A DNA stretch of 64,000 nt, taken from Rhizophagus irregularis. Taxonomy: Eukaryota; Glomeromycota; Glomeromycetes; Glomerales; Glomeraceae. Where the stretch lies: positions 4,340,001 through 4,404,000 of the forward strand of contig NC_089437.1 of the NCBI RefSeq assembly GCF_026210795.1. The letters run 5' to 3'. The first letter of the stretch is position 1. The number at the start of each line of letters is the position of its first letter. The translations under genes were made by a program, and so were the position numbers. The notes under the pieces were generated by a model. The model saw only the letters and a list, made by a program, of their open reading frames with translations, made no database searches and was not told the DNA's origin. Positions 1 through 64,000 of the stretch are shown piece by piece.

Positions 1-2
1 AA

Positions 3-2537
3 GTATCCAACACACACCGACATTCGTATTCTCCTGAATTAACTAAACTTATTGCTATTAACAAGTTTTTAGATCACTTTTTATATCGCCTTACTACTCG
101 TCGTTCCAATCGGCCTACTCAAATTGCGCAAATGACTGCTGCTCTACCTTCACATCTTGAGAATCTTACGTCCTTGCTTCCTGATTATTCAATTCCTACC
201 TATTCCACAACTCCTGTATCTGTATTTAAATCGTTTTTACGATCACAGAAGAATTTAGTTTCTGCCCTCTTATCTACTAAATTTGCCCAACATCTTACGG
301 ACTCTGTGGAATACTATACCGCATTACGTGACGAACACTTTTTGAACTCGCTTGGCACCTTCATAGACTCTGCTCTATCGGTTGAAAAACGTTCGATTGT
401 TCTTGACCGCGTCCTGGTTGTCTTGGACTCTACTCCCACTCTTTTAACGGATCCTTCGGATATTAAACAAACTACTATCACTCATTTTCAAACGATTGTT
501 TCTCCTCCGTTGGTCCATCATTCTTCCATTGCTTTATTTCCTGCTCGGTGGCAACAAGCTTACACCCCTCTCCCTGGTGTGTCCGCTTCTTTATATGATC
601 CTGTTTTGGCACCTATTTCTCTACAAGAATGGTCAGACGTAATTTCCTCCATGCCATATAACAAAGCTTCTGGCCCTTCAAAGATTTCTTATGAAATGTT
701 AAAACATTTGTCCGGCGAAACTTTGGATTTCTCTCTTTTACTTGCCAATACCTGCCTTTTTCGCAGTGATATTCCTGCTGACTGGCGTGAAGCCGTAGTT
801 TATCCTATTCCTAAACCTCATGACTTTGATGCTCAACTCAAGAACACTCGACCTATTACTCTTCTGGAAACAGTTCGGAAATGTGTAGTTAAGGTCGTCA
901 CTAATCGTCTTTCTAATATCCTTGCTGATGGTAAAATTCTTCAAGGAGGTAATTTTGCAGGTTTACCTGGTGGTTCTACTGATGTTCCTATCAAAATGCT
1001 TGATGCGATTATTCATCAACAAAAACATGACTCTTCTGATGATCAGGAATTATGGATCGTTTCTCAAGATAACTCTAAAGCCTTTGATTCTATGGATTTG
1101 AATATGCTCAAATTAGCTTTAGTTAGATTACATATTCCTGCACTTTTAGTGCAATTTATTTTGAATCTTTTTACACGACGCAATAACAAAATTATAACAT
1201 GCCATGGCGATACAGCTGCTTATCGAGTACGTGTTGGTATCGATCAAGGAGAAATTATTTCCCCTCTACTCTGGGTTATTTACTTGGATCCCCTACTTAC
1301 TGTTTTGAATCAAGAAGCACGAGATCCCTTTGTCTTGAAATCTTCAGCTCTTTTAGAATATTCTCCACTTGAATTTGAACAACATTCTCTGCCAATTTCA
1401 CATTTGACTTTCATGGATGATTCTACACTTGTAGCTTCTTCGAAAATTGGAATTGAAGATCGTCTTTCTATAACTGCTGAATTTTATACTTTGAATAATG
1501 TTCAAGCTAATTCAGCTAAATATGTTCTTTTTTCATCCTCTTCCCCTTCTTCGAAGATTGTTTTTGATCTTTCACCTTCTTCCTTAGTTTCCAATTTGTC
1601 TCTTTCCCTTTCCTCTTTACCTTTGAACACTTTATTTCATTTTTTAGGTGTTTGGTTTTCCTTATCCACCTCTTTCCAATTTGTGCTTAAGCAAGCGCGC
1701 TCTATGGTTAAAGATATGGCTGCTCTTTTCAGTCCAAAAAAATTATTAGCGCAACATGTGGCCTATCTGTACAATGCTGTCCTTCTTCCGAGATTGGAAT
1801 TTCGTCTTCAAACTGCTCTCTTTTCAGAAAGCACTGTTCAATCAATTGTTACACCTATGTTTTCAGTCCTTAGAAGAAAAGCTGGCCTTGCCGCTACTAC
1901 TCCATTAGCTTTGCTCTTCTTGAAACTTCCTTTCTCTATTCAGAATGCCTTTTACCGATTTCTCTCTTCTCATGTGGCTTCTTGGCAAAAGATTTTTACT
2001 CATCCAGATTTTCGAAAGTTTGCCAACTATGCTATTTCATATCTTCAAGGCTTTTTGGGCGCGGAGAGTTGCCCGACTACTATCAACCTAGAACCGTGGT
2101 CACAAGTTGTCTCCTTACGGACACATACTTTGTTTAACACTCTTTTGTTTTCTTCACGGCTTTTTATCACGTGGTCTCTATCCTTCCGACCTTCGAGGCG
2201 TGATCTACAACTGGCTATACCACTCCGATCCATTTTACTACATTCTATTTTTCAATCGAGTTGGAAACTTTGGAAAAACTTGAATATATTTATATTTGCT
2301 CAATTGGTTTCTCCTTGTGGACGTTATCTCATGAATTGGCCAGATCTCCGATATCTTGGTATCGTTGGTCGTAAAGGACGAATTCCTATTTGGTTTACTT
2401 TTATTAAAAATAATTTTCTTTCTTCTTCTTCTTCTTCTTCTTTACTTTTACCTTTGTATTTTATTAATTCTTCTTTCACTTTAGCTTCTCCTTGTTTATT
2501 AGATCATACTGTTAAAGATTATCATTTTTATCCTTAA
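3..2537 (+). pseudogene. LINE ORF, reverse transcriptase part (5' truncated by window, ends at premature stop)
   Basis: The frame is open from base 3, so the first ATG at 132 is not the true start. Reverse transcriptase motifs appear in order: NKASGPSKIS, an NTRPITLLE segment, motif A SQDNSKAFDS near 1063, motif B GIDQGEIISPLLW near 1240, and motif C FMDD near 1410 in place of the commoner F/YADD. It copies element RNA into DNA at the target site. A TAA at 2535-2537 ends the frame, but the same frame continues without a shift to another stop at 2661 and then into the RNase H part. The stop is therefore most simply a nonsense mutation inside a longer polyprotein. No endonuclease domain is visible here; it would lie upstream of the window. 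Confidence 0.85.
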
Positions 2538-2663
2538 TGGGCTATTAATCTTAATTCGGCTACCCAAACTTTATCTGTTGGCCGTGTGTGCATTACCTAC
2601 AATAAACAAAACTCTGCTATCATGTCTCATTGGCTTTCTGTATCTACCTCGGCCGATGAATGA

Positions 2664-4358
2664 TCCTATAATCCTTGTCCTGGCTGTACTCTTAATATTC
2701 CAGCATTATCCAGAAAATCTGCCATTAAACAACGCTGTAATAGCGAAAAGTGTTTTTTCACTGTAATCCTCTCAGAGACTATGGGTTATCCTACCAGAAA
2801 TGCCAAAGTATTCGCGGCTTATCTTCCCATAACTTTATCTACTTCATGGAGTTATGCCACTTCTTTGGCCCTTGTTCATCTGACGAACTCGCCCTTATCC
2901 GCTTCTTTCACTCTTTCTTTTCCCGCTAAGGACAGGATAGAAGATGATGTATTGCCGCCTTCTGTGCAATCTCTGTATACCGATGGTTCTTTCCGTCCTG
3001 CCAATGATTCTTTATCTTCTTCTATGGCTTCTGCTTGGATTGCTCTTGATGATGATGGATTTATCCTTGAATCTTCTTCCATGCATCTTCCTTCTTGTTT
3101 CCCTTCCGCTCTACGTTCTGAAATTTATGCTGTTTTATTAGGATTGAGTGCCCTCTCCCATGACTCTTCGATCTCTATTTATACTGATTGTAGTCAATTA
3201 ATTTCACTATGGACACGTTTAGTTGATTCTCCTTTTTCATTGAAGTTGCTTCGCGAACCCAATCATCTTCTTTGGCTTTCTATTCGACAACTTATCATAA
3301 ATCGTAATCTTAAAGTCGATTTGTTTAAAGTTCCTGCTCATGGCGATGACATCTACAATATACAAGCGAACTCTCTGGCAAAAGATGCTCATTCGTCTTT
3401 ACAACCTACTATTTCACCTTTAGCATTTTGTTATGCTCCATGCTTGTTAACTTTTAACTCTTTGCCTATTGACATGAATATTCGTCATTTTCTCTGCTCT
3501 ATAGCAGACGCTCGTGCTCTTTTATCTTTCTGTTCATTGGCACGCTTTACTGCTCTTAGTTCTCCCTCACTTTTTGATTGGGCTGGTATTTACTTTTGCC
3601 TTTCACAAATTAAAGGTTTTGCTTCGCATAAGAATGGTCATCCCGAATTCTGGATCTTCCGTATCAAACTTCTTCTGGATATGTTGCCTACCTTAACTAC
3701 TCTTCAACAACGCAAACCTTATTTATATTCTCCAGATTGGCTTTGTCCACAATGCAACTTAGCTCCTGAAGATTTGAATCATCTTTGGACTTGTCCTTAT
3801 ATTCTTCCGGATTTAAATCCGTGTTTGACACATCATTCTGAAATTATTAAATTCAGAGATTCCTGCTTATCTTCGTTCTTATCTCTGAAGCCTTTAGATG
3901 CTACCTTCCAAACTGGATTTTCTGCTTTGGATTGTTGGAATTATGAATCTCCTTCGCCGTCCTGTCTTTGGCTTACCAGAGGATTATTACCTGCGCATTT
4001 AACTGCATTTTTGAATCAGCACTTCCCTTTCTCTGTTATATACAAATGCATTTCTCCTTTTCTTAATGACTTTCAAGTCGCTCTTTATAGTGGAATCTGG
4101 TTGTGTCGGAATGTTCTTTTTCATGCTTGGGAAGAGTCACAGGGTATCTCGGCTGCTTCCAAATTACGTGGCCCATCTATAAATTCTTCTTCTATTGCTG
4201 CTTCTTCACCAAATCATAACTCTTCTTTGGCGACAGTTTCTCAGGATTCCTGGATTTCTTGGATATCCTCTTCTATAATTCGGGGTGGATCATGGATCTC
4301 GCACTTGGATTTTCTGCGCCGCTTAACAGTTCAACCTCTTAGGATTTCTTTCTGGTAA
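2664..4358 (+). pseudogene. LINE ORF, RNase H and zinc-knuckle part
   Basis: The frame is the same as the upstream reverse transcriptase and is separated from it by TAA (2535) and TGA (2661). A Cys-rich segment, CPGC followed by paired Cys, precedes the first Met at 2781. RNase H carboxylates are visible: YTDGSF near 2977, an SEIYAVLLG helix near 3118, YTDCSQL near 3180, and a VPAHGDD...NSLAKDA segment near 3330. RNase H removes the RNA strand of the hybrid during reverse transcription. A CPQC...H...C knuckle follows near 3747. The frame ends at TAA 4356-4358. Catalytic residues look intact, so decay seems to be limited to the two nonsense codons in what is visible. Confidence 0.82.
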
Positions 4359-4630
4359 TGGACTGGATTTTTGGATGTTGGATAGTTGACTCACACTGGC
4401 CTTCGGGTAAAGTTGGGGTATGCGATTCTGTAATAGTTTAGTTTTTCTTTGCTTTAATTTATTTTAGTTTAGATTTCTTTGCTTGTATGAGTCGTGAAGC
4501 TACTCTTTTTATTTTTTATTAGTTTATTTTCTTATTTTTGTAATACTGTTCAATCATATTTTCAAAATTTAAAATATAAATAAAAGATAAAGTCAAAAGA
4601 CTGTTTGCACAGGAAAAGGATAAAACTAGG

Positions 4631-4717
4631 GTTGGTCACCCTATCTCAGTGGTTAGTCACTGAGATCCTCATTAAGCCTGAGTATGGTGAAGTCGCAGGT
4701 TCGATTCCCATGACCAC
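4631..4717 (+). repeat. tRNA-like module a in unit copy 1
   Basis: An A-box-like stretch (ATCTCAGTGGTTAGT) is followed by a B box (GGTTCGATTCC), and the ends (GTTGGTCA/TGACCAC) can pair as an imperfect acceptor stem. A perfect 9-bp hairpin (4643-4651 with 4658-4666) replaces a normal D arm, so this is a tRNA-derived promoter region rather than a functional tRNA. Confidence 0.55.
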
Positions 4718-5012
4718 GGAAATAAAAAGAATTTTACTGTGGACGCTACAACCAATAGCGTGAAGGTACAGGGATTAGTGTAGTTGGACTGCATCATGGT
4801 GAATTAGTGTGTACGGTTAGGCCGCACATTTCAAGCTGGGTCATGGTGTCCTTCTAACGTTCCCTATGAGGCCATTGGCATGTGCGCAGTCCTGTCCTTG
4901 AGGTCACTACTATACCTTGGTGGGGACTTCCTGTCTGGGTGGTCACTCTATGATACCGCTTGGGGTCAGTAATGGCTAGATGGTCGTCCTAGATGGCAAA
5001 GCTGAGGGTGCA

Positions 5013-5120
5013 ATGTCTTAGTGGTAGTTAGACCTTCTGTTAGGTCTTAGACCAACCAAGGTGTTCGTCGCACGAACAGGTAGCATGGCTATGGGGTTCG
5101 ATTCCCTACTCCTTGGGTCC
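5013..5120 (+). repeat. tRNA-like module b in unit copy 1
   Basis: A second A-box-like sequence (ATGTCTTAGTGGTAGTTAG) is followed about 65 bp later by GGTTCGATTCC at 5095-5105. A GTTCGTCGCACGAAC hairpin sits between them. It resembles a long-variable-arm tRNA, but no clean cloverleaf is seen. The module is kept in copy 2 (B box near 6087). Confidence 0.45.
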
Positions 5121-5594
5121 TGGTTGGTGATCCCTGGTGGTTGATACCCACCATAAAGGGGTGATCCTGGACAGATGCCTGCTACTTCCTGTCCGAGTGG
5201 TCACTAAAAAGTATACCACTTGGGGTAAACAACTGTACTATCGGTGCTAAGTAATCGCGGGCTGTAGTGGCTTTCGGAGTGACTTAGTACCTAAAATGGT
5301 GGTATGGAAGGGTACTAGATGGTTGATGTTACCTGTCGAAAGTCCTCCATGAAAGTAGATGCTCTCTAAAGGTCGTTAAATAAATTGAGTATCAGTATCA
5401 TGCAATGGGTATAGGATGAGTAGGCGGCGTGTACTAGCTTCAGATCAGCCTAAAATGGCCTGATGGGGGATGTTGTATAGTGGTCTGTTGCGAAGGGAAT
5501 TAAGTGCTGACGGTATAATGGTTGCCCGGTGAAGATGATAGAACGCAGTCCAGATTGGTCATAAGAGGCAATGGATGGTCTGGCCGTAAACGCT

Positions 5595-6592
5595 TGCAAA
5601 GGAAAAGGATAAAACTAAGGGTTGGTCACCCTATCTCGGTGGTTAGTCACCGAGACCGCCATTAAGACCTGAGTATGGTGAGGTCGCAGGTTCGATTCCC
5701 ATGACCACAGAAATAAAAAGAATTTTACTGCGGACGCTACAACCAATAGCGTGAAGGTACAGGAATTAGTGTAGTTGGACTGCATCATAGGTGAATTAGT
5801 GTGTACGGTTAGGCCGCACATTTCAACTAAGGGTCATGGTGTCCTTCTAACGTTCCCTATGAGGCCATTGGCATGTGCGCAGTCCTGTCCTTGAGGTCAC
5901 TACTATACCTTGGGGGGACTTCCTGTCCGGGTGGTCACTCTACGATACCGCTTGGGGTCAGTAATGGCTAGATGGTCGTCTCAGATGGTAAAGCTGAGGG
6001 TGCAATGTCTTAGTGGTAGTTAGGCCACCTTACAGGTCTTAGACCAACCAAGGTGTTCGTGTACAGAACAGGTAGCATGGCTATGGGGTTCGATTCTCTA
6101 CTCCTTGGGTCCTGGTTGGTGATCCCTGGTGGTTGATACACACCATAAGGGGTGATCCTGGACAGATGCTTGCTACTTCCTGTCCGAGTGGTCACTACAA
6201 AGTATACCACTTGGGGTAAACAACTGTACTATCGGTGCTAGGTAATCGCGGGCTGTAGTGGTCTTTGAGTGAGACTTAGTATTTAAAATGGTGGTATGGA
6301 AGGGTACTAGATGGTTGATGTTACCTGTCAAAAGTTTTCCATGAAAGTAGATGCTCTCTAAAGGTCGTTAAATAAATTGAGTATCAGTATCATGCAATGG
6401 GTATAGGATGAGTAGGCGGCGTGTACCTAACTTCAGATCAGCCTAAAATGGCCCGATGGGAGATGTCTTCTATAGTGGTGCTGTTACCTGAGAAATTAAG
6501 TACTCGGTATGATGGTTGCCTATTGAAGATGATAGGACACAGACCCGAGATTAGTCTCATAAGAGGCAATGGGTGGTCTGGCCGTAAACACT
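5595..6592 (+). repeat. Tandem ~1 kb tRNA-like composite unit, copy 2
   Basis: This is the second head-to-tail copy of the preceding unit, with the same order of blocks: a tRNA-like module at its start, a second tRNA-like module about 380 bp in, and a tail with AGTATCAGTATCATGCAATG. A third copy begins at 6593 but is cut off after about 20 bp at the sequence ACCATTCGATTCG. Divergence between copies 1 and 2 is low, with many single-base changes, so the duplication is old enough to have collected point mutations. Confidence 0.8.
5621..5708 (+). repeat. tRNA-like module a in unit copy 2
   Basis: Counterpart of module a in copy 1. The hairpin changes from CTCAGTG/CACTGAG to CTCGGTG/CACCGAG, a paired A:T to G:C replacement. 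The B box GGTTCGATTCC is unchanged. Confidence 0.55.
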
Positions 6593-6895
6593 TGCAAAGG
6601 AAAAGGATAAAACTACCACCATTCGATTCGTCTCAGTGAGATGATTCTAACAAGCTATGATACATCTTTGTACGATTATTAGATGCCAAGTTATTTAATA
6701 TATTCTTTATATAACTGTGATTATAAACGGTTCTTTTTAATATAAGATTTTTGAAGATAGGTGTGATAGTGACTATAGATAGATTGTGACTATATAGGAT
6801 AGATTTTAATAATAAAGTGTTTTGAACATTCAACTGGTGTGACTATATAGTAGAATGTGACTATAACGGGAGTGACTATAGAGGGAGTTGACTGT
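6593..6895 (+). repeat. Truncated unit start, MITE module and pogo-like terminus
   Basis: After 20 bp of a third tandem unit comes the module ACCATTCGATTCGTCTCAG...GAGATGATTCTAA...AGCTATGA. The same module is found in the fold-back elements at 12.9-13.1 and 31-32 kb. The right edge (GACTATAGAGGGAGTTGACTGTAG) resembles the CAGTCAACTC-type inverted terminus of pogo/Tigger-like DNA elements. The matching left terminus is not visible, so the element appears truncated. Confidence 0.45.
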
Positions 6896-6899
6896 AGTT

Positions 6900-7831
6900 T
6901 ACTTATAAAATTTTTATATTATTTTAATTTTAAATTAATATCATATAGATTTATATATATTCTATAGAGTATTGCTAATCTTAACTGAGAAGATAATTCC
7001 TCCCCTTCTTAAGAATTTAAAAAAAATAAACTTTTTTTGTGAAATATATAAAATAAATATAAGTGGATATTAATCGCATAAAAATTTGGCAATTTTTGGT
7101 TTTAAAAAAAAATTTTATCATAAAAAATACAATTTAACTATAAAATCAAAATTATATAATTTTCTCAAAAATCATCTGAACAACTACCCTTTTTAACTTA
7201 ATAAAACCTTTTTTTTTTTATAAATTAACATATAATTTTATTCTTAGATTACTATACAAGTCAATATTTTAATTAAAAATTGAAATAAAGGAAAAGGGAA
7301 GAAAAATTCCTCCAGGTTAAGTTTAGTAATTCTCTATTCTATAAATGCACATCCTTTTTAAATGCATTTTTATACTTGAATGCATTTATAGAAAGTTAAC
7401 TATAAAAAATTTTATTTATTATTTTATTTTTTTATATTATTTTCTGTCTTTAATATTTAATCAGATATTTAAATATTTAATTTTTAATTAGTTATAATAT
7501 ATATTTTATTTTTTATTTTAATATGATAGAAAATAGAATTACCATATTTGATGGTAATTAATCATCCCTTTTTGCATTTAATACCAGTCAAGATGCTCAT
7601 AATTCTGGTCAAAATTGCCATAATTCTGACTGGAAATACTTATTTTTAGAAGGTACTTAATAACAGTAAAATACAGTATTTAATTAAAAATAATATATTT
7701 TAAATTTATTTACCTACTGAATTAAATTTATCACTTAATATTATATATGTGAAATACAATTTTATATAACAAATGGTTTGTAATTTAATAATATTAAAGT
7801 TCTTTTTATAGATAATTACATTTAGAGTAAA
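6900..7831. other. AT-rich spacer, no gene seen
   Basis: Long A/T runs with stops in all frames. No protein similarity recognised. Confidence 0.6.
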
Positions 7832-7972
7832 TTTATTCATCGCACGTGCGATGCATCGCCACTTTCCTTTTTTGTAAATTATTTATGTTGATCAACCTGC
7901 TTATACATCGCCACCCCTCTTAAAATGGCAATGATAAACATAAAAATTTGCATCGCACGTGCGATAAATAAA
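7832..7972. mobile_element. Short MITE with CACGTG-centred palindromic termini
   Basis: The ends are inverted copies of TTTATT-Y-ATCGCACGTGCGATGCA. Each terminus contains the 14-bp perfect palindrome ATCGCACGTGCGAT, at 7839-7852 and 7952-7965. The interior has no coding capacity. Flanks are too AT-rich to define a target duplication. Confidence 0.55.
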
Positions 7973-8178
7973 TTATTTCTTACATTTATATATATTTTTC
8001 TATTAATATTATTTTTAAAATTAATATTTAATAAAATATGAAAATTTCTAATTATCATCACAGGTGATTTTACTAGTATAAATAAATCACATAAATATGC
8101 CGCAGTAATTGCAGTATCGCAGTAAAATTTATTTTTTATCAATTGAACTAAAATTCTAATAACTATCTAAATACAATA

Positions 8179-8484
8179 TTAATTTCTTTCACTAAGAATC
8201 TTACTTTTACAATTACGTGAATCATGGCTTAAACCCTCACACCTTTTACATTTCCTTTGTTTCTTGTTTTTTTCATTATTATTATTTTCTGAAATACGTT
8301 GTAACTCCAAATTATTAGTTATTTTTTGCTTCTTATTTTTACTTGCTTCACTTAGATATTTATTTGAAGAATGTCTACACCTTTTTGAAGTTACTGGATT
8401 AAAACAGGACCTTGAGTAATATATAAATAAGTCATAGGAAATTGGAAAAATTTTACTATGGTGTGGTGCATCTATACTCATCAA
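8179..8484 (-). pseudogene. Fragment of a MULE/FAR1-like transposase C-terminus (zinc knuckle)
   Basis: The minus-strand reading ends in a basic linker followed by a CX2CX4HX4C knuckle (CKRC-EGLSH-DSRNC). A serine/lysine-rich linker followed by this knuckle is typical of the C-terminal tail after the SWIM domain in Mutator-like and FAR1-type transposases. No catalytic or SWIM domain is seen upstream, so this is taken as a remnant. The knuckle is clear; the family assignment is inference. It could instead be the last exon of another zinc-knuckle protein. Confidence 0.4.
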
Positions 8485-8809
8485 AAATTTAGTGTAACCT
8501 TAAAATTTATCTAGTTCTTCATTTTATGTAAATTTTCAAATTAACACCGATAAAATGATAGATTAATAAGTTATTCTCTTTTAATCTATCAATTTTAATT
8601 TAGATTTTATAATTTATTAGTGGAATTATTAAAGTATTAAATTAGGTAAAAAACATATGGCTTCAATAATAAATGTTAAAAATTCAGAAAATTTTGAAAT
8701 GATAAATTTCACATGAATTTGTGATGTAATTTGATCTTCATGTATAAATAATGAATCGCAATAACCGGAAACATTATTTTCCCACACTTTGTTTTCATTT
8801 TTCCAATAA

Positions 8810-11280
8810 TGCCACCTGCCAAGAAATAACAAAAACTTTATGAACAGCAGTCTCAAACATCAGATGGTAGGTTTGGGCCAAAAAGAATGAATCAACGGTT
8901 TTCAGTAAGGAATGATAGTGAAGGAGTTAATGATTATAGTTTTGAATTAAAGATTCAATTAGAAAGTGCAGAAAAATGTGGAAATGATGATGATAGTGGA
9001 TGGGAGGATGAAATCGATTTAGAAAAGGAAAAGGAAGCTCAATCAAAGTTTATAATGGCAAAATTAGGTAAAAAAATGATTATTTTAATAATTTTTTTTT
9101 TTATTATTAAATCTTACGTATTTTAGAATAGAATGTAAATAATGAATTTGTGAAAAAAAAACAAGATCCATATAAAACAAGGGAGACGCCAAAATCAACA
9201 TATTATGATAAGTGGATACCGAGCAGCTAAGGTTGCTTGCTGAAACCTAGAAGTTTAGGCAAGATGGCGTTTCACCGAAAAGCGAAATTCTGCCAAAACT
9301 ATATTAAAGTTATATTAAAAAACTGGCGAAACTTTGGAGAAAAACGAAACTGCCGAAACTTATTATAAATGCTGAAACTGCTAAAACTCTGCCAAAACTA
9401 TAATAAATCTATAGTAAAATTTTGACGAAACTAATCGTAGGATTTTGAAGAGGTTTAGACAAGCAACTTTACAAGCAGCTCATTTACCAGATCAGCAATT
9501 GGTACTTTAAAGATCACAAATTTTTTTTCACTCAGTCTAATACCGACGATGAAATTATAAATTTGGATCATAATATTGTTAATGAAAGTGAACAGAGTGA
9601 ATCAGAAGAAGAAAACTTATGTGATGTGAATATTGATGTAAAGTTGAAATTTTTGAAGGAAGAGTTAGAAAATCAGCATAATAAAATGAAGGTTGATGAA
9701 TACAATAAGAAATGAGCAATCTTTGAGTATTTGAAATTGTTGAATAAAAATGGCAGTGGAAAAATGAAAGCAAGTTTAAGTGTTGCACAAATAATTTTTA
9801 TTGATGGTGAAATTTGAAAAGCTCGACAAATACGACATTGGTTTAATTATTGGCTTCTTCATAATGCACTCCCTATATCATTTTAAGGAAAACATCAAAA
9901 AACAGTCTGATTAATTGATAATGAAGATGTTGCTGAAAAGTGCCATATTTGGATTCATAATCAAAATTACAAAGTCACCCCTATAAAATTTAAGAAGTTT
10001 ATAGAACAAAACCTATTAACTCAATTGGGAGTCAGTAAAAAGAAAACTATTGATGTATCAACAGCAGTTCGTTGGCTTAATATTTTTGGATATACAAAGC
10101 AAAGACAAAAACAAGGTGTATATTATGATGGATATGAGCATGCAGATGTAGTTCAATATAGAAACAAATTTCTATATTTTTGAATATGAAAAACTTATGT
10201 CACGTTATGAGGGTGAAAATATGGATCAGATTTTACCTGATTTAGCAGAAGGTGAAAAAGAGCACATCCTGGTAACGCATGATAAATGTATTTTTTATTC
10301 TAATGATGGACAATGTGGTATTTAGGCCAAAAATAGGGAATTGCCATTGCGAAAAAAAGGCAATGGTAAATCAATTATGATTAATAAATTTTTAACAGAA
10401 ATTGATGGACGTTTAAAACTGAAACCAACAGATATTGAACAATATCCTACAGTTCTAGCAGAAGCATGTGAATATTTAGAGCCAGGAAAAGATCGTGAAG
10501 GTTACTGGATAGCAGAAAATGTTCTTAATCAAATAAAAACTAAGGCAATTCTGATATTTGAAATTCTTTATCCAAATTGTATTGGTGTTTTTGCATTTGA
10601 CAACAGTTCTAATCATGCAATATTTGCAAAAGATGCATTAGTGTCAAAACGAATGAATTTAAATTCTGGTGGTTTGCAACCAAAAATGCATGATACATAC
10701 TAGGATCCTGACAATAAGTTGCAATCAATGGTATTTCCTAATGATTATCCATATGAAAAGCTTTGAGGTCAACCAAAAGGATTGAAACAAATATTAAAAG
10801 AGCATGAAAAATAGCCTATTGGTGGATTATTATTAGAATGTAAAGAGTGTAAAGAAAAAAAAGATGATGAAAATTGGATTAATTGCTGTGCACATAGGGT
10901 AATGTCCTTAGAACCAGATTTCCTTGCTCAAAAAGGTGCAATTGCTGAAATTATTAAAAAGGCAAGTTACAAATGTATCTTCTATTCAAAGTTCTATTGT
11001 GAACTTAATTTTATTGAACGTTATTGGGGGCTGCAAAGAGGCATGCAAGAGAGAATTGTAATTATTCATGGGCAGGATTAAAACAAATTGTACCTCAAAG
11101 TCTTGAATCAGTTTCCTTAGTTACAATTAGAAGGTTTGCAAGAAAAATTTAGCGTTATATTGATTTATACCAAAAAGGTATTGGTGGGAAATTGGCTGAA
11201 TATGCAGTTAAAAAATATAGATCCCATAGAAGAATTCCCGATAAAGTTATAGAAGAATTAAACCAAATTGAATTTAGCTA
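8810..11280 (+). pseudogene. Decayed DDE transposase (Tc1/mariner-like, fungal type)
   Basis: A start at ATGCCACCTGCC (8810) leads into an acidic N-terminal region, a KSTYYDKW block (about 9195), then the core. THDKCIFYSNDG (about 10277) supplies the first Asp, followed by PLRKKGNGKSIM. FAFDNSSNH (about 10590) supplies the second Asp, followed by a GLQPKMHDT block and a QSMVFP block. FYSKFYCELNFIERYWG (about 10980) supplies the Glu. A KYRSHRRI-like tail ends near 11250. This order matches a widespread fungal DDE endonuclease family in the IS630-Tc1-mariner group. Many stops and frameshifts break it, and a 244-bp MITE is inserted at 9228-9471. The only long intact piece is 10341-10703. Termini of the element were not found. 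Confidence 0.72.
9228..9471 (-). mobile_element. MITE (TAAGGTTGC termini), copy A
   Basis: It starts TAAGGTTGC and ends GCAACTTTA. It is flanked by CGAGCAGC and CAAGCAGC, an 8-bp target duplication with one mismatch. It is full-length similar to the element at 61632-61876 in reverse orientation, including the repeated words GCCGAAACT and CTGCCAAAACT. Its 8-bp duplication suggests mobilisation by a hAT-like or P-like transposase. It lies inside the decayed DDE transposase gene. Confidence 0.75.
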
Positions 11281-11415
11281 AAAAAAAAATTTTTTTTTTC
11301 TGCAGCCAATAAACTGTTTACATATTTACCAATAAAATCATTTCACGTGACGTTCACATGACTTTATTAAATTCTAAATTTTAGACTAATTGATAAGTAT
11401 AGATACGCTGCACCA

Positions 11416-11598
11416 TATTAGCTCTACGCATTTTTTCAGAGCCAGAATTATGATAATATTGGTCAGTTACTAAAATAAGTAATAAAAATCTGACCAATAT
11501 TATCAAAAATTATCTAAAAAAGGAAAGATTTTCATGGTTATTTTGGCCTTTTTTACACATTTTTCCCTATGACCTATTTCAGTATTGTTCGGGGTCCT
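11416..11598 (-). mobile_element. Truncated MITE related to the 23969-28667 transposon
   Basis: The right end GTATTGTTCGGGGTCCT matches the termini of the autonomous-length transposon at 23969-28667. The interior (TTAGCTCTACGCATTTTTTC and onward) matches the complement of the 234-bp MITE at 32115-32348. The end carrying the other inverted repeat is missing. Confidence 0.65.
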
Positions 11599-11910
11599 AT
11601 TAAAACAAACAATATTAGATTCATCATTTCTTTAATGATCGTCACTATTCTCTTTTTTATCAATAGTTTAGTTCTTTTGAAATAATTTTTGCTATTTTCG
11701 TCTATAAATGTTTAAAATTTTAATAAGCATTTTATTTTGTATATTTCTAATCATAAGTTGAAGTAAAGTTTGTGGTCTTTATAATCATATTCATGAAAAC
11801 TCTTCTTATGATTATCATAATCTGTATTATAATTATGTGAAAAGCAAAAAAGTACAGTATTAGTAATATTTAATAAAGAAATCCATACAAAAATCCATTT
11901 TCTAATTCAC

Positions 11911-12090
11911 TCCCTAATCCTTACCCTAATCCTTGCCCTAATCCACACCCTAATCCTTATCCTAATCCACACTCTAACCCACATCCTAAACCTTACCCTA
12001 ATCTACATCTTAACCCACACCCTAATCCTTACTCTAATCTACACCTTAATCCTTACCTTTAATAATCCATACCCTAAGTTCTCTGTTTAA
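11911..12090 (+). repeat. Interstitial telomere-like minisatellite
   Basis: About a dozen degenerate 12-bp units alternate CCCTAATCC with TTA or ACA, for example CCCTAATCCTTA and CCCTAATCCACA. CCCTAA is the complement of the common fungal telomere repeat TTAGGG. The array is internal and degenerate, so it is not a chromosome end in this window. Confidence 0.7.
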
Positions 12091-12736
12091 TTTCATGCTT
12101 TTTTTGCTTTATTGTTAAACCTTTCATTTCATGCATTTGGACTTAAATGATACTCAACTCTTATTTTTTATAGGAAAATCCTTTTTGCAAAGAATATCAT
12201 TCTAGATGACCTACTAGTTCTTCTCATGTCTGAAACTTTGCACTTAAAACCAACATAATACAAAATTCATTTTCCTCATCACTAGAAGTAAAATTTTCAT
12301 TAATATATTTATAACAGTTCATTATTAAAATGTGTAATGAAAGAAAAGGAAGTAAATTGATGAAAAAGAAAAAAAATTAAAAAAGACAATTCGTGAGAAA
12401 AAAAGTTTATTGATAGTTTAATCAAATGATGTTATAATTAGTAGATTAAAAATGGCATTCAAAACCTCCTTTAATGCCTTAAGTAAACTTGCAGAGCAGG
12501 TGAAAATACATATATTTATCTGTAATATAATAAGAATAAAAAGTAAAAAAGTATAATGTCGGTAGCATTCAATTTCAAATTAAAAAACAAAAAATTAATC
12601 TATTAAAAATTATATTTATATGACCCGTGTACAAACACCCCGTATAAACTTAGAAATTTTCTTACTAAAAATAAAATATGACTAATAATTTTTTTAAAGA
12701 CATTTAAAATCCTAGTAAAAGTAATAATAATTATTA

Positions 12737-13260
12737 CATCAGGAAATTTGTTTAGGCGTAATTTAGTGTAATATTTCGAAGGTGGTGTAAAATTTTGAAA
12801 TATTACACTAAAAACATAATATTACAAAAGTTTACGCTTTTAAATTTGAATAATTATAGTAATTTAAGAATATCTCGCTATCTACTGATCCAATCAAGAC
12901 GATCTATAGCTCATTGGAATCAGCTCATCAAGACGGCGGATCGAATAGTAGTAATATCACATTTCTACAGTTGATAGAACGCTCTATAGTATGCAGTAAG
13001 TTTTAAAGTAATAGAAAGTCATCTATCAAATGTAAAGATACGAATTTACTACCATTCGATTCGTCTTGATGAGCTGATTCCAATGAGCTATAGATCGTCT
13101 TGATTGGATCAGTAGATAGCGAGATATTCTTAAATTACTATAATTATTCAAATTTAAGAGTATAAACTTTTGTAATATTACGTTTTTAGTGTAATATTTC
13201 GAAATTTTACACCACCTTCGAAATATTACACTAAATTACGCCTAAACAAATTTCCTGATG
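12737..13260. mobile_element. 524-bp fold-back element with TA target duplication
   Basis: The two halves are long inverted repeats starting CATCAGGAAATTTG and ending in its complement. TA flanks both sides (12735-12736 and 13261-13262). The arms extend to about 200 bp each, with only a short unpaired middle around 12960-13040. There is no coding capacity. TA duplication suggests mobilisation by a Tc1/mariner-type enzyme. The inner part of each arm carries the TCTTGATGAGCTGATTCCAA module also found at 6.6 and 31-32 kb. Confidence 0.8.
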
Positions 13261-13262
13261 TA

Positions 13263-16200
13263 TATATAATGTTTATATATGAGTCTTTTAAACATTTACA
13301 AGATGTAAACCAAGAAAAGTAGATTCTCTTTAAAAAAGAACTTCTTTAAAAAGAACTTACTCCTCCTAATCTAAAGTTCAAACTGACAGTATACATATAG
13401 TTACTTTGTCATAAGTTAACAGGTAATTTGGTACTTAATTATATTAAATTAGTTCTGTTTTATTCTAATATATATACATTATTCATTGATTACATTTCTC
13501 ACCAATCGATCACTTGGCCATTTTTCCAGCAGAAGTTGCTAAAGAAAAAACTTTAGTTTTTTTCACTTGAGTAGTTGTAAAATACTTTATTTTTTGTTGT
13601 GAACTTTTCAGTTATTTTTTTAAGACTCAAATAGACCTTTAAAGTTTTAATGGAATTACAAAACTATGAAGCAGTTCTCATTAAAGATAATTTTATTTCT
13701 GTGAAGCTTTTTTCCCACTAGGTTCCTGAAAGTTATAACAGTTATATATTGGGTATAAGTTGAAGTAATAATAATTACTTAGAAAGCGGGCTTCTTCTTT
13801 ATTATCAGTTAACATTTAAGGTATTTATAGTAATAGATGGAGACTTGGAATTTATTACCTTTTTTACTCAGTTTTTCCTCTTGGGATTTTCTAAGATTAT
13901 GACTTTTCTTTTTGTTTTTTAGTTTTTCTTTTTTTTTCTGGAATGTTAATTAGGTTTAGTGTAACTTACCTTTTTTGGATTTATGTATATTGGTTATTTT
14001 AGAAGAGCTGATGAGATTGATAGATTTTAGTTTTTAATTTTTACTAATTCAAGTTAATCACATCATAATGTTTATCAAAGCATTTACTAAATATTTATAA
14101 ATAGCACTTATTGAATACAAGATGTGTTAAAAAAGTATCTATAAATGTTAAATTAAAGTATTAAAAAAATGCTTAAAACATTAAATAATTAATAAATAAT
14201 AAAATATTGTAGTATTTAAATATTTTATTTAATAAATGCAAATTTTTAATATTTATCAAATACTGCCATTTGATAAATACAAGACTTCCATTTGGTTAAA
14301 CTTCATGATGCAGTAGAGGGATCCAGCACACAAAATCTATTTAAATTTTGCTAAATTTTCTGAAAGCTTTTTAATAAATCCGTAAAAATTTTTTAAACCC
14401 AGAATTTTTTCAGATATGACACAGCAAATTTCTGGTAAATTTTATGAATACTGGAATTTTATTAATATATAATAAAAACATTAAAATATTAATTCTCATT
14501 TTCTTGAATCAAGCTATTATTAATTCTTTAATACTTAAATCCATATTGTAATAAAGACATAATGAAAATATTTGAGATTTTAGAATATCGATAAATTTAT
14601 GCTGAATTGCCAATTAAATAAAAAAGATTTTTTTTTATTGGTTCCAGTCACATGTTCTGATGCAAAAAATAAATTTCTGGAATTTTTAGATTTTTTTGGA
14701 AAATTTCCAGTATTTTTTCAAAAACTTTTTGTGCACTGGAGGGATTATCAAAATTGAATATATTAGATTACTTTAAAGCATATTTGGTCTTATTTAGTTG
14801 AAGTTGCTTGTCAAAAATAAATAGGTTATTGTTAAAATAGTAAAAATAATTTTAACATTTCGATATGATAAAATGACGAAATTATTCTATTATTAAAATT
14901 GACCAAAATGCAAATGACGAAATAGAAAAATAATTTTGACAATTTCAACATGATGAAATTCATTAATTTTGACAAACAACTTTATACCTGGTATATCCAA
15001 CTGGAATTAGATGGATTACCATGATCACTAGTTAAGATATTCAGAAGGACTCTGATTCTTCTATGCTTACGAATTTCCATTCCTAAGCATGCCAACTCTT
15101 TATACAGTATTTGTTTTTGACTGAGCACATTTATTAGTAAATGAGACCTATGATGAAAAGTATTGATTTTGGCTATTCGTATACTATTCTGCTGATAAGT
15201 GGAGGAATCCTACAGGGATCACAAGAGGATTTGATTTTATACATTACTTCTTAGTTTTTGATGTTTTTATAATGGTAATATAATCTATATTGGGATTAAT
15301 TTTATAGTTTATTTGGCTTAAATTACGAGGCCTGAAAAGCTAAAAAAAAGTTTCTTGTAATTTGAATTATACTCATATAGCCATATAACTACCCAACTGC
15401 ATATATGTGGGATTTTCTTTAGAAAATAGCAAGTGATTTATTTTGTTCACTTAGTTCTAGTTAGTCCTTTTATGTACTTTTGTATATTTGTAAAAACTTT
15501 GACTTTTTTTTAATAAATGTGTAGTGGTTATATAAAAAAATAAAAAATATATATACATTATAAATAATTTTAAATTTATCTAATAAAGTATCCAAATGTG
15601 TTGCAGCCAAAAAAAAAAATAATAATGTCTATATTAATTCTTTTCTTAAAAAACTGAATAAAAAAATAATGTATTCTTCAAGACAATTTTAAAAAAAAAT
15701 AAAAGTTATAATTAAGACTTTAATTGAAATAGTATTTAATGTTATTACTATTTATTATGTATATCTAGATTTTAAAATATATTGTGAAGTCTTAATGTCT
15801 CAGAAAAAATAGTTTTTATTGTATTAAACTAAAAAATAACTTATATATTTAACAAAATTCAAAAGTAATATAATTAACAGTATAAAGTTAAAGGCATTAT
15901 TATTTAGATGAATTTGCATTAAAATTAGTTATAAAGAGGTTAAGCGAATATAATGTATCTAGTAAATCCAATATGTAAAGTTTTAGAACTTAAAATCTTA
16001 TATATAGATAATAACAAAGTAAATTACATAAAAAATTAAAGTGTTTTAAAAAAAATAAAAAAATAAGCTAAACAGCTATTTACTTAAATCCAGAATTCAA
16101 TTATTTTTAAACAGTTAAGAAACCTAGAAAAGCTTAAAACTAAATAATTTAATAGATTCATTTTCTTTCTAGGTAAATTGAACATTACTAATATAAGTAA

Positions 16201-16540
16201 ATTACACATTCTCTTTAAAACTCTCTAGTATTGGCATTTGGTACCTGAAAAGAGTAAAGATATTTTACTAAATGAATATTTTGAAACAATAAAAACATAT
16301 ACTTTAAAATCAAATTTGAACTTATATAGTGATAATCTTAAAAATCTTTTTTTAATAGCCTATTACTCAAGAATAAAAAACATGTAACCAGGTTTAAAAT
16401 TAAAACACTTTGGAAAAATTGGTTAAATACTAATAATATTACAATTTATTTTTTCAATATACAAAAATTCTGGTTTGAAATTATAAAATAAGATAAAGCT
16501 TTAGTAATGGATTATTATATAAAATTTATAAGGTGTACTT
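13263..16540. other. AT-rich region without recognisable genes
   Basis: Stops are frequent in all frames. A 15.36-15.54 kb segment recurs at 34.7 kb (separate entry). Otherwise there are only A/T runs and short imperfect inverted repeats. Confidence 0.55.
15365..15545 (+). repeat. Dispersed repeat, copy 1 (possible retroelement 3' end)
   Basis: It shares ATATAACTACCCAACTG...ATATGTG and, about 120 bp later, TTTTTTAATAAATGTG.AGT...TATATAAAAAA with 34735-34892. The shared A-rich 3' edge suggests the tail of a retroelement, but this is inference. Confidence 0.45.
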
Positions 16541-16549
16541 CAAGTAATA

Positions 16550-16905
16550 ATTTCCTTTCAAAGGAATCAGATCAATTCAAGTATCTATTTCTTTTAAAAG
16601 CCGAAAAATGTGGATTAAAGCTTTTTTTGGGTGAATTACTAGAAATACTTAATGAGTTGGAAAGTCATTCTGCTTTAGAGCAGTGATTAGAAGAATTTTA
16701 TTTTTTATTCACTAGATTAAAGTTATGGTATAATATACAACCAATCCATTATGAAAACACTCCTACTGGATTCTCCAGTTTTAGATCAAAAAATACCTCA
16801 CCACCAACTCAGAATGATCAACTACTGAATGAATATTTTGTGATAAAAGCATATGCTTCAGAATCCGGCTTAAGTCCAGAAAATGACCAAAACATTTGAC
16901 AATCT
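16550..16905 (+). pseudogene. Possible decayed coding exon, unrecognised
   Basis: This plus-strand stretch has a protein-like composition (FLLKAEKCGLKLFLGELLEI..., then FTRLKLWYNIQPIHYENTPTG...) with one in-frame stop near 16684. It is less AT-rich than its flanks. I do not recognise the protein and no start or splice sites are convincing. Confidence 0.2.
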
Positions 16906-17249
16906 ACAATAAAATGGTGAAAAAAAAGCATGGATTACTATTTCAAAATTAAGCTGAGATCATTTTAATTCGAATTTAGTATATATGCGGTGTAATAATA
17001 AATACTGTACATATAAAATTTTCAAGATAAAATTATTATATCTTTAGTTGCAAGTATAGTTAATCCGAATTATATTGGGAATTACAAAATACAAGCATAT
17101 TTATGTTTTTTATTATTCTGTTGAAGTGTTTCTATAATTATCTAAAAAATCGAACAGAATATTCAAAAGCAATTATTTAATGACGAGCCTTCGTTTTTAG
17201 TGTGATGTCCAAGTGTTTTCATCATCCAAATAATAATCACTTTCATCAA

Positions 17250-18820
17250 CAGTGTTTGATATCTTTTGTGTAGATCTTGAATGAAAGCTACAAGTAGAGA
17301 TCAATTGTCAGCAGAATATACCAACGCTTCATAGATATAATAGAAAGGTAATGATAACATTTTGCGGCGACTTTTGTCAATTTTGAAAATGTCGTTGTTT
17401 CTTCGGATATTTCGAAATCCATTATCGAAAAAACCACTGGCCGCATGTTTGCTGGCCAGCTAGCTAAACAAACTCCTATAACATAACAGATAAACGCTAT
17501 TAGCAAATGGCTACGATTAATAAACAAACCTAACTTACCACTGAATTGCACACATTGCATTCATCCATCGTCTCTCGAATATTGGGCGCCACAATGTAGC
17601 TGTTATACCAACCTCCCGGTAGGTCTGTGTTATTTTGAAATGACAAAAAGCTGTGCACAAAATCCATATTAGGAAAGGTTGATTTTTCGATTTTCATCTA
17701 TTTTTCAAAAAGACGACGCAAGTAGACAATATCTCGATCTAAATTACAATAGTCAATTTTTACTTCGATGAGTGCTCTTCCGAGGTCTTCTAAGGATGTC
17801 CAAAAGTGGATTATAATAGTTAACATCCAATCAATTATTCTTCGTGAATTATTCTTCAATACTTACAACATTAAATGATTTCAACGTTTTCACAACCTCC
17901 ACAGATAAATCTTTTTTGGATTTGTATTCTTGCATCTTCACTTCAAAATACGACATTACTGGTTGGTTTAAAGCTTCAAACATTAAGGTCGATTATGCCG
18001 TATTCAAGGGATGTTTTAATCTTTGGTCTTGTCTTCTGGCGTTTCTTATACAAGTCAAGAAGTACGCGTTCTATGTCCACATCATTGATTATCATGTCAA
18101 ACTTCCATGGTGCTCAATCCATTTAGTAACTCATTTCATAAATATCGAGTTCATTCAAGGGATCGCGTTGTTAGAACGTTTAAGAATGCTCTTTCTAGCT
18201 GGTAGTGGTAGTGCATTACCGGATGTGGTAGGTGTTGTGGGAGGATCAGTAGTTTTGAAGAAGTTATAAGTCTTCAGAATCGGTGTGTGATGATGGTGTT
18301 GTGGGAAGAACAGTAGGTTCGATGAAGGGGTTATTTTTAAATCTTCAGAAACATCGGTGTCTGGTCGTTTACTTAATGCTGTGATTTTGTTTCTAGTCAG
18401 ATTTGATAGTGCATTAGAATGGTGGATAGTATCTTCGTGTAATGTAGCCTCGATTTGCAACTTTGCAAGCGGTAATAAAAGATAACAATTAGGAATCACT
18501 AACAAGGATTCCTAAACACGATGTTTTTGCTGCGGTCTCAGCTTTTTGTTATTATCTCAATTCCTTGCCAGTATTCGTTAGCATATTGAATTTCCCTCCA
18601 TACCTATAGTACAACATATGTTAAATATAGTTTTATCAGACATATGAATCAAATAATGATATGAAAAAACCTTTAGATCCTTAATTTTTTTCTGTGTTAG
18701 GCTCCTCATTACCGGAGCATTTACGTGCTTTGAGAGAGTTGGACAGAAGCTGTCAACAGTTGATTTCTTCGCGTACTCAAACTTAAAATGATCAAAAAAC
18801 AAAGGTGGGTTCATTTTCAC
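17250..18820 (-). pseudogene. Decayed multi-exon gene, probable lineage-specific family, function unknown
   Basis: On the minus strand a series of coding-like blocks follows in order. First is a Met-start exon (MKMNPPLFFDHFKF..., 18820 downward). Next, after a likely intron, is VWREIQYANEYWQGIEI (about 18600-18550). Then come a Ser/Thr/Pro-rich linker, an acidic-basic block ending KDLSVEVVKTLKSF (about 17880), EDLGRALIEVKIDYCNLDRDIVYLRRLFE (about 17800-17700), and FVHSFLSFQNNTDLPGGWYNSYIV (about 17600). Frameshifts and stops separate several blocks. GC content is higher than in the flanks, as expected for former coding DNA. From memory the block order resembles a large hypothetical family in arbuscular mycorrhizal fungi; I cannot assign a biochemical function. 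Confidence 0.4.
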
Positions 18821-19289
18821 TCAGATGATCAAGTACAAACTTATGATCTTCGGGTCATTAAACGCGTGTCATGAAACACGTCATCACGTGAAATTTGAAT
18901 TTTAGTAAGCCTCAAGCAATCAACTTTTTTCACATTTCAAAAATGCCTGCTTACTTCCTTGGTGGATCATGTATTCATGTATTGAGCAAATATTCAACCA
19001 TTGTATATACATTCTACCTTTGCTTAGCGGTTCCCATATATCTGCACTGTATCTATGAAATAAACTTCAAGCTGTGTTGAAGCTCTGATATTATGAAATT
19101 CAATCATTTGGCTAATTACTATTATTCAACACGATCAAAAATAATTGGATTTATTTAAACTGCTTAATTTCAATTTGAAGTATTTTTAATTAAATTACTA
19201 TTACTAATATTTTTAAATTTTGTAAATGAATTTAAAAAATGAATATTTGATAAAAATAAATAATAACTATATTCTCTTTTCCTTATCAT

Positions 19290-20843
19290 TCAATGATTGT
19301 TGGTTGGTGAAGGGACACGCAATAATACATTAGCAGTTGGGCGAAAGCCAAGGCCTTGAATTTTATCTTTAGTAGCAATTCTCAAGAGTTCTGCTTTAGA
19401 TTGTTCAGGAGTTAAATCACTGTTAGCTAGTATCAAAGCAATAGCACCAGAAACATGCGGAGCGGAAAGACTTGTTCCTGTTCCCGAAGTAATTTCACTA
19501 GGACTTCCAATTCCAGCTATTGGAACATTTTCGCCCGGAGCGAAAAGAGTAACACATTTTCCCCAGTTGCACCAATCAGTGATCCAATCTTGATTATTGG
19601 AGATCTTAGATGCAGTAACAGTTACCACCGTTTCAACTTTACCTGGGAAAAATCCACACGCATCTAGATTTCTATTGCCAGCTCCGACAACAAAATGAAT
19701 TCCAGCTTCAACTGCCTTACTTGCTGCTTCACCAACAGCAGAATCTGTTGAAGTCGCTGACAAACTTTTTTTTTTAAAAAAAATTCAGCATATATAAAAT
19801 ATTTTACAGTATATTCATATTAATATTAACTTACTTTAAAACTATCTTCCTTCCAGGATCATTTGCTTTTTGTTGCATAACATAAGTGATTCCATTAATA
19901 ATGTTTTGTGAACTTAATGGACAATTGTTTCCCGTTATTTTGACACCAATTATATTTGCATTACTTGCAACTCCAAGAGTTTTTCCTCCTACAATACTAG
20001 CAACATTTGTTCCATGTCCATTTTCATCTGCTGGATTGTTACAAAAAGTCTTTTCAACTACGGTTTTACCTTGTCTACCTTGAAACTCTTCATGTTCAAG
20101 AAAAATTCCCCTAAAATAAAAAGTAATAATTATAATTATTATTACGGTTAATCAATGCATAAAAAATTGCATTGCATATAGTAATCTTTAATACACACGA
20201 ATCTACTACAAATACATCAACTCCCGCTCCAGCACTATCAGGATATATATATTTCAAGTCCAAAGGTAAATTTTCCTGATCAATACGATCAAGATTCTAA
20301 AATAAAAAAAGGGGTAAAAAAAACTTTTCATTAAAAAAAAAATTGTTTCTCAAATGGACCAATACTTACAGGCATTTTATCAGCAGGTCTCTCGGCTCTT
20401 CGTACAAGTGGCGCTTGTTCAACAACTTCATTTTCAAATGGATCTTCAATAACCTTATTTTCATTTACTATTGCAACATCATTAAGTTTAGACAAATAAT
20501 TCTCAACAAAACTTTTGGTAAATTTGGTAGTATATCCAGCAATCATTCCTTTTACACTGAAATCGAAAATCACATTATTGTTATCTTTAATGGAGGAAAA
20601 ATCCAATTCATGAACATTGTGTCTTTCTCTCTGTAGACATTTTTCTAACATTTCAAAATGATTCTTTACAACAGAATCATAATTTGTAGCATCTGTTTTT
20701 AACACAACGTTATAATCTATAAGTGGTTCGTTTGTTCCACCAAGATTTGGACATGTAGCATCATCTGAAGTTAGTGGTGCTGAGATAATGAAAGAGGGTA
20801 AGTTAAGAATAAGTAAAATATTTAGAATTCTTTTTGAAAACAT
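19290..20843 (-). CDS. Secreted subtilisin-like serine protease (S8, proteinase K-like), four exons
   Basis: The deduced spliced model is complement(19290-19764, 19835-20110, 20199-20296, 20370-20843), 440 residues, with all junctions GT-AG and in phase. The start is MFSKRILNILLILNLPSFIISAPL, a clear signal peptide. An upstream in-frame ATG at 20867 would bury it. An I9-type propeptide region follows (about residues 40-130). The catalytic Asp is in VDVFVVDSG across the exon 2/3 junction, His in NGHGTNVASIVGG, the oxyanion Asn in GAGN, and Ser in GTSLSAPHVSG. The triad is complete, so an active extracellular or vacuolar endopeptidase is expected. Family members digest proteins outside the cell or process secreted proteins. 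Unusual detail: GHGTN replaces the more common GHGTH. Confidence 0.92.
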
Positions 20844-21269
20844 CTCGATATGATAGTTAATGATCAATACATCAAATTCTTCATTTTGAGGGCTTCACTT
20901 ATATAAAGTTTTTCTCTAGGGATAGCCATATTTGATAATTCATTTCGTTCTTTCAATTAATTAGGTTAATTTGTACAAAATAAATCACAATTTCATAAAG
21001 CTAATTAAATAAGAAGAATGAATATTATATATATATATATATATTGGGTATTGCTAATTACAATTACTTTATTCTGGGAATAACTAATTTTAGGAAATCC
21101 TAAAAAGAAAATCCCTAAAATTATATCCCTTTTATAATAAATTTTTTTCAAAAAGCTATTATCCTCTTTCCTTAACAAGAAATTAACTTGCTCATCAAAT
21201 ATTTCAAAGATTAGACCATTATGAATCAATTATTTACTGTTTAATAAAAATAAAAAGACCATTACCAGT

Positions 21270-21660
21270 TAAGTTTCAAAGATTTTCGAAACTTACTTTA
21301 AAAGAACATTTTTTAATATTAAAAAACGTTATTTTTTTCTATTTTTTATATGTAGGAAATTGGCTCCAAACGTGGACGCCGATATTCCAAAAGATTTTCG
21401 AAACTTACTTTAAAAAAACGTTTTTAATACTAAAAAGCGTTTTTTATGAATCAATTATAGTAAAAAAACTGTTAATTACCGATCGGTGTAAGTAACGGAA
21501 ATTGGTTAAGTAACGTAAAGTTACTAATTTAGGTCAATTTCCGTTACTCCATATAAGGCACGGGAATTATAGTTACTTTACGTACCTTAATGTGTCACGT
21601 GACTTTACATTGCTTTTACGTTACACATGTTTTAATATATATATATATATGAGCCAGCCT
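21270..21660. repeat. Direct and inverted repeat cluster
   Basis: AAAGATTTTCGAAACTTAC occurs twice about 113 bp apart (about 21278 and 21391), each followed by a TTTTTAATA.TAAAAA-CGTT block. Next is a hairpin made of GTAACGGAAATTG and CAATTTCCGTTAC (about 21494-21556). It looks like remnants of a small transposon. No coding sequence is seen. Confidence 0.45.
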
Positions 21661-21846
21661 ACGGTAAATAAACAAAAATTAAACAATATAAAAAATTTGT
21701 AGTGTAATACTTATTGACTTTATTGTAAAGAACGCAAAAAATTTTACATTATACATTGTCTTAATTATCGATATTTAAATTGAATTGCTACAAATAAGAA
21801 ATAAACAGAAATAACTAGAAAATTTACAAGTTCCTCTTGATTAATT

Positions 21847-22043
21847 TTAATTTTCGCCTAATTTTAATATCTCTTTTAAAATTTTATTCCTTTCTCTTTC
21901 AAATGCAAGTATTTCTTTTTGTTGTTGTCTGTTAGGTAAATTAGATTCTCTTAGAGCATTTGGACTATTTCTCACAGTTGAATTATTTCTTTGCTTTTTT
22001 GATGGTTTACTTGCTTTTTTTATAATATTAAAAAGCCTCTTTT
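21847..22043 (-). pseudogene. Last exon of an unrecognised minus-strand gene (coiled-coil tail)
   Basis: An acceptor (TTTTTAG) at 22044-22050 leads into a 65-codon frame ending TAA at 21847. It encodes a basic segment (IIKKASKPSKKQRNN) and a Gln/Glu/Lys-rich helix (RQQQKEILAFERERNKILKEILKLG). No upstream exons are convincing in the AT-rich DNA to its right. It may be the C-terminus of a decayed repeat-encoded protein. Confidence 0.3.
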
Positions 22044-22294
22044 CTAAAAATATTTAAAGATGTTTTTATTTAGTACATATCAATTATTAAAAAATTATGT
22101 TGAGGTATATATATGATTTATTTCCAGAATCTCCCATCCTTTTTAATAAAGATTTATTTTTATAAGATTTGGGAATATTGAAAACCTAAAGAATATATTT
22201 TGTAGTTCATTGTATTTTATCATATAATTGTGCATTAAAAATGGTTTTAGAATAAATTAAATAAAAATTCAATAATTAAACTTTTTAAAAATAA

Positions 22295-22480
22295 TTAATT
22301 ATAAATAACTCCAAGAAGTAATAAAAATTTGTCATCTCTATTGATATTAGTATGTGCTGACTTGCTAACATTAGTATCAAATCTTAAAAGATTCCAAATT
22401 CCCATAGGAATTAATGTAAATGCCTTAGAAATACCTGCTAAAATCCATTCTTTATTTTTATCATTAGCCAATCTAATAAT
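22295..22480 (-). pseudogene. Short decayed coding fragment, unrecognised
   Basis: The minus-strand reading KNKEWILAGISKAFTLIPMGIWNLLRFDTNVSKSAHTNINRD ends at TAA 22295. It has the look of a protein core (Trp, Gly and an SAHTNINRD motif) similar in style to repeat-encoded proteins of this lineage. No function is assigned. Confidence 0.3.
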
Positions 22481-22499
22481 TAAATTATAGTATCAATTA

Positions 22500-23960
22500 G
22501 AAAATCCTAAATACATAAAATTTAATAATATGTATATACCAATGGCTTGCTTATTTTATGTAAGTTTTATTTTTTCAAGTATATCAAATACTTCACTTCA
22601 CTTTTGGTTTCAAGATATAGTATAAAATACACCAGTCTCTTAGTTTTAATTGATATTTCAACTTTTTTAATATTTCTAATGTAAAAAGTTTTAAGTTAAA
22701 AATTATAAATAGTTAAAATTAAAAAAAATATTTTATCTATTAAAATAAACTAAGCAAATTTTATAAATATATTTTAAATACTTGATAACAGATAAACAAG
22801 GTTATTTGTAAAATTTAATAATTATTATTTAATATATTAATTAAAATTTTATATTGCAACATACCTAATGCCTATTCTAAAAGTATATCTACTAATATAC
22901 TCTTTACTATTGATATGATTAAAACAAATTTCATTATTTGTATCTTCTTTTACAATTGAAAATATAGCTGCAAATATATTTTAATATACATTTATACTTT
23001 TATTATTAGTAAAAACTCTTGTAAATATCAGAGTTTTAGTTTAATAATAAGTAGTTTTATAAATTTTTTGGTGGAATTTGAACCAAAATTTCAGGTGTAA
23101 TTAAATGAAATTTAAGTGAAATATTAGGTATTTAATTAAAAATTTTAATTAATAGTTATGATAATTGAATTTTACTGTTATAATTTAAAAATATTATATA
23201 TATTCTTTCAGAAGTTTTCAACATAAACAACTAATTTCCATTCTTTAATTTCTCCTTAAATTCTCTTAAATAACATATCAATTTCTAATAAAATGAATTA
23301 ATAATGCAAAAGATTATTCTTTTCTCATACAAACAATTAATATTTGCCTATTGTGAAAAAATTCTAAAAAAAATTTAAAAATTAATTTGTTTATTTATAT
23401 AATTAAATAAAATGAAAATAATAATTGACAAAATATTTATTTTATATTATAATCTTAGATATTAATGACCCTAACATCATCATATAAAAAATGGTAACCA
23501 GATTTATTACCAGGTTACATATAATCTGTACACATAATCTAGACAATTATTTTTAATAATTATATTTTGATTAATTTTTAAATGTAATATTTTTTTCATC
23601 AGAAAATAAAAATTCAAAAACTTATATATATTTTAATTGTATTATTTATTATAATAAAAATAATTATTGCTAATAAATTGCATATTTTATTTAATATTAT
23701 AATTATTTACTTTTTTTTGTTTTTAATGACTAAATTATTTTTTTTTTTTTGCAAGATAGTGCAATTTGTGAGTTTATTAATTATATATAGGAATACAAAA
23801 ACATCTGTTATATAACTAATTTATTAAAACTCCAAACCAGTTTCCTATCTATAAGATTGCTCCTGTGCCTTACCATTACCTTATAAAATTCACCTATATT
23901 CTTCTATAGTTACTATTGAATTATATAGAATCACCATATTATAAGATTTCAATATATGCT
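22500..23960. other. AT-rich spacer, no gene seen
   Basis: A/T content is extreme with stops in all frames. Nothing recognised. Confidence 0.55.
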
Positions 23961-23968
23961 TCCACTAC

Positions 23969-26900
23969 AGGACCCCGAACAATACATATATAGGTAACAA
24001 AAAAATTTGCTTAGCCATCATATAAAAAAATTTTTTAGGTTATATTTTATTTGCTTAAATTTAAAAAAATTTTTTATCATACCTACGTTTTCAAATGCGT
24101 AACCAAGACAGGTTTAACTAAACTCAGATATTGAGTTTACGTAGCAAAATCCCTAATTTAGTAATCTTAATTTTCTGGATTTTTTTTTTCTTTTTATGTA
24201 TTTAGTTCTTTGTTCTTTTATGCTCACGCACAGTTTATATCTTTATCAAAACCATCTTTATACATATATACATATACAGTATACACATTTTTCCAAGTCT
24301 TAGATAGACATATACATTATGGTTGGCTGGAAATATTCTAAACAATGGTTACAAAAACATCCATATGTTGCTAAAGTTGTACGTGCTAAAAAAGTTATTT
24401 GCATATGTGGAGCAGTAATAAAATTTAATAGGAAATATGATGAAGATTATATTAATCGTCATGCAAATGGTCCAGGATGTAAAAGGAAAGATGGACAACG
24501 AAGTATTTTATGTTTTTTTGCAAAATCAACAACAGATAAAGATGATGATATAGATATTGAAAATTCGGATGATGACTGGGATAATTGGGAGAGTGAAGTA
24601 GAAGATACGATGGATGATGATGATATTATTACAGTAGATGAAGCTGAAAATGAAATTAGTGAAGAAAATAATAATATAATAATTAATCCAACATATATTA
24701 ATCAAGTATCTAACAAGAGAAAGGGATGTTTAGGGCTCTGTTCAGATTTAATTACAAATTATGTTGATAGAACACCAGCAAGTTATGGTGGAGCTCGTCG
24801 TGTTGAAGTAATTGCTAAAGAAATGTTTCCAAATAAATTTCCTCATAAATTTACAAGAAAAAAACTTACAACATCACAAAAACGTGCATTAAATCGGAAA
24901 ATTTATGCAGAATCTCAATGGCGTGTTGATAAAGAATGTGAGTTTTTTTTGGGGGAAAAATTAAAAATTTACTTGTTTAATGAAAATCTTTTCTATTTAA
25001 ATAATAGGTGTTGCGGTACGCGCTAAAACATGTACAGGTTATTCCGAAAAAGGGATTTGTGATGAATGTTTAACATTAAAACACAATAATCTATTAGAAA
25101 ATCGTCTTGCCGTCCCAAAACCAGCACCTCAGAATCTCAAATTTACACCAAAATTTTATTTTGAAACTAATTCTTTAAAAAAACATTTGCAAAATCAAGA
25201 TCTCCGTGAAATTTGGTCTATTGTTAAAGACGACGATCATACAAATATATGGATTACATTAGCAGATAAAGCTATTCATGGCGTATTTAATGAAAAACCT
25301 GTTTTTGAAGGACTTTGTGAAATAATGGTTCAAGCCTCCATTCGTAAAGATAATAATAAAGGCAAGCAAAATTTCACATATAATGAGGAATTTACGAACT
25401 TCCTCATTATATTAGGAAGTTTTAGCACTCGAGCTCTTGATATTTTTCGTCAAAATTTGGAAGGGCGCACAATTCAAAACATACGGTATGATCTGCTTAT
25501 TTTATTATCTATAAAAAGTATGTTAATTTGTTAAAAAATTTTCTATCCAACTAAATAGAAAACTTCGTACTAACGATGAAGATACACTTACGAATCCTAC
25601 CTTTTCATTTAAGAATGTTGCCAAATTTAAAAGGCTAATTGATACATTAAATTATCAAGGGCCTATAGCTGCTATGTCTGACAATACCAAATTAAAACCT
25701 GCTCTTCGTTATCATTCTGGTTTAGGATGTATTGTTGGGTCGACACTTTCTATCGAAGAAACTAAAATTAATGCATATAAAGATATCCCAATAATTATTA
25801 ATGATATCAAAATTAAAAAAACTATTGCGAATGACGTGCGTGCCTATATATTGCAAGTAGTATTATATATACAGTATATATATATAATATATATTTATTT
25901 ATAATAAATTATATCATTTATATACATACAACTGAATTCGTAGTCATATTTATTTCAATTATTATTATTATTATTAGGTACCATTACCAAACTTTCCGCC
26001 AGTAGTTATTGCATTAATTGCCAATACTGGGTCTGATAATCAGTCAACTGTAACGAATTTTCATCAAGAATTATTGACTCAAATGGCACCGCAGCTTAAT
26101 CTTTCAATATTATCAATTGGTTCAGATGGCCATATTGTTGAATTTAAAGCTCAAACTGCAATCCAAAGACACCCAACAGATGAACGGCTAGTTTTTCAGA
26201 ATGACAAATTTGGAATTAATTTCAGCTGCCCGATTTTTCCAAACGTAGGACCTGTTGTCCGCGTACAAGATCCTAAGCACGCAAAAAAAACCAGCCGCAA
26301 TGCTATAATGTCTGGTGCACGGCTTCTTACTTTTGGAAATTCAACAGTACGGTTTGAGCAACTATTAAAGTTATCCCATATCCCAAATTCGGTAATGTAT
26401 CGTCAAGATGTGATAAAACTTGACCATCAAGATGACGGTGCTGCATACCGTGTGTTTTGTTCAGGAAATTTACAAAATTGTTATGGTATTATTAAACAGG
26501 ATATGCGGGGAATTTTTGTATATCTTTTTATTATGGGTTAGTAATTTATTATTATACGTAATTCTTGTTTTTTTTTTGCTTTATTCATTCAATTTATTAA
26601 TATATTTTTGAAATTAGGAGAACTCATTGATAGTTACTTAAATCGAGAAATAATTCCATTAGAAAGAATTAAAATGTCAATGACAGCTTTTTTCTTTTTA
26701 CAACTTTGGAAAAAGCATATAGCAAATATGAGTGAAAAACATCCTGATTTTATTTCTTTAAACAAGAATTTTTTAGCGGATCAAAGTTTTGCAATTTTTA
26801 TTTCTCGTCGCAATCTATGATATTATTAGTAATATCACACCGAGTATTATTTAAATTACCCATTTTTGCCGTGGATGCATGGATCAGAGGTTTGTGAACA

Positions 26901-28667
26901 TTTTTTTGGCATAGCACGCCAAATTAATTCAGATTTTAATTATTTTGAACTATTACAATTAGTTCCAAAAATTTCTCAATATGCCAAAGCATTAAGAGCA
27001 AAAAATATTATATTAGAAAAGGAAAAATCAGTGCGTGAAGGTAAATTATTCGATTAGTATGTTTAAAATCGATTAAATTATTAGTTTTTTAAGTGTTTCT
27101 TTTCACTTAGGTTACCATTTCGATTATAATGTAGGAGATATTAACTCAAGGAATTTGGCAACGCTATGTACTTGGCTATCAGATGCTGAAATTACTCTGA
27201 CCATAGAGCATTCATACGAATTAGCATCTGAACTTGCTAATGCTCTCGATATAGATACTATTCAACGTGTAAATCCTTTAATATTACAGCCATATGTTTT
27301 GATAGAGAAGCAAAATTCGGAGATATCAGCTGGAATTGAGCCAAATTCTGAAATTGATGAATTTTCTGAAATCAATAGAGAAATTTCTGATGCGATCGAT
27401 CGAACTAAACACAGCTCCGGCAGTAATGGTATTTTTGATTCTTTGAATAGTGAAGATAATACTGATGATCGTATTCACCAAAAAAAGATTATTTCAATTT
27501 TAAATGCTACAAAAACATATAATAATGAAGAATAAACTCGGTATATATAATTTATTAATTTTACTTTTATATTCAATTCAACGTTAAAAAATACTATATT
27601 AATACTATTTTAAAAAGATCCTCTTATTAGATATCTTCTTCCAACAAAAGAATTGGATTATTTAACTATGATTGCATTACGAAGACATCATGAAGCATAT
27701 AATTCAAGGCCAATTGAAAGACAATATCGTGTATATTATGATAAGCAAACAAATACTGGAAATATTAATCCAAATAAGGCTAGTCAAATTGTTTCACATT
27801 TCACAAATAATAATGATCCAACAGTACATTATATAAAGCCACGCGAAAAACGATGGAAAGAAAATTGGAAAACAATGGCTATGAGTCTTGCGAATTTACA
27901 AAATTCTGAATTGTCAAAGCAAAAACGAACCATTCATAATTATAATCGTAAAACTAATAATGCGAGTAAGTCAGTATAATATATTTATTATTTTGTATAA
28001 AATTTTACTAATAATTTGTTATTTAAATGTAGTTATGTATATTGAATCAGCAAATGTTACTCAAGATTTTCCCTTACGGCAAGATGATTTTGTTATTGTA
28101 ATATATGGAAAAAAAATCTGTGTTGCTAAAATAATAGCAATGTATTATGAAGGCTATGGTAACCATTGTTATACTCAAGATGCGATTAATCAAATTGAAG
28201 ATTTATCATATATTTCTTTACAAGTGTATTTACCGATTCATCTTAATATTTTTGCAAGCCAAACTTTGGAAGGCTATGTATTATTTACCCATCGTTGTCC
28301 TCAAAATATTTTATATCATATTAACACAAATGAACTAATAATTAGTAAAAGTTCATTAACTTTAATAGGAATGGCACGAAATACTTTTAATTATTTTAAT
28401 CGTGACGATATTAGAAATACAATTATTAATATGATGTAATATGTTAATAATAAAGAGTTTAATACAATTATCTAAAAAACTATTATTCAAATTAACGCTA
28501 ATTAAATAGATATATATTAATATGTTATAAAATAGATTGCATAACGAAATGGAATTTTAAAAGTCATATGAAAAATTTGCTTAGCCGAATTGAAAATAAT
28601 TTGCTTATTGATCATAATAAAAAATTGAGATTTTAATATGACCTCTATATGTATTGTTCGGGGTCCT
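23969..28667 (+). mobile_element. 4.7-kb DNA transposon with TIRs and perfect 8-bp TSD
   Basis: Terminal inverted repeats begin AGGACCCCGAACAATACATA and continue about 26 bp with one mismatch. The element is flanked by identical 8-bp duplications, TCCACTAC at 23961-23968 and 28668-28675. It carries a single eight-exon transposase gene. An 8-bp duplication is characteristic of hAT, P-element and KDZ-type DNA transposons. Two short relatives sharing the termini lie at 11416-11598 and 32115-32348. Intact duplications point to fairly recent insertion. Confidence 0.9.
24319..28439 (+). pseudogene. Transposase of the 8-bp-TSD transposon, eight exons, three lesions
   Basis: Spliced exons are 24319-24937, 25008-25485, 25559-25856, 25978-26536, 26618-27040, 27111-27540, 27631-27965 and 28033-28439, with GT-AG phases that fit. 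The N-terminus has a zinc-finger-like CXCG...H...C block (residues about 30-60) ending RSILCFF, then an acidic linker. The core shows SDNTKLKPALRYHS (exon 3), IGSDGHI and QDPKHAKKTSRN (exon 4), and GSEVCEHFFGIARQ (exon 5). These are plausible Asp, Asp and Glu sites of an RNase H-fold transposase in the hAT/P/KDZ range. Damage: two single-base deletions (near 26813 and 26843) and a TAA at 27533-27535. The last exon encodes a separate, well-preserved domain beginning near FPLRQDDFVIVIYG, of unknown role. The exact superfamily is unresolved. Confidence 0.78.
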
Positions 28668-29038
28668 TCCACTACCTCTAAACAAAAAAAAAAAAGGATT
28701 ATGTTATATTTATATATATAGCTTAATTATTTTGATACTTTATAAATATTATTAAATATCATGCTATATACAATTTATCTTTAATATAATAAAGAAACCA
28801 TTCTGCACTTCAAATTTGTTGAAGAATTTGATTGGTTACTTCATTATAATGAGAAAAATTTGACATATTTTATTAGCTAAGTGTTATGTAATTTGTTATA
28901 TCAAAATTCGCTATAAAAAAGGTAAACTGTAATATTATTTCTAATACATTATATTAGGATCTCACTTACTTCTAATAAAGGTTTCTGGAAAAAAATTTAA
29001 ATTTACTAGTAGAAATTCCGAATTTGACAGTGGGCCAA

Positions 29039-30252
29039 GGGCTCTAGGGTTCATTGGATAAACCTGACCTGAAATTTTTTCAGGTCAGGTCAGGTCAGGT
29101 TATATCAGGTTGTCTGTTTGACCTGACCTGACCTGAAACCTGAAAAATTTCAGAACTATTTTTATTAAAGTATTGAAAAAAAACGGTACAAAACTTTTTT
29201 TTTAATATAATATTATGAAAAAAAACGTTTTTGCAACGTTTTTTATTAAAACTAGTGTTCACCTGTTGTCTACAACAACAGTTAATATGTAATTCCGGCC
29301 AGAATTAAAAGATCTGCAAAGAATTTCCTTTTTTGGAAATTTGAGCAACACAATTTTTTAATTTCTCTGAAAAGTAACAGAAGACAAAATTTCCTTTTTT
29401 GGTCTTGTGTAACATTGGCGACGAATAGGAGTAGGGTTACACAATTCAAATGACTTATTTATATGGTTAATCTAAACATAACGCCCACGTGATTGCAGTG
29501 TTTTTTAATATATAGATAGATATTGAAAAAAAATATTGCAAAACGTTTTTTTTAAATGTTTTCGCAACGTTATTATTGAAATATCAAAAAAAAACGTTAC
29601 GAAACATTTTTTTAATATAATATTATGAAAAAACGTTTTCGCAACGTTTTTTCTCGAAATATTGCGATTCAACATTTTTATATTAAAATCATATAAAAAA
29701 GTGAATCCCAATACTGCAATTCACTTTTTATATATAGAATTAATATAAAAAAAGTGAGTTGCAATATCGCAAATCACTTTTATTATATAAAATCAATATA
29801 AAAAAGTGAGTTGCGGTATTGCGATTCACTTTTTTATATTGATTTTGTATAAAAAAAGTGAGTTGCGGTATTGCGATTCACTTTTTTATATAGATTCTAT
29901 ATAAAAAAAGTGAGTTGCGGTATTGCGATTCACTTTTTTTTATATAGAATTAATATAAAAAAGTGAATCGCAATATCGCAACTCACTTTTATTATATAAA
30001 ATCAATATAAAAAAGTGAATCGCAATATTGCAACTCACTTTTATTATATAAAATCAATATAAAAAAGTGAATCGCAATACTGCAACTCACTTTTATTATA
30101 TAGTAGAATCAATAGTTTCAGGTCATCAGGTCAATCAGGTCAGGTCAATCTTCATACCTGACCTGAATTTTTTTTAAAAATCTCATACCTGATCTGAATT
30201 TCAGGTCAGGTCAGGTCAGGTTACCTGAATTTGGCTGACCTGTTCGAAGCTC
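29039..30252. mobile_element. Word-terminus element with CAGGT repeats at both ends
   Basis: The left end is rich in CAGGT/ACCTG words (29070-29150), and the right end has the same words in inverted arrangement (30118-30245), closing with GACCTGTTCGAAGCTC. The interior consists of AACGTT-type hairpins (29160-29660) and a hairpin satellite (29660-30110). There is no coding capacity. It is interpreted as a non-autonomous DNA element; the class is unknown. A target duplication is not evident. Confidence 0.6.
29695..30110. repeat. Hairpin satellite (AAGTGAGTTGC...GCGATTCACTT units)
   Basis: About eight tandem units of roughly 55-60 bp each form a near-perfect hairpin: AAAAAGTGA-RTYGC-RRTAYYGC-RAYTCACTTTTT, spaced by TATATAGAATCAATATA-like linkers. 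Units left of about 29940 mostly read GAGTTGC...GCGATTC and those to the right read GAATCGC...GCAACTC, so the array reverses orientation near its centre. Confidence 0.75.
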
Positions 30253-30638
30253 TATTTACTAGTAAATAGTAATTTTACCTTTCTCCAATTTTTAATATTA
30301 TTAGTTTATAATTGATTTAAAAGAAAAAAAATTATAATAATGCAATATAACATTTCCTTTTTTAGATATAATTTATTTATTTATAGTAGAACGAATCATT
30401 AAAAATTTTTTTTTGGTGATTTTACTTTAGAGTTACGGTGACCTTTATTATAAGTAAGCAGGGTCCTATTGTATTATGGTTTAAAAAGACTCTATATACT
30501 TTTTTAAAAAATTTAGCATCAGCTTTTTCAATAGAATTAATTAAATATTTGTATAAAAAAAATGATTTTAAATATATATAGAATATAAACAAATCTATTG
30601 AATTGGATTTGTTAAATATCTGCCATTTATTTCTGCTA

Positions 30639-30822
30639 CAGTCAAACCTTTATATAACGATATGTCAGGACACATATGAAATTTTTAGAAAATATCATTT
30701 TATTAAAGTTATACCGATATTTATATGTCCTCACATATAGTAGAAAAATAAAATTTTATCGGTATATCAAGTTTTTAATAGTATATCAGTATATCAAATA
30801 TCGGTATATCGAGGTTAGACTG
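30639..30822. mobile_element. pogo-like MITE
   Basis: The left terminus CAGTCAAACCTTTATATAACG and right terminus (complement CAGTCTAACCTCGATATACC) form an imperfect inverted repeat, flanked by TA on both sides. This terminus type is characteristic of pogo/Tigger-like Tc1-mariner elements. The length of 184 bp indicates a non-autonomous MITE. Confidence 0.65.
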
Positions 30823-31104
30823 TACTTTTTTTTCATATTATTTCCATTTTTTTTTAAATTCCTTTTATCATGAAACTAAGTAACAGATTTGTTGAAGTAA
30901 GTGTATTTGATGTACAGTCAAATCTTAATATAGCGAACTCTTGATATAGTGAATTTTTCAGACAACTATAATAAATTTCTCCTTACTATAATTAAAGCTC
31001 TGAACAGGTCAGTTCAGTGCAGTTTTTTTCAAGTTCAGGTAAGAACTGAAACTGAATGAAACCCAAACCAGAACTATCCGGTTTAGTTCGATTCTATCCA
31101 ATTT

Positions 31105-32065
31105 TAAGAAAAAATGTGAAAATCGAAATAACTTGGCAACCAGTGATCGTATAAAGACAAGCAATAGCCCATTAGTATTGTCTCATCGAGACGCGTTGAA
31201 TGGTGGTAAAATCATCTCTCTAGTTTTGATATATCCTGAGATAATCAATGCTAAACATTTTTTATAAAACTAGCGATAGAATCGTATCTATTGATCCTAG
31301 AGAAATAATCTTTGCATCATTCAATAGGTCTTAATGAGACGAATCTAATGAGCTTTTTTTCATTTTTTATGATCACTACATAACGAGTTATCTTAATTTT
31401 CGCATTTTTTTAAATTTTTGAACGTTAAAAAATAAAAATTCTGATCTAAAATATAATCCATCTTCTACTAATTGTATTGAAATGATCTTTAGCTCATTAG
31501 AACTGTCTCAATGAGACAAGTTGAATGACAGTAAGATCATGTCTCTAGCATTGATAGATACCTTTCTAATACTAATTTTCTAAAATTGCTTAGCATGATT
31601 TATCTCATGATATACCGATGCTAGAGATATGATCTTACTGTCATTCAACTCGTCTCATTGAGAAGGTTCTAATGAGCTAAAGATCGTTCTAATATAATCA
31701 GTAAAAGATGGGTTATATCTTAGATCGGGATTTTTATTTTTTGACGTTTAAAAATTTAAAAATGCGAAAATTAAGATAACTCGTTATGTAGTGATCATAA
31801 AAAAAATAAAAAAAGGCTCATTAGATTCGTCTCATTAAGACCTATCGAATGATGCAAAGATCATTTCTCTAGGATCAATAAATACGATTATATCCCTAGT
31901 TTTATAAAAAATGTTTAGCATTAATTATCTCATAATATATTGAAGTTAGAGAGATGATTTTACCACTATTCAACGCGTCTCGATGAGATGATTCTAATAA
32001 GCTATTGATCGTCTTTATATGATCGCTGGTTGCTGAGTTATTTCGATTTTCGCATTTTTTTTTAA
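31105..32065. repeat. ~960-bp imperfect palindrome with six repeated modules
   Basis: The left arm (from AAAATGTGAAAATCGAAATAAC) pairs along its length with the right arm (ending GTTATTTCGATTTTCGCATT). The centre is near 31588. Six copies of a module built on AGCTCATTAGA.TCGTCTCATTGAGAC and TTGAATG-GTAAGATCATCTCTCTAG occur, three per arm, in alternating orientation. Confidence 0.75.
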
Positions 32066-32114
32066 ATAAAATAGAATAGAACTGAACCGAATGGTTCTGG
32101 TTCCAAAACTGAAC

Positions 32115-32348
32115 AGGATCCCGAGCAATACTGAAATAGGTAACAAGAAATAACGCGTAGAATAGGCTAAAATAATCATGAAAATCTTTCCTTTTTTAGA
32201 TAAATTTTGATAACGTTGGTAAGAAATATATTACTTTATTTAGTAACTGACTGACATTATCATAATTCCAGCCCTGAAAAAATGCGTAGAGCTAATAGTA
32301 AAATTTTGCCAATTTCCTATGACCTATTTATATATTGTTCGGGGTCCT
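32115..32348. mobile_element. 234-bp MITE with perfect 8-bp TSD
   Basis: Termini AGGATCCCGAGCAATACTG and the complement of GTTCGGGGTCCT match the 4.7-kb transposon at 23969-28667. It is flanked by AACTGAAC on both sides (32107-32114 and 32349-32356). It is a deletion-type or unrelated-interior derivative that could be moved by the same transposase. Confidence 0.82.
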
Positions 32349-32639
32349 AACTGAACCGAGAACTGAATCGAATTTTTGGTTCAAACTGGAACCGTTCGAA
32401 GCTTTAGCTATAATGAATTAACCAATCAAATCTCTTAAAATCTTTACTATAGCCTTATAGCAAAGTTGAGGTCTGAAACCTAGGGTTCGTTATAACAAGA
32501 GTTGACTGTAATATTAATCAATAACTTTTTTAACAAAATATAATATAAGTGATCAATCTATAACTTGTAAAACTTGTATAAATAATTACATTTAATAAAT
32601 CACTAATAGGTTTAACAATCATAATTGTTTTAATATAAC

Positions 32640-33290
32640 TAATTTTTTTATTAGATGCTTGAGCCTATTTATCTTTAAAATACCATTCCTTCCAAAAATA
32701 AATCACAATCATAATAAATTATTATTATTTTTATAGAATTATATTATTTTACTAATATATTCTTTCCAAATTTTATTTATATCTGTAATAAATATACCAT
32801 TTAATTTTACAAGTTTTATAATTACAGTTTTCCAAAAATTTAAAGGACAGAATATTCTTTCTGAATTATTTGTAACTCCCCAATTAGGATTTATCACAGA
32901 ATATTTTTCATAAGCCATTTTTGGATTATAAGAATAATATACATTCTATCTGTTTATTTGATGCTAATCATTATTTAATAGCTCTTTGAAATTTGTACTT
33001 CAAGCTATACTGTTTGTATTGCATTAATTTTTGCAAAATCTTTATCAGTTAAGATAATACAAAATTTCTTCAAATTTTGTTCTTTTAAAATTTGCATTCA
33101 ATTAGTAAGTATGCCTCTTATATTTTTGCATTTTCTAGCTGAAATTAAAAGATATCTAAGAGAAAATCCAATACCATCAAATACTTCTATAATAGTATAT
33201 AATTCTTATTCCATATTATTTGTTTTATAAGTTGCATCACTAGAAATAATATCATTATATAAAATAATGTTGAAAGGCTGAATATTAGAG
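32640..33290 (-). pseudogene. Decayed MULE (Mutator-like) transposase fragment
   Basis: The minus-strand reading has SDATYKTNNME followed by LYTIIEVFDGIGFSLRYLL, supplying the first Asp of the MULE catalytic core. About 40 residues later comes FCIILTDKDFAKINAIQTV, supplying the second Asp. Lower coordinates contain an ERIFCPLNFWKTVI...EFYKNNNNLL-like stretch typical of the region after the core. Several stops interrupt it. MULE transposases cut and paste elements with 9-bp duplications; no termini were found here. The zinc-knuckle tail at 8179-8484 is a separate, distant fragment. Confidence 0.7.
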
Positions 33291-33299
33291 TTCTATTAG

Positions 33300-33700
33300 T
33301 CTGAATACAATATATTTAATGAATAAAAAAAGGGAAAATTTTCATAAATTTAAAATTATAAATAAAATCTAAACCAAATGTAAATAAATTAATGTTTTAT
33401 TCAGACCATTTAAAGATAAATATAAGTCTTCTATATATATTGTATATAGTATATATAAAATTTAATGATATTATTTAATATATAATATATCTTTTATATA
33501 TAATGAAAAGTCTGAACTATTTCTAAAAAAAAAAATAAATTGGTTTAGTTTAATAAAAAAAATAATGAAAAAAACAAGCTTTTATACTAATTCTATATGT
33601 CTATACATTTTAGAATAAATTATTTCTAAAAAAAAAAGAAATAAAAAATATATATTAGTTTTTTTTAAATAAAAAAAATAAAACCAAAAAAAGTTTAATT
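33300..33700. other. AT-rich spacer, no gene seen
   Basis: A/T tracts only; possibly the far upstream part of the decayed MULE, but nothing is readable. Confidence 0.4.
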
Positions 33701-33719
33701 ACTAAATGAAAAATATTTT

Positions 33720-34335
33720 TACCCCATTTTTGTTAAATATTTAAAAACATTTACAAAAAATGTTTTTTTTATGAAATTATTAATAAAAAATAGTTTCACA
33801 ATATTTTTATTAAAACAATTAAAAAAATATTTTCACAATATTTTCTGTTAAAACAATTAAAAAACATTATGAAAACCATTTTTTTATCAAATTGCTTAAT
33901 AAAAATATTTTTACAATATTTTTTGTTAAAATAATTAAAAATATTGCAAGACATTTTTTTATTTATTAAATTTGCAACATTTTTATAAAATAATAAAAAA
34001 ATGTTTTTTTAATAAACAAATAGTTTTACAACTTTTTGCAAAAATATTCTTTATCTTTATTAAATTTTTTTATTAGATTCGGTAATTAGTTTAGTAAATT
34101 TACTGAAACTGATAGTAAAATTTACCAAAACTGATTGGTAAATTTACTGAAACTAATTTTATCAAAAGTTTTAGTTTAATAAATTAATTTGGTAAATTAC
34201 AAAACTGAAAGTGAAACTGCAGTTACTAAAACTAATCAATAATTTACTAAATAATTCAGTTTTAGTAAATTGCAAAACTGAAACTGATCTAATACTAGTA
34301 AAACTGATCAGTTTAATTCAGTATTTATTAATACC
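33720..34335. mobile_element. AT-rich word-terminus element (AAACTG words)
   Basis: The left part repeats AAAATATTTTTACAATATTTT-like hairpins separated by AATTAAAA. The right part is packed with AAACTGAAACTG and TTTAGTAAATT words (34080-34330). The layout parallels the 29.0 and 31.0 kb elements. The boundaries are approximate. Confidence 0.4.
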
Positions 34336-34734
34336 AATCAGAATTCTATATATAATATTATATTAAAAAATTGTAAAATTTTATTTTTTAAGATTTTTTT
34401 TTAAATTAAAAAATTTAAATTTTAATATATATAATAAAGGTAAATTTTATCTGAAATGATTTTTATTTCAATAAATTTTACTTCTATTAAATATTAAAAT
34501 CATTCTTTTAATATAATATTTTTTTTTATTTGCAATTGTCTTTTTAATTTATATGATATTTAAAAAATAGATATTGACTATTTTAGCTATATATAAAATT
34601 ATTTTAGCCAATAAAATTACTTTTATTTAGGTTAATTATATAAAAATTATTAATTTTTAAGTACTTATAAATTTTTATATACATATTTTTTGAAAATTTA
34701 ATTATTAATAATACTTGTTTTTTTATTAAATGAG

Positions 34735-34892
34735 CTGTATCTATATAGCTTTATAACTGCCCAACTGTGCATATGTGAGGTTCCAAAAAATGGGATAATA
34801 AGATAATATAAATAGCTTCCTATGTATTTATACATTTGTAAAATCTTGCTTGTTTTTTAATAAATGTGCAGTAGAATTATATAAAAAAAAAA
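34735..34892 (+). repeat. Dispersed repeat, copy 2
   Basis: Similar to 15365-15545: shared TATAACT.CCCAACTG, ATATGTG and TTTTTTAATAAATGTG.AGT blocks with an A-rich right edge. Confidence 0.45.
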
Positions 34893-36000
34893 TAATACTT
34901 GTTTTAAAGAATAAAGTTGCTGGTTTAAAATTATATTTTATTAAAAGTTTTTTAAGTGGATTTGAATTTATTATTAAATATAAATTTTTGGCATTATTCT
35001 TACTACTATTTTTTAAATTTAATAGAAGTAACAAATTTCTCTTTTAAATCAGATTTAGAAGCAACTGATGGGAAATTAGTTAGCTAATTCAACTGTTTTT
35101 ATAATTTAATATTAAAGTAAAGTGAGTATTTAAATAAATGTATTATATTTTCCCTTTTCTTAACAGTTTTTTTTTAGTATATAAATCTATTGCTAGTATT
35201 TATTTTACAGTAATTAAAGCTTGAAATAACTTAATAATTTTATATATTAAAACTTTATTGTAGTTTTATTAACCTAAAATTTTCAAAAAAATTTTCAAAA
35301 ACATTATTAACTATATCGCGAATTTTATTGTTTTATTTGGCTATGTAGAATTAAAAATAATGATGTAAATTATATGATATAAATTGTCAATAAACAAATT
35401 ATTGTTATTTAGGTCAGATTTCAAGAGAATAAAATCTTAATTAAAGTTAAATTTAATATTAAAAAAAAACGATATCTAAAATTTTTTCTTGCACCTAATT
35501 ACACGTGATATCCTTGTAGGCGATAAGTTCCGTTTGTTGAATTATAAACATTTAAATGTAATGTAACACCGATCTGTAGATCAAAATAAACGGCTGTCCC
35601 GTTTTATTGGCGTTGAACAGAATCATAACCTTTTTTTAGCTTGTACATGTGTTTATATTTGAAAAATAAATATGTATTTAATTTCGTATTTTTGTGAAAA
35701 CAGGCAAAGTTGGGTTTTATAAACAATTTTATTGGTTCATAATGATTTTAAAAAATTTCTTTTTTTCTTATAATAAATGTACAAATATTATTATATATTT
35801 AAACTTACTGCATGAAGCTCACCGTTAAACGTTTCAAAATACGACATGCAGGGAAACATATGCAAGGAAATTTACTTAATAACTACTAGCGTATATTGAA
35901 AATTTTTCTCTTAAAAAGAATGATTATTTCGAAAACTTTAATTTCCTATCCTTAATATTTTTTTTTTTTCCTATTATTATTTTACTTTCTTTTAAGAACA
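34893..36000. other. Upstream region of TPR gene 1, no gene seen
   Basis: Mostly A/T tracts. A slightly less AT-rich stretch at 35480-35660 contains ATTACACGTGATATCC. No motif can be tied to regulation from sequence alone. Confidence 0.4.
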
Positions 36001-38070
36001 ATGAAATTTTTAATTAATAATCAAATAAAAGAGGTACTTTGGTTTTTTTGGTTTTTTTTTTTGAATTTATTTATTTTAATTTTATTTATAATTTCGTCAA
36101 TTGCTCAATTACAGAAGGAAAAAGTTCCCTGTTCACCAACAGATTCGCCGCCAAATTCACCATCAAAATCTCAACCTACATTCGTTTGGACTGGAGACCT
36201 CTTGGATGTAGCCACCACATCTCAAAAATCCAAAAAATCCCTTGATGATTCTACCTCGTTTTATAAATGCCTCTTACGAAAATCTTTCAACCCTTCGAAA
36301 TTTAAATTAATCAAAGCTCAATTATTAAATGATCATAAGAAAATAGTAGAATATGCCACTCAATTACTTGAAAATTATCCAAACAGTTACGCGATTAGAT
36401 ACATTCGAGCTGATGCTTATCGAACTTTAATGGAATATAAAAAAGCAAAAATTGACCTTGATTTAGCTGTTTCCCAAAAACCGAAAAAACAGGAAGCAAT
36501 TTGTTTTAGAGGTGTTATGCAATGCTTTCTTCGAAATTTTGATGAAGCATTAAATGATCTTAATAAAGCAATTCACATGGAAAAGAATGATGGTTATGCT
36601 TATAAATGGAGAGCGTATTGTTATTATAAATTACATCGGTATGATCAAGCTCTTGAAGATATTAATAAAACCATTGATAATGGTGTAGCAGCGGATGTCT
36701 TTGCTTACATTATTCGTGCTGATATTAATCGTGAATTGAAAAATTATGATGAAGGAAAAGCTGATATCAAAAAAGCCCTAAAATTTAAATTGAATAAAGT
36801 CGATAAAGCTAATATAATTTGTAATCATGGTATCATAAATATGAGAGCCAAGTGCTATAATGAAGCTATCGAAGATTTTACGCAGGTAAATTATAAATCA
36901 ACTAATTATTAATTATACGTAATATTATATATGTTTATTTACCGTTTTTATTTTTTTTTTTAATAGGCATTAAAATTGCAACCCAATAACGCAATTGTTC
37001 TTCAAAATCGAAGTAGTGTTTATCGCACGTTAAAAAAATTAGATGAATCTCTGGAAGATTTAGAAAAAGCATGCCTCATTGACCCAAATAGCACACATCA
37101 ATATGGGGTACGTGGAGCTTTGTATATGGAAATGAAAAAATGGAACGACGCAATGAAAAATCTCAATTTAGCCATAAAACATCATCCTGACAATGTTTGT
37201 TCTTATTCTAATCGTGGAGAATTATTGGTCAAGTTAAGAAAATATGATGAAGCTTACCTTGACATTAAAAAGGCATTAGAAATTGATCCTCAACACATGG
37301 TTTCTCTTCAACAAATGACAGATGTTTGTCGAAGAATAGGAAATTATTCGGAAGCATTATCAATGGCAAATAAATCTTTAACTATTTATCCTAATAATAT
37401 AAACACTTTGTTACTTCGCTCAGAAATCTATTATCATCAAAATCTTTTTCAAGAAGCTCTCAAAGATTTAGATAATGCTATTAAACTTTCACCGAAAATA
37501 TCCACATCATATTGTTGTCGTTCCGAAGTATATTGTAAACTTAAAAATTATGATCTTGCTTTAGCTGACATTAATAAAGCATTATCAATTCGAGATTCAA
37601 ACCCTTTTGCTTATGAGATACGTGGAAATATCTATCGAAAGCTTGGCAAGTATAGCGAAGCTTTAAATGATTTTAATAAATCCTTAGAATTGCAACCATT
37701 TGACCAAAATTCAGATGATCAAATCGAAAGGAGTAATTCAGGATATGATGAAGGTTACGTTTTAATCTTTAAAATGCAAGGAGAACGAAACTTTGCAAAT
37801 TTCTACGCAAGACGTGGAGCAACACTCTTTGCATCAAACCGTTACGAAGAGGCATTATCAGATTTAAATCAAGCATTAAAATTACAATCTGAACATCTAC
37901 TTTCATTTAAAAAACGAGCATGTGTTTATCAAAAAATGGGTAAATTAGATTTAGCATTAAATGATATTAATAAATTTTTAGAACTTAGAGAAAAATACAG
38001 TAAAATTGGTCGTAAATCGGATAGTACCGCTGGAATACGAATTCGTGATTGTATTATAAAAGGAGATTAA
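36001..38070 (+). CDS. TPR-repeat protein, gene 1 of a tandem pair
   Basis: Exon 36001-36885 joins exon 36967-38070 across a GT-AG intron in phase 0 (662 residues if the first part is unspliced). The protein is almost entirely tetratricopeptide repeats of about 34 residues, more than a dozen, with typical A..YR.L..Y..A..D...A....P patterns. TPR arrays are protein-binding scaffolds; no catalytic domain is seen. A conserved loop (GYDEGYVLIFKMQGERNFA) sits between C-terminal repeats. The first 38 residues look hydrophobic, but 36034-36114 is 81 bp, T-rich, starts GT and ends ACAG, so it is probably an in-frame intron. The neighbouring paralogue has a 30-nt first exon that supports this. Spliced, the protein would be 635 residues and soluble. 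Confidence 0.88.
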
Positions 38071-40673
38071 AAAATTAGACCTAAAAAGTATTATAGAATT
38101 TTTGTTAACCTTATTATTATTGTATATTATTGCATAATATACATCATTCATTCATTCATTGAACATATTTATCAAATAAATAAATGCACGCGGGCAATGT
38201 GTTTCTGTTTCATTTTACGTTGTATATTGATTGAAAATAATAAAAGTTTTTGAATTGAATGGCACAGCGAAAACTTCTATACTTCTATCATAATCATCGT
38301 GATACCAATAACCTTTCTGTTCCACCAAAATATTCCGTTTGAGCCCTATCATTTATATAATTTATATATACTGCGATACATTGTAAATATTCAATTTCTG
38401 AATTATTGTGACGCAATAGTAAATTCGCGTTTAATTTTTTTAAACGAATGAAATTAAACAAATACTTTTTTTTGACCGAATTTCTAAATATAGCGATCCT
38501 TAAATGAGTATCATTGAATATGACAACATACGCATGCATGCGTTTCTCTACTGTGAACCGTTAAACGAATCTAATTTGATATTAGATTATAGAAAATGCT
38601 ATACCTTAATTTCGAATGGTACATACAAGTACTTTAATCATGACACCACGCACGCTTTTTGTTTCACCAACATTTATATATACACACAACGAACAAATGC
38701 GATATATTAAGTGTACTCATATTTTCGGGAGCTCCCTTCTCAAGTAATATTGTATTCAGTATTGTATTCTCAAGTATTTGTATCCCCAAGTAATGTATTC
38801 TCCAAGTATCCCCAATATTCTCGCAATTGACGCAGTAGTGAATTCGCGTGAAATTATTTTAACGAATGAAAACCAAACAAATACTGTTTTTTAACCAAAT
38901 TTCTAATTATAGGAGCCCCTTAAGAGAGAAATAATCAAATGTTTCAAATTTTCGCAAATATTTATGCGAGCTAATCTCGTGTAACTGATATGATGTTTAC
39001 GAGAATAGAAAATTAAAAAGAAGAGAAATTATAAAATAAAAATGCACGGACAAAGTAAAGTTATTATTCAAAAAGAGTGCATTACTGGAATTTTTGAGAT
39101 ATCATACATAATATTCATGTAAAGAATGGTTACCTAAAGGTACTATTAAATAAAGATCTACTTAAACGTTTCAACTCACGTAAAATTTCCCTAACTTTTA
39201 TGTAACGAAAAAAGGATAAATTTTCTTTACTACGCCATGAAATTAAACTATAATTGGTTAAAACTCAAAAGAATCTATCCAATTATATTTGACCCCAAGA
39301 TCATCATGCACGATTTTGTTCAATGATAAGAAGTTCCATTGTTCTAAAAACATTTTTTACCCCCAAAATTTCCCGCCCAACAACCTTTTTTTTTAAAAAA
39401 AAAATGGATTGGTACCGTATGTAGAAGTATTTAACTGCAAAAGAATAATTTTGTAACCAAATAATAATAATAAAAATAATGCATTAATTCTTTATATTTA
39501 TTCATTCAAGTAGGAAAGAAACGATTGAAAGAGAAAATATTACATTCAACTTCTACTTTCAACCCATTTAATAATAATTCAACGCATTCAACGCATTCAA
39601 CGCATTTCAACATATTTAACCTTATCTGATGTCTTTTAATTTGTCTGGAAATAAAACCTGTAAATAACGATTTTATATTTCCTTATTTTACCAAATTCTA
39701 AGAATCTTAAGAATCTATAAATCGATTATTATTACCTTATCATTTCAAATCTCCATGACAAGAAACAAGGTTTCACAAAAAATCATCAAAGCAATAATCT
39801 CTTTTGTTTATTCCCTCGCCTCAGACTCTAATTAGTTAAATTAGTAAGTACTCGTGTAGAATCGTATGCATTACGGAAATTCATCAACAGGAATAAACAA
39901 ACAATTTGAACAGGAACAAATATAAAAAAAAAACCGGATTTAACAGGTTTTTTCAAAAAACTTGCTGGTATGGAATATAAACAAATTGAATTTGGAGAAT
40001 AAAAAAATTTTGTCTCATTGTTATAGTTAATGTAAGTTTAATCAACACGCCTAAATGTACCTATATATAAAATCATATCTACATTAAGAAAAAATAATTG
40101 TGCTAGGAGATGTAAATATTTATGCTTAAATAACACGTAGGATGTGTCGTTGGATTATGTATGACTCGGCTTGTTTATAATCTTGGAATTTTAGATTTTT
40201 AAACTAAACTTATTTATAATGTTTTGGGGGGCATGTCTTAGAAACAGTTCAGGAAACGAAACATCAAAGAAATATCTAAATGTATCTAAATGTAGGGGAT
40301 AAGCGATTATTATTTTAAATGATGTGCATATTTGATGTGTAAACAAGTTGATATCAATCAAAACTGGTTTTTTTTTTCTAAAGGAAAAAAAAACCCATTA
40401 AAGCAAACGATATATCCCACCTATTTCTGTTTTTCATCGAAACTTCATTGAATTTGATCATACATTATTTTTTTTAAGAAATATTTTCAACCCGTAAAAT
40501 AATAATAAAAAAAAAAATTAAAAATATATTTTTTCTTTCCTTTACATTCCTTACGCTAAGAAAATTATTAATAATATTTCACGTCTTTTTATCATATTTA
40601 TTATTCCTTTGAAAAAACCCATATATAACATATCATACCAAAATTTTTGTATATATATCAAACAATATTCACT
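38071..40673. other. Intergenic region between the TPR genes
   Basis: No gene is supported. It contains a ~110-bp direct repeat (about 38397-38505 and 38824-38932), short ATTCTCAAGTA words at 38730-38815, and TTCAACGCA microsatellite units at 39570-39612. The rest is AT-rich. Confidence 0.5.
38397..38932 (+). repeat. Pair of ~110-bp direct repeats downstream of TPR gene 1
   Basis: Both copies contain TTGTGACGCA/TTGACGCAGTAGT.AATTCGCG followed by AACGAATGAAA..AAACAAATACT and AATTTCTAA.TATAG. Copies start near 38401 and 38825. Confidence 0.55.
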
Positions 40674-42981
40674 ATGAAAAGTTTCTTGAACAGAGTACAT
40701 AAGGTATTTTAAATTCCTTTTACACAATGTTCGTTCTTTTGACAAAGATTTGAATAATAATTATTCTATATTTCTCACTTACCTTTCGTTATAGGAAACC
40801 ATTAACAAAAGTTTTAATATTAATATATCGAATACTAAAACAAAATTATGTCGCTCGGCATTTTGGACTTGTGGTTTATCGAAAACTATTTATTCAAATC
40901 GAACTATCCCAGAAGAAAAAGAAGAAAAAGAGAAAATTAAATCTTCTTTTAATTTAAAACGACAATTTCAAAGATTAAAAATCATAAATTTAGCAAAATT
41001 TAACCTTTTTAAAGCACAATTTTTTGAGGATGATAAACAAATTATTTTATGGTGTACAAAATTACTTGATGTTAATCCTGATAGTTACAATACGTTATGT
41101 GATAGAGCAGAGTCATTTCGAGAACTTAAAAATTATGAAAATGCTATATATGACTTGGATCATGCAGTTATTCTAAAACCTTATAAGGCAAGAGCTTGGT
41201 GTCTAAGAGGAATAGTTAAAAGCCTACAAAAATCTTATGTTGATGCAATTTGCGATCTTGATAAGGCTATTGAAATTAATCCTAAAAGCAGTCTAGCTTA
41301 TAAATGGCGTGCTTATTGTTATTATATGATGAAATGCTTTGAAGAAGCTTTAACCGATTTAAATATTGCTATTAAAATTGGACCAGCTGACGCGTTTACA
41401 TTTATTAATCGTGCGGATGTTAACCGAGAATTAAAAATGTATGAAAATTCTAAAAAAGATATTGAAATGGCATTTAAATTCAAGACTGATAGAGCTTTAG
41501 CATATGGAACTCGCGGAGTGATTCACCTTGATAATGGTCGATATCAAGAAGCAGTTCGTGATCTAAACAAGGTAAATGGATAATCTTTTGTGTATCATTG
41601 CACATTAATACTGCGCCATACGTGTAAAATTTATTAACTTTGATACAAAATCAACTATTTAAAAGACTTTAGAATTTCAACCGAACAACGCAATTGCATT
41701 GAGAAATCGTAGTGGAGCTTACAGAATGTTGATGCTTCCTGATGAGGCTTTAGAGGATTTGGAAAAAGCTTGTCTTCTCGAACCAGATAGTGATTATCAA
41801 CATGGACTTCGTGGTGCAATATATCTAGATATGAGACGTTGGAGTGAAGCCATGAAATCTCTTAATAAAGCTTTAGATTACTATCCTGCTAAAGTTAGTC
41901 CAATCGGAAATCGGGCTGAACTTTACGTTAAACTGAGAAGATATGGTATATAATTTTTATTTGATTGGTTTATTATATTATCTACTCTTTAAAGTTCCAT
42001 CAATTTTTGCTAACTTAAAAAATTTTTTTTATTGAAGATGAAGCATTAATTGATGTTAATCGTGCGTTAGAACTTGAACCGGATAACGCAGTTGCTTTAC
42101 AACAAATTTCCGATATTTATCGACGTTTAAGAAAATATAAAGAGGCATTAAATTTTGCAGATAGAGCATTAATAATAGAACCTTTAAATGTTAATACTTT
42201 ATTACTTCGAGCTGATATTTATTATTTAATGAAACGGCCACAAGATGCTCTTTTAGATTTAGATAGAGCTATAAAAATTGCTCCCAAAAATTCTTATGCT
42301 TATTGTTCTAGAGGGGAACTTTATTGTAAACTTCGTCGTTATGGTAAGAAATTAATAATTATTTAATTTATTTATACAAATTTTTTTCTTTTTTTTAATT
42401 AATCAAAAATTTCTTTCGACTTTTTAATAGATGATGCTTTAACAGATCTTAACAAAGCATTGAAAATTAAAGCTACAAATGTATACGTACTTGAAAATCG
42501 AGGAAATGTTTATAGAAAACTCGAAAGATTTCATGACGCCTTATTAGATTTTAATAAATCATTGGAATTGGAACCATTAAATTCATCTTATGTTGATTCA
42601 GATGATCATGATCCTAATGTTAAAAGAAATCATCGTGGATATGATGAAGGCTTTATCGTGACGCAACAAATGCAAGGTGAAAGAAATTTTGCAAGCGTTT
42701 TCAGTAAAAGAGGAGAAACTTATTTAAAACTTGATAAATATGAAGAAGCTTTAAATGATTTTAATAAGGCATTAGAACTACAGAATGAGCACTATTATTC
42801 TTTAAAGAAACGTGCATATATATATTGGAAGTTAAACAAATTAGATTCAGCTTTGAATGATATAAATAAATTCCTCGAATTGAAACCAAATTATTTATCA
42901 GGTATTCGATTGAGGGACAATATTTTACAAGATATCCAACGAATTGATGAAAGATTATTAACAAGATTAAGTATAATATGA
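40674..42981 (+). CDS. TPR-repeat protein, gene 2 of a tandem pair
   Basis: The model is 40674-40703, 40795-41571, 41666-41945, 42041-42343 and 42431-42981, all GT-AG and in phase, 646 residues. The large second exon has no usable ATG and is open only back to an acceptor at 40794. The tiny ATG exon MKSFLNRVHK is the best start found, and it is the least certain part. The protein is a TPR array similar to gene 1 along its length, including the GYDEGFIVTQQMQGERNFA loop and the final ALNDINKFLEL repeat. Expected role is a protein-interaction scaffold; no enzyme domain is present. It has two more introns than gene 1, both falling after the first base of a codon at equivalent K/RRYG-DEA repeat positions. 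Confidence 0.82.
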
Positions 42982-42984
42982 TAA

Positions 42985-45900
42985 TTGATTCAATAGATTT
43001 ATTATCAAGTATAATTTTTTATATAACATATATATTATATACAGTATATTTATATTTTTAGATTATTTCAATATTATAATATCATATATATATTATTATA
43101 TTCATTATTACTTTTTTACAATTCTCTCCTTAGAATATTTGGGGGGTAATAGATTGCTTTTGTAGCACTAGCCCCTTATATTATTAAAAAAAAAGTGATA
43201 TTATGCTAATTACTTTATTATGATTAATCCTATAAAAAAATTATCCGGAAATAACTTTCCAAAATTCCTCATGAAATGACATTATTTTATGGGTTTAAAT
43301 AAAAATAAGGATGATAAAAAAATATTTTTACGGTGGATTCAATGAAACTTGAGACAATATTTGACTAAAACAAAAATGAATACAGTAAAATAATTAATTT
43401 GCATATAAATGAGTTCTAAAAATAAGCTAAAAAAATAAGGAGAAAGGAGTTTTGTAACTTTCTTTTTGAATTTCCAAAACGTCATTGAAAATTTGAAAGA
43501 ATATCATAGATATTTCTAGATATTTTTACCTTAAATATTATTTTCTTCCCACGATTCTTTTTTACCGAATGCACTCCTAGAGATTTATTTCTAATTTAAG
43601 AGGAAATACGCGAAACACCATATCTAAATCTGTTCAGGGAGAAATTGACTGGGTTTAGTTCAAAAATGTGCGAACATGACATCATCGAAACTTTTGAAAG
43701 TGGTTCGCATAATACATGAAAATTGTAAAGAAATTCTCAATAATATTATAAAATCTATATTTAAATCTGTCCAAGGGGAAAAGGGATTGTCTTTACCTAT
43801 ACATATATTGTATATATTGTCTAGCTTTTTTTTTAACGCGACTGACTCAATTGAATTTTAGTTTCACATGACAAATATATATGACATATATGACATAGTA
43901 AAGAATCGACCTACAAAAACGATAAACTGATAATCATAAGTAATCATAGGGATAGTGGTCAATCATGTAGAAAACATTCAATTTTGGAAATTTTTTGAAA
44001 CTTGAGAGTAATATTTGACAATAAATGACAATAAATGCATATATACTGTAATAATTTAGTTTAAATGAGTGCCAAAATAAGTTAAAAAATAAGGGGAAAG
44101 GAGTCTTGAACTTCCAAATTCCATCCAAAAAAGAACCTATTTACTTAATTGACAGGGTTTGGTTAAAAATATGACGTGGTGCCACATTATGGCTCGGTGA
44201 TTTTCAAAAAAAAAGCAAACTAAGACTTTTTCCTTTAAAATAAAGCTCCTAAAATTCCTAAAATAAAACGTATTTCATTCACTCTATTAAAAGTCTACTT
44301 ATAAGTTGGGATGATGTTAAAAATTCCATTCTTGACTTTAAAATATGACCTCTTTGCCGATCATTTCCGAATTTGGATTTAACGAAAAACAAATTAGATG
44401 TTTAAAGCCACCTTAAGTAAACCTTTCTTTTTTATTTTTGCTGCGCCACACCTGCGATGTCATTATTATTTATAATCGCTACTAATATATTTTTATTTTT
44501 GAAGGTATTCATTTCATAATACACATTTCTATACAATCGATTTAGGATATTGGTCCAAGGGGAAAGGGATGAATTTTCTATACTTATACATATACATATT
44601 GTTTTTTTTACGCGACAAACTATCTCGGTATTAAAAATTTGGTTTCATATGACAGATATATATGACATAAACAAGGATCTTAGATCTACAAAAATAACGA
44701 TTAACCGTAAATCAACCATTAATCGCATTAATCGTAATTGAAAAACTTCATTGTATTCCGGAGACATTCAATTTTGGAAAATTTAAGAATTTTACATATA
44801 AGGCATATATTTATAAATTTAGAATCCGGTCGGGATCCCCTGATAGGATAAATGTCAATAAAAAAGTTGCAGAGAAAAGTATCATGAGAACAATTGACTA
44901 GTTTAGTAGGGGGAGGGGGGAATTAGTAGCATTATTATTAAATTATTATATATAATTAAGACTATATTAAGTTAACACATGATTATAATATAAAAATTAG
45001 AGCAATGAAATTAATTTTAATTGGTTTAATTTTATATGATATATTCTCCTTTATTAAATATATCATTTTATTACAAATATAGTATATTTTTAATTTTTTT
45101 TTTTGATATCCTTCGATTTTTGGATTATCATTACTTTTACTTATCAACTCCTATCTTTTCATTCCTTTATAATTTATATCAAAATATAGTAAAATTTTCT
45201 AAATGAAGTCATCTGAATTGTAGTCAGATGATTTTTCGTATTTATGACACTGCATATACCTTATGAACAATTATGAACAAAGGAAAAATAAAGAGAAGAA
45301 AAATCGTACGATTTTTGATGCATAAATTTTTTGAGAAACCCTTTGATCTTATATGTAAACAAAAAATAGTCCATCCCTGCAAATAATAAATGTGATTTTC
45401 GAAAACAAATTTCAATTGGATCTCATATTTATGTAATTCATGTCCAATCAAATGATCTGTTATTGTTAAAAAATAACGGAAATTTCTTTTATAGCCATTC
45501 TAAAAATTCGAAACGTGTTTATATTCCTTACAAATATTTACAAAAAATACAAACATTAGATGTATTAAAAAGTCTCGACTGATTCCTTGGTATATAGTTT
45601 TCAAATTCACATGATATCTATTATTATGGCAAAAAAACAAATCGTACCAGATATATTAGAACAAATTAAATATGTTATTGAAAAAATTGATTTTTGAATT
45701 GAGTAAATAAACGATACGAGAGATACGATAATTTGTTAAAATAAGAATCATGTAATTTTTATCAAAAAAAAAAAAAAATCTATATATCGAATACATCGAA
45801 TATGTACATTATTTCACCTAATTATTAACTCATTATAATATGAAAATTTTTTTTATTATTGTTTTTCATTTAATTTATTTTATATAAATCTTTTAGGTTT

Positions 45901-46151
45901 AGATTTAGATTGATTTTCCGAATTCATGAATATCTCGTGAAAATAATAAACGATTTACAAAAAGAATTTGAACTTGGAAGGAGTAATTGGTAACAAAATC
46001 CGTAATCTTCGATATCACATGACCGATTTTTTTAACAAACATTTATATAAATCAGAACAATTTTGCCCAAGTTATTAAAAATTTTTTTTAAAAAAAAGAC
46101 AAAAAATCTCATATTTCTTATTTTATTTCCTAGCGAAAATATTTAAATAAA
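42985..46151. other. Intergenic region, no gene seen
   Basis: It holds a diverged tandem duplication (separate entry) and AT-rich DNA. Short ORFs, such as a 23-codon frame near 45634, are not supported as genes. Confidence 0.5.
43330..44780 (+). repeat. Diverged tandem duplication, two copies of ~650-790 bp
   Basis: Copy 1 (about 43330-43985) and copy 2 (about 43986-44780) share blocks in order: GAAACTTGAGA.AATATTTGAC; ATAAGCTAAAAAAATAAGG.GAAAGGAGT; GTCCAAGGGGAAA.GGGAT; TTTCA.ATGACA.ATATATGACATA; and ACATTCAATTTTGGAAA. Confidence 0.6.
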
Positions 46152-47442
46152 ATGGGAGTTAAAGCGACCAAAGTAACCACCAATTCGATAAAAAGAAACT
46201 CTGATAGTGACGTTTCTCGTAATACCACTGATAGTTTCTTTGAAGATACATCAAGTTCATTAAGTTCATTAGGTGCACTCTCACTTTATGAATTTACCAT
46301 AACTTCAAATTTTGATACATATTTGTATTTGGATGGCAGAAAATTTTATAATATTTCATCATATATTTTACCAAGTGATGTCATGGAAACGAGAAGAAGT
46401 GATTTTACTCATGAACTTTATAAACGTCGTTGGTATGGTAATTTTTCTTCTCCCGTAGATGAATTATTAAAATCTGGAGGTGGAAGAGTATTAGAATGCG
46501 GGTAAATATTTTCTCTTTTTTATAAAAGTTCAAAAAATATCAAGAAAAAGTATTTTTTTTTTTTACGAACGTTAATTAAATTAATAGATGCGGCTCAGGA
46601 AGATGGTCATATGATATGGCAGTTAATTATCCGAATTCGACATTTATAGGATTAGATATGGTTCCAACATTTTCAGATATAAATAATGACGATAATAAAC
46701 CATCAAATCTTGGGTTTCTTGAATATAATATATGTGATGGATTACCTTTTGAAGAAGCTACCTTTGATTTTTTATTTCAAAGATCAATGATAATATCTTT
46801 AAGTAAACCACAATGGAATATTATGTTAAATGAATTTGCCAGAACTCTTAAACCTGGTGGTTGGTTAGAATTAATGGAATTAAATATTAATGATATTAGT
46901 TTTACTAAAACTGCAAGAAAATTTCAAAGAGCATGTAAGTTATTAATTTAAATGCTAATGTTTTAACGAAAATATAATTTTAATAATTAATAATTTATTA
47001 TTATTTTTTTTTTTAATAGTAAATACATATTTGGAAATAGATGATCATTATTCATTCCATCATTTTCCAATTCATAATTTATTGAGGACAACGAATAAAT
47101 TTAATTCAGTAAGATTGATAGAAAAAAAGGTCCCCATTGGTAGTTGGGGTGGTGAATTTGGTTTAAAGGTAAAAAAAAACATATTCATTTATTATTTTAT
47201 TTTTATTTAAAAAATAATTATTAAATAATTAAAAATTTTCTACTTTTTTTTAGGTGGCAGATGTATTAATTGAAGTATATGAAGGAATGAAACCAACGAT
47301 AAAACAAATTATGAACGTTACAGACTCAGAATTTGATGAATTAATACACAAGCTTTCTCGTGAGATAAAAAGTCCACTAAATAATTATATGTATATTACT
47401 TCTGTAAGAATTATCGCAATGAGGAATAGTGAACCATGGTAA
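46152..47442 (+). CDS. Class I SAM-dependent methyltransferase, four exons
   Basis: Exons are 46152-46501, 46588-46934, 47020-47168 and 47254-47442 (344 residues), with GT-AG introns of 79-86 bp and matching phases. Motif I RVLECGCGSGRWS spans the first junction and forms the SAM-binding glycine loop. FIGLDMVP carries the acidic residue after strand 2. CDGLPFEEATFDFLFQRSM and LNEFARTLKPGGWLELMEL are motifs II-III of the Methyltransf_25/11 type. The Ser-rich N-terminus and the YLDGRKFYNI...LPSDVMETRRSDFTHELYK segment resemble fungal proteins of the LaeA/TAM-domain style. The substrate cannot be told from sequence. It acts in the cytosol or nucleus, as no targeting signal is seen. Confidence 0.88.
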
Positions 47443-47679
47443 TTTTACATTTGCGCTGGTTGTTAATGCTTATTTTTTTCGAAATTACCATTATTTTTTT
47501 TTTCGAACAATTTATCGGTACTTAATATAATTATCTTTATTAAATACATTTATTTGATCGCCAGGGGGGGGGGGTTGCGGGTTTGGGTTTAGAGAAAATT
47601 GAAATATGTATTAGAACAATTATAGTGTATATTTTTAAGGGATAAATAAAAAAAACTTTATATCGTTATAAATGATACC
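47443..47679. other. Convergent intergenic spacer
   Basis: A short gap between the methyltransferase and the convergent F-box gene. It contains a run of ten G near 47565-47574, a likely site of replication or sequencing slippage. Confidence 0.5.
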
Positions 47680-49221
47680 TCAATAACAAATATCAAATAT
47701 GTCATCATCATAATAATCATCATTCTGTTGAGTCCTACTATTATTATCAGTATCTTCATTTAAAATTTCCCAACCTCTTAAAACTCCTTCTAATTTAAAA
47801 GATTCAAATATATCAAGATGTTGTGCTAAATTAGAATTACGATCAAATGCTATAAATAAATTTTTTTTACTTCTCCAACTTTCTAAAAATTTAATTAAAT
47901 CCTCTGATGAATAATTTATAATTCCAATAAAAGTAAGTTCATTCAAATTTTTAGTTTTATTAGCTAAAATATTAAATAAAGGGCTCACTTCAATAGCATT
48001 CCAAAATCCAGTAAAGGATGTGAATTCAATTATTAATGTTTTTAAATGTTTACAAGAAATTAAAAATTCTTCAAAAATTTCCAAATGACCTTCAATGAAC
48101 CAAATTTTCGCCTTTTCTAACATTGGACAATTTTTAGTTAATGATTTTATATAATAAAGTATCATTCCTTCTTCTTCTGGCCATCCATCAATATCAACAT
48201 ATATTTCTCGAATCATACCTTGAGTTTTTTCAATTATTTGACCATATTCTTTAAATAATGATATATCTCCATAATTTCTTCCATTTCCACCTTGTATATT
48301 TATTATTTCAACCCTTGGAAGGTTTATAAATTTTAATAATTGAAAATTATACCCATAAGGAAAACAAATATAAAGTTTTTTTATATTATAAAGTTGATTT
48401 AATGATTCAATAGGGATACAAACAAAATCGATGAAATATAATGATATTAACGTATCAACTTGTTTGATTATAACTTCTCCTAATTTGGTAAATGTTTGAT
48501 TAAAAGAGGTAAATCTCATCTCTTTCAAGCTATTTTGTGATTCTATTAATGATAATAATCCAGGATTATCATTTATTGTATTTGTTTCACATATTTCAAT
48601 ACTCAACCTTTGAATATTATGACATATTTGAGAGAGATCAAAATAAATTTTTGAGGAAACATTTGTAGAACATTCTAATTCTATAAGATTTTGTAAAGAT
48701 GTTTTCCCACCAGGAAAATAATAAATTGGAATATATGTAGGTTCAAGATATTTGATAATTGAACTTTTATTCATAAACATTTTCCAAATTTCATTTTCTA
48801 AAATATTTCCATCATTATCAATTTTATTAACTAATATTTCTTCTATACATCTTAAAATTATACGATAAGATATATATTGAACGTATTCAACATAGTTAAA
48901 AATTGAATATTCAGGAATTTTAATTTTTAATCTAATATTATATTTCTTTAATAAATTTTTGGATTCAATAGGTAAACAAGTTAATATTGTCCTTGCAAAT
49001 CTTTCCCAGAATTCGTTAGTCCTGATATTATTCCAACCGAATAAATTTTCAGTACCTTTATTTTCCCAATCAATTCCAATTGGGTTTTTCCATAAAATTG
49101 GTATCGTGATATCACACCACATTCTATTAACTAATAAACATGAATGTAAATCATGTATTTTATGATCATGTTCGAAATGTCGAAATATTTCTCTGAGACA
49201 ATCCGCAGGAAGTAAAATCAT
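47680..49221 (-). CDS. F-box protein, single exon
   Basis: I chose the ATG at 49221 (MILLPADCLREIFRHF...), which places the F-box at the extreme N-terminus as usual. A further upstream in-frame ATG at 49257 adds a poly-Phe/Lys stretch encoded by homopolymer runs and is unlikely. The F-box (LPADCLREIF...HSCLLVNRMWCDITIPILWKNP, residues about 4-48) would bind Skp1 in an SCF ubiquitin ligase. The remaining ~450 residues are Leu/Ile-rich, irregular LRR-like repeats that would recognise substrate, ending in an acidic Asn/Asp tail. The length of 513 residues is usual for this expanded family in mycorrhizal fungi. No intron is seen. Confidence 0.85.
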   Translation of the reverse strand: MILLPADCLREIFRHFEHDHKIHDLHSCLLVNRMWCDITIPILWKNPIGIDWENKGTENLFGWNNIRTNEFWERFARTILTCLPIESKNLLKKYNIRLKIKIPEYSIFNYVEYVQYISYRIILRCIEEILVNKIDNDGNILENEIWKMFMNKSSIIKYLEPTYIPIYYFPGGKTSLQNLIELECSTNVSSKIYFDLSQICHNIQRLSIEICETNTINDNPGLLSLIESQNSLKEMRFTSFNQTFTKLGEVIIKQVDTLISLYFIDFVCIPIESLNQLYNIKKLYICFPYGYNFQLLKFINLPRVEIINIQGGNGRNYGDISLFKEYGQIIEKTQGMIREIYVDIDGWPEEEGMILYYIKSLTKNCPMLEKAKIWFIEGHLEIFEEFLISCKHLKTLIIEFTSFTGFWNAIEVSPLFNILANKTKNLNELTFIGIINYSSEDLIKFLESWRSKKNLFIAFDRNSNLAQHLDIFESFKLEGVLRGWEILNEDTDNNSRTQQNDDYYDDDIFDICY

Positions 49222-50313
49222 ATTTTTTTTAAAAAAAAAAAATCGAAAATTGATCAAGGGGAAAAAAGGGGGCCCGAATATTTATAATTAAAAAGAAAGA
49301 AAAAGGAAACCCCTATTGATACAAAAATGTTTATTTATATGCATTATGAAACGTGTGACTACGGGATTAAGCATGGTCTTACTGCGGGAAGTCCCGAAAA
49401 CTTTTTTTGTCCAAAATCTCCGAAATTTTGTCTAATTTCTTAAAATGACGTAACCAATCATATTCGATTACAACACGACGTTACCTAAAAGAAAAAAGGT
49501 TAGAAGGAAATTAACCATTCATCTTTCCATTTTAATAATCTAAGAAATGTTGATCATTAACCAAACATTATGTCATAACGGAACTTATTTTTATCCAATA
49601 GCGGTAATACATTTTATTAAAGGCTTTATTTGGGCAATTTTGAATTCGAAATAATAGATCATCCCCAAAACTACGATTTTCGATCCGCACTTGAATCACA
49701 TTTTACTTACCGTACTCGGGTATGAACTTTGGTAGAATTAGGCTAATTCTGGCCAATTTTGGAGATATCCCGGGGTAAAGTGTGTTACCTCTATAATCTA
49801 TACTCAACTTTTAGAAAAAATTTAAAAAAATTGTGCTATATTCATTAAAAAGAATTAACTGTTAATTTACAAATAAAAAAGTCTCGATTTTTGTCAGATT
49901 ATGTAAGCATCATGTGATATTAATAAGAGCCAATCAAAAATCAATGGTTATAAATCATGTGATTTAATATTTGATTAATAAATTGAATAAATTGAAAATA
50001 AAAATTATAATACCTAAATTTGAGACTATATAATAAATTTTGTATAACTAATTTTAAATTAATATAGTATTTAACATGGATTACAGTAATGATCAATTAG
50101 TAAAAAGAAATTCATAAATAGTCTATTTATCAAAAAAAATGAATAAGAATTAAGGAATTTAACATCATTTCTTTTAGGAACTACCAATCAGGTATACTTT
50201 CCAATAAAGTAGATTCTTATTATATAGTATAAGAGAAGATTTAATGATCAGCTCTTATTATAATTTACATCTTTATAAATTGAAATGATATAGTATTCTA
50301 AGATGATATATGC

Positions 50314-50363
50314 AGCTGATTATACCTAAATAATATAATTATATTATTTAGGTATAATCAGCT
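50314..50363. repeat. Perfect 50-bp palindrome
   Basis: The sequence from AGCTGATTATACC to GGTATAATCAGCT is its own exact complement over 50 bases, with no spacer. The core is ATAATATAATTATATTAT. Confidence 0.85.
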
Positions 50364-50369
50364 TAGATT

Positions 50370-50540
50370 AGATTATTTAGTAATAAAATAATCTAAATAT
50401 AATTAAATAATCTAAATATAACTAAATAAACTAGATATAACCAAATAAACTAGATATAACTAAATAATTTAAATATAACTAAATAATCTAAAGTTAATAA
50501 TCTAATTGTAATTAAATAATCTAATTAAATAACTTAAGTG
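50370..50540 (+). repeat. AT-rich minisatellite (TAATCTAAATATAACTAAA)
   Basis: Around nine degenerate units of 17-19 bp, such as TAATCTAAATATAATTAAA and TAAACTAGATATAACCAAA. They lie directly next to the 50-bp palindrome. Confidence 0.65.
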
Positions 50541-51326
50541 TAACAAGTTTTTTATACCTTTTTATTTTTTCTACTATATTCCTTGCCTTTGAAATCACTT
50601 TTCTTTATAATCATGTGATTAAATAACCTAAATATAATTATGACCAAATAACCTGAATGCACCTATTTTTATTATGTTTTATATATTAATAAATGTTTTC
50701 TATTATATTTTATGCTGGTGAGGGTTTATGGTTATTCAATTGTTAAATAGATATCTGCTTATTAATATAATGATAGTTTATAGCCATTAGACTGATTAGA
50801 ACTTCAGGTTATTGAATATCTGTTAGCTTTTCTTTATACTTCCTTTTATTGCTAAGAAATTGGGTATTTATTGGTGCCTTTTATTTCACTTTTTATTGCA
50901 AAAAAATATCATGTTAGATGGTACAGTAATTCAATGTAAATCTGTATTTAAATTTGGCCAGCACTATAGCATAATTCAGATTGATTTTTAAGGTATATGA
51001 TTTGAAGAATCCAAGCTGGCATGCTAGAAAGGCTCTATTAGTTCACCAGTTTCAAACCACTTATATGTCAACTTGGATGCTGAATTCTTATGCCTAAAGT
51101 TTTGGCCAAAATTATGGAATAGTGTTGGCCAAAATTAAACAAAATTTTACTGTACCTTACTGCGTTAATCATATGATTTAGTTTCTCAGTTTCTCGCCAG
51201 TTCCCAGTACTAGTACAATATAGTACAGTACAGCTTTAAACAGGTCCTTGTTTTCCCGCATTCAGATGTTCCTAAAAAAATTAATGTTGTTCATTGCTTT
51301 TGCTTCTGCAATTGCAGACTGAACCT

Positions 51327-51554
51327 CTAAACCCGGGTAATTGGCTTATATTTATGATCATCTCTGGGGAGATTATGTAGTAAGAGCGAAGGACAATCAC
51401 CCGAAAAAATAGCAGGTACACTTGTTTTAAGAGATGACATTCCTGAATCATATGATGGCAATGAATCATTATTTTTTATGAACTTGTTAAGGAATTGTCC
51501 ATGTTTGCTTTTGAGAAAGTTTTCGAATATTTCATTAGTTTGGAAAAGCGTCAC
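51327..51554 (-). other. Possible minus-strand exon, unrecognised
   Basis: A 76-codon open stretch (NEIFENFLKSKHGQFLNKF...SLLLHNLPRDDHKY) follows an acceptor-like TTTTCAG at 51555-51561. Composition is protein-like, but there is no ATG and no recognised domain. It may be a decayed gene scrap. Confidence 0.2.
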
Positions 51555-53763
51555 TGAAAAGTTATTTATGAATGGTAATAAAAATGAATATTATTAACAA
51601 TAAATCTTTTAGCTGGTTACAAAAAAAGATACTGTACCACCTTGTGGAACACCTTGCTGGGAGAACACGAATAAAAGGAGATTAGACCAAATTGATATTT
51701 TGTTATTGCAAATTTCTTGTTTGAGAGGTAAAACGTTGGGAGACACTTACCAGTGTAAGAGTCAACCATTTCGATTGTATGTCTGTAATGATAAAATATT
51801 TTAGAGAAAGAGAAAGAAGTTTGAGAAAACTATACTTTTCTGAATACATCGTGACTAATAGTAAATAGACTCTTGATAAACTCTGATTTAATAGCTTGTA
51901 CTACGAAAAAATTAATAAGCATAGCAAAAAAAATTTACAGCACGCGGAGAAAAAATGATTAATATGATTTTATTCATTACCTGTTACAGTATCAGTATCT
52001 AATAGTTTACGCGTTTTATAGTTTAGCAGTTAGTGTATTTAATATAGGAATTCTTTTTTTCGTAAAAAAAAATTATTTAAATTTAAAGGATACTGTTAAA
52101 ATAACTTTATGTATAATTTTAAAGAATTATAATATACTATTTTATTGACCGAAAAGTAATAATATACGGAGGAAATTTACATATCGATAATATTAAAGTG
52201 GCTTTATACAATAATTTTATGTCCGACATGTCAAAATCATTGTACTACATTTGATCGTCTCTAAAATTAAATGATTCTTTATAAAAATTACAATTTTTTA
52301 TTATTATTTCATATAAATAATATATGTTATTATTATGATTGACTGAAAATTCGCGAGCCAAGACTCAGCCGATTATCTTATATTATCCATAGGGTAATTT
52401 GGAAAAAAGCTCTATATTAAATAATAAATTTTTTCTTCTTCGATAATTAAAAGGATTCTTTTTTTTCGTAATATATAAAGTTATTATTTTGCAAGATTTA
52501 AATATTATCGGTATTTTTTGTGCGTAATGATTGAACTTTATTAATTCCATCAAGAGATTATGGTAGATAAAAATATTGAAAATATTCTTTACTATAATGA
52601 CCAATTTTAAAGTTTGTCTTTTCGTGCGAATGATGCAATATGGATAAAATTTTCCTGTTTAAAAATTTCAATAATTTTTTTACCTAAAAAAACTATTTAA
52701 CATATCTATCTAATTTAAACGTTTCTTTGAAATTTTCTCAATCCCCTTATGGCTAATAGAGTACTTATTTCTTCAATTTTTAGTATAAAAATGTTAGTAA
52801 TTCGCATAATTGAACGATAAAGATCGATCATAACGCTAAAATGCTGAAACTTAACCAATATTTTTTTTAATATTGGGTGAGTATAGAGGTAATGCACTGC
52901 ATTTAGTCAGTGCTATACTGTATATACTGTATTGATAAATTACTGATTCGAAATTTGTAATCTCGCGACGAGAAAATTAATTTATCTTTTAATGGCTCTA
53001 CGCCTCAGTATTTGATTAGGACGATGCAAGCATAAGCAATACGCTATTGTCCGTATGTGCAACATACACAATCGAATGTTTATAAAAAAAAATTCATAGT
53101 ATTTTTTTTTAAAGAAAAATATATTATAAATAGAATATATTTTGCTATTTTTTGATGCTAAAAATATAAAAGTATTATTATTTATTATTTAATATGTCTT
53201 AACGAGATAAATATCATGAAATTATTCAATTTTACATATATAAAACTGTTACCATTAAATTTCATCAATGGATGCCGAAATATATCTTTAAGGGATAGTC
53301 AAATTACCGTATATTTCGAGTAGTAATTTACACGCTATTGTTAGTCATATTACGTTGATATATAATTGATATCCTATTTAATAAAATAATACGACAAAGA
53401 ATAAATTTTCCTTTTTTTTCTTTCCTTTTTTTTTGAAACAATAACATTTTTTTGATGATTTTGAATATACTTCAAAAACTATGTCGATCGTATACAATAC
53501 TTTTTATATGTTTTTGTTAGGTTTTTGTTCCGTAATTTGACTAATTTGGTGATGATGACAATTACATTTGACTGCTGCGGAAAAAAGTTTAAATTATTTA
53601 AAGCGATTTTTCATCTCTTAAAATTTCTTATTCTCTAAAATTTAAAAATTTTAACAATATTTGAAAATAATAAGAATAATAAGAATAATAATAATAGATA
53701 TATAAATAAAATCATTTTTTTTTAAAAAAAAAAACATACAACTTCTCTAGAATATATTTTAAA

Positions 53764-55575
53764 ATGAATAATATGTACAACGACGCTCTTCAACCTCATA
53801 TTAGTAATTTATTTACTCAATCACAGGTTAATACAGCTCTTTTAGCGTGGCTTCCAACAAAATTAGAACCATATTTGACCGGAATCATGGCGGTTGATAT
53901 GTTTATAACAACTGTTTTAGCATCTGGAATTACTACTTTAGCTTTTAAATTATTTCGTTCCTTTCGAACAGGAATCTCATGGAGAAATGAAAAAAATGTC
54001 ACCATTCAAATTGAACATTATACTGTAGGAAGATATGGTATCCAATACGTAAGTGTATTTTATGAGGCTTTATCTTGGATAATTTCTCAACAAACAAAAA
54101 AATTAGATAGAGGCTCGTTTATTGTGAAACCTATGACAAATTCGATAAAAAATCGTAGTATCAATGATGATGATGATAACGAATTTGCTCCTCCGGGTTT
54201 TAACATTCTTCCAGAGAAAGATCAACAAATTACCATTGAATACGAAGGAAAAGAATTTTATGTTACGATTCGTATGGCTGAACAAGAGATTATTAATGGT
54301 GATAATATTCTTAATAATGATTTCGGCGAAAATATGCCCTTTCCAAATATGAATCCAAATACAAAAAAATCTGCACCTTCAATTTATTTATCAACCGTTA
54401 AGGATTCGAATACGAACGTTGATGCAATATCTGAATTTTTAAATCAAATTGTAAGATCTTATCTAATAACTCAAAAAAAAATGAAGGTTCGCTCAAGATA
54501 TGAAAGGAATGAAAGTATGTGGCAAAATATGCATCCATTATCTTCAGTTAAAGGTTTGAATAGTGTTGCTTTGGATGAATCACTTGAAAATTTATTAAAA
54601 AAAGAGTTAGACTTATTTGTAAATGATAAAGATTTCTATGAAAGAGTTGGAATGCCTTATAGACGTGGTATTTTATTATATGGAAAACCTGGAACAGGAA
54701 AGACTAGTTTGATAAATGCTATCTCTTCACATTTATCTCGTAATATCTATTTTTTGAATCTCAAAAATATTACGGATGATAATGAATTAAGTGCTGCGTT
54801 TAGTGATGTTCCCGAGAATCAAATTATTGTACTTGAAGATGTCGACACTCAAACAGATGTTCTTCATAAACGATCAAAAAATTCTTCATTCTCTACGAAA
54901 TCTTCCAATAAAGACAAAGATTCAAAAGTTAATGAGTCTTCAAAATTCAGTTTATCAACATTTTTGGGATGTTTGGATGGTCATACCTTATCAGAAGGAA
55001 GTATCATTATTATGACAACTAATCACATTGAACATCTTGATCCTGCTTGTATTCGTCCTGGTCGTATGGACGTGCATCTTAATCTTGGTTATTGCTCTCA
55101 TTATCAAATTAAAAAAATGTTTAAAAGTGTCGTTGAAAATTCTAAAATTGAGTTCTCTCAAGATATTCTTGAAAAAATTCCTGAAAATTTATTACCTCCT
55201 TGTGAAGTTATGATGACCATGGTTTTATATCGCAATGAAATTGAACTTATTCCACAAAAGATTTATGAATTGGTTGCAAAATATAAAGATATGAAACCTG
55301 AAGATATTGCAAAACAAATGGAAGAAGAAGCAGCATACTATGAAGAAAAGGAGATACAAGTTTACGATGAAACTGAGGAAGAGGAGGAAATCGATTATGA
55401 AAATGAAGATGAAAATGGAGAAGACAATAAAAAGGCAAAGAAAGTGGAAAAAACTATTAAGACAGTAGTAGTTAATAAAAGGAATGGAACGATTATGTGT
55501 GCAGAAGTGGATAGTGATAATAGTGGTAGCAATACAGACATAGAATCCGAAGGATATCAAAAAATTTTTAAATAA
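53764..55575 (+). CDS. BCS1-like AAA ATPase, single exon
   Basis: A 603-residue protein. An N-terminal membrane segment (about 37-62) is followed by a BCS1_N-type domain (about 65-270: FRSFRTG, a VSVFYEALSWII block, and DAISEFLNQIV). The AAA module then has Walker A GKPGTGKTS (307-315), Walker B IIVLEDVD (354-361), and a sensor/second-region block MTTNHIEHLDPACIRPGRMD. Yeast Bcs1 inserts the Rieske protein into complex III at the mitochondrial inner membrane. Fungi carry many divergent relatives, and this copy may not do that job. It is longer than classical Bcs1 (about 450 residues), with a very acidic Glu/Asp tail (about 518-603). All ATPase residues visible are intact. The TTAAAATG context supports the start. 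Confidence 0.92.
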   Translation: MNNMYNDALQPHISNLFTQSQVNTALLAWLPTKLEPYLTGIMAVDMFITTVLASGITTLAFKLFRSFRTGISWRNEKNVTIQIEHYTVGRYGIQYVSVFYEALSWIISQQTKKLDRGSFIVKPMTNSIKNRSINDDDDNEFAPPGFNILPEKDQQITIEYEGKEFYVTIRMAEQEIINGDNILNNDFGENMPFPNMNPNTKKSAPSIYLSTVKDSNTNVDAISEFLNQIVRSYLITQKKMKVRSRYERNESMWQNMHPLSSVKGLNSVALDESLENLLKKELDLFVNDKDFYERVGMPYRRGILLYGKPGTGKTSLINAISSHLSRNIYFLNLKNITDDNELSAAFSDVPENQIIVLEDVDTQTDVLHKRSKNSSFSTKSSNKDKDSKVNESSKFSLSTFLGCLDGHTLSEGSIIIMTTNHIEHLDPACIRPGRMDVHLNLGYCSHYQIKKMFKSVVENSKIEFSQDILEKIPENLLPPCEVMMTMVLYRNEIELIPQKIYELVAKYKDMKPEDIAKQMEEEAAYYEEKEIQVYDETEEEEEIDYENEDENGEDNKKAKKVEKTIKTVVVNKRNGTIMCAEVDSDNSGSNTDIESEGYQKIFK

Positions 55576-55886
55576 TAGAATTTTTCACATTATATAATTG
55601 CATTTAATACCTCCTAATTTTTTTTATAATTTTTTTTTACTTATTATTTTAATTGGCTTAATGTTTAACAATAGACTTTTTTTTATAATATTGTCATAAA
55701 ACTATTCTGGTAAATCAATAATAAAGAAAAGAATTTGCTACGTAATCACCAAATTTTGTTGGCGTCAGATCACTTATCAAAAAACTTAAAATCTTTTATT
55801 TTCAATAGCAATATACCGATCTTTCTTGGACAAATTTTTTTCTCTTTACGAAAAATAAATAAAATTATTCTCCCAAACATTTAAAA

Positions 55887-56590
55887 ATGCCTGATAAACA
55901 ACTTTTTCTGAAACTTCCGATTCAAATATCAACAAAAAAGAAAAATTTATTCTGGTGAAGAATCATTAGAAGAAATTTCTCAGAAAAATCGGGGAGAAAA
56001 TAATCAACCATCTCCATCACCTGAAAGAAAAAAACAAACGAAAAAATCAAGTGAGCAACGTAAAACGAGATCTACTATAAAAAAAGCTACCGTCTCTTCA
56101 TCGCACGATCCAATGATTTTATCTCAAGAAGAACAAAAAAATGATGTTTTAGAAGGACTTCCTAAAAAAGAAATCGTAATCATCTCGTGAAGCTTGGACT
56201 ACAGAGGTACAGCAGAATAAGAATTAATTACATAATTTATTTCTATTTTTACTAAAAAGGGAGATTTTTTTTTTTACTTGAATAATAAAGGAATTGAAAA
56301 AAGCTCTTGGCCAATTTAAAGTAACTATTGATAAACCATCACCTAGCGAGTTTAATAAAGAATTTCCTTCTCGCTCAAAGAAAGCTATTGCACATAAACT
56401 TGATTTTATTGACAAAAAGATTAGAGAATCGTTGAGTAATGGTGATACGAACTAGACCCAACACGCGAGTTTTGCCATCATCAGTTGAAGAACAAAGATT
56501 CAGAAGAGGAACGCCAACTGCGCCAACTGATAATCGCGAGAGATTTGAACAAAATTGCGAGAATATTAAATTAATTTTAAACCTATGTTT
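55887..56590 (+). pseudogene. Decayed gene, possibly SANT/Myb-like
   Basis: Readable blocks in order: MPDKQLFLKLPIQISTKKK; SGEESLEEISQKNRGENNQPSPSPERKKQ with a basic Ser/Lys-rich stretch; SREAWTTE; after a likely intron (56207-56292) ELKKALGQFKV...FPSRSKKAIAHKLDFIDKKI; and TRPNTRVLPSSVEEQRFRRGTPT. Frameshifts near 55935, 56185 and 56450 break the frame. The REAWTTE...L..AL.QF...FPSRSKKAIAHKL pattern is like a SANT/Myb helix-turn-helix, suggesting a former chromatin or DNA-binding protein. This is a weak assignment. Confidence 0.4.
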
Positions 56591-56689
56591 AGAAATTTAA
56601 TTTTGAGAATTTAATAAAATTTGTATAATTTACTTTTTTTTTTTGTAAGCATCTTCAAAAATACGATTACATCGGACTTTAATATGACA

Positions 56690-56900
56690 TTGACCTGGAA
56701 CAGGGCGAAGGGAAGGCTGAGATCTGAAATAAATAAGTTTTCATCCATCCGATAGTATAGCAAGCGAGCAGGAAGTTATCAGACGTACAGAAAAAATAGC
56801 CAAGTTATTGGGGCTAGAAGAGCAAAATTCGAAAGTATATAATATGCTTTCTGGGGAAATTGGAGCGCTAGTATCAGCGCTAATTTTATTTTCTTCTTTT
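56690..56900 (+). pseudogene. Possible further exon of the decayed gene
   Basis: Coding-like blocks [23 protein letters not shown] and ASEQEVIRRTEKIAKLLGLEEQNSKVYNMLSGEIGAL lie in different frames. They may belong to the same dead gene as 55887-56590. No function is assigned. Confidence 0.3.
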
Positions 56901-56904
56901 GTGA

Positions 56905-57766
56905 GAAAAAAGATTGCTTGTGTTATACATACTTTACTTTGCAGAACAAGTTTGGGTTCCTTTTTTTATCTGAAAGTTTTTTTTATAAAATCTTATATTA
57001 ATTCCTTCGGTTCAGTTATAAAATTAGTATTTAACGTATTGATATTTTACAAATTCTTCATTATTTATATTATCGTTTTTAATTTATTTTCAATTTTCAT
57101 TGGCTTACAGGCGATCATCATTTCTGAATACCCCATGTATACTATATAGCACATTTATAGGAAAAAACAATATAAAATAATAAATATTTGCAATATGATC
57201 GTGTCACTTCCGTTACACAACATAATGAGATAAAAATCGTTTATATTGGTTAATTTGATTTTTTGTTATTACCGGGTTTAAATAACCTAAAACTTTAATT
57301 CTACATACTTCATCTTTAATATTTCACCTTTCAAATGACTTCACTTTCGTATATAATTAATAAATATCTTTTTTAAATGTAAAATGTTTAATAATTGGCA
57401 ATATAACAATAATATTCTATACTATTAGTACGAGCAAATATAATTGAAAAATTAATTTTACTTGCACAAATTTGGTTGTTTTTTTTAAACAATAAAAAAT
57501 ACAATAGAAATATGTTACCAGATTTATACAAATTTCCCGTGGTACCTTGCACACTTGGCATAGAGTCTTACTCTATATGTGTTAGTAGTTTTCAATTTAC
57601 TGTCATGAAATATATTTAATTTTATTGATTAAAAAATGTTTATAAAAAAGAAATCTATCAAATGAAAATTGAAAAAATATTTCATAAATAATATATCACA
57701 AATAGGAATAGAAAAAAATGTTTGTTATATACTAATAGATTGTAAAATGTTAATCAATTGAAATTT
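56905..57766. other. Intergenic spacer, no gene seen
   Basis: AT-rich. An open stretch to 57149 is a low-complexity hydrophobic frame generated by T-rich DNA and is not supported. Confidence 0.5.
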
Positions 57767-59149
57767 CTAAACCAAATTCTTGTGAATATCAGTGAAAAAA
57801 GAAGGAATTATCCACAAATCCATTCTTCTTATCATGGGTTCAGCAAAAGCAGGTATAATCAATATATAAACTACTAACATTAATAACCACTTCAAAAACA
57901 CGCCCGCGTATTTTCTAAAATTATAACCTTCCTTCTCTGCTTTCATCTTATCTTCTCTTTCAGAAGTAAAAACTAGTTCCCAAACAATCATTATTAAACC
58001 ATGTGACATGAAAAAAAATAAATGTTCACCGGTAATCATATTAAACATTCCTAAAATATAATATTCATGTAAAAGAGAACTAATAAAAAAAGCTCCTAAT
58101 ACTCCCATAGCATTGCAAAACTTTCTTGAAGTAATTCCCAAGCTAATACATAGATTCCTAAAAGGGAGATAACCAAGTTCTTTTAATGTTTCAGCAAACA
58201 TAGTATGCCAACGTGATGACCAAACTTCTCTTGGATTTTTTGATATCCAGGGATTATCAAAACAATGTTTGGTGTTAAATGTATAAGTAATAAAGTAATT
58301 TTTTAACAAAGAAAATTGTATTGGTGTTAATAAACCTGATTTGACAAGAATATGTTTTTCTGGGGTACTCGATTGACTTGTAATCATGCATCGTAAAGCT
58401 AATAAACTAAAGAGTACAATAATATCATAATGAAATGATAGGTATAAGAAAAAGAAAATAAAAAAACTAACGTAATGAAACAATGAAGCTGCAGTAAACG
58501 TAAAAATAGGAATCCCTTTCGTAAAATATTCAATCATACGAATTTGATAAGCTCTTTCAGGAACTTTTTGTGGAAAATTAGCAAATAAATATAAAACTGC
58601 TTCATAAATCATCAGCTTCCATATAAACACCAAAACACGTGATTTGGTTTTTTCATCAACTTGTTTCATAGTCGGCTCTTCGATTTCGGTCTTTGATTCT
58701 ATATCGGAATCATGACGCCAACTATTAAGTGTTAAAATATACGGAGTAAATTCTTTTTGTTGATTAATTTTGGTATCAGGTAAGTATTTTCTATTGTACT
58801 TTATAAACAAACTCATTTTAAAAGAATAAATTCCTGTGAAAACTATCACATTAGTCATAATTCCTGGATGATATTTTAATCGATAACTTAATGGAATTAT
58901 TAAATATAAAAATAATAACACTATTAAAGTATAACATCTTTTTCTCGTTTTAATAGGTTCAAGTGAAAGAATTATGAAAAGTAATTTTGGAATAAAATAA
59001 AGCGATAAGAATACTGTTGTTGGCAATTTTGGTGGAAATTCTTTTGTTAATATAGTTGGATTTGTTATCGCGAAATTTATCACATACACGAAAAGAGTTG
59101 TTGTTAAAATATAAAGTGAATATGAATCCTTCTTCGTTAATGGATGCAT
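57767..59149 (-). CDS. MBOAT family acyltransferase, wax-synthase type, single exon
   Basis: A polytopic membrane protein of 460 residues with about nine hydrophobic segments. I chose ATG 59149 (MHPLTKKDSYSLYILTTTLF); an upstream in-frame Met at 59260 adds a poor Lys/Phe stretch from AT-rich DNA. The wax-synthase-domain hallmark FDNPWISKNPREVWSSRWHTMFAETL is present, followed by a FFISSLLHEYYILGMF segment with the expected catalytic His in a membrane helix. Such enzymes transfer a fatty acyl group from acyl-CoA to an alcohol or sterol in the ER. The exact acceptor cannot be deduced. A cytosolic loop (SDIESKTEIEEPTMKQVDEKTKS) separates the N-terminal helices from the core. No disruption is seen. 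Confidence 0.85.
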   Translation of the reverse strand: MHPLTKKDSYSLYILTTTLFVYVINFAITNPTILTKEFPPKLPTTVFLSLYFIPKLLFIILSLEPIKTRKRCYTLIVLLFLYLIIPLSYRLKYHPGIMTNVIVFTGIYSFKMSLFIKYNRKYLPDTKINQQKEFTPYILTLNSWRHDSDIESKTEIEEPTMKQVDEKTKSRVLVFIWKLMIYEAVLYLFANFPQKVPERAYQIRMIEYFTKGIPIFTFTAASLFHYVSFFIFFFLYLSFHYDIIVLFSLLALRCMITSQSSTPEKHILVKSGLLTPIQFSLLKNYFITYTFNTKHCFDNPWISKNPREVWSSRWHTMFAETLKELGYLPFRNLCISLGITSRKFCNAMGVLGAFFISSLLHEYYILGMFNMITGEHLFFFMSHGLIMIVWELVFTSEREDKMKAEKEGYNFRKYAGVFLKWLLMLVVYILIIPAFAEPMIRRMDLWIIPSFFTDIHKNLV

Positions 59150-59261
59150 TTTAAAATTTTTTTTTTTTTTAAGAATCGAATATTGAGAAAAAAAATGAAA
59201 CGAGTATTTTACATGGTATTTATATACTTGAATAATGTAACGCTTTATGCATTTTATCAAA

Positions 59262-60497
59262 ATTTTTTTTACAGTTTATTAATACAATAAATCAGTACAA
59301 TTTTGTATAATTATACAATCAATGTAATGTATGCGGCAATGATCTTCAAGATTTTTGTTAGCTTAGAATAAGATTCTTTAAAATAGATTTTAAAATAAGA
59401 AGGAAATTACAGATATGGAAATCAAAGTATTTAGCCAAGTTTACTTATAAAACGTCTAATACAAAATTTTTTCGATCTCTACATATGAAACTCCGAATTT
59501 TTAGAATAGAGATTAGTATGCTATTATGTTGTCAGAACATTACATATGAAACTCCGAATTTTTATAATAGAGATTAGTAATGCTATTATGTTGTCAGAAC
59601 ATAATTACCTGTTTAATATCATTTTTTCATTTTTCATTTTTATTTTCCATTTTCACTTTCATTTTCACTGGTTCATAAGCGATTGTAGCATTTGTCCAAT
59701 TATTGATTCATTAAAAAATATTATCTGAATATTTCCGTTATATCCCTAAAATCTGGGAAATTATCTAATCTTTTAGACGTTACTTCGTATCTCGTCTTTC
59801 GCAACATACAGTAGTTATTAAATATTTAATAGTGCTTATAAAAGAAATAGTTTATATCAGTTAATTTAAATTTTTTTTTATTATGTTATTGTTGCCATTT
59901 TTTAAATAATTAAAAATTCGGCTCCTATATTATATACTCCACCTTTTAATTGACTTTGCTCGCGTATATAAAGCAGAAAAAGACGTACCTTGTTTGACGA
60001 TTTTCGTATAAACATATATAAATGTTCACTTTATTTTTGAACATTTATGTGTGAAACTCGGTATTTTGTTATTACTAAGCTGTCACATGAACGGTTCTGA
60101 TTCGTGAGAAATTCGTATTGATCACGTTACCGCATGTTATCGTATCGAAGTTGGCGCAAATCGTAAAGAGAATTAGTAGCAAAGTATGATAAACTATAGT
60201 TAATTTTTTTAAGAAATTGTAATTAGCGTTTAAATTAGCCGAATAAATTAATCCAAGACTTTTTTGCAATGTATTAGCGAGTACTCTTGACTAATATTTA
60301 AAGATTTTTTTTTTACAATACTATTTAATTTTAACAATTATTTACCGAGACATATTTTATTTAAAAATATAAAGAAATAAATAAAAAGAGCGAATCAATG
60401 TCTATAAAAACTGAAATTAAATGTTAGTTTTGCTAAAAATCAAATTAAATAAATATACTTATAAATAACTAAGAAAAATAATAAAAAATTTAAATTT
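59262..60497. other. Intergenic region with a short tandem duplication
   Basis: A 61-bp unit (ACATATGAAACTCCGAATTT...TTGTCAGAACAT) is duplicated at 59481-59541 and 59542-59603. There is no supported gene. Confidence 0.55.
59481..59603 (+). repeat. 61-bp tandem duplication
   Basis: Two adjacent copies that differ by a substitution (TTTAGAATAG against TTTATAATAG) and one inserted base. Confidence 0.8.
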
Positions 60498-61072
60498 TCA
60501 AGCTTCTCGCAAAATTATTGCCATTTCGTGATGGTACGGCAATTTTTTGCGTAATATATCCAGGGCTTTGGTAGCGTCAGTATCCCCGGATACATAATTC
60601 ACAAACATAAATATGTTAGAGTTTTGTGAGCGTACACTTGTGGCATTCAACCACCTCTGCAAGACATCATCAATGAATGCCTTTATTTCCTCCTTTTGTG
60701 GCAGACGATCACTATCATTAAAAAATTATTATTTGTAAGACTTATTAGAAAATTATAAGAAATTACTGTACATATAACCTCTATAAGCATTTTCTAAATA
60801 AAAATACAAACCTGTCCAACCTTTCCTTAAAGGATTTAATTAATCTTTCTATCTCATCAATTAATTTGTTGCGAAAATCGCCAAAGTGCCTATTGGCTAA
60901 CTGAAGCCATTCGATACTATCAAATCACATTTGATAGACCTGAAGGAAAAGACATTTTAATTCCTCCAAGAAGTCACAGCCAATTTTTGTCTGTTATTTA
61001 AATAAAAATAGCTTAATTCAAATAGAATATATTAAAAATATTACCCTATCTTGAGTTAGTTCTTCATCAGGA
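60498..61072 (-). pseudogene. 3' part of an unrecognised three-exon gene with a premature stop
   Basis: Minus-strand exons with matching phases: about 61072-61045 (PDEELTQDR), 60990-60812 (TKIGCDFLEELKCLFLQVYQM-stop-FDSIEWLQLANRHFGDFRNKLIDEIERLIKSFKERLD) and 60711-60498 (SDRLPQKEEIKAFIDDVLQRWLN...KLPYHHEMAIILREA, stop TAA on the coding strand written as TCA complement at 60498-60500). A TGA at 60925-60927 interrupts the middle exon. The protein is helical and charged, and I do not recognise a domain. No start exon was found, because upstream DNA is AT-rich. It is likely a recently inactivated or 5'-truncated gene. Confidence 0.5.
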
Positions 61073-61623
61073 GGTTATATGAGGTGAATATTAGTGTAAA
61101 GTTGTCAAATATGTATAATACCTGGAAATTTATACTCCGTAAAAATCTATAAATATACGATTTTGCACAATTTACACTTAAACATAGTTATTTAATTGGG
61201 CATATCTTAAAAAGTGGCATAAGCCTTTCATGAATAGGTAGTTTCAAAGTTTCACATCTTGAAATAATTTCTTAAATATATGATTTTAAGTAATCTACAC
61301 ATAAAAACAATTTGAAAAATACTTTATTGATTTTGTATCTTAAAAAGTTTCATAAATTCTACACAAGTAGGTAGTTTCAGTAATTTACGCTTTAGAATTT
61401 GCATAAATACATGATCTTGTATAACCCACACATTGAAAATGTACCTTAAAATATTTTGAATAAATTTGATGTAAATTTACACAAGTAGGTAACTTTAGTA
61501 ATATATTTTCATAATCTACACTCTAAAAGAATTATATAAATACATAAATACAAAGGTTTAAGCATGCCTTTATTCTAAGATAAATATGAAATATAATATT
61601 AATAATTAAAAAAAAGAATAAAT
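61073..61623. other. AT-rich spacer with loosely repeated words
   Basis: Variants of CACAAGTAGGTA.TTT.AGTAAT.TA and TTTAAAATTT.CATAAAT recur at ~100-bp spacing between 61180 and 61560, suggesting a decayed tandem array. No gene is seen. Confidence 0.35.
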
Positions 61624-61631
61624 AGTGTAGT

Positions 61632-61876
61632 TAAGGTTGCCTGTCTAAACCTCTCCAAAATTCTACAATTAGTTTCTCCAAGATTTTACTATAGTTTTAT
61701 TATAGTTTCGGCAAGGTTTTGGCAGTTTCAGCATTTATAATAAGTTTCGTCAGGGTTTGCTTTTTTCCAGAGTTTTGCCAACTTTTTAATAAGACTTTCA
61801 TATAGTTTCGGCAAAGTTTTGCTATTTCAGCATTTCGCCAACTTGCCAAAACCCCCTAGTTTCTCCAGCAACCTTA
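61632..61876 (+). mobile_element. MITE (TAAGGTTGC termini), copy B, perfect 8-bp TSD
   Basis: It starts TAAGGTTGC and ends GCAACCTTA. It is flanked by identical AGTGTAGT at 61624-61631 and 61877-61884. It is the full-length partner of 9228-9471 (reverse orientation). The interior carries spaced TTTCGGCAA and TTTTGGCAG words. Confidence 0.82.
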
Positions 61877-62023
61877 AGTGTAGTGGTTAGATCATAATAA
61901 GACTTAAAATATTAATAATTTATCTTGAAGTATTTCAGTTTGATTCTTAGTGTAAATAAAAAAATAAATAAATAAAATGTAATTAGTAAAGAGGTATTCA
62001 GTAATTCAGTTTGGCTTAGAGAT

Positions 62024-62752
62024 AGGAATTGATTCTAATTTTAAGAATCGATTATAGAATCAACTAATCATGATTAATCAAATCTCAAGATTTGATTTAA
62101 AAATTTGATTTTTAGTTTCGATTAATCAATTCTAATCAATATTATATACATAAAAATCATGTGTCACAATTTGGATGATCATGGTTTTTCACTTACAGTA
62201 ATCAAATTTTTTAATTCTTTTATCATTGTCACTGGTTAATAATTCTAGCTAGTAAATTTGACCTTGAAAATAATCAATCTGGGTCTTGAAATAACTAATA
62301 ATTATGAATTTTCATTCAATTGGCCAAATTGGCCACTTTCTAAGTCAAATTGACCACTTTTAACCATTAGAAATAGTTTCACTTAAGCAAAAACCTTTGT
62401 GCAATAACATTACACAAATTTGACTACATAGCTACTCATAAACGCATGTATTCCCTATTGATTAGTATAAGTTTTGTACACAAAAAAAGTCAAAAACTTT
62501 TTTCTATGATAGGTTATATGAAGTTAATTCTGGCTGAGCTTTAATTAAAATTTTATTTAATCGTTAAAACACAAATTTTTTAAACTATTTTAGGCCAAAT
62601 ATCAATAGAAATGATTGACTAGGATCATAAAAGATCATAAAAATGAAAAATTGGTTAGATATCAGATTCAATTTTTTCATGTGATTTTTGATTAATCAAT
62701 TCAGAATCAATTTTCGATTAATTCAACTATTGCAGAATCAATTCCAATCCTT
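62024..62752. mobile_element. Word-terminus element (AATTGATTC words)
   Basis: The left end AGGAATTGATTCTAATTTTAAG and the complement of the right end, AGGATTGGAATTGATTCTGC, are inverted. Both are built from GATTAATC/GAATTGATT words. The interior is AT-rich with TTGGCCA words near 62320. There is no coding capacity and no clear target duplication. Confidence 0.5.
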
Positions 62753-64000
62753 AGTTTAGCTCTTAATGTAAAAAAAAAACAATAAAATATATCAGAAAAA
62801 TACACAAGTAAAGAAACTAAAAGTTAGAAAAAATTATAAAGAGAAAATTTATTATTTTTACTAATGAGCTTAATAAATACATGCTATAAGCAAGTTGTAA
62901 GACATTTACTTGGATTTTATATATAAAGTTGGTAAATAGTGTCTAACTATTTATTTCATAAAAAGATATTAAAAGTTCAACAGATCCAGATATATTGTTT
63001 GAAAAAGATCTGTCAATAAATATATTGTTTGATATTTTATAGAAAGGAGTGAATATGCTACTAATGTTTATGTTATTTGTTATTGCGTAAAACTTTTAAA
63101 ATAAACCAACTGGAGATAATGATAATTAAAATGTGATTAGTGTTTCTCATGAGTTAAGTTAAGTCAAGTTTTGAATCAATTTTTTATATGATAAAATTTG
63201 TCCTATACTAATTTTTATAATACTTTAACTATATTATTTAATATTTATGTTATACGAGTCTATGCAAGTCATTTTGAGTCACATATGCAGAATACTAAAT
63301 GTAATATCTTTATATCTGATATTTATATCATTTTCACTTGATTTTTATCTAGAGGAAGTATTAACAAGTTTTATTAATCAATTAATTAAAAAAAAGTTAC
63401 CTCAGTGTTGACATTTGGCCGCGACTAATAATTTTTTTGGCCGATTTGGCCGGCCAAAATGGCAAAATGGCTAATGGCCAATTCCGGCCAAATTTTGGCC
63501 AAATAACAAAATACTAATACTTTATTAAGGCTGTATTGGCATTTGGCTGCGGCCAAATGGCCAATTCTGGTTAAACGGCTAAGTGCCAACACTGAGTTAC
63601 CTAATAAATTATCATTACTCTTGTATAAAAGTTCATTAACCAAATTTAGAAAAATAACATTCTTCTATTATCTTTTTTAACCATGCTTAGCAAATCTTTC
63701 ATTAACTAATTCTGGAACTGAAGAAAGAAAAGAAGTATGAATAATATAATTACAAGTCTTCAATTATTAATTAAAGCAAATATTTATATAAAAGGTTATT
63801 ATCACTAATATTCAATATTTCAAGTTCCTTCTACTTTTTTTTTTGACTACATTTAGCAAAAGTTTTAGTAATTAGTATTTAGATTTCAGTATTTAGAACT
63901 AAATAAAAAAATATAAATAAAATAATTATAATTTTATTAATTAAAGTAAAGATATTTAAAAGAAAATTATCAAAAAGTTTATTATTTAATCTTCTGTTTT
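62753..64000. other. AT-rich terminal region, no gene seen
   Basis: Apart from the short element at 63402-63595, stops occur in all frames and nothing is recognised. Confidence 0.5.
63402..63595. mobile_element. Short word-terminus element (TTGGCC words) with GTTACC flanks
   Basis: The inverted termini are TCAGTGTTG and CAACACTGA. The interior is packed with TTGGCC/GGCCAAA words. It is flanked by GTTACC on both sides (63396-63401 and 63596-63601), a likely 6-bp duplication. It is GC-richer than the surrounding DNA. Confidence 0.6.

Follow-up and report, generated by a model that had tools for sequence, protein, structure and literature searches.

Do the word-rich stretches found in a 64,000-bp segment of the Rhizophagus irregularis genome (NC_089437.1, positions 4,340,001 to 4,404,000; hereafter the window) represent a new class of transposon, or do they belong to a known one? 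The original prediction listed five elements (E1 to E5), each with ends packed with copies of its own short word and with a palindromic core, and regarded them as a candidate new class. In R. irregularis, two thirds of the transposable elements were unclassified before the 2024 curation, and hAT families are reported in the cited part of that work (PMC11075540). Our analysis indicates that E1, E2, E4 and E5 are probably hAT-type non-autonomous cut-and-paste DNA transposons (MITE-like), whose words would serve as subterminal transposase-binding repeats.

The four elements carry target site duplications (TSDs) of 8 bp. E1 (29010–30254) has the word CAGGT/ACCTGA, begins with TAGAAATTCC, ends with GAAGCTCTA and is flanked on both sides by TTTACTAG (8/8). 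E2 (30993–32406) has the words GAAC/AACTGA, the terminal inverted repeat (TIR) TAAAGCTYYGAAC and the duplication ACTATAAT/GCTATAAT (7/8). E4 (62017–62753) has words around TTGATT/GAATC, the TIR TAGAGATAGGAATTGATTC and the duplication GTTTGGCT/GTTTAGCT (7/8). E5 (63403–63594, 192 bp) has the word TTGGC(C), the TIR CAGTGTTGRCAYTTRGCC and AGTTACCT on both sides (8/8). None of the four contains a recognised gene; among the open reading frames of at least 90 aa, one (97 aa) overlaps E2 and has no Pfam match. YARNG is a consensus for the start of hAT terminal inverted repeats. Imperfect inverted ends starting with YARNG adjoin the duplications of all four elements, with the exception of the 5′ end of E1. 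According to their tips, the four elements fall into at least three groups.

A further family was missed by the original prediction. One copy (61632–61876) is a MITE with the word GTTTC and the duplication AGTGTAGT (8/8), and the second copy (9228–9471) lies in the opposite orientation, is 81% identical over 246 positions and is flanked by CGAGCAGC/CAAGCAGC (7/8). That one family occurs twice, each time with a different duplication, speaks for transposition. When these two copies were counted with E1, E2, E4 and E5, 11 of the 12 ends started with YARNG, compared with 1.07% of the window positions; the ends of E1, E4 and the 61632 copy were placed by hand, and those of E2, E5 and the 9228 copy were returned by a scan without a YARNG requirement.

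The ends of E1, E2, E4 and E5 had originally been chosen by eye. The combined TSD and TIR score of each of the five elements was compared with those of 150 random boxes, which were allowed to overlap the elements. Boxes as good as the element were found in 0/150 for E5, 1/150 for E2, 1/150 for E4, 21/150 for E1 and 68/150 for E3. The E1 score was thus not significant alone, and an AT-rich rival pair (28996/30322) equalled it in the same box. For this reason, the boundaries of E1 were taken from its exact duplication and its E2-like tip. Its 5′ end lies 29 bp further outward than predicted. The 3′ tip of E1 and the 5′ tip of E2 are identical at 17 of 20 bases, and this match is the only one among about 128,000 positions, apart from the tip itself, that scored above 15 in the tip comparison. 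The end motif proposed to be common to two elements was thus borne out, and it is longer than claimed. The E1/E2 tip pattern gave 0 matches in viral_contigs and 0 in genome_contigs, and the E5 tip gave 0 matches in viral_contigs. A 16-base CAGGT-array pattern matched 35 stretches, which are probably chance matches.

The whole window was also scanned for hAT-like ends (YARNG at both ends, an 8-bp duplication with at most one mismatch, and a length of 100–2000). With a TIR of at least 11/14, four matches were obtained (E2, E4, E5 and 9228–9471), compared with a mean of 0.13 and a maximum of 1 in 30 shuffles. With a TIR of at least 9/14, nine matches were obtained, compared with a shuffle mean of 1.67 and a maximum of 4 (30 shuffles). 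They included the 61632 element (TIR 10/14 and a perfect duplication) and four others (7795, 9639, 36795 and 46888) that look like chance matches. The thresholds were fixed after the elements were known, so the excess is descriptive. When YARNG was not required, the 8-bp duplication plus TIR gave 25 matches versus 13, 10 and 14 in three shuffles, which is weak alone; 10 of the 25 lie in the E1 tandem array or the two palindromes, and E2, E5 and 9228 account for 3 of the 25.

Word enrichment was assessed by the best 6-mer count in 200-bp intervals, with 12,770 intervals from 10 dinucleotide shuffles as the null, in which the maximum was 5. The count reached 7–8 at the ends of E1, 7 at E3 and 6–9 at E5, and E2 and E4 stayed below 6. 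Counts of at least 6 were also found in the E1 core and in two unrelated stretches (11851–12100 and 39451–39700). Words repeated at both ends were then evaluated with 5-mers and 6-mers against 500 shuffles per element. E1, E2 and E5 gave 0/500 each with both word lengths, where the two "ends" of E5 together make up the entire element. The enrichment was modest for E4 (13/500 with 5-mers and 5/500 with 6-mers). The 61632 copy gave 2/500 with 5-mers and 0/500 with 6-mers, and the 9228 copy gave 1/500 for the 5-mer GAAAC, with no 6-mer at both ends. E3 had no word repeated at both ends in this test. In random controls, a 6-mer score of at least 4 was reached in 2 of 400 segment pairs of 130 bp each. 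The short motif repeated inside both ends is thus strong in E1, E2 and E5, moderate in E4 and 61632, limited to a 5-mer in 9228, and absent from E3.

Exact counting gave 25 copies of CAGGT in E1, 21 of GAAC in E2 (4 of them within its core and another in a nested element), 9 of AAACTG in E3 (all within 34106–34314), only 3 of AATTGATTC in E4, and 10 of TTGGCC in E5 (8 in the left half and 2 in the right half). Motif comparison by EM yielded only vague motifs. Against a column-permuted null, E5 versus both copies of the 245-bp family exceeded the 99th percentile, and E2–E4 and E3–E4 exceeded the 95th percentile; these percentiles were left unused because the motifs are so loose. The prediction of word-packed ends stands for four of the five elements, strongly for E1, E2 and E5 and modestly for E4, but not for E3, whose cluster of AAACTG/AGTAAATTTACTG words (34093–34325) is one-sided. 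No boundaries better than chance were found for E3 within 60 bp of the predicted coordinates. A wider search gave 34015–34385 with a score of 12, but equally large boxes also reached this score (3 of 25 AT-rich and 1 of 25 unselected ones), so this pair is no better than chance either; E3 is more AT-rich than its AT-rich control boxes had to be.

The predicted palindromic core was found in two elements, in different kinds. The core of E1 (29654–30114) consists of about nine self-complementary 52-bp units in tandem (period 52, 8.8 copies). The core of E2 (31103–32066) is an inverted repeat of about 960 bp, and E2 as a whole comes close to a single long inverted repeat. When the nested element is set aside, the arms of E2 agree at 80–93 of 100 alignment columns in the five inner blocks but at 57 of 100 in the outer block, where the words lie. 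The inverted-repeat search revealed no palindrome of note in E4 and E5, and the AT-rich part of E3 has weak inverted repeats only (48 nt, 77%). The cores of E1 and E3 are weakly similar (74% over 96, E = 3e-6), in sequence that is AT-rich. Sequence related to parts of the E2 core occurs in a separate palindrome (12722–13275; 78–79% over about 80 bp, E = 2.5e-12) and at 6614–6696 (77% over 84, E = 1e-10). By eye, the ends of E2 are not visible at either place; the core sequence is therefore also found without these ends. The palindrome at 12722–13275 is about 550 bp long and has 214-bp arms that are 95% complementary, and its core sequence is common with E2.

By this comparison, a palindromic core is not a feature that marks the elements as a class. 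Four of the five elements do have words at both ends, and the cores of E1 and E2 are self-complementary, as a class defined by word ends and a palindromic core would have it. However, such a core is absent from E4 and E5, E3 lacks two word ends, and the ends fit a known design, in which words lie within short inverted ends next to 8-bp duplications. The elements are thus probably not a new class; the idea is largely refuted by the core comparison, and we regard it as highly improbable. In maize Ac, which has an 8-bp TSD, the transposase binds AAACGG repeats located in the terminal 200 bp (PMC3260210). Ac/Ds resembles the present elements in its 8-bp TSD, its short TIR, its several hexamer copies in the last 200 bp at either end and its many gene-less derivatives with other filler (PMC3260210). 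In contrast, the words and tips differ here, and no autonomous partner was seen in the window. Multiple short subterminal motifs are likewise described for other hAT elements. In Hermes, AAG(T/C) occurs 17 times at one end and 14 times at the other as a putative BED site recognised by the transposase, and structures of BED bound to DNA are presented (PMC10368747). The Herves transposase binds a CG/AATTCAT motif (PMC3143072), and the Kat1 region has the hexamer AATTCA six times, with a suggested helper role (PMC4763223). The words of the present elements differ in sequence from these motifs.

The words could alternatively be microsatellite-like expansions in AT-rich DNA that have no function in transposition. 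Consistent with this, 11 of the 24 intervals between successive CAGGT copies in E1 are head-to-tail junctions, and part of the E3 word cluster is a 22-bp tandem repeat. The 245-bp family also shows no extra conservation of its words from one copy to the other (36/45 word columns versus 161/199 others). However, no interval abuts in E2 (0/20), E4 (0/13), E5 (0/12) or either copy of the 245-bp family (0/5 and 0/6). The words occur in both orientations in E1, E2, E4 and E5, and they are placed inside ends that also bear a TIR and a TSD. Simple expansion is thus quite unlikely as the explanation.

A superfamily other than hAT also has to be considered. P elements duplicate about 8 bp. Because YARNG is given for the ends of P elements as well (PMC2820524), this motif together with an 8-bp duplication does not tell the P superfamily apart from hAT, and non-autonomous P-superfamily elements, for example Galileo-like or foldback-like ones with words serving as THAP zinc finger binding sites, are possible. 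The long inverted repeats of Galileo carry multiple THAP binding sites in the cited part of the source (PMC3688188), which is comparable to E2 only; E4 and E5 have short inverted ends, unlike Galileo. In addition, the design with a multiplied word is documented for hAT in the passages cited (PMC3260210, PMC3143072, PMC10368747, PMC4763223). A P-superfamily origin is therefore considered unlikely. The hAT assignment itself has points against it besides the E1 score and the unexceptional word conservation in the 245-bp family. A Pfam scan of the 39 stop-to-stop open reading frames of at least 90 aa in the window (34 at E up to 0.01 and 5 at E up to 1) detected no hAT, BED or THAP domain. The Pfam matches in the window included TPR, AAA, subtilase and MBOAT, and an F-box match fell below its cut-off; together with a G+C content of 27.6%, they suggest an arbuscular mycorrhizal fungus. 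The words of the 245-bp family are nearly all in one orientation rather than inverted (GTTTC/GAAAC, 6/6 and 6/7), and those of E5 spread through most of its length.

For the hAT-type elements, we infer the superfamily, the enzyme and the binding by a transposase. Word-rich ends acting as transposase binding sites, by analogy with the known hAT systems, are the likeliest mechanism. hAT transposases encoded at other loci would mobilise the elements in trans. The words in each end would be subterminal repeats, and the transposase would bind several of them at once through its N-terminal zinc-finger (BED) domains. Such multiple contacts may hold the ends and set the specificity of each enzyme, and the 8-bp duplication would arise from insertion across a staggered 8-bp target. 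The simplest account, by the same analogy, may be that each family is served by its own hAT enzyme. E1 and E2 have like tips and unlike words, which could mean that the subterminal words turn over as a set and the cleavage site stays fixed, a tentative idea that we rate as rather improbable. If it were true, the turnover would provide a natural series of switches in hAT zinc-finger specificity within one genome, and the E1/E2 pair could be used for asking how hAT enzymes shift specificity. With the hAT reading, the apparent new class becomes a set of classifiable non-autonomous DNA transposons, and the signature of a word and an 8-bp duplication offers a practical aid for naming elements in a genome rich in unclassified repeats.

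E2 is itself part of a nested arrangement. It sits between the arms of a TACAGTC...GACTGTA repeat (30913–32510), the two sides of which align roughly but give no exact empty site. A small inverted-repeat element lies nearby at 30637–30824 (TACAGTCAAACC...GGTTAGACTGTA), and its tips resemble the repeat hosting E2. The right word zone of E2 contains a nested 234-bp element (32115–32348) with the ends AGGAYCCCGARCAATA and the duplication AACTGAAC (8/8), which doubles as an E2 word and is weak alone as a TSD. The nested element, which has AGGAYCCCGARC ends, matches the ends of a 3.2-kb element (8406–11598), and its tips are in common with those of a 4.7-kb element (23969–28667).

The 4.7-kb element has AGGACCCCGAACAATACATATA inverted ends, an exact 8-bp duplication (TCCACTAC) and several open reading frames, none with a convincing Pfam match; it is possibly an autonomous transposon of another superfamily. 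A protein piece of this element found no relative in viral_contigs. The 3.2-kb element, which is split by the 9228–9471 MITE, has AGGACC ends related to those of the 4.7-kb element, the duplication ATTAAAAC and a coding-looking region that had no Pfam match in the scanned pieces. The 200-bp ends of these two large elements contain at most one copy of each tested word. A further small element may be present at 50962–51124, with TTGGCCA-flanked CACTATNNCATAATT inverted ends, whose boundaries are ambiguous since the flank is palindromic itself. A degenerate array of CCCTAATCC-like units at 11902–12052 looks telomere-like.
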